A stretch of 64,000 bases of DNA from Henricia sp. BOLD:AAB3569 (lineage: Eukaryota; Echinodermata; Asteroidea; Spinulosida; Echinasteridae): assembly GCA_037783545.1 (NCBI GenBank), contig JBBELK010000165.1, positions 186,001 to 250,000 of the forward strand. The letters run 5' to 3'. A program made the translations under genes and the position numbers. Below are positions 1 through 64,000 of the stretch, in pieces. Position 1 is the stretch's first letter. Each line of letters opens with the position of its first letter. The notes beneath the pieces were generated by a model. That model was not told where the DNA came from. It searched no databases and worked only from the letters and a program-made list of their open reading frames with translations.

Positions 1-3000
1 CGCAAAAGTTGCAACCCGCGGTCGATTTTGTACGCGAATGGACCCCAGGCTAGCTGGAAGCATACTCTTTTCCGATGATGACGTTTCTAAGCCAACCGGC
101 CAATCAGAACGCGCAAATCTTTACCCGAAGTGTTCCGATCTTATTTAGCCCGATTCGTTTTAGCGTTGAAGTGTGTACCACTGACACGAACTCGCCGGAA
201 GTTGTGTGTGCCCATAGGAATGTGCAGTAACCACGGGCGCTGTGTGTGGAGTATATGGGGCTCTCTGTTTACGATAACAGAAGTAGTCCGTCTGTGGAAC
301 AGTATTACGGTTCTTGAGATATGAATTTTGAAAATAATAACCTTTGAATTTTTGTAATTTGACACCTGATGACGTCATGATACTATACATGCTGGTGAAA
401 GTCTGCCGTAGGGCCTATGTCTGTATCTAATTTACTAACGATTCAGCTTGGTTTGATGGGCATTGTTACTGGTAAGTGTAAAAACTGAGATTTCCGTTTT
501 CGTTGAACTTTGACCTCCAATTGACCCCAGAAGGAAGGGTCAGATGAAAATGCCCACACAAAGAAAGTTGTAGCACAGAATGTCATCTATAAACCTGGGT
601 CACGTGGTCAAGATCCTGGGTCACGTGGTTTTCGAGATGGAAGCATTTTAAAATATGCATATTTTGGTTTTTTGGGAGGTGTAATTTGATACTTAATGAC
701 GTCACGATGACGTCACGCTTGATGCCATCATAATATTAAACACGCTGGTGAAAGTCTGCTATAGGACCTATGCCTGTACTTAGTTTCTTAAAGATTCAGC
801 TTGGTTTGATGGGCATTGTTGCTCAATAAGTGCAAAAATTGAGATTTTCGTTTTCGTTGAACTTTGACCTCAGATTGACCCCAGAAGAAAGGGTCAGATG
901 AAAATGCCCACACGAAGAAAATTGTAGGCCATGATCTGATATATAGGCCTGTCAAATACGAAGATCATGGGTCACGTGGTTTTCCAGACGGAAGCATTTT
1001 AAAACATGCATATTTTGGTCATTTTTGGTTTGTAATTTGATACCTAATGACGTCACAATGACGTCACACTTGTATGCACATCTTCACATTGGGGTTGATG
1101 TTCCTACCAAGTTTTAAGTTGATAGCTTGAACCGTTTTGAAGAAAACCTCTGGAAACGTTTGAGTGGAAAAAGAAAAAAAAAAAAAAAAAAAAACTAGAG
1201 CTTCGCGTTTGTGTTTTTTACAAACGCAAGGTGATCGGGTGACATAAACATTGAAATGATGATGACGACACAGTTTTGAGATTGTTTGAAAACTTGAGTT
1301 GTTTGATGTTGAAAAAGTATTGGAATTCTCAAGACATGACTCTGACTATTCAACGCTAAAATTGTGTATCTGATGACGTCATCATTGTCAATCTCATCAT
1401 AACGTTACTATTGTGTGCACAGATTGTTCAAGTATCTACTGAAGGACAAATTTTGACATGTATATGTGGTGAAAGAATCTTTTCAATATCTATTACAGTT
1501 CTAAAGATTTTGTCATTTGAGATCATATTACTGTAGTATATCGCCGTGTGGGGAGTTGGGGTTCAATTGCATCTAGAATAAACTGACGCTCCAGTCAACT
1601 TGAGTTGCGGTCCACCATGTCCATTTTATTTCCAACACAGCAACGATTTCCAGCATGTCACATTCACAGTTTTCGGTGAGAAGACATATTTACGCTGGTC
1701 CGCCGACTAAGGCTAGCCGTACATAATTACACCCAAGATACAACAGCTAAGTCACAAAAAGTAAATGTTCTTGTGCTATCAAGTGTTCATTCAACTTTCC
1801 TGGCGATGATGCCACGGAAACTAGCAGTTTTACATCTTCAAAAGCCAAATTTTCTCGGTTGTAAATCAATCCCTGCTTATTATGTCTCGTCTGTCTGACT
1901 TATTCACTACTCGCGCACGTACGTGTATATCATTGGCCGTGTGGCCCAGACATCCTCCCTAAAAAGATACATTATGACCTCTGACCCGAGACAGGCTGCC
2001 TAGATACAAGTTATATTATTAGAAGTCGAGCACTATATATGGGCGCAAATCTTCAGATTAGTGGAGGCTTGGCATAGCGCCCTCAAACGACTGAGTTAGC
2101 TTAATTATCAAGGGACCCAACAAATAATTTATCCACATTACGTAACCACCGTGCACGTGATGACGTCATCAGTGGTATATATGTAGTCATAAAGTCCACA
2201 TGTGAGGGAACATTTCGTTCCGTAGAACTATGGTCAAATTCCCTACCACTTTGGTCTATTTGCATTCAAAATGCTAAAAAAAGTGTACATTTTCGAACCT
2301 CTTCCGGTTTGGACCGGAGGTTTGGGTCACACAGGGGTCATGCCATTGTATGATTTGTTCAGTTCATTGCGACCTATCATGCTGTAAAAGAATTGTTCAA
2401 GTATCTATTACGATTCTTGAGATATGAATTTTTGAAATAATAACCATTTAATTTTTGTAATTTGATACCTGCGACGATATCATGACGTCACAATGTTGTG
2501 CACAAATTGTTCAACAATTTGATAAACATCAAGTTCTTAAATGTGGCGAAAGAATCATGCAAATATCTGCTGTAGTTCTCAATATACAGCATTTTTAAAC
2601 AATTCAGCTCCAAATTTGCGTAATTTGACACCACATTACGTAACTACCGTCCATGTGATGACGTCACCAATGGTATAGTCAAAAAGTCCACATGTGTGGA
2701 AACATTTCGTTCCGTAGAAATATGGTCAAATTCACTACCACTTTGAATCTATTTGCATTCAAAACGCTTAAAAAATGCACATTTTCGAACAACTTCCGGT
2801 TTGGACCGGAAGTAGGCGTCACACAGGGGTCATGACATCGTATGATTTGTTCAGTTCATTTAGACTTATCATGTTGTGAAAGAATTGTTCAAGTATCTTA
2901 TACGGTTCTTGAGATATGAATTTTTGAAATAATAACCTTTGAATTTTTGTAATTTGACACCTGATGACGTCATGATTACGTCACACTTGATGCCGTTATG

Positions 3001-3799
3001 ATACTATACATTCTGGTGAAAGTCTGCCGTAGGGCCTATGTCTGTATCTAATTTACTAACGATTCAGCTTGGTTTGATGGGCATTGTTGCTGGTAAGTGT
3101 AAAAATTGAGATTCTCAGTTTCGTTGAACTTTGACCTCCAATTGACCCCAGAAGGAAGGGTCAGATAAAAATGCCCACACAAAGAAAATTGTAGCACAGA
3201 ATGTCATCTATAAACCTGCCAAATACGAAGATCCTGGGTCACGTGGTTTTCAAGACGGAAGCATTTTAAAATATGCATATTTTGGTTTTTTGGGGGTGTA
3301 ATTTGATACTTGATGACGTCACGATGACGTCACGCTTGATGCCATCATAATATTATACACGCTGGTGAAAGTCTGCCATAGGACCTGTGCCTGTACTTAG
3401 TTACTTAAAGATTCAGCTTGGTTTGATGGGCATTGTTGCTCAATAAGTGCAAAAATTTAGATTTTCGTTTTCGTTGAACTTTGACCTCAGATTGACCCCA
3501 GAAGGAAGGGTCAGATGAAAATGCCCACACGAAGAAAATTATAGGCCATGATCTTATCTATAAGCCTACTAAATACGAAAATCATGGGTCACGTGGTTTT
3601 CCAGACGGAAGCATTTTAAAACATGCATATTTTAGTCATTTTTGGGTTGTAATTTGATACCCAATGACGTCACAATGACGTCACACTTGTATGCACACCT
3701 TCACATTGGGGTTGATGTTCCTACAAAGTTTCAAGTTGATAGCTTGAACCGTTTTGAAGAAAAGCTCTGGAAACGTTTGAGTGGAAAAAGAAGAAAAAG

Positions 3800-3831
<32 letters not shown>

Positions 3832-3860
3832 CAAAGAAATCGTACAATATCAATAGGTGA
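1..3860. repeat. Hierarchical repeat array with CRE-type palindromes
   Basis: No gene is visible. The block consists of diverged repeats at two scales. A longer unit recurs at about 300-1180 and 2900-3790, both ending in the same tail (TTGAACCGTTTTGAAGAAAA) followed by poly(A). Within each unit a module of about 330-350 bp repeats, and a second module of about 504 bp recurs at 2128 and 2632. Modules share phrases such as ACTTTGACCTC and GGTCACGTGGTTTTC. Short ORFs here are open by chance. It may be an old satellite or tandem transposon derivative; the family is not recognised. Confidence 0.8.
370..3683. promoter_or_regulatory. Cluster of TGACGTCA (CRE/ATF-type) palindromes
   Basis: Exact TGACGTCA starts at 370, 697, 708, 1048, 1059, 1374, 2161, 2483, 2659, 2965, 3314, 3325, 3665 and 3676. 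Four pairs are spaced exactly 11 bp start to start, and a fifth pair (2965/2976) has decayed to TTACGTCA. The palindrome is the consensus CREB/ATF binding site. Binding or regulatory activity is not shown by sequence alone; the motif may simply be part of the repeat consensus. Confidence 0.45.
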
Positions 3861-3946
3861 TCGGAATGAGTTCCGATCACCTAAAAAAAAGACAAAGAAA
3901 TCGTACGAGAGCAATAGGTGATCGGGGCTGTTGGCCCGATCACCTA
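3830..3946. repeat. Tandem pair of AGGTGATCGG hairpins after poly(A)
   Basis: A 61-bp unit starting GACAAAGAAATCGTAC occurs twice (3830, 3891). Each unit ends in a perfect hairpin: TAGGTGATCGGAA/TTCCGATCACCTA at 3854-3883, and TAGGTGATCGGG/CCCGATCACCTA at 3915-3946. The stems are conserved while the loops differ. A poly(A) run of about 30 nt (3799-3829) precedes them. The first repeat superunit also ends in poly(A) followed by a hairpin (about 1205-1229) and a single GGTGATCGG. Confidence 0.8.
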
Positions 3947-4982
3947 ATTAAGGGTATAATGCAGGAAGGAACAGAATGTCGTATTCCGTAACCGAAACAA
4001 AACCTTATCCCCCTTTTCGTTTTAATTAATACCTTCGAACTGCAAGTATTCAATGTAGGCCTACGTACGTACGTCAAAGGCAATGGGCATAATACTATAA
4101 TTACAAGAAAGATGATAAACAAATATTGTACTACATACTTACCTGTTCAACAATCTTCCATTCCGCCCATCTTTCTGGAAACAGTGCACTGCAGTAGGCC
4201 TACCCGTCACCTTTGTTATCTCTTTTAAAACCAATTTCGACAGAACAATCTATTTTAAGCCCCAAATTGGCGAATAAATGAAGAAAACTGCTTACACTAT
4301 TGAGGAAATGCGACAACTATGACAACACACCCGTCTCATCACATTGTTTAAGATCTTCAGAGATGAGTTGGCTATTGACATAAACAACTAGGCCTACTGC
4401 AAACCGAAACCATCTCGGGTAAGACGAGGCCATAGACAATGATGCTTCATCGTTCAGTGAATACAATAATTATGCAACAATCCTTCTTTTCCGAATCAAT
4501 CGATATGTGGAATGCCCTACCCCATTCAACCGTCTGTGCAACATCTACATCAAATTTACAATTATTAGTCATCAGAGGAAACTAAAATCCCAATAGACAG
4601 TGTGTACCATCCTCATCAAACCTCCAGTTATATGGCGCATTCACTTGACCCGTACCCGAGGTCACATGTGTTGTTGCCAAGCAACGCAAGCTGGAGGTTC
4701 TACCATCTTCCACGTGGTTTGTCTCGCTGAATTTGTACGGCGGGCGCACGTACGTCGGTAACATATAGCATCGTTGGAAACTGACGAATAATTTCCAACC
4801 AAATCGATTCGGCGAACTATATGCGAGTAATTTAGAAACAGAACAGCAATCTCGGTACATTATGTACTGCCAACTGAACAGAAAATAGTTTCAGTTGTAA
4901 AAGACCTGGAAGAATCGGATATTTCCCGGCCCACGACATCAGAATGTGTACGCGTGTCTAGAGCTCTCCCTTGCCCGGCCAC
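3947..4982. other. No gene recognised
   Basis: A+T-rich unique-looking sequence with several TAGGCCTAC words. A minus-strand open frame at 4582-4860 has no recognisable domain and no supporting signal, so it is not called. Confidence 0.5.
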
Positions 4983-4990
4983 TATATATA
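4983..4990 (+). promoter_or_regulatory. TATA-box candidate
   Basis: TATATATA sits between GC-rich flanks, about 240 bp upstream of a well-placed ATG at 5223. It would place transcription start near 5012-5020. This is support by position only; no initiator was verified. Confidence 0.35.
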
Positions 4991-5222
4991 GTGCAGAACT
5001 CCCGGGCACCCGTCATTCGTCGCATGCGCTGCTAGCTCCGCGTGCATGTGTTGACAACAAATCAATCCAGCATATTGAAGTCCGCATCAAACGGACAATA
5101 GAAAGAAAATTGGCCAATTAAGGCATCGTCAAGAACCTTTCTGCAAAATTGAGGTGCTGTAGGCCTACGACAAGAAATCTCCCTTGGGCGCAGGTTGCTC
5201 ATGCTGCTCAGTTATACGGGAC

Positions 5223-5742
5223 ATGGCTGAAAGGTAATGCACTGGTACATGTAGTTTGATCAAAACAGTTGATGTTTTTGTTTATGTTTAGCTTTTCCAT
5301 AACATTACATGTAGGCCTATATACCGTAGTTGAACCTCGTCCTCGGGGCTTTGCAGAATACCTTTTTATAACAGGAACCTTGTATTATCAGGAGTAAAAA
5401 TAATGGAAGAATTGAAGGTAGAACGCATGATTGTTAATTAGGGTTTGTCTTGCCCTTATATACCCGACGTAATTATTCACACTGTAGGCCTATACTCGGT
5501 GCTTTTCCCAGGTAGGCCTACTATGAAAAACTTCATAGGCGTGCTCGAGTTGCAAGAAATAATGAAATACGGAAAGAGACTTTTCCGGCTTAGATCGCTT
5601 ACTTAGGTCAAAGTCTACTGCAAACATGGATTTCATCGAGGGCTTGATCTTGTATGTCAACAACAAAACAGGGCAGTACCTTCATAAGCTTTCACCTTCT
5701 GAGCTTAAGAAATGTCTATACAGCAATGAAAAAAGCACGTAG
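5223..5742 (+). CDS. Possible two-exon small gene (join 5223-5233, 5607-5742)
   Basis: A short first exon begins ATGGCTGAAAG and is followed by the donor GTAATG at 5234 (phase 2). A second exon follows the acceptor TTACTTAG at 5606, and its frame matches phase 2. It runs in frame through a second ATG at 5626 to TAG at 5740-5742, giving a predicted product of 49 residues containing EGLILYVNNKTGQYLHKL. A TATA-like box lies upstream at 4983. No domain is recognised. The product may be the start of a longer coding region whose remainder (5824-6178) has decayed, or the frame match may be chance. Transcript evidence would decide. Confidence 0.3.
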
Positions 5743-5823
5743 CCTATGCGTGCAAACCTATGTAAAGGAAAAAAAAGGAACTGAAGAGAAATCGGCTACA
5801 AAAACAGCAAAAAATACAAGACT

Positions 5824-6178
5824 ATGACAATCATTGATGGTCAAGTGAAAAGTACACAAGCAGTAAAAGACTTACTTCAGAAGTTTCTATCAGTCACAGA
5901 CCAAGGGAGAGCACTTTTAAGACAGATAAAGTTTTACAAGTCTATAAAGGTAGCAGGCATTCCAAATGCGAAATACATCAATAGCACCCAGGGGAAACTT
6001 CTGTAACTTGAAAGTCTGAAAGAGAACTTGATTTTCATTATCTCAGTTTGGGAAATGACACTTGACAACTCAGAATCCGAAGTGAACCACGATGAAACAC
6101 ATTGGACATTTAATGTTGCTCTGCCCACAAGCAGTGTGGACAGCGTAAAACGCAAACTGCTAGAAAAGGGCAGAAGCT
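5824..6178 (+). pseudogene. Decayed coding remnant, charged/helical protein, unknown family
   Basis: One reading frame stays open from the ATG at 5824 to 6178 except for a single TAA at 6004-6006, giving about 60 plus 57 codons. The first part resembles a helical, Leu/Lys-rich segment (for example LLQKFLSVTDQGRALLRQ). The second part continues with acidic then basic residues. Just upstream (5770-5815) the DNA encodes Lys/Arg/Gln-rich peptides in another frame, as expected for a coiled-coil gene that has taken frameshifts. I do not recognise the family with confidence; marine invertebrate genomes carry many copies of similar uncharacterised coiled-coil ORFs. Called a pseudogene because of the in-frame stop. 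Confidence 0.4.
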
Positions 6179-6356
6179 GAGAGAAAAAAATAAGAAAATT
6201 AGGTCCAATGAAACATTTTCAGGATTGGCAATGCATAGTTCCGACCTGTCAATCAACCGAACAATCACAACAGAGCTAGCAGATATCACTGACATAGGTC
6301 AAAGTGCACTGTCTCACAACAACATGATCACGCGATATGTTCTGCCGGCCCCATAC

Positions 6357-8342
6357 AATAAGCCAGTTGCGTGATAGATTTGCATAAATCCTAGAGTCCT
6401 GCCTCTGCGCTATGGCGCTCGCATAATAAGAGAGTACTGCACCAGACTACCAGGCCGTTGGCAACGGTTGCCAAGTGGCAAGGGGGTGCACGCTAGAACA
6501 TGTTAGCCGGCGCGAAAGTCTGTACGGTACCTGGAATACCTCGCACAGTACTCTATGCATTTTGCAGCTGGACCATCCGAAATTACATGTTGAAATTGCA
6601 TGTTAAAACATGTACTCGCCATGAAGTTTCGTCAAAATAACGAGTTAGAACGTCTTGTTTGACTCGAAATGAACGTTAACTTTGAAAGCTGGATTGTTCC
6701 CAATCTGTGCATGATCAATTCAAGAAAAGAGTAACGATTTCGGGTTATGAGACCGGTTCAAAGTTGCCGATTGAACGTCGAACCCGAACGAAGGGAGACG
6801 TATACACTTTACAGCAAACTTGACTTGAAATAGGGGAAATAAGATGACATGCAGCTAGTAAATCTTGCCACAATATGATAAAAAATTAATATCGCCGTTG
6901 ATTGTTTAATATCCATTCGACGGAACTTCGTCAGAAATTGGCGAGTTTTGCTGTTTCAGATCGCCGTTCAACGCGACAGCGAGCGACTCTCGTTTTGCGT
7001 ACATGACCGGCATATTCCGAAGCCCAAGTAAAATCGCGAGAAATACATCAACGTACGCGACTTAATTAAGTGGAGATATAAATACCGTACACCCTCGCCA
7101 CTAATTCTTTCTAATATTACATGATATTATGCCCCCATAAAGTTTAAATTTGGTTAGGAAACGTGATTTGGTTTAATAGGAAACATGAATTTTGCGTGTG
7201 TGGACCGGGAAAAATGGAAATGCGAAAATTATGCGATGCCTACTAAATATACCAAAATAAAAAGGTCGATCGTATCCCGGTTCGTGTTTGCTAGACAGAT
7301 TTGTGAAACTGAGGACTGTTAGGAGATATAATTGTTTGTCTTTGTTTAAAATTTTATTCTAATTGAAGTGTGTTACGGGTGCTGTTTGTCGCCCACAAAT
7401 TAGAGCCTGCCCTTTTTTCCCATCTCAATTTTTAGTGGTGAATTCCGTATTCCGCACGGATATAGACAAACTCAACAACGTATAACACAACAACCGCTCG
7501 GTCAAGTTTTTGCAGCCAAAGTATTTCTAAAATCTGTTGTAACTTGTATGTAGCTAGATAATCATTTTAATTCATAATTGAATTACTTTTGATTTTACCC
7601 AAGTTGCTGCGAGACGTCGATCATTTGCGGAAACAAACAGGCATGACCTTTTCTTTTCAAAAAATTCGGAAGGTGTATTTGAAATCGTATGCCGGTCTTG
7701 TACGCAAAACGAGAGTCGCTCGCTGTTATGTTGAACGCGCGTTTTGGAACAGTAAAACTCGCCAATTTCTGACGATGTTCCGTCAAATGGATAAACAATC
7801 AACGGCGCTATTAATTTTATCATATTGGCAAGATTTACAATCTGCATGTCATCTTATTTCCCCTATTTCAAGTCAAGTTTGGTGTCTAGTGTATACGTCT
7901 CCCTTCGTTCGGGTTCGTGACGTTAAATCGGCAGCTTCAAACCAGTCTTATAACCCGAAATCGTTACTCTTTTTTTTGAATTTATCATGCACAGATTGGG
8001 AACGATCCAGCTTTCAAAGTTAACGTCTATTTCGAGTCAAACAAGACGTTCTAACTCGTTATTTTGACGAAATTTCATGGCGAGTACATGTTTTAACATG
8101 CAATTTCAACATGTAATTTCGGATGGTCCAGCTTCAAAATGCATAGAGTACTGTGCGAGGTATTCCAGGTACCGTACAGACTTTCGCGCCGGCTAACATG
8201 TTCTAGCGTGCACCCCCTTGCCACTTGGCAACCGTTGCCAACGGCCTGGTAGTCTGGTGCAGTACTCTCTTATTATGCGAGCGCCATAGCGCAGAGGCAG
8301 GACTCTAGGATTTATGCAAATCTATCACGCAACTGGCTTATT
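6357..8342. mobile_element. Foldback transposon with ~660-bp inverted arms
   Basis: The left arm (6357-~7022) and right arm (~7688-8342) are reverse complements with scattered mismatches. The outer ends read AATAAGCCAGTTGCGTGATAG and its complement. The spacer of about 665 bp has no convincing coding sequence, and the ORFs crossing the arms are by-products. The flanks match a single contiguous sequence in inverse orientation at 25240-25660, which acts as an empty-site relative and places the insertion next to CATAC/GTAC. The target duplication is short (about 3-4 bp, TAC) and not perfect. Non-autonomous; superfamily not assigned. Confidence 0.85.
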
Positions 8343-10160
8343 TGTACAGTGTTGTATGCGATGATTCGTTGTTCAAAGGTACGAAAGCACGTATGTCATG
8401 ATATGACATCCCTGTATTACTGGCCCTTTACTCGGTGTGTTCTAAGATAACTGTCTACCCTGAAACATGAATACCTTTGAGTTTTCTCCAATGAATCTGT
8501 GCTTTCCGTTGAAAGTCCCATTGCTTTGTGCGTAGTGTGTCGCCATTTTGACGATAGCGTGTGAGCCATAGCAACAATATCCACGGGGGCGGGGCTAACT
8601 AGGCAAACTCGGAACTAGTATGCATTGTTGGAAAAAAGGACAGTACAAAGTTGTAAAGTACAGCGCAAGGGTTAACATTTTAATACTAATTTATAAACTC
8701 ATCTCAGACGACTATATGGCACACACTGTTTAAAAAAATCTCTGTTCATTTACAGTACATTCATATGTCAATTGGCATTACATAGCGTACTGTTTTTAAA
8801 CAGTAGGGGGCCTACATTCTACTTTTTTGTTTTATCTGTTTGCATACAGTAGACTACTGTTATTTGGAATTGTAAATTTACAGAAGATTCTTCTGTTTTT
8901 CAACAGACGACTAAGTGATCGTTTTGTGCATGGTTTTGTTCTTTAACAAAGCCTTCTGTACAGAAACAATTCTATGTATTACTGAACGAAGCAGTCCAGG
9001 TTATTGACGACTGTTTCTTGTTGACCTTTACAGTTCACTTTTTGTGTTGTAGATGCACCACACTTCATGTAAAATAAGTCGGCATGTTTCTCTCAATTTC
9101 CTAGTTTTTATTTGCATTCCTAGTTTTTATTTGGGTGCAGTGGAGTTTCAACAGGGTGTACAATTTACCAAAAATGTAACCCGACTCACTGAAATACAGG
9201 AATATGATAAATTCAGGGGGAATTTCTGCCCGAGTCTACTGTATTCCCGCACTTTGAGGCAGGTTACATGCTCCCGTGTATCTCCACTGCAGGCAGTATT
9301 GCACGGCAAATAAAACGCAAATAAAAACCAAAAAATGTACGAAAATACCGACTTGCCTATTTTACGACATGTAGAGCAGCTTTTTCTCGTTCAAGTCGGC
9401 ACTATAAACTGAACAGTCTCCAGTATATATTTCGACATAACGCCCGCCAAAATCTGTAATTTCACATACGAACGGCACGACTACAAAAAGCGCACTGCGC
9501 AGTTTGAATTTACTGCAGTGATTTCCCAGCATGCAACGTACCATGGTACTCGCTATCAACGCCGCGTAATTTCTGCCGCATACGTACCAGGGAACATCGA
9601 TGGGATAACTTGGGCTGCGTTCGATCGGGCGTGTACTCGTGTTAACACGAGTTATACTCCTGCGCGCGTGAACGGCAAGAATAACGACACTCAGGCTAGT
9701 CTTGATGCAAGACCGAATTTACTGTTAGAGTTCGCGATCCCCACATTGTTCATTTTAGCCGCCAGAGGGCGTACCTACACTTACAACGTGAACTCGAAAA
9801 CTCGGTCTTGATTACTCCGTAAGAAAAAAGTTCGATAACCTTTATGGAAGACATGAATAATTAAACAGCAAGGTCAAAAATTATGGGCGCCTGCGTAGAA
9901 GAGAAAGCGATGCCTCCATAAATAGGTCATGTGGGATGGTAACTTGCCGTGTACATTTGTACGTGTGCAGTGATTCACCGTGCCGCGCGAAAATGATATC
10001 GGGCCGTTTTCGTGCAGTGACCGTGGTGCATGGCCTGCCGAGAAGCGGCATTTCTCGGTACGAGTGCGCGCCCAGCCCAGCCCGGTGACTTCCTGTCCCC
10101 CGGCCGGGGGTGCCTGTCCGTGTAGATTAAGACCCAATGCCATGGCCAAAACATTGAACA
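8343..10160. other. Repeat-derived flank and A+T-rich DNA, no gene recognised
   Basis: 8343-8625 belongs to the repeat that also occurs inverted at 25240-25520. From 8640 to 9050 the sequence is A+T-rich with TTCTGT/ACAGAA-type words. Open frames at 9053-9313, 9518-9811 and 9874-10196 show no domain, signal or splice context. Confidence 0.5.
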
Positions 10161-10826
10161 ATGTTGGACAACAGTGGGAACAAATCTAAAAATCATGAAA
10201 ATTTCTCTCTTAGTTTTTACACCATGGTTTTTACAACTAAACTAAAATTTTACATGGTTTTATAACAATGGAAATCCAGGCTGGGGGCCTAAAATCAGAC
10301 ATGTCATAATTGTATTTCTCATTTTTATCATCAAACTTGTTCTAACATGCATTGTTTATTTTTCATTTAATATAAAATAAAGACGTTTATAGTGGTCGGA
10401 TATGGAATTCAACCTAAAAATTCAAATTATTTCTGCACTTGAAGTGAAATATTGAACTAATGAATCAGACAATGTTGACGAACATTTCCTTGGACAATGT
10501 TGGACAGCAGTGGGAAAAAATTTAAAAATCATGACAATTTCTCTCTCTCACCATGGTTTTTACAACTAAACTAACATTTTACATGGTTTTATAACAATGG
10601 AAATCCAGGCTGGGGGCCTAAAATCAGACATGTCATAATTGTATTTCTCATTTTTATCATCAAACTTGTTCTAACATGCATTGTTTATTTTTTCATTTAC
10701 AGAATAAAGACGTTTATAGTGGTCGGATATGGAATTCAACCTAAAAATTCAAATTATTTCTGCACTTGAAGTCAAATATTGAACTAATGAATCAGACAAT
10801 GTTGACGAACATTTCCATTTTTTTTA
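10161..10826. repeat. 337-bp direct tandem duplication
   Basis: Two adjacent copies (10161-10497 and 10498-~10826) begin ATGTTGGACA and share long identical runs, including TGGAAATCCAGGCTGGGGG. They differ by a few small indels and substitutions. No coding potential is seen. Confidence 0.85.
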
Positions 10827-13329
10827 AGTTAACCAAACTGTGCAAATTTCCTTCAAGGGCTTCTGTCTTATCTACAAAGTAGTTTGCTGTTGTTCCCTGG
10901 AATTCGTAAAAACAGCTTCATATCCACAAAATTAATGGGCCTTCTCAAAGCATTCTCCTCAAAGCACTGAAAAGGGTGAAATGTTAACATTTAGTAAACT
11001 AATAAACATCAAATTTAAATTTGTTCCATTAAACGTTATTCCAGTATATTTTCGGAGGCTTATGCAAGCAAGTTGCTCTAATTAATTTTCTGCAATTCTG
11101 CTTGCTGTAAAAACAAAAACATGCACGAAGAATCAGAAAAAAAGGTATTGTTTTAAATAGGCCGTAAAAGGTCGATCCTTGGGTCACAACAATTTGCCTT
11201 ATTTTTTGTTGGCCTAAATGAAAATAAAATGGGTCATATTTGACTTTAGAAAATGTACAATTACTTTTGTAAAACCATGTGGCTTTGAGAGACTCCTTTC
11301 AACATTAAACTTATAAAAATTTAATAAGGGCATTTTGAAATTTTTTAAAATCTGCCCAACAATTTATAATACTTCAAACATTGTGTACAAAGCATGTGAT
11401 AGTGAGTGAAATTAGTAGTTTTTAAGAAAGTGGGTGGTTCTTCACTCAGATTAATTCACTCCTAAATTTCGGTTTTGTTCTATCATATCTGAACTAACTG
11501 ATGATTGCAAGTCATTTTAGGGAAAAATAGTAGTGGATAACTTCTCTGAAATCGTTTAGCACTTTTTTACCGAAGCCAATAATATGAAAAGCATGCCATA
11601 GTACTAGTAGTATAGAGGAGAAGAAAACAATCCCAGTCGTTTTCTTCCTCCATGCGTAAGCGATAAAAAAAAATCGTGACCAAGCAGAAAATGCCCTAAG
11701 AAAATCTCTAAATGCCAGTCTTTGACAGTCTTTGATAGCCTTTGAACTTTTCGATTCCCAACTTGGAACGAAATGCTTCGTCTTCACTGGCCGCCCAATC
11801 ATCACACCCGACCGTAGACCCGTTCACGGGTCTAACCCGACCGTACGAGCAACGCAGGCCGGCAAGCGGCAAGGCCCGGACGCGACGGTACAGGCGAGCC
11901 ACTGAGTGCAACGCGCAAGATAGCTTTGTCCGTGGACAACGTGTTTGCCTCATTTCATGTTTGCCTGCTGACTGCTGATCGATCGATCGATCAGCGACTG
12001 GAAAAGCAGCGACATATGTATGCACTGTCCTGTCCAGTGTGTACTCTGGGTACCAGACAGACCAGAGCTGTTGTGAATTATGGAAATTAGATGACGTCAC
12101 GCATTTCAACGTGTCACACAAAGGTATGCCAGGAATTCGCTCGGTATTTTGCGAGCGATTTATACGGAATATGAAAGACTGTCTTTTCGACTGTATTTCA
12201 GGTGCGCCCTCTGGCGGCCAATGGTGAATAGTCTATGTACATCGTGTATTGCGCCCAAAAAGGCAGTCTTTCCGAAAGACTACACTCAGGCCAGTGAGAG
12301 TATGCTCTCACTACTCCCCAACAAATGGGGAGTGTGCTCGTACTCCTGTCAAGTGTTATGTGATTTGTACGAAGATGGTGGAATTTTTTGGTGAATTTGC
12401 TCAACGTGTCAACTCAATAACTGAAACAACAACTCACTAAGGTTTGTTTTAGACGGCATCAAAGGTTCTTACGACTTACGGCCTGTATTTCCTCAGTTTC
12501 TTGTGAGCAATGAAACGGCATTTTTTTGTGCAGTGATGGCAAGAGACGGCCATCTTCACTGATTGCCATTCGCGCACGCGGACTGCGGACTTGCTGTTCG
12601 CGTGATGTGACCCGAGTGCAATGCGCACGCATTACTCCCGAGTAACGAGAACTGCACGCCCGAACGCAGCCAGAAGGTCCTCTGTTACTAAACAGTAACA
12701 TGGCTGTATTTTAACATATGAAGATTAAAAGTTTCTTGTTTCTGAACAAACCTGTAATTTAACGGCAAACCGTCTGTAATCATACAGAACAATATTTTTA
12801 AAATGTACACAGACGGAAGAACGTTTGTGCAATAACAACAAATTCCCAAAACAGTAAAAGTTACTGTTCGATTTTGACTTTTTCAACAGAAAAACACCTG
12901 TGACTCAACACAATTTTTTACAGCGCACGTTGTAAACTGCAAAGGGTGAATTACACATTATGAAATAAAAGTTACATGTAAAATGTGGGTGGAAAACAAA
13001 AATGTTAAAAGTAAACATTGTGTATATAAAGTTAGGCAATAAGGGTCTTTCTATAAATTTGGGGTCCAATTTTGGTGTCCCCGTTACATTTTACATCTCG
13101 TTTTTGTAAATTCAGGACACATTCTTTAAATACTTTCCATCTCAAAGAGTGAGTACATAAAGTACAATTCATAAAAAAAAATTGTTTAAAAGCCATTTTA
13201 ATGATTTTTGTACGAAAAATAACACATATCAGGTGTAACGGAGGACACTTAAATGTCACTTTTGGACCCCTGATTTATAGAAAGACCCATAAATATACCG
13301 TATAATACTTAATTGAAAATATACAATGC
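10827..13329. other. A+T-rich intergenic DNA, no gene recognised
   Basis: No domain or splice-supported exon is seen. Minor features are a (GATC)n run near 11977-11993 and a palindrome around ACCCGTTCACGGGT at 11818-11831. The 12700-12960 stretch is rich in ACAGTAA/TTACTGT words, in the same style as 8640-9050, possibly ends of old DNA transposons. Confidence 0.4.
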
Positions 13330-13333
13330 TTAA

Positions 13334-14148
13334 AGGAACACACCGGCTTTGTTGGGCTATTTTGGGCTCGAAATAGACAAATACATTATTCTGAAGCGCC
13401 TTTTAGAGTAAATTAGATAAATCCTGAAAAGACGCTGTAAAATTTGGCCGTTTTTTAGCATTTTTCAAAAATATAAGGTCACATGACTTTTCGGAACCAG
13501 ATTCCGGTTCCGAAAAGTCACATGGTCTTGCGAGTTAGTTTCGTTTCCAGCCGCATGGAAGTTTCTTACTGCAGAACTGCACCAAATTCCACTCTGATTT
13601 CCCCCCAATATGTATAAGTAATTGACAAAAGAGAGACTATTTATACATGTATGAAACAAAGTTGAACATAGGTATGAAAATTCGAACATAAATGTTTGTT
13701 TCGAGAGTCCAGAGAACGGGACCGAGCGCGTGCTACGGCAGGCTACCGTGGAGTGTAGGATATTTGCACCGTGCAGCACGGCAAATAGCCCGAGTGCACA
13801 CACAACCGGGTGGTTGCTCACCGAAGAAAAAACATGATGCCAACTCCTCAAAAGAAAACGGAAATTCCTATTCGGTCGTCCGGGCTGTCCATTGAAACCG
13901 TGAGCAGAAAATTGGAGATATCCTGAGTAGGAGAAGAGCGAATCGTTTGTGACAAAGTCGTGAGGTTCCCGCGTAGTTGCAACGGCTGGTAAAGCGTATA
14001 ACCTGTCTTTTGACCGTTTTTGTTAATTTTGCACTTCTTTAGTAAATTACGGGATATTTTGATGATTGTTTTTTGAAACGAGGGTGAAAAGGTATTGTCA
14101 ATGCTGCTACATCACTAAATCATGTAAACAGGAGGCCGGTGTGTACCT
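13334..14148. mobile_element. TTAA-flanked non-autonomous DNA transposon
   Basis: TTAA at 13330-13333 and 14149-14152 flanks an 815-bp unit whose ends are AGGAACACACCGGC and its near complement GCCGGTGTGTACCT. The TTAA target with AGG...CCT ends is compatible with Kolobok- or piggyBac-type elements. Related copies in the opposite orientation lie at 37701-38530 and 55382-56862, sharing TTGTTGGGCTATTTTGGGCT next to one end. The ORFs inside have no transposase motif. Confidence 0.75.
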
Positions 14149-14249
14149 TTAATGAAAAATAAATATACAATGCTCAATAAAATACAAATATACCCAAAAT
14201 ATATATACAATGCGTAATTGTTTATATCCCAAATTTTAGCAACATATCA

Positions 14250-14800
14250 TGTGCGGTAGGCGATAGATAGCTCCCGCATATTTAATTACCTAAAATAACA
14301 AAACCTCAGATTACGCCCCAAAAACTCTCAAATAAAGTAATTTTTAATTTACTTTTACCCTGAACATGCCAATGACCATATTCTGTGCCTGCTAAGCAAA
14401 TTTTGGGCAACTTATGATACACGTTTTAGTTGAGATAGAGCATGTTTGCATATTTGATTCTCTAATAAAATAAGAAAAACCGGGATTCTACCCCAAATTT
14501 ACCCTTCAAGTCATTTTTAAATTTACTTTTACTCTGAACATGTTGACCATACTGTGTACCTGCTGACCAAATTTCAGCTAAATAGGATGTACGGTGGTAG
14601 AGATATAGCCTTTTCGCATAATTAATTTGTGAAAAATAAGCAAAAAACAAGTTTTTACCTCAAAACTCAACTTTCAAGAAATTGTTTTAATTTACTTGCC
14701 TCTGAACATGTTGTAGTCATATTGTGTACCTACCGACCAAATTTCAGCTTAATAGCATGATTAGAACCCAAGATGACATTTTTGCATTACATGTAGTTGG
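14250..14800. repeat. Satellite-like tandem repeat, ~185 bp period
   Basis: At least three diverged units contain TTACTTTTACYCTGAACATG, then an ACCAAATTTCAGCT-type phrase, then GAGATATAG-like sequence and CGCAT/TGCAT. Unit starts fall near 14260, 14450 and 14640. No genes. Confidence 0.6.
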
Positions 14801-15184
14801 ACTTATAGTCTCCAGAGCAAATATTATTGGTAATTTGGTCCTTTAGCCTAAATGTGTGCTATTGTTTCACAAGAACTGAATTTGTTTTTGCAACATATTT
14901 ATATTTCTAATACAGGCAACAGGAAATCACATTATGTAAAAATAACTCATTACATTGCCTCAGATCACCAAGGAGGAGGCATCTGAACTACACGCTTTCT
15001 AGATATCTAAGCTTAAAATCGGGCCCGTTTTTTTAACTTACGGGCCTTTTTAACGCACTGTATTAAAATAATTAGGTGTATTACTTGGGAATGAAACACT
15101 GATATCTAAATTTGTGATTTACATCCAGGAAAAGAGCAAATTAGTGCACCAACCAGTACAAATTTCAGGTTGGATTTTTAATGG

Positions 15185-17175
15185 TACACCAAAAGTACAG
15201 GCGCAGGCATTCTCTCGTCTGAGGAAAGAAATACGCCCGAGTAAGGCCAGAGGCTGTTCGGCCGGCGGGACCAGCCGAAAGCCGAAAGGTGCCGTATCCT
15301 GGTGCGCGTCCGGCACGAGCCGATGGGCAGGATACCCCTGCCCGGGCTGATGTGCGTCGCCGGGAGGCCAGTGGGGTGGGAAGCCCAACGAGGTACCGGC
15401 CGAGGACGCGTCCTGGTGTGCACCTACCGGGTGACACGGCACAGGGTTACCGAGTATGCGGAGGAGGGCCCGGCGGGCGGTCCATCCGTTCTCGGGGGGT
15501 AACCTGCATGTGGCGTATAAGCCGGAACGTCCGGCTGGGGCACCTGCGAGGTCCATTCTAGGGGTTGTCCAGGGGGCTGAGAGCGGCCGATCAGACCCGT
15601 ATGAGCCCTAGAGTGGACAGCCCCCGACGCTTCCGAGTTCCTCCCCACAAGGAAGGAAGCCCGGGGCGGCGGCACGCAACAAGTTAGCCGCGTCGCCGAG
15701 GAGTAGCACATAGTGCTGCCCGTGGTTGAGTTGGCAGCCGCGGTGTCGACCATCGGGGTGGTGGCTGACGGGGCCATCACCGTGGACAGTCGCAACATGG
15801 ACCAGGGGGTTCCAGCGCCGTCCCTGGGCCACCAGGCCCAGCCCTGGGGGGTGGAGCGCCAAAGGGCATCTCCGCCTCCCATGCGCAGTGCTTGGGGGCC
15901 CCCATAGCCGTACCACCGGCTGCGAGGAGGACCACCGGGACATTAAGTCTGCACCGCGAGCCAGTCGGCTCCCGCACAAGGTTGTGCGTAGGGAGCCCAA
16001 TTGTCCGGCGTGCCGTGGAAAAGCCAGCTTTCCTGGGGGTCGTCCCGGGGAGCTGACCCTGCCCGCCACGCTAGCTCCGACGTGGAGCGAGTAGGCGGGC
16101 CGTATGCCGACGGTGTGTAACCGCGGAGGAGATCCGAGCCTAGCTCGGAACCCGGAGTGGTCACGTCTTGTCGGACCGGAAAACTCTGCGTTGGTGAATT
16201 GCCGATCCATTTGAGGTCTCGTCTTCCGTGCCCGTAGCAGTACCCGAGGAGTAGCACGTAGTGCTGCCCCTGGTGGAGTTGGCAGTTGTCCGGCGTGCCG
16301 TGGAAAGGCAAGCTTTCCTGGGGGTCGTCCGTGGGGGCTGACCCTGCCCGCCACATTAGCTCGTGTGGAGCTAGTAGGCGGGCCGCATGCCGACGGTGCG
16401 TAACCGCGGAGGAGATCCAATCTTAGCTCATAACCTGGAGCGGTCACGTCTTGTCGGACCGGAAAACTCTGCGTTGGTGAATTGCCGATCCATTTGAGGT
16501 CTCGTCTTCCGTGCCCGTAGCAGTACCCGAGGAGTAGCACGTAGTGCTGCCCCTGGTGGAGTTGGCAGTTGTCCGGCGTGCCGTGGAAAGGCAAGCTTTC
16601 CTGGGGGTCGTCCGTGGGGGCTGACCCTGCCCGCCACATTAGCTCGTGTGGAGCTAGTAGGCGGGCCGCATGCCGACGGTGCGTAACCGCGGAGGAGATC
16701 CAATCTTAGCTCATAACCTGGAGCGGTCACGTCTTGTCGGACCGGAAAACTCTGCATTGGTGAATTGCCGATCCATTTGAGGTCTCGTCTTCCGTGCCCG
16801 TAGCAGTACCCGAGGAGTAGCACGTAGTGCTGCCCCTGGTGGAGTTGGCAGTTGTCCGGCGTGCCGTGGAAAGGCAAGCTTTCCTGGGGGTCGTCCGTGG
16901 GGGCTGACCCTGCCCGCCACATTAGCTCGTGTGGAGCTAGTAGGCGGGCCGCATGCCGACGGTGCGTAACCGCGGAGGAGATCCAATCTTAGCTCATAAC
17001 CTGGAGCGGTCACGTCTTGTCGGACCGGAAAACTCTGCATTGGTGAATCCCCTCGGCAAACACCGAGCTAAGCTCTGTCGGCCAGCGACAGCGGCCCCCA
17101 TGAGGGACCGCTCTCCTGGGCGCCGGCCGAGGTGTAGCGTTAGCGAAGGAGGTTGGGCCGTGCCCGTCCTCCACA
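15185..17175. repeat. GC-rich block with 283-bp tandem repeats
   Basis: The composition changes sharply from A+T-rich to GC- and CpG-rich at about 15185 and back at about 17175. TTGTCCGGCGTGCCGTGG recurs at 16001, 16286, 16569 and 16852 (spacing 285, 283, 283), and the last three units are nearly identical. Long open frames exist on several frames of both strands, including a 343-codon minus-strand frame. However, 283 is not a multiple of 3, so the repeat rotates through frames; openness reflects low TA content, not coding. Possibly the repeated promoter or 5' region of a transposon, or a CpG-rich satellite; unassigned. Confidence 0.8.
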
Positions 17176-17296
17176 CTGGGTTATCTGAAATTAAAATATT
17201 AATACAATTTCAGCAAGGTATCATTGAATACATACATGTACAATTATACTTTTGAGGAAGTTTGGCAATTTTGTGTTAAAGTATTGGTACTCAACA

Positions 17297-17963
17297 TAGT
17301 CTTGGCCCAAGACTACTCTAGTCGATATTGGTTTGTGTACGCGTTGGCCATTCCCAGTAGTGCGCCCTCTTACAGCACTAACTGGCCAGCCCTTTGCTCA
17401 CTAGAGTAGTCTTGGGAATTTCTCCCGGAAGTTCAGCATTGGGGGCGGTACCGTTTTATGTAAATAGCTGCAGAGGGTTTTATGATGGCACACAAGGGAC
17501 ATGGCATACCACAGATATCTTTGCAAATATTTGCAATGTCGCAATTATCTTCATAAACAAATGTATTTTGCGATGTCATACGCCTTTGCAAACATGTTTG
17601 TAAATATATTCGCAAACATTTGCCAAGAAACTTATGCCACCGAAAATATTAGCAACGATAAAACGGTCATGTTCGATGATTCTTGTAAGCCGCCTTATAT
17701 TTTTCAAACCATTCGAAGCGCGTGCACGCGATGTATTTGGGTCACGCTCTGCGGTCGACGCGCTGTATTTGGGTCACTCGCTGATTGGTTCCCTAGGAAA
17801 GCCTAGGCAAAAACAAAGAAAAAGTTAAACCTTCCGGGAGAAATTCCCAAGACTACTCTAGTGAGCAAAGGGCTGGCCAGTTAGTGCTGTAAGAGGGCGC
17901 ACTACTGGGAATGGCCAACGCGTACACAAACCAATATCGACTAGAGTAGTCTTGGGCCAACTA
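17297..17963 (+). mobile_element. Long-TIR MITE, TAGTCTTGG ends, 9-bp TSD
   Basis: Ends TAGTCTTGGCCCAAGACTA / inverted counterpart, with terminal inverted repeats of about 140 bp containing GTGTACGCGTTGGCCATTCC. The element is flanked by the direct repeat TACTCAACA at 17288-17296 and 17964-17972. The paralogous segment at 20872-20880 shows a single TACTCAACA followed directly by CTGAATTACAC, i.e. the empty site. A second copy in the opposite orientation is at 56055-56693. A 9-bp duplication with long TIRs is compatible with Mutator-like elements, with hAT-like as the alternative. No transposase. Confidence 0.85.
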
Positions 17964-18689
17964 TACTCAACACTGAATTACACTAATTCCCACAAGAGAA
18001 AACATACTTTTTTTTCTTCTCAGGACCAGCAGCCGATTTCACGAAACTTAACGCATTTGCGCAAGTCCACTTATGCCATAAATTATTGCGCAACTTGCGC
18101 AATAAGTTGCGACGCGTTTCACGAAAGTTGTGCCAAATTTGGATATGGCGCAACTCGCCGACTTACGCCATAAAATGTGGCGTAACTTGAGCAATGGTTT
18201 TTGGTGGCATAAGCTGGAAAAATGTGTCGTAAGACAGTGAAAAAGCTACACGTGCTTATTAACCGCATCGTCAACGAACTGAACCCCGGCCTTCCGTTAG
18301 TAGAAAACGCCTTTTGAAATCTGCGATGCGACGCATGATGAGCGAGCGACATGAGCGATGGCAGCCATGATGACAGTACAAAATTTGTGAATTCGAAAAA
18401 CGACGTATGTTTTATGTACGACTATTTTATCAAGCGCAAACATCAAATAGTCGTTGAGAAAACTAAAAAATTATCCTCGTCCTAAAAGTTACAAGTGCTA
18501 AAGTAAAAAAATGAACGTTGCGCAGCTAAGGAGAGTTTCGTTAAATCGATCTTGGGTTTATTGCGCAGCTACGCCATAAAGTTATGGAGTAAGTCTTGCG
18601 CCATGGCGCAAGTTGTGCAATGTTTCGTGAAATCGGCTGCTGAGCACCCTTTTCACATGCTACATGTACTTTAGTTAGAATAAATTCCC

Positions 18690-18837
18690 AGGGCTGCATT
18701 CCACGTACGAAAATGTTTCCAAGGCTCGCCACTGGCTGCAGCGCTTTTGTGCATTCGTCTATGGAAAGCCGGGTACCTGTTGTTGGCGAACATTGCAAAG
18801 GTTTGCAATGTTCGTGTGTTTGGAACGCAGCCCTGAT
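18690..18837. repeat. Small inverted-repeat element, GGGCTGCATTCCA ends
   Basis: CAGGGCTGCATTCCA at the left and TGGAACGCAGCCCTG at the right bound about 148 bp. The paralogue in copy II is at about 21602-21748, and a diverged relative lies at about 61545-61692. Contains GCGAACATTGCAAA-type inverted words. Non-coding MITE candidate. Confidence 0.5.
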
Positions 18838-18872
18838 TGAATTCAAATACAGAAATAAAACTAGAAACACAC

Positions 18873-19093
18873 CTTGTTCATGTGGATTTAACTCATTTAC
18901 CTTTTCTCATTGGAACGCTTTTTCTCACCTGCCAGTCACTGAGAATCTTCTGGTTTAGCCTCTATATCCACGTCAGGAACTACGAGATCTAAAAACGAGG
19001 AAACAAATGAAACAGGTTGCGCTTTGGAATATTTCCCCTTTTCTTGTCGCTTTGTTTTTGGGAGTGGTTTTCGTCTTGGTCGATTACGACGGA
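18873..19093 (-). pseudogene. Candidate exon, copy I, with in-frame stop
   Basis: Reading on the minus strand, the acceptor GATTTTCAG at 19094 is followed by a frame rich in Arg/Lys/Pro, then an acidic FLDLVVPDVD-type segment. The matching frame in copy II has CGA where this copy has TGA (in CAGTGACTG), a nonsense change consistent with CpG decay. Candidate donors are GTGTGT near 18872 or GTAAAT slightly upstream in the transcript. Function unknown. Confidence 0.35.
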
Positions 19094-19685
19094 CTGAAAA
19101 TCTTTCTTTTTTTAACGGTCATGTCTGGAGGATTTTTAGTATGCTCTGCATGGAATTTTAAAAATGTAATTAATACAATTCCACATGTCGTATATGGCGA
19201 TTTCCAATACTCTGCACTGCCAAGACGAGGGGTGGTTATTGCCCCACACCGCAAGGGGCCAAGTGCTTCAAGATCAAGTAGTTTATAAGGCGCTTTCGTT
19301 TTAAAGGCCCACTGTATCATTTGCGATGACCCCAAAAGTTGACAGGGAAAACAATCTTCAAAGTAAAGACTAAATTTGTAGCAATGATCCAATGAAATGT
19401 TTCCGCCCGAGATGATATAACTTTACCAAAAAGTATCCATGAAGATGAAATTATTTAGATCGTTTGCAAACAAATTTACTTAGGTGGTTTGCATCTTGGC
19501 GGTCCGAAATGGGCGCTGTGTACTGCATGTGTGCTGTTCCAATATATAATATGGGTTGCGCACACCTGCAGTACGACACGAGCCACAGAATACGCGAATG
19601 ACTGAGAACGAAGAGAGGAATTGAGAATAAGTTTTTTTGAAACATCCCGTCAAGACCGGCAAAACACATACGTGTATGGATTTTT

Positions 19686-20003
19686 ATGGATTTTCATGTT
19701 TTTGGAAAACGTGGTACATTTGACGGATCTGAAATTTCTCCGGATGAGTTTGTCGATGTCTTTCCCTCTATTTATAATGGTTTTATTCCCAGAATCGCTC
19801 AAAAACAGATCATCTATAGGGCCTTTAACACCCCCATTAACTGTTATGGAGCAAAAATGTTAATTACAGATATTGGTAAACTCCTACCTGAATGTGGTTT
19901 GGCCTCAACTTCGCCGTTCTGCATCACGAGCGACCCTTTTTCATCTGCTTGTGAAAGAAGACATGAGTATAGATGTGATCTAGTGGATATGAAGCTTGAC
20001 TGA
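19686..20003 (+). CDS. Unrecognised 105-aa ORF, copy I
   Basis: An open frame starting MDFHVFGKR and ending VDMKLD is present in all three segment copies. Copies I and III encode the same protein. Copy II differs at five residues, with few silent changes, so there is no clear sign of purifying selection. There is no domain, signal peptide or membrane segment that I recognise. The stop overlaps a tRNA-like A-box region, so the ORF could be a passenger of a repeat, or a single exon of an unknown gene. Confidence 0.3.
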   Translation: MDFHVFGKRGTFDGSEISPDEFVDVFPSIYNGFIPRIAQKQIIYRAFNTPINCYGAKMLITDIGKLLPECGLASTSPFCITSDPFSSACERRHEYRCDLVDMKLD

Positions 20004-20046
20004 AACTCCCAATTAGGAGGTTGCGGGTTCAAGTCCCACTATGGCC
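19966..20046 (+). repeat. tRNA-like (SINE-head) sequence with A and B boxes, copy I
   Basis: A-box-like TGATCTAGTGG at 19976-19986 and B-box GGTTCAAGTCC at 20026-20036 are spaced as in tRNA genes, with a variable-arm-like AGGTTGC before the T arm. The acceptor and anticodon stems do not pair well, so it is not a functional tRNA. It resembles the tRNA-derived head of a SINE. No oligo-A tail was identified. Confidence 0.5.
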
Positions 20047-21785
20047 AACATGTTTGTGCTCCTGTTTGTACATTGTAACCTAACATAATAGTTTTGCAGA
20101 GTCTGTGCAGATTTATCATATTGTTGATAGGGTCACCTTATTACCCAGTAGTCAATTTGATGGACAATAGGGAGTTTTAGATTTAGGCCGTGAGCCGAAG
20201 GCGAAAAAGTGCTCTAGAAGTGGGAGAATGCTCCTGTCAAAGGGGCCCAAGGCATGATGAACTGTACACCAAAATCGTTTGATGCCCTTATTTAGAAAAA
20301 TTAATCTTCGTGTGAAAATACTGAAATTCAAGGAGATCCCAAATCAAGACGATCGCCATAATATTCCAATATGGACATAACGTACTTCACAGTAGATACA
20401 AATAAATTATTAATAATGTTATGGGAAATGAATTGTAATGGCCCAGTACTTAATTAATGGCACCTTGCCATTGTTCTTAAAATATTCAAAATGTAAAAGG
20501 ACACCTAATCACTGTATACGTCCGCCATACGGTAGCTTGGACGCAGCTTTTTCCAGTGCATTTTGTGTTGTAGATGTTTAATGATGACGCGTGCAACGCG
20601 CTTTTCGCTCACACAAATTTTTGTATGTAATTGCCACACGCATCGCTTTGAGGAAAAAGCCCCAGGGGTGAGATTGGAGGAAAACAAAAATTCCACGAAA
20701 AATTCAGATGAGTTCACCAGGGCACTTCGCGCGCTGGCAGACCAAAGGTGGCTTGCACACTGGGTTATCTGAAATTAAAATATTAATACAATTTCAGCAA
20801 GGTATCATTGAATACATACATGTACAATTATACTTTTGAGGAAGTTTGGCAATTTTGTGTTAAAGTATTGGTACTCAACACTGAATTACACTAATTCCCA
20901 CAAGAGAAAACATACTTTTTTTTTCTTCTCAGGACCAGCAGCCGATTTTACGAAACTTTACGCATTTGCACAAGTCCACTTATGCCATAAATTATTGTGC
21001 AACTTGCGCAATAAGTTGCGACGCGTTTCACGAAAGTTATGCCACATTTGGATATGGCGCAACTCGCCAACTTACGCCATAAAATGTGGCGTAACTTGAG
21101 CAATGGTTTTTGGTGGCGTAAGTTGGAAAAATGTGTCGTAGGACAGTGAAAAAGCTACACGTGCTTATTAACCGCATCGTCAACGAACTGAACCCCGGCC
21201 TTCCGTTAGCAAAAAATGCCTTTTGAAATCAGCGATGCGACGCGACGCATGATGAGCGAGCGACATGAGTGATGGCAGCCATGATGACAGTACAAAATTT
21301 GTGAATTTGAAAAACGACGTATGTTTTATGTACGACTATTTTATCAAGCGCAAACATCAAATAGTCGTTGAGAAAACTAGAAATTATCCTCGTCCTAAAA
21401 GTTACAAGTGCTAAAGTGAAAAAATGAACGTTGCGCAGCTAAGGAGAGTTTCGTGAAATCGATCCTGGGTTTATTGCACAGCTATGCCATAAAGTTATGG
21501 CGCAAGTCTTGCGCCATGGCGCAAGGTTTCGTGAAATCGGCTGCTGAGCACCTTTTTCACCCATTTTGCATGCTACATGTACTTTAGGAAGAATAAATTC
21601 CCAGGGCTGCATTCCACGTACGAAAATGTTGCCAAGGCTCGCCACTGGCTGCAGCGCTTTTGTGCATTCGTCTATGGAAAGCCGGGTACCTGTTGTTGGC
21701 GAACATTGCAAAAGTTTGCAATGTTCGTGTGTTTGGAACGCAGCCCTGATTGAATTCAAATACAGAAATAAAACCAGAAACACAC

Positions 21786-21980
21786 CTTGTTTCTTAGCTC
21801 CTGCATTGGAACGCTTTTTCTCAACTGCCAGTCGCTGAGAATCTTCTGGTTTAGCCTCCATATCCACGTCAGGAACTACGAGATCTAAAAACGAGGAAAC
21901 AGGTTGCGCTTTGGAATATTTCCCCTCTTCTTGTCGCTTCGTTTTTGGGGGTGGTTTTCGTCTTGGTCGATTACGACGGA
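21786..21980 (-). CDS. Candidate internal exon, copy II (basic/acidic protein)
   Basis: On the minus strand, the acceptor ATATTTTCAG precedes 21980 and the donor AAG|GTGTGT follows 21786, enclosing a 195-nt open exon. The frame encodes a basic Pro-rich stretch (RRNRPRRKPPPKTKRQEE), then FLDLVVPDVD, then a Lys-rich end. There is no recognisable domain; composition suggests a disordered nuclear-type region. Paralogous exons are at 18873-19093 (stop codon) and 23514-23698. Neighbouring exons could not be identified. Confidence 0.35.
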
Positions 21981-22315
21981 CTGAAAATATTTTCTTTTTT
22001 TTTAACGGTAATGTCTGGAGGATTTGATATAACTTTACCAAAAAATATCCATGAAGATGAAATTATTTAGATCGTTTGCAAACAATTTACTTAGGTGGTT
22101 TGCATCTTGGCGGTCCGAAATCGGCGCTGTGTACTGCATGTGTGCCGTTCCAACGCGATGCATATTTTTAAATATATAATATGGGTTGCGCACACCTGCA
22201 GTACGACACGAGCCACAGAATACGCGAATGACTGAGAACGAAGAGAGGAATTGAGAATAAGTTTTTTTGAAACATCCCGTCAAGACCGGAAAAACACATA
22301 CGTGTATGGATTTTT

Positions 22316-22633
22316 ATGGATTTTCATGTTTTTGGAAAACGTAGTACATTTGACGGAGCTGAAATTTCTCCGGATGAGTTTGTTGATGTCTTTCCCTCTA
22401 TTTATAATGGTTTTGTTCCCAGAATCGCTCAAAAAGAGATCATCTATAGGGCCTTTAACATCCCCATTAACTGTTATGGAGCAAAAATGTTAATTACAGA
22501 TATTGGTAAACTCCTACCTGAATGTGGTTTGGCCTCAACTTCGCCGTTCTGCATCACGAGCGACCCTTTTTCATCTGCTTGTGAAAGAAGACATGAGTAT
22601 AGATGTGATCTAGTGGATATGAAGCTTGACTGA
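22316..22633 (+). CDS. Unrecognised 105-aa ORF, copy II
   Basis: Same frame as at 19686-20003, with Gly-to-Ser, Ser-to-Ala, Ile-to-Val, Gln-to-Glu and Thr-to-Ile differences. Remains open. Function unknown. Confidence 0.28.
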   Translation: MDFHVFGKRSTFDGAEISPDEFVDVFPSIYNGFVPRIAQKEIIYRAFNIPINCYGAKMLITDIGKLLPECGLASTSPFCITSDPFSSACERRHEYRCDLVDMKLD

Positions 22634-22676
22634 AACTCCCAATTAGGAGGTTGCGGGTTCAAGTCCCACTATGGCC
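22596..22676 (+). repeat. tRNA-like sequence, copy II
   Basis: Same A-box/B-box arrangement as copy I, with the B box at 22656-22666. Part of the triplicated segment, not an independent insertion. Confidence 0.45.
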
Positions 22677-23513
22677 AACATGTTTGTGCTCCTGTTTGTA
22701 CATTGTAACCTAACATAATAGTTTTGCAGAGTCTGTGCAGATTTATCATATTGTTGATAGGGTCACCTTATTACCCAGTAGTCAATTTGATGGACAATAG
22801 GGAGTTTTAAATTTTGGCCGTGAGCCGAAGGCGAAAAAGTGCTCTAGAAGTGGGAGAATGCTCCTGTCAAAGGGGCCCAAGGCATGATGAACTGTACACC
22901 AAAATCGTTTGATGCCCTTATTTAGAAAAATTAATCTTCGTGTGAAAATACTGAAATTCAAGGAGATCCCAAATCAAGACAGTCGCCATAATATTCCAAT
23001 ATGGACATAACGTACTTCACAGTAGATACAAATAAATTATTAATAATGTTATGGGAAATGAATTGTAATGGCCCAAGTACTTAATTAATGGCAACTTGCC
23101 ATTGTTCTTAAAATATTCAAAATGTAAAAGGACACTTTCACTGTATATGTCCACCATAGCTTGGACGCAGCTTTTTCCAGTGCATTTTGTGTTGTAGATG
23201 TTTAATGATGATGCGTGCAACGCGCTCTTCGCACACACAAATGAAGTCTACCGTATGTTCAAAAGTACAATCTAGTTTCCAGGTTCGGCCTAAAACTTTT
23301 TGAATGACCCTCGTAGTCTCTGTTACTACAATACCCGTTTCTATTCCCAATCCTCCAGTTGGCCTGTGGATTCTTCTGATTTTGGCCGAAATACGACTGC
23401 TTGTACCACCTCTTCATTAGGTCGAGAATGGGAGAGTTTTAGCTTTTCCGTGTCTGCTGACTTTTGCTGCAAGTGGGTTTAATACACTTTAGTATTTTTG
23501 GCTCTGATCTCAC

Positions 23514-23698
23514 CTTGTTCTCATTCTCCTCAGAAATATTTTGTTCTTTCTTGACAATTTTACCTTTTAAGCTGCTGGATGATGATGATTCATCAGCGAC
23601 TGTCATTTCTATTGCTTCATGTTGCACTTTGGAATATTTCCCCTCTTCTTGTCGCTTCTTTTTTGGGGGTGGTTTTCGTCTTGGTTGATTACGACAGA
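23514..23698 (-). CDS. Candidate internal exon, copy III (basic/acidic protein)
   Basis: On the minus strand, the acceptor CATTTTCAG precedes 23698 and a strong donor AACAAG|GTGAGA follows 23514 (185 nt, open). It starts with the same basic Pro-rich stretch as copy II, then diverges into a Ser-run (DESSSSSSLKGK) and an EENENK-like acidic end. The different 3' half with its own good donor suggests this is the ancestral or still-spliced version. Function unknown. Confidence 0.4.
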
Positions 23699-24293
23699 CT
23701 GAAAATGGAGGATTTTCAGTATGCTCTGCATGGAATTAAAATAATTAAATTAATACAATTCCACATGTCGTATGGCGATTTCCAATACTCTGCACTGCCA
23801 AGACGAGGGGTGGTTATTGCCCCACACCGCAAGGGGCCAAGTGCTTCAAGATCAAGTAGTTTATAAGGCGCTTTCGTTTTAAAGGCCCACTGTATCATTT
23901 GCAATGACCCCAAAAGTTAATCAATGAGTTGACAGGGAAAACAATCCTCAAAGTAAAGACTGAATTGTAGCAACTATCCAATTAAATGTTTCCGCCCGAG
24001 ATGATATAATTTTACAAGAAAATATCCATGAAGATGAAATTATTTAGATCTTTTGCAAACAAATTTACTTAGGTGGTTTGCATCTTGGCGGTCCGAAATG
24101 GGCGCTGTGTACTACATGTGTGCTGTTCCAACGCGATGCATATTTTTAAATATATAATATGGGTTGCGCACACCTGCAGTACGACACGAGCCACAGAATA
24201 CGCGAATGACTGAGAACGAAGAGAGGAATTGAGAATAAGTTTTTTTGAAACATCCCGTCAAGACCGGCAAAACACATACGTGTATGGATTTTT

Positions 24294-24611
24294 ATGGATT
24301 TTCATGTTTTTGGAAAACGTGGTACATTTGACGGATCTGAAATTTCTCCGGATGAGTTTGTCGATGTCTTTCCCTCTATTTATAATGGTTTTATTCCCAG
24401 AATCGCTCAAAAACAGATCATCTATAGGGCCTTTAACACCCCCATTAACTGTTATGGAGCAAAAATGTTAATTACAGATATTGGTAAACTCCTACCTGAA
24501 TGTGGTTTGGCCTCAACTTCGCCGTTCTGCATCACGAGCGACCCTTTTTCATCTGCTTGTGAAAGAAGACATGAGTATAGATGTGATCTAGTGGATATGA
24601 AGCTTGACTGA
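24294..24611 (+). CDS. Unrecognised 105-aa ORF, copy III
   Basis: Encodes the same protein as copy I. The identity extends into flanking non-coding DNA, so recent duplication or conversion explains it better than protein-level selection. Confidence 0.28.
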   Translation: MDFHVFGKRGTFDGSEISPDEFVDVFPSIYNGFIPRIAQKQIIYRAFNTPINCYGAKMLITDIGKLLPECGLASTSPFCITSDPFSSACERRHEYRCDLVDMKLD

Positions 24612-24654
24612 AACTCCCAATTAGGAGGTTGCGGGTTCAAGTCCCACTATGGCC
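24574..24654 (+). repeat. tRNA-like sequence, copy III
   Basis: Same arrangement as copies I and II, with the B box at about 24634-24644. Confidence 0.45.
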
Positions 24655-25239
24655 AACATGTTTGTGCTCCTGTTTGTACATTGTAACCTAACATAATAGT
24701 TTTGCAGAGTCTGTGCAGATTTATCATATTGTTGATAGGGTCACCTTATTACCCAGTAGTCAATTTGATGGACAATAGGGAGTTTTAGATTTAGGCCGTG
24801 AGCCGAAGGCGAAAAAGTGCTCTAGAAGTGGGAGAATGCTCCTGTCAAAGGGGCCCAAGGCATGATGAACTGTACACCAAAATCGTTTGATGCCCTTATT
24901 TAGAAAAATTAATCTTCGTGTGAAAATACTGAAATTCAAGGAGATCCCAAATCAAGACAGTCGCCATAATATTCTAATATGGACATAACGTACTTCACAG
25001 TAGATACAAATAAATTATTAATAATGTTATGGGAAATGAATTGTAATGGCCCAAGTACTTAATTAATGGCAACTTGCCATTGTTCTTAAAATATTCAAAA
25101 TGTAAAAGGACACTTTCACTGTATATGTCCACCATAGCTTGGACGCAGCTTTTTCCAGTGCATTTTGTGTTGTAGATGTTTAATGATGATGCGTGCAACG
25201 CGCTCTTCGCACACACAAATTTACACTGAGCCTTTTTGT

Positions 25240-25660
25240 ACGTAATGCATACCGGTAGTTCCGAGATTGCCCAGTTAACCCTGCCCCTTAGATATTGTTG
25301 CTATGTGCTCACAAGCCATCGCAAAAAAATGGTATTTTACTCAAAGGTATTTATGTTTTAGGGTCGACAGTTACCGTAGCACACACTGAGCGAAGGGCTA
25401 GTAATGCAGGAATGACATATATTCATAAAAATGCGCTTTCCTACTCCTTCGAACAGCGAATCGCCCGACATTGAAACAAAAATTCACCCGGTCACTGGCA
25501 CATACAGCATACAAACTGTATGGGCAGAAAATCGCGTGATTGTGTGATGATTGCATCACTTTGACCTATGTGGGCGCCGTCTGCTAGCTCTGTTGTGATT
25601 GGTCGGCGGGTTTGGCTTGATTGACAGGTCGGAACTATGCATTGCCACACGCATCGCTGA
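25240..25660 (-). repeat. Inverted relative of the 6230-6356 / 8343-8625 flanks
   Basis: Reverse-complement similarity to both flanks of the foldback element at 6357-8342, for example CTAGCTCTGTTGTGATTGG and CAGGTCGGAACTATGCATTG. Here the sequence is uninterrupted, so it represents the pre-insertion arrangement. Confidence 0.75.
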
Positions 25661-26160
25661 GGGAAAAAGCAAATTTTACCGAGCGCACTGGATGCATACG
25701 GTACATGTACATGTAAAATGTGAAAAATGGCCGTGTATCATATCTAAGCAAAATATTTCTTAAATTTATATCATTGAGTGGAAAAAAACACCAACACAAA
25801 TCCCCTTTTCCGATCCACCTCCTCTACCCAACTTTTGTATTATGTATCCACTCCCCTTTTCCCCAAACGCCATCATTTTTATAAATGTAATTTTGCTTGG
25901 ATCTTGTTGCCAAAGAAAAAAGGTGGCTATATATAACGCACATGGGTCCGGAAGCACGGTAGGAAAACAATATGCATAAACTGGTACCCATCTCCATATG
26001 CATTATAGGCAGATTACCAGCTGCACAAGTTTTTATTTCCCACCAGCTGTACGGACAGAGTTGTTCGCGTCTTTTTTATTTCCCCTGAAAGTGCAGAAAT
26101 TTCAACAGAAATCAACGTTTTATGAAATGCCTACCGACTTAGGGAATATAAAGGAATACT
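25661..26160. other. No gene recognised
   Basis: A+T-rich DNA; open frames at 25766-25957 (-) and 25998-26525 (+) have no domain or splice support. Confidence 0.4.
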
Positions 26161-26167
26161 GCTGCTT

Positions 26168-26227
26168 ATGCACCTATCAATTGTTTCCCCCACCCCTCCC
26201 CCCCCTCCCCCCAATTGATAGGTGCAT
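26168..26227. repeat. 16-bp hairpin with C-rich (G4/i-motif) loop
   Basis: Perfect arms ATGCACCTATCAATTG (26168-26183) and its complement (26212-26227) enclose a 28-nt pyrimidine loop with four C-runs of 4-8. The complementary strand therefore carries four G-runs, meeting the G-quadruplex pattern inside a cruciform loop. Confidence 0.85.
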
Positions 26228-26841
26228 TATGCTGCAAGGAAATGGGATTGATTTTTCTGCACCTATGGCCAGGAAAACCGGGACAACTGTGACAAATTTT
26301 CCCCATGGAATACATCGCACCACGTGCACTTGTACTTATCCCGGTTTGTTAATTTTCACAAGAAAGTCACAATTAGAATATTGGTCTCCATCCGTTTCTA
26401 GCCAAGAAAATCGCCAAGGATTCTTCATTCCAGCGTCCACTGAGAGATCTCTTTTATCGATAACTTTGTGCGCCATTATTCGTGATTTATGGTGGTTGTC
26501 AACGACACGATTTGGAACAAAATAGCGCCAGGACAGCATCAACGTTTACATGCATAACGAGCTACTTGCGGCGTTCGTTGCTTTACCACATGGTCCCGAG
26601 CATGTGTGCATTGTACACCGACATAATGCAGTGCCAAATCAACGGTCACACCCCCTCCTATTATTATATTTGACGCATTTCTAGGGGGAGTAACAAAGTA
26701 TAAAACACACCTAGACTTGCAGACGTCCTTCGCCATACAGAGAGCAGTAAAAAAACTTAACACAATATAGAATAAGAAAACGGAAAACTCAAATTCGGAC
26801 ATATCGGTAAAAATCCAGAAAAATCTCACCCGTGTGTGAAA

Positions 26842-27010
26842 GGAATTTTAAGTGAAACGAAGCACTGAAAATCACTGAATTATAAAAACACTTAGTTTCC
26901 TTTGGGGTGAAACAACACACCGAAAACCACAGAATTAGCTTAGACATGTTGGACGGAAAGTGTTTTCATAATATCAGTGATTTTCAGTGCATCGTTTCAC
27001 TCAAAATTCC
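26842..27010. mobile_element. 169-bp foldback MITE
   Basis: Left arm begins GGAATTTTAAGTGAAACGA and the right arm ends TCGTTTCACTCAAAATTCC. Arms of about 50 bp share CACTGAAAATCACTGA. No coding. Confidence 0.7.
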
Positions 27011-27240
27011 CTCCACATCACTATTTCTTAAAGCAACACGCGTCACAATAACGCGCAGTAAAGGCTTAGTGTGAATTCACCCTTACAACAAACGAGCAGT
27101 GTTCGAAGTGACGACACAATGAGCATTCATCACATAACGCATGTAGTTCATGCACTGGCTACGTCCCAGCTATGGCGGACATACGCATACAGAAGTAACA
27201 ACTTTTTACTTAATATACATGTTCATCCCCCAAATGTCAC

Positions 27241-27453
27241 CTTGTGTCACTGGTGCTGTACATTTCTTTCCGTCATTTTCTGTGCTTCGTTTAAAGCAAT
27301 ATTTCCGTTGGTATTTTAGTATCCCTATGATGATGGCGATACTCAAAATAACAATGAAACCTGAGATTAGTGGCAGCAGGATTTTGATGAGGAGATCTTC
27401 TTGTTCGTCGACTGGCGGCTCCAGCGTCGTTTCAATTGTATCAGTCGTCACCA
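27241..27453 (-). CDS. Transmembrane-segment exon (putative IgSF receptor)
   Basis: On the minus strand a pyrimidine-rich acceptor ending CTACAAAG precedes 27453, and a donor CAAG|GTGACA follows 27241. The 213-nt exon is phase 1-1, matching the phase of the upstream Ig exons. It encodes a Thr/Glu-rich stalk (TTDTIETTLEPP), a hydrophobic segment (LLPLISGFIVILSIAIIIGI) at about residues 27-46, then a basic stop-transfer LKYQRKYCFKR and a short cytoplasmic stretch. This fits the juxtamembrane exon of a type I receptor. Assignment to the Ig exons 9.5 kb upstream is inferred from strand, order and phase. If the donor is unused, the frame ends at 27206. Confidence 0.55.
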
Positions 27454-27919
27454 CTTTGTAGTAAAGAAATACAGAAAAATACAGATTAAAAAAGATATTA
27501 AAATTAGTTCAAGAATTTTCACTACAACAACTATTGAGGTGGATTCAAATTTAACCCTTTTCACACGCGTAATTTCTGGGCGCGTAATTTTTGGCACACA
27601 TTGCTGCGTGGAGAAAATTTGGTGTGAACACAGATAATTAAAGGAGCGTGTCCAGATCACATTTTGTGACCCCCCATTTTTCCATTGCGTGTTGAGATTT
27701 TGATACCGAATCATTTGTCAAATTGTTCTCATTACCATTCTGAAATTTTGCATGTTTAATTTGTTTTTTTTGGCCAATTCTGATTTTTATGAACAACACT
27801 TTCCCGAAAGACAAAATATGGGATGAGAGAAAGATTATTGGTCATCATCAGGGATTCAATCCCGACACCTTGATGGAATATGATTTACTGGTATAATCCC
27901 CTTATGACGTCATCACTTA

Positions 27920-28085
27920 GGGGTTAAAAGTAGGTTTGGCCAATCTTAAACACACGTTTAAAGCCAGCTAGGGGTCCTGGGCACTGATAATGCCCGAACT
28001 GCCAGGCGAGGGCATTATCAGTGCCCAGGACCCCTAGCTGGTTTTAAACGGGTTGTTTAAGATTGGCCAAACCTACTTTTAATCC
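27920..28085. repeat. Near-perfect palindrome (166 bp)
   Basis: The core arms 27964-27995 and 28010-28041 are perfect 32-bp complements around a 14-nt loop. Outer arms continue with AAAAGTAGGTTTGGCCAATC and its complement, with small asymmetries. Snap-back MITE candidate. Confidence 0.85.
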
Positions 28086-28460
28086 CATTCATAAATACCT
28101 TTTCGTGTAAATCAGTAAAATTCACCAAAATTAGCTCGTCATTTTGCCATCTTTTGCATTCACTTTCCTATGCCTACAGTCTCAACACGGCGTTCGTACA
28201 ACTGTTGTTTTTGTTCGATCGCGCGCACGTTACGCGTAACGCAGGCGTGTTGCTTGCACACGCACACGACTGGATATAAGTCACAGATATCTATCTGTGA
28301 TATAAGTGCAAAATTTGCTTTCAGGCGAGTGCAGTTTCGTTGTGCGTGTTCCATATACGCGCTGACTAGGGCACAAACGCGGGACAGCCAGCCGGGCATT
28401 ATCACTAATCTTTATCGCTAATTTAATACTGCCCACGTGACGTGCTCTCAGCCAATAGAG

Positions 28461-29400
28461 TAGCCTTGTCCAAGGCTATGTATGAAATTGTGTGAATCCG
28501 TGAAGAATTTGCCTGTATGCTCTGCAGCGAAAGTGCGCCATCGTGCGGTGAATTGTAGCCAACTGCAAAATAGTCTGGTTACCAAAATATCTTGGTCTGA
28601 ATCCTGACTTCTCGGGCGAGGCTGTATCATAGCCTTGTTCTTTCTGTATTCGATTTGTTATGTGTTTCTTTATATCTGCGTTCGAAATCAGACGCAATTA
28701 CTTATGCGAGTGCTTATAAATATTCATATCTTACATAACATCCAATCAGAGCTCACTACTCGGGTCAAATGGTGCGTGTGACCGGTTTGCAAGCATACAC
28801 GTACGTCGTACATGTGTAGTGTTGTTGTTGTGGTACGTTTATGGCACGTATGGCATACGTAGTGCCCCGTGTGCCATCATGTGTAGTGTACTGTATGTAG
28901 GCCTGTCTGATGCAATTATGGCAACATCACACGTAGTGTTACAACTGAGGAAATCAACGGTAGTTTGAATTATGCAGCCTACAAATTGCAAATAGATGAC
29001 TTTCACGAAGACCAGAAGATATCCCTCACATATTTTCTGTAAAGGTACATGTATGACGTGTTTGTGAACTTACCGGTACCAACTGGGTTTAGGCTATACG
29101 TACAGAAAATCTGCTATTTTTCAAACGGCACCGTATTGTTCTGTCAAAACAACCGTTAACCAATGAGCTTTCGCGTCTCGGTGCTCTGTTCGAAAAATTT
29201 GCATAAGGAGTCCCCGCCCATAAAACACATCGAATACAGAAAGAACAAGGCTATGATACAGCCTCGCCCGAGAAGTCAGGATTCAGACCAAGATATTTTG
29301 GTAGCCAGACAATTCACCGCGCGATGGCGCACTTTCGCTGCATAGCATACAGGCAAATTCTTTACGGATTCACACAATTTCATAGCCTTGGACAAGGCTA
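28461..29400. mobile_element. Long-TIR element, TAGCCTTG ends, 9-bp TSD
   Basis: Ends TAGCCTTGTCCAAGGCTATG and the inverted copy, with TIRs of about 200 bp. The element is flanked by the perfect direct repeat CCAATAGAG (28452-28460 and 29401-29409). It shares the TAG...CTA termini and 9-bp duplication with 17297-17963, although the sequences differ. No transposase; the ORFs in the arms are by-products. Compatible with Mutator-like foldback elements. Confidence 0.8.
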
Positions 29401-29409
29401 CCAATAGAG

Positions 29410-31442
29410 ATGCGTAAACTGTCCAAGGTATTTATGAATAACAATTTAACAGATCTTCAGGAAAATGTTTTCTTCACAAGTCTTACTTTTGTCTGCACTG
29501 TACTTGTTTGTATGGTAAAATTTGGAAAAATATACTTTTCTCAAAAATGATCGTAAAGGAAAATTAATGTTCCAGAACAATTTTGGCAGTTTCATCAGTA
29601 CTGTCAGTATTTGTTTGTAAAAAATTCGTAAAATTTTACCATACCGGCCGTGTCGGTGCCGATGACCCCGCAGGGCTCGAAAAACTTTTCAAAATGTGGT
29701 TGCCCTTCGGGCAGGGGTATTTGAAATCTGGTTGCCCAAATTTCATTTTCAGTTGCACAAATTTCATCACTATTTTGCCTCAAAAATAATGACTGTAGTG
29801 TATGCCAAATTCCAGTAAATAATCCACATGTACATACTATTGTTTACCCGAATGACTGAGTCAGTGGTTATATTAGGTCAGTCGGAATTTCGTCGTCCGT
29901 GTAGGACTTTAATACTTAACCAGACCGAAACAAGTTGAGTCCTTATTTATTGTTGAAAGTAGAAATCGATGTTAAAAAGAAATTCTGAGGGTCCTTTTCG
30001 CGTTCTTGTCGTTTTTTGACGCTAGAACTACTTTGTTTCCCCCGGATTCACAACGAGTGCGTCGCATTAAACAGGAAACCGATTGTTACTTCGCGACAGA
30101 CCATACCATTATTTGTGGGGTGCGTGGTTTATGAAAATTGAAGCACATTGTCAATGTATACATTATGCAACCATCAGAATTGTAGCTCATAACATTTAAA
30201 ATGTTTTAACATTATACTGTAATAGAATAAATTCTTCTAGTTTCAAAATTTAAATCGTCGATGTGTTATTTTTCTTGTGCATTTCCTGCTATAAAATCGA
30301 CCACTCTGATGATTGGCCCTTAAGTCTGGGATCCAGGCCTGTGAAATATAAATATACGGCATTTTAACGTCATGTCAGAGAGCCAGACTGAAATGTCCTT
30401 TTTGTGTATGGCGCGGCGCCGGCCGGCCAGCAACAATCATGATTTTCATCGATGGATCGCGAAAGATTGCTGTGTATATATATGAGCAACAAATTACTCG
30501 TAAAAGTAATGAAGGTAAAAATAGTATAGTAAGCTTTATGTTGCTAGCAGTCCGTGTTTGCTAATTCGTGGTTTAAGTGGCATAAATTCACAACTGAAAA
30601 ACACACTCCAGGCACCAGCGCAGTGTACACGGTACAGTTAACAAGTGACGGCGACAGTCGTCACGTTTTAAGACATCTCGACCGGTCACGGTCGACAAAT
30701 TCGGAGAGAATTTGGTGGTTGATCATGGAAAAACTATCATGCACGTTCGCGAGTTGAAACTCCATGCACTAAGTCTATGGAGCATGACAAAAACAATCAA
30801 AGAAAAACTTGATATTTTCTTATCGTGTTTCCTAACCAAATTTTACACTTTCTGGGGCATTTATGATCATGACTTTATTACTATTAGGAAGAATTAGTGG
30901 CGAACGTGTACGGTATTTATACCGTTCATCATGTCTCACGACCTTTTGCACAAAACATATGAGACTAAGTGTTTTCTCACTAAAAAATGTGGGTATCTCC
31001 ATCAAATTTGCACTTACCGATGCTTGATGAGTCATTTCAAAAAAAGAAAAACATTCTGATCAACTTCTCAACCCTCAGTGCCATTTATTATTAATGTTAA
31101 CTTGTTATTCATTTTTCAGTTCAACAGTGATGGGGACAAGGCACCAACCACCAGGTGCATTGGGGGTCAGGAAGTGAAGATTTCAGATGCAGCACATATT
31201 GTCCTAACCTGCACCTACATTTAGGGCTTGAGGATAAACAGGATGACATCGCCGGTGAACCAAAACGTATGAGCAAGCGTCAAATGCCAACCAGGTATTC
31301 ATCAAGTGATCTACAATTGTATTACGCTTGTTTTAACGTCTAAATTTTTTTTAACGTCTGTATTCTAAGCATAGATTTTGAAGAATGTAGATATGGATAT
31401 TAAACAATTTTTTTAAATTAGTTAATTGTTTTTTTTCCCTAG
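29410..31442. other. No confident gene
   Basis: A+T-rich. A possible exon (31120-31294) has a good acceptor (ATTTTTCAG) and donor (CCAG|GTATTC). However, the frame that would match the following exon contains a TAG, so it is not called as coding. Confidence 0.4.
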
Positions 31443-31663
31443 ATCATTCTCCCGAAGAGGTGTATTTGGCATTTGGAAGAGAGCAGCCAACCCATGTCCA
31501 CTCATTCCCAATAGGAGATGGACCCGCGAAGGTGAAAGTCGTTCCCAAATTGCATGATGGTGATACCCACCAGCAGCAACTTCAAGACATTATTTACGTG
31601 ACTGGAAAACTTTTAAAATTAGGAACAGCAGCATTACATAAGTGTTACAGTACAAGTAATTAA
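31443..31663 (+). CDS. Possible 3'-terminal exon, unknown protein
   Basis: Acceptor TTTTTTTCCCTAG precedes 31443. The frame (phase 1) runs 73 codons to TAA at 31663 with a coding-like composition (EEVYLAFGREQPTHVHSF, then KLHDGDTHQQQLQDIIYVTG). AATAAA at 31846-31851 could be its polyadenylation signal. No domain is recognised and no in-frame upstream exon was found; it could be part of an old transposon. Confidence 0.3.
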
Positions 31664-31845
31664 TTGTATTTCCTTGTTATCTACACTACTTGACTCGCAT
31701 TCTTGTCATTCCATTCCCTCATTGTGTGTATTATGCAATCAGTTCATTTCTCCATTGTATGTGTTGTGCAATCACCTACAGGTACAATACGTTCTAAAGA
31801 AATCACTGAATTGTCATTATAATGCTTTGCGGGTTGAAGCTGTTT

Positions 31846-31851
31846 AATAAA
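31846..31851 (+). terminator. Polyadenylation signal candidate
   Basis: AATAAA, 183 bp downstream of the stop codon of the possible terminal exon. Confidence 0.3.
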
Positions 31852-31863
31852 GTGTTAAATAAT

Positions 31864-34700
31864 TTGGAACATGTTTTATTTCCCCACAATTACAGTCGTA
31901 GTAATATGTTGATAAAGAGCCTTGTAGAAATTTAAGCCAATGCATGAAAGGTAAACAAAAAATACTCAAAACTTAAAACACCTTCAGTTAGCAGTTTTCT
32001 TCCACAAAGATACCATAAAATGTGATTGTTACCTTGCTTTCAACACTTTTAGTTTTCTTTTTCTTGTCTGCTCGTGAAGTAAAATTTTGGGGCTTTAAAG
32101 ATAATGAAGACTTTGATGACGACTGACATTGCAAAAGATGAGGACAGCAGTGATGGTGCAATGAAGTATTGAAAAAAAGGGAAAACATTTCTGAACTCCA
32201 GGGGCCAATTTCATGGCGCTATTGGCACGAAACATTACTTAGCACATAATTTATCTGCTTTATATTGCAAAAGTTGATTGCCTGACAAAATATTGTGATA
32301 TGTATTTACATGTGCACTAAAATGTTGATACTGTTTTTAAGCACAATTTGAAAATACAAATTTAGCTGGTCCCTCATATTACAAAGTAATTCATTAATAA
32401 AATCTCCCAAAACGTCCCAAATTGTTTTGTAAATTGAGGTTCAGAATGTTTCGATTTACTGATCTTAATTTTCGGTTTGTGGAAATAAAGCAAGAAAATC
32501 AATTGATCACGTTCAAATGACGTCACTTCCTACAAATCGCCACGTGCATCAGAATTTTGAGCGTAGTTTTTTATGACGCGCATCGGCTGCGCCGTATTTC
32601 GAACAAATTTCGAGCAACACGCGCGCGTGTTTGGAACATGTTACAGCGTGTGCGTGCGCGTACTTGATAGCGTTTAATACGCAGTCGCATTTCTTCCTAC
32701 GAAGATGGCTTTCCCATTCAGTGGCACGTCCGTTCCGATTTTTAGATGTGGATCGGAAACCAGTCTAGCGCCGTATTCGAAAGGACGGATCACGTAATAT
32801 ATGGACGGGGGCGGCCGATTTTAGCAGGGATTACACACTACGAACAAACGCAACAAATATTAATATTTTCAAACAGGAAGAATTTATTCCTCTCCCAACA
32901 CAGTTTTAAAACATTCAAATGCAGTTTCAATGGGTATATGATGCATTTATTGGCGGCGTACTTGAACTTTCATAAACTGCATACCCTACAAATAATGGTA
33001 CGATCCGTCGCGCAATGACACTCGAGAGCCTTGTCAACTGGGCGCGCGGCGAAGCACTCATTTTGCTAATCCGATAGGAAGAAAGTAGTTTAAAGATACA
33101 AAACCAGAAAAAACGTAAAAAAGACCCTTACATTTTCTTTTTAACATCGATATATGTTTTTACCAATCAATAAGGATTCTTACTGTGTAGCTCTGGTTAA
33201 GTATTTTGGGTGTTACACGGACGAGGAAATTCCGACTGACCTATATAATTCATGGTTGCGTAGAAGTTGCAGGAACCTGGGTTCTCCCCACGGGGTGCCC
33301 CGGGCATACCGAAATACCGACGAACTCGGTATAGAGTTCATTACCGCGGTATTACCGAACTGTTCATGGAAATCCAATAAAAGATAGCTAATAAACCATA
33401 CCAGTATTGAATGTTTCACTTCTTTGGCTGTCTCAAAATAAGTTTTTGACGTGCATAAAGTCTGTAAAATGGCTTTACCAATGACTTATACGCTTGCAAT
33501 TTCCAACAATCCCTGTCCGTTTGCAACCTGTCTAGCGCAAGTGTGGCCACGTCCGTTGCACGTGCACATGCAACACAAGTGAACACTTTTGCCCTAGCAA
33601 AACATCTCGTGGAGAACCCTGCATAGATGCAGTAATATTTCAGAAAAACCTTAAAAATGCAGGCAATTTCTTCCACGAAGGTACGTACCGTTTTACATGG
33701 GAAAAAATCATATGGCATTTGTCAATTCGTGAAGCAAAATTTTGGGTAACCGCAAATAATGTATTGGGGTTTTTTAGTGATAAACTTAACAAGTGCCTAA
33801 CCCTTGGGCAAAATTTAGTGGAACAAATCCCCACCCATTGGTGCAAAACATGCACGTTTTGCTCCCATGTGCGCTGATTTTGATGTGATTATTATGCCGT
33901 GCATTCTCCAGGCATGTGATTTCTCCGTTTTTTTTTCGGAAATCCGTTTTTTTTGGCCCAAAAACATGACCCCTGTGAATCGTGTGAATCCGTTGAGAAA
34001 TTAGGGGGGTAGAGTATGCTAATTTAAATAGTCATAGCGCGCGACAAATTTCACGCGAAATAAAATTTCTGACTAAATACATAATATTGGATGGACTGGT
34101 TCAAGTCTAAGTGAAGTGTCAGGTACCCGATGCATCCATACGCATGACGCGTGAGACTGATTCAGGACCCGACTGAAACTGAGTGTGTGGCATGATAAAA
34201 CGTGTTTGTGTGGCGAGGTTGTACAACTAGTACTGCATGCACAGCGAGCAAGCAAGCGGTGCATACGGCAAGGTGCAGCGGCAGTGCGTATGATCTGCGT
34301 GGCAAACAGCGTCGCATGTAGGCTACGTGTATGTTGTGAAAAATGTCGGCCGCGGGAGCAATTTTGCCGCGGGGAGACGTGTCGGTTCGAGAAATAGACA
34401 AGGAAGTCAAAAATACATTTCGATGGGATTGGTTCCGGTAGCAACCATGGTCAATGCCTGGTTGGCTTTGCTTTCGTTGCAACAGACTGTCTCTACGTGG
34501 ACGGGCCGAACAAACAACTGTTTTCACCCTCAAAATGGCCATCAGATGGTGCTTGACACCATCCGATGTACAAATGGATATCGAGATTTAGTCCAAGGTA
34601 CAACAATTTAGTTAAATTGTTATCAAAAGTGCAATTTTCCCCTCCGATTTCGAGACCGCGACCGTTTCTTTCGTTACAAATTTAGCCGCGGCCGTACGGT
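31864..34700. other. No gene recognised
   Basis: Mixed A+T-rich DNA. At 32198-32230 there is one end of the GGGGCCAATTTCATGGCGCT MITE family seen complete at 37504-38612. Open frames here lack domains. Confidence 0.4.
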
Positions 34701-34705
34701 CGGTC

Positions 34706-34867
34706 GCGCATTGTAGAAACCGCTTGAGTGCAGCGCGGTTAATATTACAACGTGTAGTTAGTGTGAACTCTATAGCAATGCATGCCTAATACACGCTGTA
34801 GATTTCACACCAACTACACGTTGTAAATATACGCGCTGCATTGCAGCGGTTTCTAACTACAACGCGC
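34706..34867. mobile_element. 162-bp foldback MITE
   Basis: Ends GCGCATTGTAGAAACCGC / GCGGTTTCTAACTACAACGCGC, with inner arms TTACAACGTGTAGTTAGTG and complement. Imperfect palindrome, non-coding. Confidence 0.6.
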
Positions 34868-35373
34868 CTGTGGCCGTGTGCCAATCCTTGGTGGCCGAAT
34901 ATTCATAGATTTCAACCCAATTTCAGACCTTGTGTCCAAAACATACGAGACAGGTTGAACAAAGAAAAACAATTAACTTTAAAACAAGCATAAAATGCAA
35001 AAAGAAAATGCACCACAGAGCATGTACAGTTTAAAAAAAATCCTATTCACAGGAAACATGCAAAAGGCCGATTGTCACCTAATCCTACTTGACCTAGTTT
35101 CTCTACTAATTTATGTTGAAATACATGTATAAAAAGGGTCCGATAATGCATTTTTTTTTCATAAATTATGTTTATAATGAAGGAGGCTGATAATCAAACT
35201 TTTTATTTCATTTTATGATTGAATGAATGTGTATGTTTGTCTGGTAAAAGTGTCATCATCGTCATCAAGTGCCCACATGGTCATCTGGGTGTCTGAAATT
35301 GGGGGTCAGAATGGGTAATTTTGATCTGATGTGGTTTTCAGATCCCCACAATTTCCCCACCAGTGGCACTATA

Positions 35374-36046
35374 GCATACCTGCCAACTTTGCCTAGTAAA
35401 AAATCGGACTAATGAAACTTGCAACGGTCGAGTTGGTAAAACGGTCGAGTTGACCTAGAACTGCACCCGTTTTCATGTACACAACACATGCGGCACAGGC
35501 GGGGAGTCAGGTAAAGTCGACCGTTATGTAGTATGCGGTAATAATAAGGAGTCCAACCTGGGCTACACTTCGCCCAAGCGGCATCATGCGTGGATTAGTC
35601 TTGGTTCAAAGACGCCTTTCGTGGTGCGCGATCCGATTAATCATTCTTGCAGCACGCACGCACGGTATATTATGTGATTCATTATAACAGCGCTAAGAAC
35701 GTCTTGAATTGGACACTACAGTTATATAATACAATATGCCTGGTCGCCGTGCACGGCCGCTGCATGCTGTACGCACAGCCAGTGTGTCAGAAAACAGATA
35801 CCAGGTCGTTTCTGGTACACCAGTACGTCGGCCACGCGCAATGCATGGTGAATAGACTGTACATTTTGTGTGCATGCTGTTCTAGTTCTGTGTACCAGTA
35901 CATGCCATGCAATCACAAATTACGGTATTCTCGCAATTTTTTTTCCCTCTCATGTTTTCAAAAATCGTACTGTTCTGATTTTCAACACTTTTAACACTTA
36001 AAAATCGGAACAAATCCGATTAAATCGAACTAGTTGGCAGGTATGC
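35374..36046. mobile_element. TIR element, GCATACCTGCCAACT ends
   Basis: Perfect 15-bp inverted ends (35374-35388 and 36032-36046) flanked by TATA on both sides. Inside the left end are two copies of ACGGTCGAGTTG-type words shared with the foldback at 60265-60643. Subterminal ATCGGAC/TCCGAT words are present. No transposase. Confidence 0.65.
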
Positions 36047-36561
36047 TATACATGTAGCTCTGAAAATTATTATGGTGGTGGAAAAGCTCCCAAATACCAA
36101 GAAAAACCACATTCCAACCAGAAAAATTGAATGAACTCAGACCTAGGGACCTCCAATTTGAAAATTAGTCAGCGCCCCTACAGAAATTAGGATTTTTGGG
36201 GGTCCACCTCTCCCTCAAATAATACAACTTGATGATTCAGACTGCAGAATCTTGCAATCTGGGCAGAAGTCTACAAGCAAACCAAATTTTAGCTCCCTAT
36301 CACTATTAGAAAAAAAGTTATGGGGCTTCAAAGATGCTACGAACTGCATTAAGCAATCCACATTTGTCAAAAAGGGGCCCGACACTCAAATTTCAAAAGG
36401 TTGTCCTGCAAAAACCGTTAAAGATATCAAGCTAAAACTTGGGATTCCTTCGTTTGGTAGCCTAAGGTGTTTTTGAAAAAAGTTTCAGCAAAATCCGAGA
36501 GGTGTCATATACATGGGTGGCTGAGTTGACACGGAATGACCCCTTGGTTAGGCGTTCATCT

Positions 36562-36916
36562 ATAGTCCATGGCGTGAGCTAACACGCCTGTTGTCCCTGG
36601 TAGTGGCGCGCTTCTCCAGCGTAAACACTGAACAGCGACCTCAAGTGGCATGATCAAGGTTTATGCAAATTAGTTTCAGCGGTATGAACGCCTTGTGTCA
36701 AGTGCTACGATTACCTTATGTTTTTCTTTATTTCTGCGCTGGATTTCCGGCACAGAAATAAAGAAAAACATAAGGTGATCGTCGCGCTTGACACAAGGCG
36801 TTCATACCGCTGAAGCTAATTTGCATAAACCTCGTGCCACTTGAGGTCGCTGTTTACGCTGGAGAAGCGCGCCACTACCACGGACAACAGGCGTGTTAGC
36901 TCACGCCATGGACTAT
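36562..36916. mobile_element. 355-bp foldback element at the edge of the Ig duplication
   Basis: Left end ATAGTCCATGGCGTGAGC and its complement at the right, with arms of about 165 bp and few mismatches around a loop near 36735-36750. The arms include CACAGAAATAAAGAAAAACATA, also seen as a fragment at about 59913. Its right end lies only a few bases from the start of the duplicated Ig cassette. Confidence 0.8.
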
Positions 36917-36951
36917 CGACTCAATTTTCCTTTAATAAAATGATAACATAC

Positions 36952-37314
36952 CTTTTCCGATGACGTCAACATATCCGTCCACGATTCCAGACCCATCGAC
37001 CGACAGATGATACCAAAGTCGCGATTGGCCAGTCCCCACCGAACTGACCAATAGGGAACCATTCTCAGCAATGGTGAAGTTACCATGGTAATCATCAATC
37101 ATTACGATTTCGCCATTAGAAAACTTTACACCGATGATTCTTGTGTAGTTGTTTTCTCCAATGTCCACGGACCAGTAAACTGTCGCTCTTTCCAAACTAA
37201 CTGCAGACAGCAATTCTGCCGGGAAATCGATCGTTCGCTTATCGCCTTGAGAGACATTAAGGGTCTTGCTATAGTTGCTCGATGTTGAACCCTCTTCCCT
37301 TGGAAAATTGTCAT
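36952..37314 (-). CDS. Ig-domain exon D2, copy A (both canonical Cys replaced)
   Basis: Minus-strand exon with acceptor TTTCTTTCAAAG and donor AAAG|GTATGT, 363 nt, phase 1-1, encoding one V-like Ig domain of about 121 residues. Landmarks are VYWSVDIGE (C strand), GNFTIAENGSLLV (E strand) and QSRLWYHLSVDG (F strand). At the B strand it has TIDFPAEL where copy B has TIDCPAKL, and at the F strand WYH where copy B has WCH. Both disulfide cysteines are therefore substituted by aromatic residues. The exon is otherwise open and splice-competent. Confidence 0.7.
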
Positions 37315-37503
37315 CTTTGAAAGAAAAGTATTTTAAATAACAGGATGATTATTATAAAATAAAACCAAGACTGTTCTGCTTCAGTGTTTTCGTCCAGGTC
37401 CAATTGGATATGTTTGAACAAAGTGATGAAATGTATTCAAGGGCTGTCAGAAACTCGTTGTTTGGTTTTAAACCTGATTAAATGTGTGAATGAGCTGACC
37501 TCT

Positions 37504-38612
37504 GGGGCCAATTTCATGGCGCTGCTTAAGCGCTAGCTGAAAACATGTGCTTACTGTAGCAGAAAAGGTGTGCTAACGTTAAGGCTATTTCACGGCCGCG
37601 GCGTGCTTAAGCATGCGCGTGCTTGGAAACGGGCATTGTTGCGTCACTAGTGTTTAGCAAATTTTACCTCTGAAGCTAGCAAACTTTTGGCAGTGCTTAA
37701 AGGTACACACCGGCCTACTGTTTACGTAATTTAGTGATACAGCATATATGACAAAAATGTTTTGATGGTCCTTGTGAAAAAAGATCGTCAAAATGTCCCA
37801 TAATTAACCACAAAAGCTTAAAAGTAATAAAAACAGGTCGAGTTATACGCTTTACCAGCCGTTCACTATCGCGCGAGACTCACGACTTTGTCGGAAACAA
37901 TTCGCTCTTCACTTTGCAACTTTTGGCTTTGAATATCTCTAATTTTCTGCTGAAGATTTCAGTGGACAGCCTGGACGACCGAATGGGTTTTTCAGTTTTC
38001 CGTAGAGGAGCTGACATTCATGGTTTGTCTTCACAAAAGTACAATTGTAGTTTCACGACACTGTACCGGTTTTAGGCGGGCAACCGTGTGTGTGCCGTGG
38101 GGCTAAATGTCACATTGTCCAGAAGACTGTCCACGGTGGAACTCGCTTTGGTTCCTCAGACTTTGTGTCAATTTTATGTTCGATTTTTCAGAGTTATGTT
38201 TAACTTTGTTTCATAACCTGAATAAATAGTCTCTTTTGTCAAATACTCATAAATATCTTGAAAAAAATCAGAGCTGAATTTCAGGAGTAAACTGTGTATC
38301 AAACGGCCATATCATACGGCTAGAAATAAAACTAACTCCAAGGAAACATGATTTATCAGAATCTAGTTCCAATAAATCATGTGACCTCGATTTTTTGAAA
38401 AATACTAAAAAACGGCCAAATTTGGTGGTTTCTTTTTAGGTTCTCTGCAGTCTATTTCGGAAAGACTTTCAGAATCATGTATGGGTCTATTTCGAGCCCA
38501 AAATAGCCCAACAAAGCCGGTACCGTCCCATTAAGGTTACCGTCTTCATGAAATAGCCAGAGCCTCCGTTAGCACAAAATCGGCTGCTAAACAGCTCCAT
38601 AAAATTGGCCCC
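37504..38612. mobile_element. GGGGCCAATTTC-ended MITE, copy A, with nested element
   Basis: Left end GGGGCCAATTTCATGGCGCTG and right end CAGCTCCATAAAATTGGCCCC form imperfect TIRs. The interior is rich in CTTAAGC/GCTAAC words. It lies in the intron between Ig exons D1 and D2 and contains the TTAA element 37701-38530. The same arrangement in copy B (40564-56944) shows insertion before the cassette duplicated. Confidence 0.65.
37701..38530. mobile_element. TTAA-flanked DNA element (copy A)
   Basis: TTAA at 37697-37700 and 38531-38534. Ends AGGTACACACCGGC and GCCGGTACCGTCCCA (complement partly decayed). Same family as 13334-14148, opposite orientation. Nested in the MITE 37504-38612. Confidence 0.7.
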
Positions 38613-39127
38613 TGGAGTCAAGCATCTGCCAAACAGCCGTGGAAGCACAGGGGTTTGAAAGAAGGCATTTCAGGCAGATAGAGTGGTGCACCGTACCCTG
38701 CCTCAATGGCTTGTGCAGTCAGCCTTGCCCCAAAAAGTGTTTATACACATTACTGACCTACCGGTATGAAATGTGTTTACATGTAAAGCTTTTAGTCTTG
38801 ATCTTTCGATCAGAATATAATTTCTTTTTTCGAACTGTATATTTGTATTAATAATACATGTACATGTTTCAACCAAAATCAACTGAAGACCAACGGCAGC
38901 CTTAATCCTGGTTCATACTTCAAGCGAAAGCAAACGCCAACGTGACAATGAATTCAATGTCACAGCAAAGTTTTAGCGCCGCGAATTTGCAGAACGTTGA
39001 ACTACTTTGTAGTTTCAACTTGCACAAATCTTTGCCGCGAAATGTTTGACGTCAGATTTGTGTCAGATTCCTGTTAGCTTTCGAGTGAAGTACATGTACG
39101 AACAGGGCTTTAGTCAGCTTTACTCAC

Positions 39128-39475
39128 CAAGTACAGAGACTTCAACCGTTTCAGACCTCACTAGCGCAGTGTTGCCCATGGCCAATACTCTGCACACATA
39201 CTCGTCACCGTCTTTTGCCGTGACATTCCTGATGATTAGACCGTGTGAGTCCGACATACGATAGCGATCACTCAGGGTTAAGTTTGTGGCCCCTTTGAGG
39301 GTGCTAAACCGGGCCACTGTGACTTCCTGCGGTCCCTTCCGCCAATAGACGGTAATGTAGATCTCTCCCTGCTGCAGACTTGGACAACGAATGTGTTGTG
39401 TCTGGCCCATTTGTATGTAGGCCTTTATTGTACTCTGGTACAAAGCTTCCTTCTCATGTTTGACGGTTGTGTCAC
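39128..39475 (-). CDS. Ig-domain exon D1, copy A (Cys pair intact)
   Basis: Minus-strand exon with acceptor TTCCCCAAAG and strong donor CTTG|GTGAGT, 348 nt, phase 1-1. It encodes a V-like Ig domain: B-strand Cys in QHIRCPSLQQG, C-strand Trp in VYWRKGP, E-strand HGLIIRNV, and the classic DGDEYVC F-strand motif, ending in VEVSVLG. All hallmarks of a disulfide-bonded Ig fold are present. Extracellular ligand-binding or adhesion role is inferred from the fold and the downstream transmembrane exon; the ligand is unknown. Confidence 0.75.
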
Positions 39476-40011
39476 CTTTGGGGAATAAAGAATAATTGTG
39501 ATTAGCTTGGGCGAGTCTGGCACTTTCGGACGCAACTCCAATTCTAAAAAGAATCGCAACTCTATTTGGAATCAAACTTCCGTTTTTCACGGGAAAAGAA
39601 ATATACTTAGCACCAGTTAGTTAGTGCGCCCTCTGGCAACTGTTTGTTCATAACCTTTTTGACCTTGTTTCTCTCTCGTCGTCTTGTGTGTTCCGACACA
39701 GCGTGATTTTGTTTTATTAAAACAAGTTTAATCTCGTCCGTAAGTCTTGTATTTGGCCATGATTCGTTCGTGTGGAGTCCCCCATTAACTACTTAGTGGC
39801 GGAGCGTACGTGTTTCCTAACAGGGTTGTAGTCGAGTCTATCACAAGTCCAGAGCAATAAAATTACAAGTCCATGACAAGTCGCGCACCAGTCCGTCACC
39901 AGTCCAGTAACAAGAAGCAAAGGATGAACACGCACAAAAGAATGTCTTTGTTGGAGTACATTTGAATAGCTTTTGAACATGCTTAATTTTCCTTTAAAAA
40001 TGATGACATAC

Positions 40012-40374
40012 CTTTTCCTATGAAGTCAACATATCCGTCCTCGATTCGAGACCCATCGACCAACAGATGACACCAAAGTCGCGATTGGCTGGCCCCCACC
40101 GAACTGACCAATAGGGAGCCATTCTCAGCAATGGTGAAATTACCATGGTGACCATCAATCATTTTGATGTCGCCATTAGAAGACTTCACACCGATGATTC
40201 TTGTGTAGTCGTTTTCTCCAATGTCCACGGACCAGTAAACTGTCACTCTTTCCAAACTAACTGCAGACGGCAATTTTGCAGGGCAATCGATCGTTTGCTT
40301 TTGGCCTTGAGAGACATTAAGGATCTTGCCATATTTGCTCGATGTTGAACCATCTTTTCTTGGAAAATTCTTAT
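40012..40374 (-). CDS. Ig-domain exon D2, copy B (Cys pair intact)
   Basis: Same length (363 nt), phases and splice signals as D2 of copy A. B-strand Cys is in TIDCPAKL and F-strand Cys in RLWCHLLVDG; VYWSVDIGEND and GNFTIAENGSLLV are conserved. Several replacement differences from copy A occur in the C-C' and F-G regions. In transcript order it follows D1 of copy B across an intron of about 17 kb that contains the nested retrotransposons. Confidence 0.72.
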
Positions 40375-40711
40375 CTTTGAAAGAAATGTATGTTTAAAAA
40401 AAGGATGATTATTATAAAATAAAACCAAGACTGTTCTGCTTCAGTGATTTCGTCCAGGTCCAATTGGATCCATTTGAACAAAGTGATGAAATGTATTCAA
40501 GGGCTCTCAGAAACTCATTGTTTGGTTTGAAACCTGATTAAATGTGTGAATGAGCTGACCTCTGGGGCCAATTTCATGTCGCTGCTTAAGCGCTAGCTGA
40601 AAACGTGTGCTTACTATAGCAGAAAAGGTGTGCTAATGTATGTATTTCATGGCCACGGCATGCTTAAGCATGCGCGTGCTTGGAAACGGGCATTGTTGCG
40701 TCACTATAGTG

Positions 40712-41463
40712 TGTAACGGGAACCCCCTTATTGGGGGTTCGCTCGCCAGTTAGGGAGAGACAACTAACAAAATAAATGAATGCTGACAAACTGTTTCCGA
40801 ATAAATTTAGTAAATTATAATTTCCATATTTCCGGGCCTAAAATATACAGCTTCTCACAAGTATTTTGCAAAATAATTCAACAGATTGACTCGTCTGAGT
40901 ATCCAAGACACTCGGCTATAATAAATAAATAAACAAACTTACATATCCTGATGAAAAGAAACACTGACGAACGGCGGAAAATTAACAAACATATAACATT
41001 AGCTACGACAAACTTCTTGTAGCAAACTCAACATTATACACAATATAAGCGCCGCTCGCCAGCAGAGCTTGTGTCCCCAGCCACAGTAATCTCTAAAATG
41101 CCTCACCTAGAGTAAGGCACGAGGCCTTAAATAGACTGTATGTGTAGTCAAGCATTTAGCTGACTACACCCCAATTGATCTTTTGTATTTACAACAATTG
41201 CCATGCTTCAGCACTCCAAAAAAAAAGCCAGTACGCAGTACAAAGACATATATACCAACAGACACCAGTCTGTACAAAAGACATACCAATGGCTGGGTAA
41301 GGAACCACAAATTACAAAAGCCAGGTGGTACTAGAGTGAACAAATTCCAAACTGGAAAAGGAATGTCAGACATCTAAACATATGGCTAGGTTATGGCTGT
41401 ATAAAGAGATTAAATTAAACAGGTGGGTATATAAATAAAATAAAGTAAGTCTTTTCTGTTACA
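40712..41463 (-). repeat. Ty3/Gypsy 3' LTR (752 bp)
   Basis: Differs from the 5' LTR, by eye, only in two small indels: a 4-bp difference in an AT repeat (CATATATACC vs CATACC) and a 3-bp difference (GGTACTAGAG vs GGTAGAG). Such identity implies recent insertion. Confidence 0.93.
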
Positions 41464-41771
41464 TTTACCCTCCCCACTGAGAAGGCACGTCCTCGAGCCC
41501 AATTATTACAGTTACATCATACTAATTATACACATTTTTAAAAAGGTAGTTTCCATGCAGGCACGTAGAAACATTGAACTTGATCTATTTTGATCTTGAT
41601 GCTTATTATAATAAATACAGGGTGCAAAATTGCGATAATTTGATGACACAGGCGACGACTTGAAAAATAGCTACATTTTAGGTAAAACCAATTTTTTAAA
41701 AAGTGTTTACACTGGTCTGCAGCCCAATGGCACTATCAAAGATTGGCATTTCTATCGTCGTCATAGACAGT

Positions 41772-42221
41772 TCACATCACATAATTCCCCGTCTGCATCC
41801 AGGCAGGAGGTCTTGGCTGGCGATGTGGGCGATATGTCCGGCCGGTCCAATCGTCCACACCGTCAAGCTGTTGCTCCTCTTCTTGCTCGATAGGGTATAT
41901 CCCGGTAGGCTTATCTATTCCAGGCATCATGACGTCCGAGTCGGAGTACGTTCCACTCCCATCCCTTGGGGCTTGGCCTTCAGGCGTGTATCCCACGTCT
42001 ATCTCTGGCTCTGTCCCATACGATGCACTGTGTGGAATTCTGTCTCCCTCTGGAACGTCAATGCGTCCGGATGCCGTAGAGTTTCTATCCGGTGTGGCTA
42101 TGTTGCTGTCTCCATCGCCTGTAGGTGGAAGTTGCTCAGAAGAACTTGAAAGACAAGGCTTAAGTCTATCAAAATGAACTACAAGTCGTATATTGGTTTT
42201 TACATTTTTGATTCTATACAC
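41772..42221 (-). pseudogene. Gypsy integrase C-terminal tail, out of frame
   Basis: This frame starts in a YRIKNVKTN segment and contains VVHFDRLKP, typical of the integrase C-terminal module that precedes the 3' end of Gypsy pol, followed by an acidic/Pro-Thr-Ser tail with QEEEEQQLDG. The main pol frame ends at 42200 in a different frame. The DNA between the SPKLQS segment and this frame lacks the expected short GPF-like stretch, so a small deletion near 42250 has separated them. Confidence 0.7.
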
Positions 42222-44497
42222 GGCATCAGAAATTCGCTTAATAACAATGATTGTAATTTAGGACTTAGACCAACTTTCCTTACAGGCCTATACAACCAAA
42301 CTTTGTCATCTGGTTTATACGGATCACCTTTAAGTTTCGCATCATACAAACGTTTTTGACGTTTCTGTTCACCGCTAATATGTTTTCTAGCCATTTCAAA
42401 CGCCTTTTGCAAACGATCGTAAACTTCTGAAGCATATATTTCCGAATTTGCATATTCATTTTCAGAACCAGTATGTACAGCTAAAAGATCCAAAGGCAAC
42501 ATAACTTCTCTACCGAACATCATTCTGTTAGGGCTAACACCCGTTGTCTCCTGTTCGCTAGCCCGATAACTCATCATTACGTAAGGGATATGAACATCCC
42601 AATCTGATTGGTCTTCGCAAACGTACATGCTAAGCATCGCTTGAATGGTTCTATTGAATCTCTCCACGAGACCATCAGATTGCGGATGGTAAGCCGTGGT
42701 TCTTGTCTTATTGATACCCAGCAATCTACACACACTTTGAAACAAATTACTCTCAAAATTTGAACCTTGGTCTGTATGGAGGCTTAGAGGGACACCGTAC
42801 CGGCAAATAAACTGTTCTACAAGCACCTGTGCCACAGTCTTTGCTTCCTGGTTTCTCAAGGGATATGCCTCGGCCCATTTTGTAAAGTAATCCATTATCA
42901 CCAGTATGTAACGGTTGCCTCGTTTTGAACATGGCAACGGGCCAAGGATATCTAAGGCAATCCTTTCGAAGGGGGCTCCAACCAAAGATGGCTTAAGTGA
43001 ACTGCGTAATTTGGGAGACGGCATTTTTCTTTTGGCACAACTTTCACATCGTTTAACCCAACTGGCTACATCATTTCGATAACCGACCCAATAAAAGGAT
43101 CGCTGGGCCCCTACTTTGGCATTATGTGCTGTATACAAGACTTGTTTTCGCAAAGATCTAGGCACAACAACTTGCAGAAACGATGACAAATTATTCTCAA
43201 AATGTCTGTACAAAATACCTTCTTTTAACTCCAGCTGATCCCAAAGATACCAATAAGCTTTTGTCTCTCGGCTGTGACCTCCAATCGAACTGCCAGGTGG
43301 CCTTGCAGCGGAGTTCTTTTTCCAAAGTATCACTGGAGCCAACGCATCATCCTTCTGCTGGGCCTCCCGCAGTTCGACAGTACTCAAAGAAAAACTGTTA
43401 AGTTTAACATAGTTAATCGAGTTTTCTTCAATCTTATCCATTGGCATTCTGGAAAGTGAATCCGCATTTTTGTGCTGACTACCTGGTCTATAACTAATCT
43501 CGTAATCAAAAGCACTTAATGTTTCAATCCACCTAGCCAGTTGGCCTTGCACGTCTTTGAAATTACAGAGCCATCGTAATGAACCATGATCAGTACGTAT
43601 TTTAAATTTTCTTCCGTACAAATAGTGCTTGAAGTGTTTGACAAAATGCACAACAGCTAAAAGCTCTTTCTTGGTGACACTGTAGTTACGCTCGCTTTTG
43701 GACAACTTACGACTACTGTAACTAATTACTCTTTCTTGTCCTCCTTGGATTTGAGATAAAACTCCCCCAATACCCTGGTCACTAGCATCAGTATCTAGTA
43801 TGAATGGTTTAGAAAAATCTGGAAATGCTAGAATATTTGCCGTGGTGAGCTTAGTCTTTAGTTCCTGAAATGCAGCATTACATTGGTCTGTCCATTTATA
43901 ATTTACATCTTTATGTGTTAACTTGTGGAGTGGAGCTGCAATTTGGGCAAAGTTTTCAACAAAACGCCTGTAATAAGAACATAAGCCTAGAAAACTACGC
44001 AGTTCCTTTAAATTACAGGGTGCAGACCAGTCTAGTATTTTGTTGACTTTTTCAGGGTCTGTTGACACTCCTTCTTGGGACACCACATGTCCCAAGTATA
44101 GGACTTGTTTCTGAAATAAATTGCACTTTTTGGGCTTCAATTTAAGCCCTGCTGAGGACAGTTTATCAAAAACGTCACTCAGTCGTGACGTGTGTTCCTC
44201 AAATGATGAAGCAAAGATCAAAATATCATCAATGTACACTAAACAGGTCTGCCAATGTAACCCTGCTAACACACGCTCCATTAGTCTTTCGAATGTGCCA
44301 GGGGCGTTACAAAGCCCAAAAGGCATTACATTAAATTCGTAAAGACCTGTCCCTGTGGTAAAAGCTGTCTTACTCTTATCCTGTGGATCAACTTCGACTT
44401 GCCAGTAACCACTGGCTAAGTCCAAGGATGTAAACCACTGTGAGCCAGACAGAGCGTCAAGGCTATCTATCATCCACACGAGGAAGTGGATATGCAT
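42200..44497 (-). pseudogene. pol: Gypsy pol: RT (part), RNase H, integrase
   Basis: 765 codons. The RT palm contains FTSLDLASGYWQVEV, the MPFGLCNAPGTFERLM block and the catalytic YIDD near residue 87. RNase H begins at FILDTDASDQGIGG near residue 235. Integrase has LDILGPLP (first Asp, about 515), HTDQGSNFES (second Asp, about 576) and HPQSDGLVERFNR (Glu, about 610). The integrase zinc-binding region reads HNAKVGAQRSFYW...CESC; the usual stretch carrying the second His between Gly and FYW is absent. The frame is separated from the N-terminal RT at 44463-44497 by a 4-bp ATAG duplication that introduces a stop, so the polyprotein is not continuous. Confidence 0.9.
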
Positions 44498-44966
44498 CTT
44501 TATAAGTCACCTCATTCAATTTCCTATAGTCAATACAGAACCGAGTGGACCCGTCCTTTTTCTTGACTAAAACGACGGGACTAGCCCATGGACTATTGGA
44601 TGGTTTAATTACCCCTTTGTCCAACATTTCATCAATCTGTTTTTGTGCTTCAATCTTTTGATGATGTGGTAAACGACGAGCAGGTTGTCGTTTAGGGCGA
44701 GCATCCCCGGTATCTATACTGTGGTACACTTCATCAGTACGACCAAGTTCACCCGATTTTGAAAAAACACCCTGATTTTTACACAACATGTCTTTTAACT
44801 TATCCTTCTGTTCACATGTTAGTTCTTTAGAACAACGCTGGTATAAATCCTCTAACTCTGGGTCTAACTCTTTTTTGTCACCATCATTTTGATTATCATT
44901 GTTTATTTCATTTACTGATTGGAGGACAGCTACTTGAGTACCTTTGTAACATCGGTAAATGATCAC
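44463..44966 (-). pseudogene. pol: Gypsy pol: protease-RT linker and RT N-terminus
   Basis: The first codons derive from the BEL LTR. Gypsy sequence starts at the target site (44944) and continues through an acidic linker into the RT fingers ([30 protein letters not shown]). It ends at a TAG created by a tandem ATAG duplication just after the PLPRVDD motif. The reading frame upstream of the BEL insertion and this one are compatible if the BEL element and one target copy are removed. Confidence 0.88.
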
Positions 44967-45682
44967 AAAACTTGACTGGTTTATTCACTCTCGGGTACCG
45001 ACATACAACTGCCCTTTAATGCCACGACAGCTGCCTGATGCCACGTCAACTAGGATTTAAAATAAAGATAACAAATAAACAGTACTTAATAAACAGTAAA
45101 ACTCTGTAACAAGCTTCCAAAACACGGGCGCAGACAACACCACCGCGAGAGGGCGGTATAACCTGCAGCGGCGAGTAACGTTGCAAACTCGCCCCAGGTA
45201 AACACACGGGAGGGGGTGAAAATCCATCCAAAACTACAACACATTTAACTTTAAACAACTGTCCCATGAGTCTAGATAAACTGGGTAACTTTCCCCTTCA
45301 ACTGCAAGGGCTGCAAGGTATAGATGAAGGCAGAATTTATGCCAAATGTCCGACAAAAGTGTCACTAAAAGTTCACTGAACGGCAATGAAGCTAATGCCG
45401 GGGCGAAACTCCACTTATTTAACTTTCAAAATATGCGACACTAAAAACGTCAATTAAAAGCATCAAATAAAGCTAAATACTGTCCTTACCGCTAGTTTGG
45501 GATCCAGGGTCCTATGAAACCTTCAAAACAAAACAATTATTCTACAACCTTGGGGCAAAAAACGTTGCCAAAAGCATGAATGTAAAAACGATCATGCGAA
45601 CACGGTTTCCGCGATCCCGCATGTACATAATCCATAGCGCCCTCTATTGAGCACTCGCGCACCGTCTATTACCGTCGAAACA
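44945..45682 (-). repeat. BEL/Pao 3' LTR (738 bp)
   Basis: In element orientation it starts TGTTTCGACGG and ends GATGTTACA. Same sequence by eye as 52026-52763. Confidence 0.95.
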
Positions 45683-45812
45683 TCCCGGCTCCCTGCGGGA
45701 CGAAAGTCAGGAGCAATTATCACAAAACGATGCTCAAACTACATGTAAGTCAAACAAATGCTGCCTCCAAGAGTTATGTGAAGTCCACTCTCGACTCGCG
45801 AGGCAGGCGACG

Positions 45813-48800
45813 TTAGTCTGCTTCTAGCAAGAGGCACAGCTTGGTGATTGGCCTCCTCAGTTCTGATGACCCGATGCGTACTGTGACACTCCTCACCAGG
45901 CCGTCTTCACCTGGACTAGCGTCGATGACTTGGCCCATAGGCCATCTGTTCCGCACAAGGTTGCTGTCCGCGACAAGCACTACATCTCCAACTTTGATGT
46001 TCCGCATCTCCTTGTGCCACTTCTGCCGCTCCTGTAGTCTCACTAGGTATTCGCGGCTCCATCTCCGCCAGAAGACGTTCGTCAAGTATTGCACCTGTCG
46101 CCACTTTCTTCTCGGGTATAGATCTTCCTTGACAAAGACACCAGGGGGTAGCCTTTGGTCGGAGTCTAGGCGCAACAGATGGTTGGGCGTAAGTGCCGCT
46201 TCGTCTTCATAGTCGCTAGAGGTTTTGGTGATAGGTCTGCTGTTGAGGATTGCCTCTACCTCGCAGAACAGTGTCTGGAGACCTTCATCGTCGAGTTTAA
46301 TCGGCTGTTCTTTCATGACGCCGTACAGCACCTGTCTCGTTGAACGAATGAGCCTTTCCCAGGCTCCACCATGGTGGGAAGCTAACGGGCAGTTGAACTC
46401 CCACTGTATGCCTAACTGCTTCAGACTAGAGTCGATCCTGGCTTGGTTCCAGCCTTGAATCGCCTCACGCATTTCTCGTTCGGCACCTACCAAGTTAGTT
46501 CCGTTATCTGATCTCAGGAACTTGACGGATCTACGTGCACTAAATCTTCGCACTGCATTGATGCAAGAGTCCGCAGATAGGTCTTGCGCAACTTCCAGAT
46601 GAACAGCTCGACTAGCCATGCACGTAAAGATCACTCCGTAGCGTTTTAGAGAGCTACGACCCCGCTTGATCTGAAAAGGCCCAAAGTAGTCAGCACCGGA
46701 CTTCATGAAGGCTGGTTGGTCTGGTTCTAAACGCTCCTCGGGCAAGTTGGCCATTTTCTGTATCTGGAGGCGTCCTCGGTATTTACGACACAGCACACAC
46801 TTAGCAATGATGCTGCGCACCAGTAGACTGGCCCTTGGTATCCAATATTTGCGTCTCAGTTCTGTGAGGGTGCTGTTGGCTCCGAGATGTCCCACTTTCT
46901 GATGGGCACTGATGAGTATCAACCTTGACACTCGGGAATCCTTGGGGAGGATTATCGGATGCTTGACGTCTACTGGAAGCTTCGAGTGCCTGAGCCGTCC
47001 GCCAACCCTCAGCAGTCCTGCTTCATCCATCACGGGGTCAAGTTTACGTGCAGACTCGGCATGAGCATGGCTTTGCTGAACGTATCTGATAATCTCTGTG
47101 CCTGCCCTCTCCAATTCGTCGACACTGAGCGGTTCTGGACTCTTGTTCTTTGCTGTCTCTGGCTTAGAGCTGGATGTTTGACGCTCCCTGAAGAGCCTCT
47201 GGGCTCTTAGCACCCATGCCACGATCGTCCTCATTCGTCTCCAGGTTGAACATCGGTCGATCAGCTGCTCAACAGTCATGCAACCTTCGCATGTCTTTAT
47301 GGTAGTGGCATGGACTCGTTTCACTTCCGGGTCTTTCACAGGGAGGTTGTTGTCGATTGTTAGCCTTGGCCACATGGATTCCGACTCCCATAAGAATGCT
47401 GGCCCCTGAAACCAGAGTGTAGGATTCAGCTTGGAATGAAACCCCCTTGATGCGATATCTGCTGGGTTTTCCAAGGTCGGGACATACCGCCACTGTTCAA
47501 TGTTGGAACCCTCTTGTATGGTAGTGATGCGATTTGCCACAAAGGTGTGGAATCTAGTGGTCTTGTTGGCAATGTACCTCAATACGGTGGTACTGTCTGT
47601 CCAGAAGTAGATGTCGAAAGTCAACTCCATCTCTAAGGTAATCAATGTGACGAACTTGACCGCGAGGCTGGCTGCAGTCAGTTCCATCCTTGGAATAGTG
47701 ATCTTCTTGAGGGGGGCAACCCTTGATTTGCCCATAAGCAGATTGCAGAAGGTTCTGCCTAAATCATCCTCAAGTCGCGTGTAAATGGCGATGCCGTAGC
47801 CTTCGTTGGAAGCATCTGAAAATGCGTGCAGCTGGCAGGTCACAGGCTTCACGAAGTCACTTGGTCGCAGACTCCTTGGTAGTGACACCTTCTCCAGCTT
47901 GACAATGTCCTGCAGCCACTGCTTCCATACAGCCATTTCTTTGTCTCCAATCTTCTCGTCCCATCCTAGGTCTTGCTTACACAGCTGTTGCAGCATAATC
48001 CTAGCCGGAAGGATGAATGGACCTGCTAGACCCAACGGGTCGAAGATGCTGCTGACAACGGACAGAATGCCTCTGCGCGTTGCTGGGCGGTCCTTCAGAT
48101 TAACCTTAAACCCGAAGGTGTCCTCTACGGTATTCCAGAAAATACCCAATGCCCGTTCTGATTGTATTTGGTCATTGGCTTCGATGTTCAACTGCTGTGA
48201 CTTTGACCGTTCCTCTGGAGGAATCGATTTGTTCACTTTCTCATGATTACTGACCCACTTTAGTAGTTTGAAGCCTCCATGACTGCACACCTCCTTGACA
48301 ATTTTCCTGGTTTCCATAGCTTCCCCGGCATCAAAGACTGCCTTCAAATAGTCATCGACGTAGAAGCTTCTCATAATTTCAGGATGTTGGTTGTCTGCTG
48401 TGCATCTACGCAGGGCTGCAGAAGCACAAGATGGCGATGATACAGCACCAAATGGGTGTGACGTCAGACGATAGACTTCTGGTGGTCGGGAAATGTCTCC
48501 ATCTGGAAACCACAGATAACGTAGGCAATCTCGATGATGTTCAGATACCTTTACTTGAAAGAACATGCCCTCAATATCCCCCATGAGCCCGACTGATTGT
48601 TGCCTGAAGCGTAGCAGCACATCTACGACTGTGTTCGTGAGAGTGGGCCCTGGAAGGAGTGCGTCGTTGAGCGAGACTCCTCTGGTCTTGGCCGAGCAAT
48701 CGAATACCACTCTTATCTTGCCCGGTTTGTTGGGATTGTAGATGCCGTGATGAGGCATATACCATCGGTTCACTGCATCACTGCTGTCGTCGGTGGGCTC

Positions 48801-51800
48801 AACAAGCTTCTCTCCATACCCTTTCTCCATTAGTGAGTTCATGAAGGTCGTATAGTCATGGTGGAAGGTCGGATTGTTTCTTAGCTTCTTTTTCAATGAC
48901 ATCAAGCGGTTCATAGCTTGAGATTGGTTGTCTTCAAGCTTACAAGCTGGATCTCGGAAAGGCAGGTCGCATTGATAGTGACCGTCTACCAGCTTCAAAG
49001 ATCTATGAATGATCTCCTCAAATCGCTTGTCTTCAACTGAAGGCTCCTTGGTACTGTCCACCAGGCGCTCCGGAAAATCCATGTCCATGGAAGATCTCAC
49101 CAGGTCTTCCAACCTCTGAAGTTGTTCTGCCTCTGCTCTAACTGATGCTAATTGGTAGTTGGAAGAGTGACAGGGTTCATCTCCGCCTCTCACCATCCCC
49201 CATATTATCCATCCAAGCACTGATCTGGCTCCATGGGGTGCACCAACTGGCCCTGTCCTCAGTTCTCGTGGTGTGTAGGCGGCTGGAACGTTATTGCCTA
49301 TCAGCATCTGTACCTCAGCCTCAATAACTGGGAGCTTGATCCCTCTAAGGTGGTGATATACGTCAACGTCTTCTTGCGTTGGCATGAGATCTCTGGTGAC
49401 GGGCATCTCAGATTTGGTATAGACTACAGGGAGCTTTACCGTGGGACCTGGGTCCAGCCCGCACACTTCTAGTCCTGAAATACGGTAGGTCTTGAAATTC
49501 TGTGTCTGTCCCATGGTACTTAGTTCCATGGTGGTGGCCTTGCCGGTTACTCCAAGCTGCTGTGCAAGGTCCTTGGTGCAGAAAGTCACGTTGCTGCCTG
49601 GGTCAAGGAATGCGTAGGTCTCTACTGTAGTGTTAGTAGTCGGGGATCTGACCCTTACTGGAATGATGGCCATAGTGCAAAGACCTGCGCCGGCTCCCAT
49701 GTGGGAACTTGCCCTGTCCTTGGGTGGAGCTACGTATGTGGAACATGAATTCCCTTGTTCAGTGGTCTTGGGCGTCTGTTGCTTTAAGGACTCTTCTTCT
49801 ACCTTCTCATGATGTTCCCTGTCCTTATGTAGCACTGTGGGGTGCAGGGAGCTACACTCCTTGCACTTGGCTTTTGCTCTGCATCGTTTGCTCAGATGGC
49901 CGAACTTGAGGCAACCAAAGCAAAGCCCCTTGGACTTCAGAAACTGCAGCCTTTCTTCAATTGACCTTGCCTTAAGTTTCCGACATTCCTGCATCGAGTG
50001 AGCTGTACCCTGACAGAAACTGCATGGCCTAGAACTTGCTACATCAGTTGTCAATTTAGTGCCTGAATCAGTATAAGACAGTTTCTCGGATTCGCTGATC
50101 GGCTCAGATGCTCCGAAAGCACATCCAATTTTTCTGACCCGTGGCTGAGGGCGTCCTCCCACATTCGGTCTAGTTTCCTTGGGCTTGTATCCCAAGGCGA
50201 ATCGTCCATATACTGGGTCTGTTGCCTTCCTGGCTTCTCTTTGGACGAAGTCTACCAAGTGAACAAAGGTGACTGACTCGCCACCGTCCTTCTTATTCAT
50301 GACTATATTCCGCCATCTCTCGTGTAGATAGAAAGGGAGCTTGGACACCAGTCTCTTGATGTTCTCGGCATACTCCAAAACCCTTGCGGCATTCATGGAG
50401 TGAACTGCATTTTTGCACTCCATGAGGAATATTGCAAAGGCGTCAAGTCCAGATGGGTTATCAGGTCTGATTTCTGGCCAACCAAGAGCCCGCTGTATGT
50501 AAGCATTGGCCAGGAGATCCACATCTCCATACCGCTTTTCTAATTCTTTAAGGGCAGCCGGGTAGCCTACATCACCAGGGAGACAGCTATATCCATTTAC
50601 AATATGTTGTGGCTCTCCCTCCGTAAACTGCTCCAAGTAGTTCATCCTTTCATCATCGTCGACTGTGTTGGCGACAACTCTGGCCTTAAACTGGCGCATG
50701 AATCTCCTATACTCCAAGGGGTCTCCTTTAAACTTAGCCAGGTCTGAGCTAGGCTTCCTGATCTCCATCACTATGTGTTGGACTGCAGCAACAGTTGACG
50801 CCACGGAGGGGTTCTGATTTTCTGGGACATGAATTTCACTCGAGTAGGCACTTAACACTTGACCCTCATTTCCCTTACTACTTGACTGTCCTTCACAAGT
50901 TTGTTTTACGGTATTGCTTGTGGGGCTAGTTTTCTCTGCTGCTGTATTCTTGCTAGCTTCTTTAGTATCTTGATTGTGGGCCTCTTGTGAAAACTTGTTC
51001 ACAGTGCTTGTGGGTCCATCTGTAAGACGAGTGATGTCCGAATCTGGCGTCTGGGGCTGACCTTCTGCCTGGGCTTGAATGGACATGACGAATGATGATG
51101 CATCTTGTGATGTTACGGGTATATACTCTGGGGCGGCGGTATTAAAGGTTACGACTGTTGGCGACGTAGGTCTGGAAGGAAGTCGGGGTAAGGCACTCAG
51201 GTTTTGCTCGTCTCGAATTTCGCTCTGCTCCAGTTCGTCCAAGATTGCTGCTTTTGCACTGGAGACTTCCAGTTGTGTCCTGAGCTCCAGCTCTTCTTCT
51301 TTGTGCTTAAGTTTTAGCTCTTCCTTCTTTTTCTTGGCTTCAAACTGAAGCCTCTCTTCCTCCAACCCCTCTTTCTCTTTAAGTGCCCTACTACGGGCCA
51401 ATAACTCGGCTGTTTTCTGATGTTCCATTGCTCTGGCCATTGATAAGGAGCTTGAAATACGGCTTACAACTGAGCGAGAAGTACGCGACCTCACTGACCG
51501 CACACTGTCTCTATCCGGTACTCTGGTGTGCCACACTAGCCACTGATCTAGTGTAGCCTTAAAGTCCTGAAAACTGTTCAGCTCAGGTTGTAGTTCGGCC
51601 TCCACTGTAGTACGCCGATCTTCAGGGACTAGTGTTAAATATTCACGATGGTGAATCAAAAATGTTTCGTATTCTTGAAGCCATCTTGAATGCCTAACTC
51701 TGACTTCATCCACATCTGGGGGAAGTTTTAACAGCAATGGTTGAATGCTGTCCTTCATTTCGATAAGAGTCCGGGCATTGTCTCGCCGACTCTCCATCAG

Positions 51801-51881
51801 TGACTTGGTTTTGGCCCGTGTAGCCATGGTTTGGACTTTGGTTTCTTCGTCACTGTCGTGGGTTTGCATTATTTGCAGCAA
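45813..51881 (-). CDS. gag-pol: BEL/Pao gag-pol polyprotein
   Basis: 2022 codons, single frame. The Gag part has a Lys/Glu-rich coiled coil (about residues 165-230) and a Gag domain around KFKGDPLEYRRFMRQF (about 385). Cys/His knuckles follow (CSFCQGTAHSMQEC at about 620, CFGCLKFGHLSKRC and CKECSSLH). Protease has AFLDPGSNVTFC (about 759; DPGS rather than the commoner DSGS/DTGS). RT contains VVFDCSAK, GDIEGMFFQV and YVDD (about 1174). RNase H has AFSDASNEGYG (about 1355), MELTAA and WTDSTTVL. Integrase has HQKVGHLG...CVLC (about 1662), GADYFGPF (about 1730), RSDNGTN (about 1790) and HHGGAWERL (about 1838). A BEL-specific C-terminal domain ends near 2015. No stop or frameshift is seen. The ATG lies about 145 nt inside the 5' LTR. 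Confidence 0.97.
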   Translation of the reverse strand: MLQIMQTHDSDEETKVQTMATRAKTKSLMESRRDNARTLIEMKDSIQPLLLKLPPDVDEVRVRHSRWLQEYETFLIHHREYLTLVPEDRRTTVEAELQPELNSFQDFKATLDQWLVWHTRVPDRDSVRSVRSRTSRSVVSRISSSLSMARAMEHQKTAELLARSRALKEKEGLEEERLQFEAKKKKEELKLKHKEEELELRTQLEVSSAKAAILDELEQSEIRDEQNLSALPRLPSRPTSPTVVTFNTAAPEYIPVTSQDASSFVMSIQAQAEGQPQTPDSDITRLTDGPTSTVNKFSQEAHNQDTKEASKNTAAEKTSPTSNTVKQTCEGQSSSKGNEGQVLSAYSSEIHVPENQNPSVASTVAAVQHIVMEIRKPSSDLAKFKGDPLEYRRFMRQFKARVVANTVDDDERMNYLEQFTEGEPQHIVNGYSCLPGDVGYPAALKELEKRYGDVDLLANAYIQRALGWPEIRPDNPSGLDAFAIFLMECKNAVHSMNAARVLEYAENIKRLVSKLPFYLHERWRNIVMNKKDGGESVTFVHLVDFVQREARKATDPVYGRFALGYKPKETRPNVGGRPQPRVRKIGCAFGASEPISESEKLSYTDSGTKLTTDVASSRPCSFCQGTAHSMQECRKLKARSIEERLQFLKSKGLCFGCLKFGHLSKRCRAKAKCKECSSLHPTVLHKDREHHEKVEEESLKQQTPKTTEQGNSCSTYVAPPKDRASSHMGAGAGLCTMAIIPVRVRSPTTNTTVETYAFLDPGSNVTFCTKDLAQQLGVTGKATTMELSTMGQTQNFKTYRISGLEVCGLDPGPTVKLPVVYTKSEMPVTRDLMPTQEDVDVYHHLRGIKLPVIEAEVQMLIGNNVPAAYTPRELRTGPVGAPHGARSVLGWIIWGMVRGGDEPCHSSNYQLASVRAEAEQLQRLEDLVRSSMDMDFPERLVDSTKEPSVEDKRFEEIIHRSLKLVDGHYQCDLPFRDPACKLEDNQSQAMNRLMSLKKKLRNNPTFHHDYTTFMNSLMEKGYGEKLVEPTDDSSDAVNRWYMPHHGIYNPNKPGKIRVVFDCSAKTRGVSLNDALLPGPTLTNTVVDVLLRFRQQSVGLMGDIEGMFFQVKVSEHHRDCLRYLWFPDGDISRPPEVYRLTSHPFGAVSSPSCASAALRRCTADNQHPEIMRSFYVDDYLKAVFDAGEAMETRKIVKEVCSHGGFKLLKWVSNHEKVNKSIPPEERSKSQQLNIEANDQIQSERALGIFWNTVEDTFGFKVNLKDRPATRRGILSVVSSIFDPLGLAGPFILPARIMLQQLCKQDLGWDEKIGDKEMAVWKQWLQDIVKLEKVSLPRSLRPSDFVKPVTCQLHAFSDASNEGYGIAIYTRLEDDLGRTFCNLLMGKSRVAPLKKITIPRMELTAASLAVKFVTLITLEMELTFDIYFWTDSTTVLRYIANKTTRFHTFVANRITTIQEGSNIEQWRYVPTLENPADIASRGFHSKLNPTLWFQGPAFLWESESMWPRLTIDNNLPVKDPEVKRVHATTIKTCEGCMTVEQLIDRCSTWRRMRTIVAWVLRAQRLFRERQTSSSKPETAKNKSPEPLSVDELERAGTEIIRYVQQSHAHAESARKLDPVMDEAGLLRVGGRLRHSKLPVDVKHPIILPKDSRVSRLILISAHQKVGHLGANSTLTELRRKYWIPRASLLVRSIIAKCVLCRKYRGRLQIQKMANLPEERLEPDQPAFMKSGADYFGPFQIKRGRSSLKRYGVIFTCMASRAVHLEVAQDLSADSCINAVRRFSARRSVKFLRSDNGTNLVGAEREMREAIQGWNQARIDSSLKQLGIQWEFNCPLASHHGGAWERLIRSTRQVLYGVMKEQPIKLDDEGLQTLFCEVEAILNSRPITKTSSDYEDEAALTPNHLLRLDSDQRLPPGVFVKEDLYPRRKWRQVQYLTNVFWRRWSREYLVRLQERQKWHKEMRNIKVGDVVLVADSNLVRNRWPMGQVIDASPGEDGLVRSVTVRIGSSELRRPITKLCLLLEAD

Positions 51882-52025
51882 TTTTCTGTTGTTGATTTTC
51901 TCTCTTTTTTTGCAATTGATTCTAGGTGGTCTTCAATGTTACCTAAGGGTCACCAGTGTTGACTCGGGGTCACTTATCTCTGGGTCACTTCGGCACTATA
52001 ACTCTGGGTTACCATTAGCGTTGAC

Positions 52026-52763
52026 TGTAACATCGGTAAATGATCACAAAACTTGACTGGTTTATTCACTCTCGGGTACCGACATACAACTGCCCTTTAA
52101 TGCCACGACAGCTGCCTGATGCCACGTCAACTAGGATTTAAAATAAAGATAACAAATAAACAGTACTTAATAAACAGTAAAACTCTGTAACAAGCTTCCA
52201 AAACACGGGCGCAGACAACACCACCGCGAGAGGGCGGTATAACCTGCAGCGGCGAGTAACGTTGCAAACTCGCCCCAGGTAAACACACGGGAGGGGGTGA
52301 AAATCCATCCAAAACTACAACACATTTAACTTTAAACAACTGTCCCATGAGTCTAGATAAACTGGGTAACTTTCCCCTTCAACTGCAAGGGCTGCAAGGT
52401 ATAGATGAAGGCAGAATTTATGCCAAATGTCCGACAAAAGTGTCACTAAAAGTTCACTGAACGGCAATGAAGCTAATGCCGGGGCGAAACTCCACTTATT
52501 TAACTTTCAAAATATGCGACACTAAAAACGTCAATTAAAAGCATCAAATAAAGCTAAATACTGTCCTTACCGCTAGTTTGGGATCCAGGGTCCTATGAAA
52601 CCTTCAAAACAAAACAATTATTCTACAACCTTGGGGCAAAAAACGTTGCCAAAAGCATGAATGTAAAAACGATCATGCGAACACGGTTTCCGCGATCCCG
52701 CATGTACATAATCCATAGCGCCCTCTATTGAGCACTCGCGCACCGTCTATTACCGTCGAAACA
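52026..52763 (-). repeat. BEL/Pao 5' LTR (738 bp)
   Basis: Promoter-bearing LTR of the minus-strand element. Followed in element orientation by a leader of about 145 nt that contains repeated GACCC-type words before the ORF. Confidence 0.95.
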
Positions 52764-53405
52764 ACCTTTATACATTGTCAATGGTTCATTTGTCAAGTTC
52801 AGCATACGAATAGGTACGTGATTAGTTTTACTAGCACCAGAGAATGTTCGACCAATCAGTACACTGTTATCTTTAGCTACAAAACGTCCTGATGGCTCTA
52901 TTAACCCTTGCGTTATGCCCGTTTTTCTAGCATGCAGCTGTCCAGGGACCATAAATTCTTGCCCTTGCGGAATGGTTACCGTTTCCGCTACCGTAATTCT
53001 ACAACAGTTAGTGGTAATTACATTCTCCATGATTACTGTAACGTCGTATGTGCCGAATCTTAGCTTTTTCTTAGGTAAATCTAAAATTCCTTCGTGAAAC
53101 GAAAGAAAATCCAGACCCAAGATGCCAGCCTGAGTAATCGAGGCAACATAGATCAGATGACGTCTAACCAGTTTACCAAATCTAATTACTATTTCAGCAC
53201 TACCCACTACATCTAATGCTGTACCTTCGGCAGCTATAATGGACTTAGTACTAGCATGCAACGTCTCCCTTATATTCTGAGGTAATAACTCCCACGTATG
53301 CGGGTGTAAAATAGTCACTGAAGATCCGGTATCCACTAAGAATTTAACATGTGTACCATGAACGTTACCATGTACAAACATTGTACTCTGGGCCTGATTA
53401 TCCAT
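52725..53405 (-). pseudogene. pro: Gypsy protease, truncated by the BEL insertion
   Basis: Starts at an ATG that overlaps the gag stop (TAATG). The retropepsin active site FLVDTGSSVTIL lies at about residues 22-33, and the second hydrophobic-Gly motif is AGILGLDFLS. The last codons (52725-52763) come from the BEL LTR. Would normally continue into RT. Confidence 0.9.
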
Positions 53406-54520
53406 TATTGGCTGGGCACCGACCCCGTGCTCAGCCGAGCCCGGTTTTCCTGTGGTGCCGTGGACCTATTAGGCCGATCAGCCTGAGATTGTGATGGTAC
53501 AGACTGCATGTTATAAGGACACTCAAAATGCCTGTGACCTTCTAGTTTACAATTCCAGCAGATTAATGGTCCCTTAGGCTTTCTCGTTCTACTTTGTTCA
53601 AGGGCTACTTGGAGTTCTTTTACTGTCTGTTCCAACTGTTCAACCTTGTGTTTTAGCTCATCCTGATTCTGTTTATTTGGTAACCCTAAATTATCAGTGT
53701 AACTTTGACATGCATTGGCACCCATTCTCTGCAAAAAGTTAGCTTTATTATATTCTACCTGAAGAAAGGCCTCTTCTTCTAAAGCTATAGTAAGAGCTGC
53801 CCCTAGATCTTTAGGTTTAACTGGTCGGACCTGCATTCTGACATCGGGTGAGTCCAATGCTTCAATAAAATGATCTCTACCCAGCTCTTCTCGCAAAACA
53901 GCAGAGATGTCTGGATACGCCTTAGATACAAGTCTACGGATATCGCTTGCTAACTCGGGTAAACCTTCACCTTTTCTACGCGACCTTACTTTAAGTTGTG
54001 CTCTAAACAAACCCGTTTGCCCCTGTGGTGAAAATCTTCCTTTCAAAGCCTTAACGACTTCTTCAAAGTACATTTTACTGGTTTCAGGTAAGTCAGTATA
54101 GACCTGTAGGGCTGGGCCCCTTAATCTAACTGCAAGGAACTTGGTTTTCTGTTCCACGGTCCAACCATTTATCTGACTACATAAGTTTAGATTAGTTAGC
54201 CAATCTTCAAAGTTAGTTTTACCATCATAATTGTCAGGTTCTACGATTGGTTTGACTGGTTTCGATACATGCTGCATGGAACTACCACATTCAATATTAG
54301 GAGTACCAGAAACTAAATTATCACCACCTACATAAAGCCGAGCCTCTTGTGGATATGTCGTTGTTCTTTCCATGGGGGAGGACATTTGGCTGGGGACTGG
54401 AGGTCCCATGGGCCGAAACGACCTCAGCCGAGTCAATCTTTCTCTTTGAGCTACAATTTCACCTTGTAACCTTGCAATAGTATGGTCTAATTGACCTGCT
54501 AAATTTCTCCTTGGATTCAT
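53405..54520 (-). CDS. gag: Gypsy Gag
   Basis: 371 codons, intact. The N-terminal coiled-coil-like LDHTIARLQGEIVAQRERL is followed by a retrotransposon Gag core (FEDWLTNLNLCSQINGW, KFLAVRLRGPALQVY) at about residues 105-230. A second coiled coil (KHKVEQLEQTVKELQVALEQ) precedes one CCHC knuckle CWNCKLEGHRHFEC at about residues 320-335. The C-terminus is Ser/Gln/Arg-rich. Ends TAA, overlapping the protease ATG by one base. Confidence 0.92.
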   Translation of the reverse strand: MNPRRNLAGQLDHTIARLQGEIVAQRERLTRLRSFRPMGPPVPSQMSSPMERTTTYPQEARLYVGGDNLVSGTPNIECGSSMQHVSKPVKPIVEPDNYDGKTNFEDWLTNLNLCSQINGWTVEQKTKFLAVRLRGPALQVYTDLPETSKMYFEEVVKALKGRFSPQGQTGLFRAQLKVRSRRKGEGLPELASDIRRLVSKAYPDISAVLREELGRDHFIEALDSPDVRMQVRPVKPKDLGAALTIALEEEAFLQVEYNKANFLQRMGANACQSYTDNLGLPNKQNQDELKHKVEQLEQTVKELQVALEQSRTRKPKGPLICWNCKLEGHRHFECPYNMQSVPSQSQADRPNRSTAPQENRARLSTGSVPSQ

Positions 54521-54584
54521 GTTGGTTCAACAAACAAATTGAATGATGGGGTAAAATTTCGATCCCACCGCTGCCACCAAAAAC

Positions 54585-55329
54585 TGTAACGGGAACCCCC
54601 TTATTGGGGGTTCGCTCGCCAGTTAGGGAGAGACAACTAACAAAATAAATGAATGCTGACAAACTGTTTCCGAATAAATTTAGTAAATTATAATTTCCAT
54701 ATTTCCGGGCCTAAAATATACAGCTTCTCACAAGTATTTTGCAAAATAATTCAACAGATTGACTCGTCTGAGTATCCAAGACACTCGGCTATAATAAATA
54801 AATAAACAAACTTACATATCCTGATGAAAAGAAACACTGACGAACGGCGGAAAATTAACAAACATATAACATTAGCTACGACAAACTTCTTGTAGCAAAC
54901 TCAACATTATACACAATATAAGCGCCGCTCGCCAGCAGAGCTTGTGTCCCCAGCCACAGTAATCTCTAAAATGCCTCACCTAGAGTAAGGCACGAGGCCT
55001 TAAATAGACTGTATGTGTAGTCAAGCATTTAGCTGACTACACCCCAATTGATCTTTTGTATTTACAACAATTGCCATGCTTCAGCACTCCAAAAAAAAAG
55101 CCAGTACGCAGTACAAAGACATACCAACAGACACCAGTCTGTACAAAAGACATACCAATGGCTGGGTAAGGAACCACAAATTACAAAAGCCAGGTGGTAG
55201 AGTGAACAAATTCCAAACTGGAAAAGGAATGTCAGACATCTAAACATATGGCTAGGTTATGGCTGTATAAAGAGATTAAATTAAACAGGTGGGTATATAA
55301 ATAAAATAAAGTAAGTCTTTTCTGTTACA
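54585..55329 (-). repeat. Ty3/Gypsy 5' LTR (745 bp)
   Basis: Ends TGTAAC/GTTACA; nearly identical to 40712-41463. The primer-binding-site candidate TGGTGGCAGCGGTGGGAT lies five bases inside the element. Confidence 0.93.
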
Positions 55330-55381
55330 AGTGTTTAGCAAATTTTACCTCTGAAGCTAGCAAACTTTTGGCAGTGCTTAA

Positions 55382-56862
55382 AGGTACACACCGGCCTACT
55401 GTTTACGTAATTTAGTGATACAGCATACATGACAAAAATGTTTTGATGGTCCTTGTGAAAAAAGATCGTCAAAATGTCCCGTAATTAACAACAAAATTAA
55501 CATAAAATTAATAAAAATTGTCAATAGCCCAGTTATACGCTTTACCAGCCGTTCACTATCGCACGAGACTCACGACTTTGTCGGAAACGATTCGCTCTTC
55601 ACTTGGCAGCTTTCGCTTTAGATATCTCTCATTTTCTGCTGAAGATTTCACTGGACAGCCTGGACGACCGAATGTGTTTTTCCGTTTTCCGTAGAGGAGC
55701 TGACATTCATGGTTTGTCTTCACGAACGTACAATTGTAGTTTCACGACACTGTACCGGTTTTAGGCGGGCAACGTGTGTGTGCCGTGCGGCTAAATGTCA
55801 CATTGTCCGGTAGACTGTCCACGGTGGAACTCGCTTCAGTTCGTCTGACTTTGTGTAAAAATTTTATGTTCGATTTTTCAGAGTTATGTTTATACTTTGT
55901 TTCAAAACTGAATAAATAGTCTCTTTTGTCAAATACTCTGATGAATTGAGCTGAATTTGGATGCAGTACTGCAGTAATAAACTTTAGGAATAAACCTTGT
56001 ATCACACGGCCATACGGCTGGAAATAAAACTAACTCCAAGGACACATGATTTAATAGTCCTGGCCCAAGACTATTCTAGTCGATATTGGTTTGTGTACGC
56101 GTTGGCCATTCCCAGTAGTGCGCCCTCTTGCAGCACCAACAGACCAGCCCTTTGCGCGACTAGAATAGTCTTGGGAAACTCTCCCGGAAGGTTTAACTTT
56201 TTCTTTGTTTTTGCCTAGGCTTTCCTAGGGAACCAATCAGCGAGTGACTCAAATACACCGCGTGCACGCGCTTCAAATGGTTTGAAAAATATAAGGCGGC
56301 TTACAAGAAACATCGAACATGACCGTTTTATCATTGCTAATATTTTCGGTGGCATAATTTTTCTGGCAAATGTTTGCGAATATATTTACAAACATGTTTG
56401 CAAAGGCGTATGACATCGCAAAATACATTTGTTTATGAAGATAATTGCGACATTGCAAATATTTGCAAAGATATCTGTGGTATGCCATGTCCCTTGTGTG
56501 CCATCATAAAACCCTGTGCAGCTATTTACATACAACGGTACCGCTCCCAATGCTGAACTTCTGGGAGAGTTTCCCAAGACTATTCTAGTCGCACAAAGGG
56601 CTGGTCTGTTGGTGCTGCAAGAGGGCGCACTACTGGGAATGGCCAACGCGTACACAAACCAATATCGACTACAATAGTCTTGGGCCAAGACTAATGATTT
56701 ATCAGAATCTGGTTCCAATAAATCACGTGACCTCGATTTTTAATAAATTCACGTGACCTCGTTTCTTTTCAGGTTCTCTGCAGTCTATTTCGGAAAGACT
56801 TTCAGAATCATGTATGGGTCTATTTCGAGCCCAAAAAAGCCCAACAAAGCCGGTTTGTCCCT
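55382..56862. mobile_element. TTAA-flanked DNA element (copy B), interrupted
   Basis: TTAA at 55378-55381 and 56863-56866. Orthologous to 37701-38530 of copy A, so it predates the cassette duplication. Interrupted by the 9-bp-TSD element at 56055-56693. Confidence 0.75.
56055..56693 (-). mobile_element. Long-TIR MITE, TAGTC ends, second copy
   Basis: Same family as 17297-17963, opposite orientation. Flanked by ATGATTTAA (56046-56054) and ATGATTTAT (56694-56702), 8 of 9 identical. Copy A of the cassette shows the empty site ATGATTTAT at 38348-38356. TIRs of about 140 bp include GTGTACGCGTTGGCCATTCC. No coding. Confidence 0.88.
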
Positions 56863-57419
56863 TTAAGGTTACCGTCTCCATGAAATAGCCGGAGCCTCCG
56901 TTAGCGCAAAATCGGCTGCTAAACAGCTCCATGAAATTGGCCCCTGGAGTCAAGCATCTGCCAAACAGCCGTGGAAGCACAGGGCCGGGCTTGAAAGAAG
57001 GCATTTCAGGCAGAGTGGTGCATCCTGCCTCAATGGCTTGTGCAGCCAGCCTTGCCACAAAAGGTGTTTATACACATTACTGACCTATAAAATGTGTTTA
57101 CATGTATAAGCTTTCAGTCTTGATCTTTCGATCAGAATATAATTTCTTTTTTTGAACTGTATATTTTCATTAATAATACATGTTTTAACCGAAATCAACT
57201 GATGACCAACGGCAGCCTTAAGCCCGGTTCATACTTCAAGCGAAAGCAAACGCCAACGTCACAACAAAGTTTTCGCGCCACGAATTTGCAGAACGTTGAA
57301 CTAGTTTCAACTTGCACAAATCTTTGCCGCGAAATGTTTGACGTCAGATTTACATCAGATTCCTGTTAGCTTTCGCGTGAAGTACATGTACGAACAGGGC
57401 TTTAGTCAGCTTTACTCAC

Positions 57420-57740
57420 CAAGTACAGAGATGTCAATCGTTTCAATCCTCATCTGCGCTTTGTATTTGGTCACTCCAATGAACACATACTCGTCACCGT
57501 CTTCTGCCGTGACATTCCTGATGATAAGACCATGCGAGTTCGACATACTATAGCGATCACTCAGGGTGAAGTTTGTGGCCCCTTCGAGGGTGCTAAACCG
57601 GGCCACTGTGACTAACTGCAGTCCCTTCCGCCAAAACACGGCAGTGTAGATCTCTCCCTGCCGCAGACCTGGACAACAAATGTGTTGTGTCTGGCCCGTT
57701 TGTATGTAGGCCTTTGTATTCTGTCCAACTGTTGTGTCAC
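57420..57740 (-). CDS. Ig-domain exon D1, copy B (F-strand Cys lost)
   Basis: Minus-strand exon with acceptor CCCCCAAAG and donor CTTG|GTGAGT, 321 nt, phase 1-1. B-strand Cys is retained (QHICCPGLRQG), as are FWRKGLQ and HGLIIRNVTAEDGDEYV. The F-strand Cys is replaced, reading DGDEYVFIG instead of DGDEYVC, with a different following loop (VTKYKAQMRIET). Ends VLG like copy A. It could still fold through the conserved core, or use the extra adjacent Cys of the CC pair differently. Confidence 0.72.
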
Positions 57741-58021
57741 CTTTGGGGGGAAAAAAGTACATGTATAATTGCGATTAGCTTGGGCGACTCCGGCACTTTG
57801 GACACAACTCCGATTCCAAAAAGAATCGCAACCCCATTCGGAATCAAACTTCCATTTCAAAAAATATACTGATGAGCGTGTTTCCTGGTTGTAGTGGAGT
57901 CTATTATACAAGTCTATCACAAGTCCAGAGCCGATAAAATCCATGACAAGTCCAGTAACATGAAGCAAAGGATGAACACGCACAAAAGAATGTCTTTGTT
58001 GGAGTTCATTTGAATAGCTTG

Positions 58022-58607
58022 TTACTTGAATTAAGACCCAGGGACTTGTGAAGGCTTGTGAGGACTTATGATGGACTCGACTACAACTATGTTTACTAAA
58101 AATGTGGAAATTATCGGAGTCCGAGTATCTTCTTGCAGAAATCAAGTGTTTTGGCTTCGGAATTGCTGGGTACATGTAATTTATGGAATTAGCAAGCTAT
58201 ATATCACTGGGAATCGAATCTAGATGAAAGGGAATCGATTCCTTAACAATCTGGAATTGCAATTCCGATTCTCAGTGGAATCAATTCTACTCGACTCTGG
58301 CGTGGAATCGCCAAGTCTTATTGTGAGGCTTTTTCTACTTGTATATACTGATGTACCCTCTTTCAAATATTTCTTATACCTTCGATTATTAGCTAATGAC
58401 ATGATCAGGATTCACATCGGGGCTAATTTTATGTCGGTGCTGTTTAGCACAAAAATTTGCTCAGCACAGAATCTATTTGCTTTGTAAAATGGGTAACGTA
58501 TATACAGCCAAAATTATTTCATTTTTTCATTTCTTCAACATTCATTTCCACGCTTTCAATAAATTAATAAATATTATTATATAGAGTTATACCGGTATTA
58601 ACAGGAA
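58022..58607. other. No gene recognised; upstream of Ig cassette B
   Basis: A leader (signal-peptide) exon for the Ig gene would be expected on this side, but none could be supported. Contains AATCGATTCC/GGAATCG-type repeats near 58215-58310 and one GGGGCTAATTTTATG MITE end at about 58417. Confidence 0.35.
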
Positions 58608-59302
58608 AGCATGGGGCATTATCTGCCAGCACCCCTCAGAGAAATTCATTCCATTGATCTTTTTAGGGCTAATCTTAAGACTTACCTTTTTAAACGGTGT
58701 TTTGGGTAATTTTAGAATTTTGATTTTATTCTTTGTATTTGTCTTAATTTGTTATCAATAAACATTTGGGTAAATCTTAGTGTTTTTATTCCACTCTTAA
58801 TCTGAATTTGTATATGGGTCTGTCCACAGTAATGGGACACATTTGAAAAATAAGTCAATAATTCCTTTCAGATGTCTTTAGTTTATCTCAGAATTAAAGA
58901 AATGTCCTTGTTTTGTTCTCAAGAGATAACTTTTGCCCAAAAAATTAACAAATTGCTGCCACAACATACATTTTTAAAAAGCAAGTGCACAAATTTTCCT
59001 ATTACGTATGTAACGTGGACAGACAATTTTGTGACATCTTTTTCCGTCTTTGTTACATGCGTAATAGGAAAATTTGTGCACGAGGTTTTCACAAATGTAT
59101 GTTGTGGGACTATTTTTCTTACTCCTTGGTGAAAAAGTTATTTCCTCAGTTTAGCTTGATAATTTAAAGATAAAATTAAGACATTTGAAGTGAACTGGGA
59201 CCTATAAGATCTTGAATGTTACCGTGGACAGACCCATATATAGCGCTTTGAGGCCTTATTGGCAATTGTGCGCTTTATAAGTATCTTATTATTATATTAT
59301 AG
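58608..59302 (+). mobile_element. LINE 3' end (interrupted by a MITE)
   Basis: 58630-58709 encodes a C-terminal tail (PLREIHSIDLFRANLKTYLF, then stop) like those ending many non-LTR retrotransposon ORF2 proteins. After an interruption, 59241-59302 carries GCGCTTTGAGGCC...GTGCGCTTTATAAG and a TTATTATTATA tail, typical of LINE 3' ends. 5'-truncated and frameshifted. Confidence 0.55.
58813..59238. mobile_element. 426-bp foldback MITE in the LINE tail
   Basis: Ends TATGGGTCTGTCCACAGTAA and inverse TTACCGTGGACAGACCCATA, with TA on both sides. An inner inverted repeat (TGCACAAATTTTCCTATTACG and complement, about 58986-59015 and 59055-59083) makes most of it palindromic. Confidence 0.75.
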
Positions 59303-60262
59303 CCTGAGCTTGTGGTGAGATGCCCTTACATGTATGTACAAATAAAACAAAAACAGACACACAAACAGTCATATTTAGACATTGTTAAGTGAAATAATGA
59401 TCCCGAATGGTAAGACTTAAATAAAAAGTAAATGTTAGGTAAACATGCCGGATAAATGAGGGAGATAAGATAACGGACTATGCTAAATAATGGGAGAGTA
59501 CATGACGTTTATGTTTTTTTTAATCGACCCACATATGACTTTAAGAGTGTTGCTTAAAGAATTTCAAATACGCGGTCCAATTAAAGAAGCGAAGTGCATT
59601 TTTTGTACGAGCTAAGGGAACATACAGTATCAGTTGGATTTGCTGCGGGATCTCGTTGAATGTTGAGAAGGAGTTACATGTAGGTAGCAGGTTGTGAATT
59701 TACCGGTATATTTATACATGAATATACCAGCATGATACATGGATGTCTGTTAATTTTAATGTGTGAAGCTGTGCAAAGAGTAGCCTTTAGTCAAGGCTGC
59801 CTTGGCGAGTTATATTCGCGCGCAGCCAGTTTTGCAACGCTTGAGGAAAGACTAGCACGCACGGACTGTCCGCCCAGACAGCCTTTACCAATACCATAGC
59901 GTTTTTTGGAGCTTATGTTTTTCTTTATTTCTGTCTACCGTTTTGGTAGAGGGGTTACGTGCATAATGCATGAGGTCAGGATTCCCCATTGACCAATGAG
60001 AAGGTGAACTGTTAAACTGCATGACGTCATACGCATAGAAAATTAGGCAGTTGTAGTTTGTGTGAATCTTCGAAGAATAAAAAGCTAAATATTTCGGGAA
60101 ACTTAATAAGTCCCAACATATTCAGGCCAAGAAAATGCTCGCTGGAGATGATCGCGATTTAGGGGAATATTAAATTCACCAAGGCCTACTCGTACTCCCG
60201 AACCGGCCGGCCGCACAGTACACCGTGCCGCGCCGGTATATGCCGCCGGCCGGTCGTCTGTC
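59303..60262. other. No gene recognised
   Basis: A+T-rich. Near 59780-59820 there is TAGCCTTTAGTCAAGGCTGCC, resembling one end of the element at 28461. At 59913 there is a fragment of the foldback at 36562. Confidence 0.4.
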
Positions 60263-60264
60263 AG

Positions 60265-60643
60265 TCAAGTCGACCGAATACCAACTCGACTCGTACCAAC
60301 TCGACCGGGAAAAAAATCGACCGCAAACCAACTCGACCATACAAATGCAAAACAGGAGACGCCGTGTCGCGTCGCTGGATTCGGCCGTTGAATGTCGGCT
60401 CGCTCGCGTTTCACATGTTTGTTGTTCCGAATACACGAATACACGCTGCCTGTCTCCGTGTCCATTTATTTCACAAACCCAACAATGCATAATGGGCAAA
60501 CAGTAGAGCCTAGAGGCGCACGGTCGAGTTGGTACGCGGTCGAGTTGGTTCGCGGTCGAGTTGGTTCGCGGTCGAGTTGGTTCGCGGTCGAGTTGGTTCG
60601 CGGTCGAGTTGGTACGAGTCGAGTTGGTAAACGGTCGACTTGA
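60265..60643. mobile_element. Foldback element built on GTCGAGTTGGT repeats
   Basis: Ends TCAAGTCGACCG and complement. The left arm (60265-60340) has three degenerate inverted GTCGAGTTGGT units and the right arm (60521-60643) at least eight. The centre (60341-60520) is unrelated unique sequence. Confidence 0.7.
60521..60616. repeat. 16-bp minisatellite (6 units)
   Basis: CGGTCGAGTTGGTTCG starts at 60521, 60537, 60553, 60569, 60585 and 60601, with only T/A changes, followed by shorter degenerate units. Because 16 is not a multiple of 3, the long open frames through it are not evidence of coding. Confidence 0.9.
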
Positions 60644-61540
60644 CCTGACTCCGTCGGTGGCCGGGGTAGGCAAAGTCCCATATATGCCAAGTACTTTGCC
60701 AACCAGAGAATGCGCATGCGTCAGTTTCCGGCCAATGTTTACAAACAAAAGAAAGGTCTGTACATCCGCCATAGCTGGGGGGCTTCCACTGAATGAACTG
60801 TATGTTTTTGCTGTTGCTGAAGCTGCATTTGTTTACTTCGAACAAGTTACGCGTCTTTGTAGGGTTGTGTGCGCGCGAAGGCGGGCGCGTCGCGTGTACG
60901 CAAAGGTGGGCGCGTCGCGTATACGCGAAGGAGGCTCGTTCGTGCATGTAATGGATTAGCGCTTTTCGTTCTAACAGCAACACTAAACGCACAGCCCATG
61001 CACTGGACGCCCCCCAGCTATGGCGGATATGCAGGGAGGAGATATTAGTTACCGGATTGGTGTATAAAGAACTGCCGCCGTAAGTGCCTCACCGCGGGCC
61101 ACGTGCGCGCGACCGCACACTGCAGTAGTCACACTCTCTGTCGGCACGGCATGTCTCCTCAAATCAAAGAGAGCTTTGTGGTCCAGGTTGTTTTGATGAC
61201 AGCACACTCAAGAGAAAACCTTATTGAAATCAAGAAGTGGCTTTATCGGAAAAGGCGTTACATGTTTATAATAAGTTATATATAGCAAGGTGCAATGCAC
61301 TCAAAGTAGGCTAATCTTGTTTCAGTTTGTTTTGTAAATAGATAAAGTACATGTAACTTGACATATTTTAAAAATGCCTTTGAATGTGCATAATAAGAAA
61401 TCTCCAAAAAATAAAGGAGAGTATATTATAAGCCATCGATGACGATCGAAGGCCGCAAGCCATCAAGATATTCGCTGGATTCTCTGACGGCGGCCACACG
61501 GCAGTGCACCAGGCCGACAGGCCATGCACAAACACGGTAA
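60644..61540. other. No gene recognised
   Basis: Contains CCGCCATAGCTGGGG-type words at 60765 and inverted at 61014 (AGCTATGGCGGA), which bound a stretch of about 260 bp and also occur at 27169. Possibly another MITE. Confidence 0.35.
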
Positions 61541-61544
61541 GTGA

Positions 61545-61692
61545 AAGCAGGGCTTCGTTCCAAATACGCGCACATTGTTAAACGTTTGCAACGTTCTCCA
61601 ACAACATTCCCAGCTTGTACGCATGCACAAGATAACAGAGCACAACCAGAGGCGAACGTTGCCAACGTTCGCATGAGTGGAACGCAGCCCAC
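61545..61692. repeat. Small inverted-repeat element, GGGCTTCGTTCCA ends
   Basis: GCAGGGCTTCGTTCCA at the left and TGGAACGCAGCCCA at the right. Related ends occur at 18690-18837 and about 21602-21748. Confidence 0.45.
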
Positions 61693-62028
61693 GTGTACAA
61701 ATTGTACACTGCTTTCGCCCGGGCCCGACGCATATGCTATGCATGTACGATAATAGCCGGCCGAGTCTCTCCATTACGCGCACCGCGATTGGCTATTTTC
61801 AATGCACATGGTGACTTGGCGATTTTGATCTCACCGGCCAAAATAAAATATGCCAAACGTTTTATGTTTGATTGCTTCCGTATTGTACTGCCACTACATT
61901 GCATTTGTCATGCGTTTGGGTCCATCACGATTAAACTAAAAACGCAAAGGACATGACAGTGACAAAGAATTAGACATTGTACTGGACCAGATGGACGGGA
62001 GTTTAGACCGAAGCTGCAACATCAATAA

Positions 62029-62283
62029 TTGGACGGTTCATGGGGCCTCTCCATTTTTTTGCAAAAAGAGTTTATAAATAAGAAAACCAGCTTCACGGTG
62101 GTCCTTGCCTGCACGGCCAGCGGCAAAAAACTGAAGCCGATGGTCATCAATGGGCGTCTTGAGCGGAGTATACTCAATAGATCATTCTATGTTGATTCAC
62201 TATTTTTATACATCATTCAAAATTACTTGAAAAAGAACATTGCAACTGACATAAAAGGGGCTTCATGGGGATTGGGTGATTGA
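62029..62283 (+). pseudogene. Pogo-like transposase remnant
   Basis: The segment FTVVLACTASGKKLKPMVI resembles the beta-strand around the first part of the DDE domain in pogo/Tigger-type transposases, followed by ...FYVDSLFLYIIQNYL. Upstream and downstream parts are missing or out of frame. Call based on a short motif only. Confidence 0.4.
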
Positions 62284-62417
62284 TATTAATATTTGTAATT
62301 CAGCGGAAATTCAGCGGAATGCTACTATAGATCTATCGTCTTTTGCTTGGTACCGGTATTCCCGATGATTTATCGCATTTGCGTCCGCCCCATATTTTTG
62401 TGCACGACGCCGCTATA

Positions 62418-63288
62418 AAGACTTCCCAAAAAGTAACGCAGCATGTAAAAATACCCCCATAAGTACCAAACCATTGGTCGTGTGCACGAAAACACAAATG
62501 ATATCAAAAGTTTGTTCTTTTCTGTAAATTTTGATACCCTTCTTGCCCCATTCCGATCAGTATTGCCAACACAGTGTCCAGTTTACGAAAATCTGTCACA
62601 TTTTCAAAGTTGCACCTGAAGGCATTATTACAAGGTTACGAACAATCCTGCATTAAGGAAAGTGAAACACTTCACACATCAATTTTTTCACATCATGTTT
62701 TATTCATGACAAAGCAGGTTTCTTTCAACTTCTCTTTCTTTGTTTTAACTTCTCTTTCTTTGATTTAATGTTCTTTATAACTTGTTCGAAACTTATCAGT
62801 CTGATATTACTCTCCTCTATGCTCAATACTTTGTGTGTCCACCTGCTGCATCAATTACAGCCAAGCACCTCCTTCTCATGCTGTTTATTAGGCGTCTGAT
62901 GCGGTGACGGTCAATGGCAGCCCACTCTCTCGGCAAAATGCGCCGGAGGCCATCTAAGGTAGTGGTGGGCCGGATGCGCCTGTCGACTTGAAATTTAAGA
63001 TGTGCCCAAAGATGTTCTATGGGATTCAGATCCGGGCTTCTTGAAGGCCAAGGGAGAAGGCAGTTAACTCCTTCCTAATAATGCCTTCAGGTGCAACTTT
63101 GAAAATGCGACAGATTTTCGTAAACTGGACACTGTGTTGGCAATACTGATCGCAATGGGGCAAGAAGGGTATCAACATTTACAGAAAAGAACAAACTTTT
63201 GATATCATTTGTGTTTTCGTGCACACGACCAATGGTTTGATACTTATGGGGGTATTTTGACATGCTGCGTTACTTTTTGGGAAGTCTT
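62418..63288 (-). mobile_element. Tc1/mariner-like element, internally deleted
   Basis: 871 bp with TIRs of about 213 bp (62418-62630 and 63077-63288), ends AAGACTTCCCAAAAAGTAACG, and TA on both sides (62416-62417, 63289-63290). Only the C-terminal transposase coding part remains. Confidence 0.88.
62823..63074 (-). pseudogene. Tc1-like transposase C-terminus
   Basis: About 83 codons on the minus strand. SPDLNPIEHLW carries the third catalytic acid of the DDE triad, then AHLKFQVDRRIRP and ...INSMRRRCLAVIDAAGG, ending TGA at 62823. The N-terminal DNA-binding domain and the first two Asp are absent, with the deletion junction at the inner edge of the right TIR. Confidence 0.85.
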
Positions 63289-63290
63289 TA

Positions 63291-64000
63291 GTTCATTCAC
63301 CCCCATTGTATCAGTGGCGGTGAATGAACTATATGGCGGCGTCGTGTTCCGAATTTACCTTTGACCTCGCCACCGCGCGCGAGATACCGAAAAGGCTTAT
63401 TAAAATAGGGGACCGTTTGCCTGCCTTTGCCTGCGGACGTACGTAAACGTATGCCGCTTGGGCGAAATGGCTTTTGGGCGAAGGGGCTCAAGTTGGGCAA
63501 AGCATGTAGGCTTCCTCCATGGGCAAAGTGACTGTACATCGTTGGAAAAACATCGTTAATTAAAATTACTTGAATGACAAACACAGAACTCTTTGGATTT
63601 TAAAACAACGCCAACTAAAAGTAAAGAATTGAAGAAAACACGGAAGGAACAGATGCACCAAACGATTTGTTTGGCGTTGGACGAGTACTCACGACCGATG
63701 GCATGGTCCGATGGCGAACTGCATGGTTGCCCGCGCTTGTGCTATATGGGTCACCAACGAAGATCGGTACACTCTCGATTATCTGCACCTGGAAAAATTG
63801 CACACCTTTTCGTGCGCGTGCGACGGCCTTCAACATCGTTTTTTTGACAATAAAAAATTCCCGTAAAAGATTGATAGAACTATTTAACTACATTACATAA
63901 TGTATATGAGCATATCATGAGTTTTATCTTTAGAGCTCGGCGTATAAGCCGCCCGGTTTATAAGCCGCCGGGAACCTTTTTTTTGGCAAAATCAACGTAT
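63291..64000. other. No gene recognised
   Basis: Starts with a short inverted repeat, GTTCATTCAC...GTGAATGAAC (63291-63328). Open frames at 63297-63584 and 63593-63900 show no domain. Confidence 0.4.

Follow-up and report, generated by a model that had tools for sequence, protein, structure and literature searches.

Tandem immunoglobulin V-type exon pairs in Henricia sp. have diverged with apparent loss of disulfide cysteines

The disulfide bond between strands B and F is the hallmark of immunoglobulin (Ig) V-type domains, and a locus at which duplicated copies of such domains differ in these cysteines raises the question of whether the bond was swapped between copies in a coordinated way, given up in the course of rapid divergence, or lost as the exons decayed. 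The locus considered here lies in a window of 64,000 nucleotides from Henricia sp. BOLD:AAB3569 (assembly GCA_037783545.1, contig JBBELK010000165.1, positions 186,001 to 250,000), and in literature searches we recognised no paper describing it.

Self-comparison shows that four V-type or V-like Ig exons on the minus strand make up two tandem copies of a cassette of ~3 kb. The upstream copy, B (39982..58020, minus strand), is split by inserted elements and carries a first, V-type exon, D1-B (57420..57740), and a second, V-like exon, D2-B (40012..40374); the downstream copy, A (36920..39972, minus strand), a unit of ~3.05 kb whose ends could be read, carries the corresponding exons D1-A (39128..39475) and D2-A (36952..37314). 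A sequence-only reading of this DNA had described a duplicated cassette with four open Ig exons and good splice sites, and this description is confirmed: all four exons lie on the minus strand in phase 1-1, with open reading frames and splice signals at consensus. As all four share this phase and the gap between D2-B and D1-A is just 536 bases long, copy B has no membrane exon of its own, and the shortness of this gap between the cassettes also makes a two-gene model less likely. Assembly of two haplotypes could in principle have produced a false tandem duplication, but this seems unlikely for a 3 kb unit whose copies abut directly and whose introns are 8.5% diverged.

The ~17 kb between D1-B and D2-B are due to insertions: a pair of LTR elements, one nested in the other, and a small element with inverted repeats. 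The outer LTR element (40712..55329, minus strand) has terminal repeats at 40712-41463 and 54585-55329 that are 99.07% alike, while those of the element nested within it (44945..52766, minus strand), at 44945-45685 and 52026-52766, are 99.87% alike. We call the outer element Gypsy-like and the nested one BEL-like, from reading the open reading frames of the former and the single frame of the latter. The small element (56054..56693, no strand assigned), with 136-base inverted ends that are 97% alike, is found in the D1-B/D2-B intron of copy B only. Judged by their terminal repeats against cassette introns that are ~91.5% alike, the LTR elements seem to have been inserted long after the cassette duplication, and for this reason they cannot have begun the divergence of the copies.

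The cysteine differences themselves are clear at the codon level. In D2, column 30 is TTC (Phe) in D2-A and TGC (Cys) in D2-B, and column 101 is TAT (Tyr) in D2-A and TGT (Cys) in D2-B, so that D2-A has Phe and Tyr at both Cys positions and no Cys in the whole exon. In D1, the strand-F Cys of D1-A (column 94, TGC) is replaced by Phe (TTC) in D1-B. The residues first reported for D2-A and D1-B thus stand. Strand B of D1-B reads HICCP, with two Cys, where D1-A has HIRCP, and D1-B is otherwise without Cys. Paired strand-B and strand-F Cys are therefore found in two of the four domains, D1-A and D2-B; D1-B retains the strand-B side only and D2-A neither. If Cys was the ancestral state, as we infer, three of the eight disulfide-forming Cys have been lost between the copies. 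The proposal that both partners of a disulfide changed together holds for D2-A but not for D1-B, which has kept its strand-B Cys and carries a second Cys beside it. Other features have been retained throughout, including the strand-C Trp in all four domains and, in the partner copies, all five N-glycosylation sequons of the Cys-complete copies.

Against the Pfam V-set family (PF07686, gathering score 26 bits), only D1-A passes the cut-off, at 29.3 bits; D2-B falls below it (17.6 bits, E 0.0047), and D1-B and D2-A match neither the V-set profile nor, above a cut-off, any Ig family in Pfam. The predicted model of D1-B nevertheless matches Ig V folds, CD2 first (best E 1.9e-5), albeit at a low confidence (pLDDT 53), while the model of D2-A (pLDDT 38) is unusable. 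The likeness to a V-set domain lies in the score of D1-A, in the closeness of the D1-B model to CD2 and in the strand-C Trp shared by all four domains; the difference lies in the sub-threshold standing of D1-B, D2-A and D2-B and in the two adjoining Cys of D1-B, which lack a canonical partner. Retention of the strand-C Trp suggests that the domains without the bond may fold all the same.

Each cassette thus pairs one Cys-complete domain with one altered domain, in opposite order, and this could reflect selected reciprocal specialisation, in which the combination of a disulfide-bonded and a disulfide-free domain alters flexibility or binding. We consider this very improbable. It would suit the absence of both Cys from D2-A, and the precise combination (two Cys gone from D2 and one from D1, in different cassettes) is rare, arising in 8 of the 1832 neutral simulations that left all frames open, but this combination was chosen post hoc. 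Among the 259 neutral simulations in which each domain type had one altered copy, 119 placed the altered copies in different cassettes, so chance yields this arrangement about half the time and selection for a complementary loss is not supported. Further against selection, D1-B has lost one partner only and carries an extra Cys, and its Cys/Phe change falls within a block of many changes.

What remains to be weighed is whether the exons have diverged as functional sequence or have begun to decay. The D1 exons differ at 46 of 321 sites, compared with 173 of 2041 in the introns (Fisher P 0.0018, the exon being the more diverged), and the D2 exons at 35 of 363 (P 0.48 against the same introns). 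Substitutions fall evenly over the three codon positions (29/28/29), without codon periodicity, and dN/dS is 1.01 for D1 (limits 0.57-2.02) and 1.19 for D2 (limits 0.55-4.05). A dN/dS near 1 together with a flat codon profile is also what loss of constraint looks like. Maintained frames are signalled by the insertions and deletions: frameshifting indels number 17 over the 2041 intron sites and none over the 684 exon sites (P 0.003-0.007; P 0.010 with local indel rates), and both indels that do fall in exons are in frame. For D2 alone the local expectation is 1.0 frameshift, which leaves the indel evidence empty for that exon. All four frames stayed open in only 1832 of 40,000 neutral simulations, yet the absence of stops is weak evidence for any single exon (P 0.19-0.30).

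We give about an even chance to the reading in which these are fast-diverging V-type receptor ectodomains and the Cys loss is part of their general divergence. Early pseudogenisation is plausible but somewhat less than probable; it would make one or both cassettes dispensable, with substitution at the neutral rate, frames still open through chance or the recency of decay, and Cys loss by drift. It accords with the flat codon profile and dN/dS, with exons no less diverged than introns, with the likelihood that each exon singly would be free of stops, with the missing Pfam Ig matches of D1-B and D2-A, with the large insertions in the copy B intron, and with the loss of at least one Cys in 1243 of the 1832 open-frame simulations. 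It is opposed by the rarity of simulations in which all four frames survive, by frameshifts being rarer than intron rates predict, by consensus splice signals in all four exons, and by the apparent youth of LTR insertions that cannot have started the divergence. The earlier judgement of divergence rather than decay is accordingly upheld in part: open frames, in-frame indels, splice signals, the frameshift deficit and the joint simulation favour it, while the per-exon stop test, the uninformative D2 indels, the 29/28/29 profile and a dN/dS near 1 with wide limits do not.

Divergence between the copies is also patchy. A block at the 3' end of D1 that includes the Cys/Phe position (39140..39190, minus strand) has 18 differences in 48 columns, as opposed to 28 in 273 in the rest of the exon (permutation P 0.00065), and an intron block at 38247-38294 has 22 in 48. 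The dispersion index is 3.0 overall and 2.97 for introns alone, neither value being reached in 5000 permutations. Such blocks, and the joint elevation of dS (0.179) and dN (0.181) in D1, both of which drop without the last 23 codons (to 0.122 and 0.116), would fit recombination or gene conversion with paralogues not seen here, which would have brought in divergent stretches, the strand-F segment of D1-B among them, and given the copies Cys states drawn from different members of the family. We hold this to be possible but less likely than not. Against it, tblastn with the four domains as queries shows no donor copy within the 64-kb window, alignment near indels can also produce patchiness, and viral and prokaryote collections, which are not expected to contain a donor, yielded none. 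Gene conversion would fit fast receptor divergence and decay alike. The same tblastn search found no third cassette copy in the window by which to polarise the Cys changes; an inverted match at 13342-14152 spans cassette intron sequence only. No relative was confirmed among viral contigs, searched with D1 and D2 alignments, or genome contigs, searched with the D1 alignment.

For the rest of the gene, a candidate transmembrane exon (27206..27453, minus strand) has a phase-1 acceptor compatible with the D2 donor and either runs to a stop codon at 27206-27208 or has a phase-1 donor after 27241. Upstream, within the window (57741-64000), the search for a leader exon whose donor is in phase 1 gave nothing convincing: a hydrophobic frame from 58009 sits in an inverted-repeat element and has a listed donor in phase 2, and a phase-1 candidate at 59372-59331 is short and too weak to claim. 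Searches of 7201-36945 and 55331-64000 against Pfam, in all three minus-strand frames, found no Ig family and no fibronectin domain, in a scan that also missed D1-B within the scanned part and is thus weak for divergent domains.

Taken together, these data may be read as a minus-strand gene, probably for an animal single-pass receptor, in which a tandem duplication copied ~3 kb of DNA containing two V-type Ig exons. The most natural transcript would join D1-B, D2-B, D1-A and D2-A to the transmembrane exon; a transcript taking just one of the two cassettes would also be in frame. After duplication the exons would have diverged as much as the introns or more yet kept their reading frames, in the manner of rapidly evolving recognition receptors on which selection is weak or diversifying. 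D2-A would have lost both disulfide Cys and D1-B one as part of that overall divergence, and gene conversion may account for part of the patchiness. Counting against this reading are the dN/dS near 1, the 29/28/29 profile, the weak stop test per exon, the uninformative D2 indels, the unpartnered adjacent Cys of D1-B, the want of a convincing leader exon upstream in the window and the weak models. A more elaborate version, which we regard as improbable, is a polymorphic recognition receptor whose tandem two-domain V-type cassettes diversify by positive selection and conversion, the disulfide loss of one domain being tolerated because its cassette neighbour keeps its own, so that the cassettes differ in flexibility. 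If expressed, the locus would amount to a natural experiment, on a small scale, in how copies of a V-type Ig domain cope with losing the disulfide that characterises them; for now it is a modest and ordinary case of duplicates diverging fast, with no evidence of a coordinated swap.

Two known systems invite comparison. Invertebrate allorecognition Ig receptors such as Alr of Hydractinia have tandem Ig ectodomains that diverge fast, with some Ig domains poor in Cys, and a transmembrane segment, and by that general description, as distinct from sequence, they resemble the present locus in its fast-diverging tandem Ig exons and candidate transmembrane exon. The shortened Dscam genes of chelicerates have cassettes, each coding for one or two Ig domains, arrayed in tandem at the 5' end; a cassette comprises two or four exons with a promoter before it (PMC4835542). 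The present locus differs in having one exon per Ig domain, two copies, no leader exon found and no fibronectin domain in the frames scanned (PMC4835542). The likeness to what is described there lies in tandem two-Ig-domain cassettes upstream of what here would be a shared membrane part, with phases that would permit the use of either or both (PMC4835542).

A comparison of the paired V-type Ig exons of the duplicated cassette confirms, letter by letter, the residues that the sequence-only reading had reported for D2-A/D2-B and D1-A/D1-B (D1 and D2 being the first and second Ig exons of each cassette, A the downstream copy and B the upstream one). The presence of intron-bearing Ig exons suggests that the window is of animal origin. 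All four exons lie on the minus strand, in the transcript order D1-B (57420-57740), D2-B (40012-40374), D1-A (39128-39475), and D2-A (36952-37314). The canonical Cys pair is present in D1-A and D2-B. D2-A carries Phe (TTC vs. TGC) and Tyr (TAT vs. TGT) at the Cys positions and contains no Cys anywhere in the domain. D1-B does possess Phe in place of the strand-F Cys (TTC vs. TGC), but its alteration is less simple than described, as the strand-B Cys is retained with a second Cys beside it. A single base separates the Cys and non-Cys states at each altered position, and we infer from the Ig family at large that Cys is ancestral. The strand-C Trp is present in all four domains. V domains naturally missing a conserved Cys are known, such as that of antibody ABPC48 (PMC5734687).

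Losses falling in different cassettes had been read as complementary, a pattern for which we find no support beyond chance. Neutral simulations with open frames lost at least one Cys in 1243 of 1832 cases, and in 259 of the 1832 exactly one copy of each domain was altered, with the altered domains in different cassettes in 119 of these and in the same cassette in 140. If divergence is free, neither Cys loss in itself nor its complementary placement is out of the ordinary. The exact observed state (two Cys lost in D2, one in D1, in different cassettes) arose in 8 of 1832 simulations, a state picked post hoc. Paired Cys loss in D2-A is mildly unusual: when one copy receives all 35 changes, the fraction of runs that lose both D2 Cys is 0.0462.

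Self-comparison of the window defines a tandem unit of ~3.05 kb, with copy A at 36920-39972 and copy B, enlarged by insertions, at 39982-58020. An LTR element (40712-55329; terminal repeats 99.07% alike) occupies the D1-B/D2-B intron and contains a nested LTR element (44945-52766; 99.87% alike) that is younger-looking than its host and holds an open 2039-codon ORF at 45813-51932; reading of the ORFs alone suggests the names "Gypsy-like" and "BEL-like" for the pair. Copy B also contains a small inverted-repeat element (56054-56693). Compared with the cassettes, whose introns differ at 173 of 2041 sites, the terminal repeats of the LTR elements have diverged far less, which suggests a much later date for the insertions than for the duplication. 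At its 5' end (58020), the duplicated unit terminates within a ~200-base stretch with 21-base inverted ends (86%) at 57888-58087. An inverted copy of cassette mid-intron sequence (13342-14152, 69-75% similar, Ig exons not detectable there) is probably an old dispersed repeat. Elsewhere in the window are directly oriented repeated segments (17964-25222, 91.8-98.5% alike) and a tandem repeat with ~285-base spacing (15998-17048).

On substitutions alone, the exons look either unconstrained or held between diversification and constraint in balance. The copies differ at 46 of 321 aligned sites in D1, which thus outpaces both the introns as a whole (Fisher P 0.0018) and the adjacent intron (P 0.0037), and at 35 of 363 in D2, no different from introns (P 0.48 and 0.17, respectively). 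The dN/dS estimates are 1.01 (bootstrap limits 0.57-2.02) in D1 and 1.19 (0.55-4.05) in D2, and differences by codon position number 29/28/29 in the codon alignment. Divergence is clustered across the whole cassette (dispersion 3.0) and within introns only (2.97), values that none of 5000 permutations attained. An intron block (38247-38294, 22 of 48 columns) is the densest and exceeds any exon block of equal length; the second, at the end of D1 (39140-39190, 18 of 48), contains the Cys/Phe codon. Conversion or recombination with other copies is a possible source of this clustering.

The exons are open with good splice sites, as had been proposed. Acceptors are pyrimidine-rich and terminate in AAAG, and the donors, GGTGAGT in D1 and GGTATGT in D2, score 8.6 and 9.8 bits on a donor-site matrix. 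Both exon indels (in 684 sites) are in frame, and 17 of the 25 intron indels (in 2041 sites, leaving out two piece-edge gaps) are not multiples of three, giving a probability of zero exon frameshifts of 0.003-0.007 at the intron rate, or 0.010 with local rates; D2 alone, with a local expectation of 1.0 frameshift, is little informative. For each exon singly, the lack of stops is weak evidence (P 0.19-0.30); all four frames were jointly open in 1832 of 40000 neutral simulations. These tests weakly to moderately favor some selection for open frames. The earlier reading of divergence over decay is favored, short of proof.

D1-A matches Pfam V-set at 29.3 bits (cut-off 26) and, by phmmer against solved structures, Ig proteins (Contactin-1 first, E 4.8e-6). 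D2-B falls below the V-set cut-off (E 0.0047) and phmmer against solved structures returned nothing convincing for it, the best match being a phage fibre (E 0.017). Pfam gave only a weak I-set match for D1-B (E 0.16) and none for D2-A. AlphaFold models built from two-sequence alignments reached pLDDT 53 for D1-B and 38 for D2-A, the latter unusable; Foldseek matched the D1-B model to V-type Ig folds, CD2 first (1qa9_A, E 1.9e-5). CD2 domain 1 is not known to carry the canonical disulfide bond. D1 and D2 show only weak profile similarity to each other (hhalign E 0.056, probability 1%).

All four exons are phase 1 at both ends, so any exon can join any other in frame. Only 536 bases separate D2-B from D1-A, leaving no room in copy B for the usual membrane exon; a good candidate for the transmembrane exon lies at 27206-27453, where a single, strongly hydrophobic segment follows an acceptor in phase 1. 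Inspection of 57741-64000 gave no convincing leader exon. One hydrophobic ORF there, from 58009, resembles a signal peptide and was rejected as leader, as it lies inside the inverted-repeat element at 57888-58087 and the donor listed for it is in phase 2. When the minus-strand frames of 7201-36945 and 55331-64000 were scanned with Pfam, no Ig family was listed; since D1-B itself was missed, further divergent Ig exons could have been overlooked. With no membership claimed, the nearest published architecture among the texts read is that of the chelicerate shortened Dscam with its tandem 5' Ig cassettes (PMC4835542).
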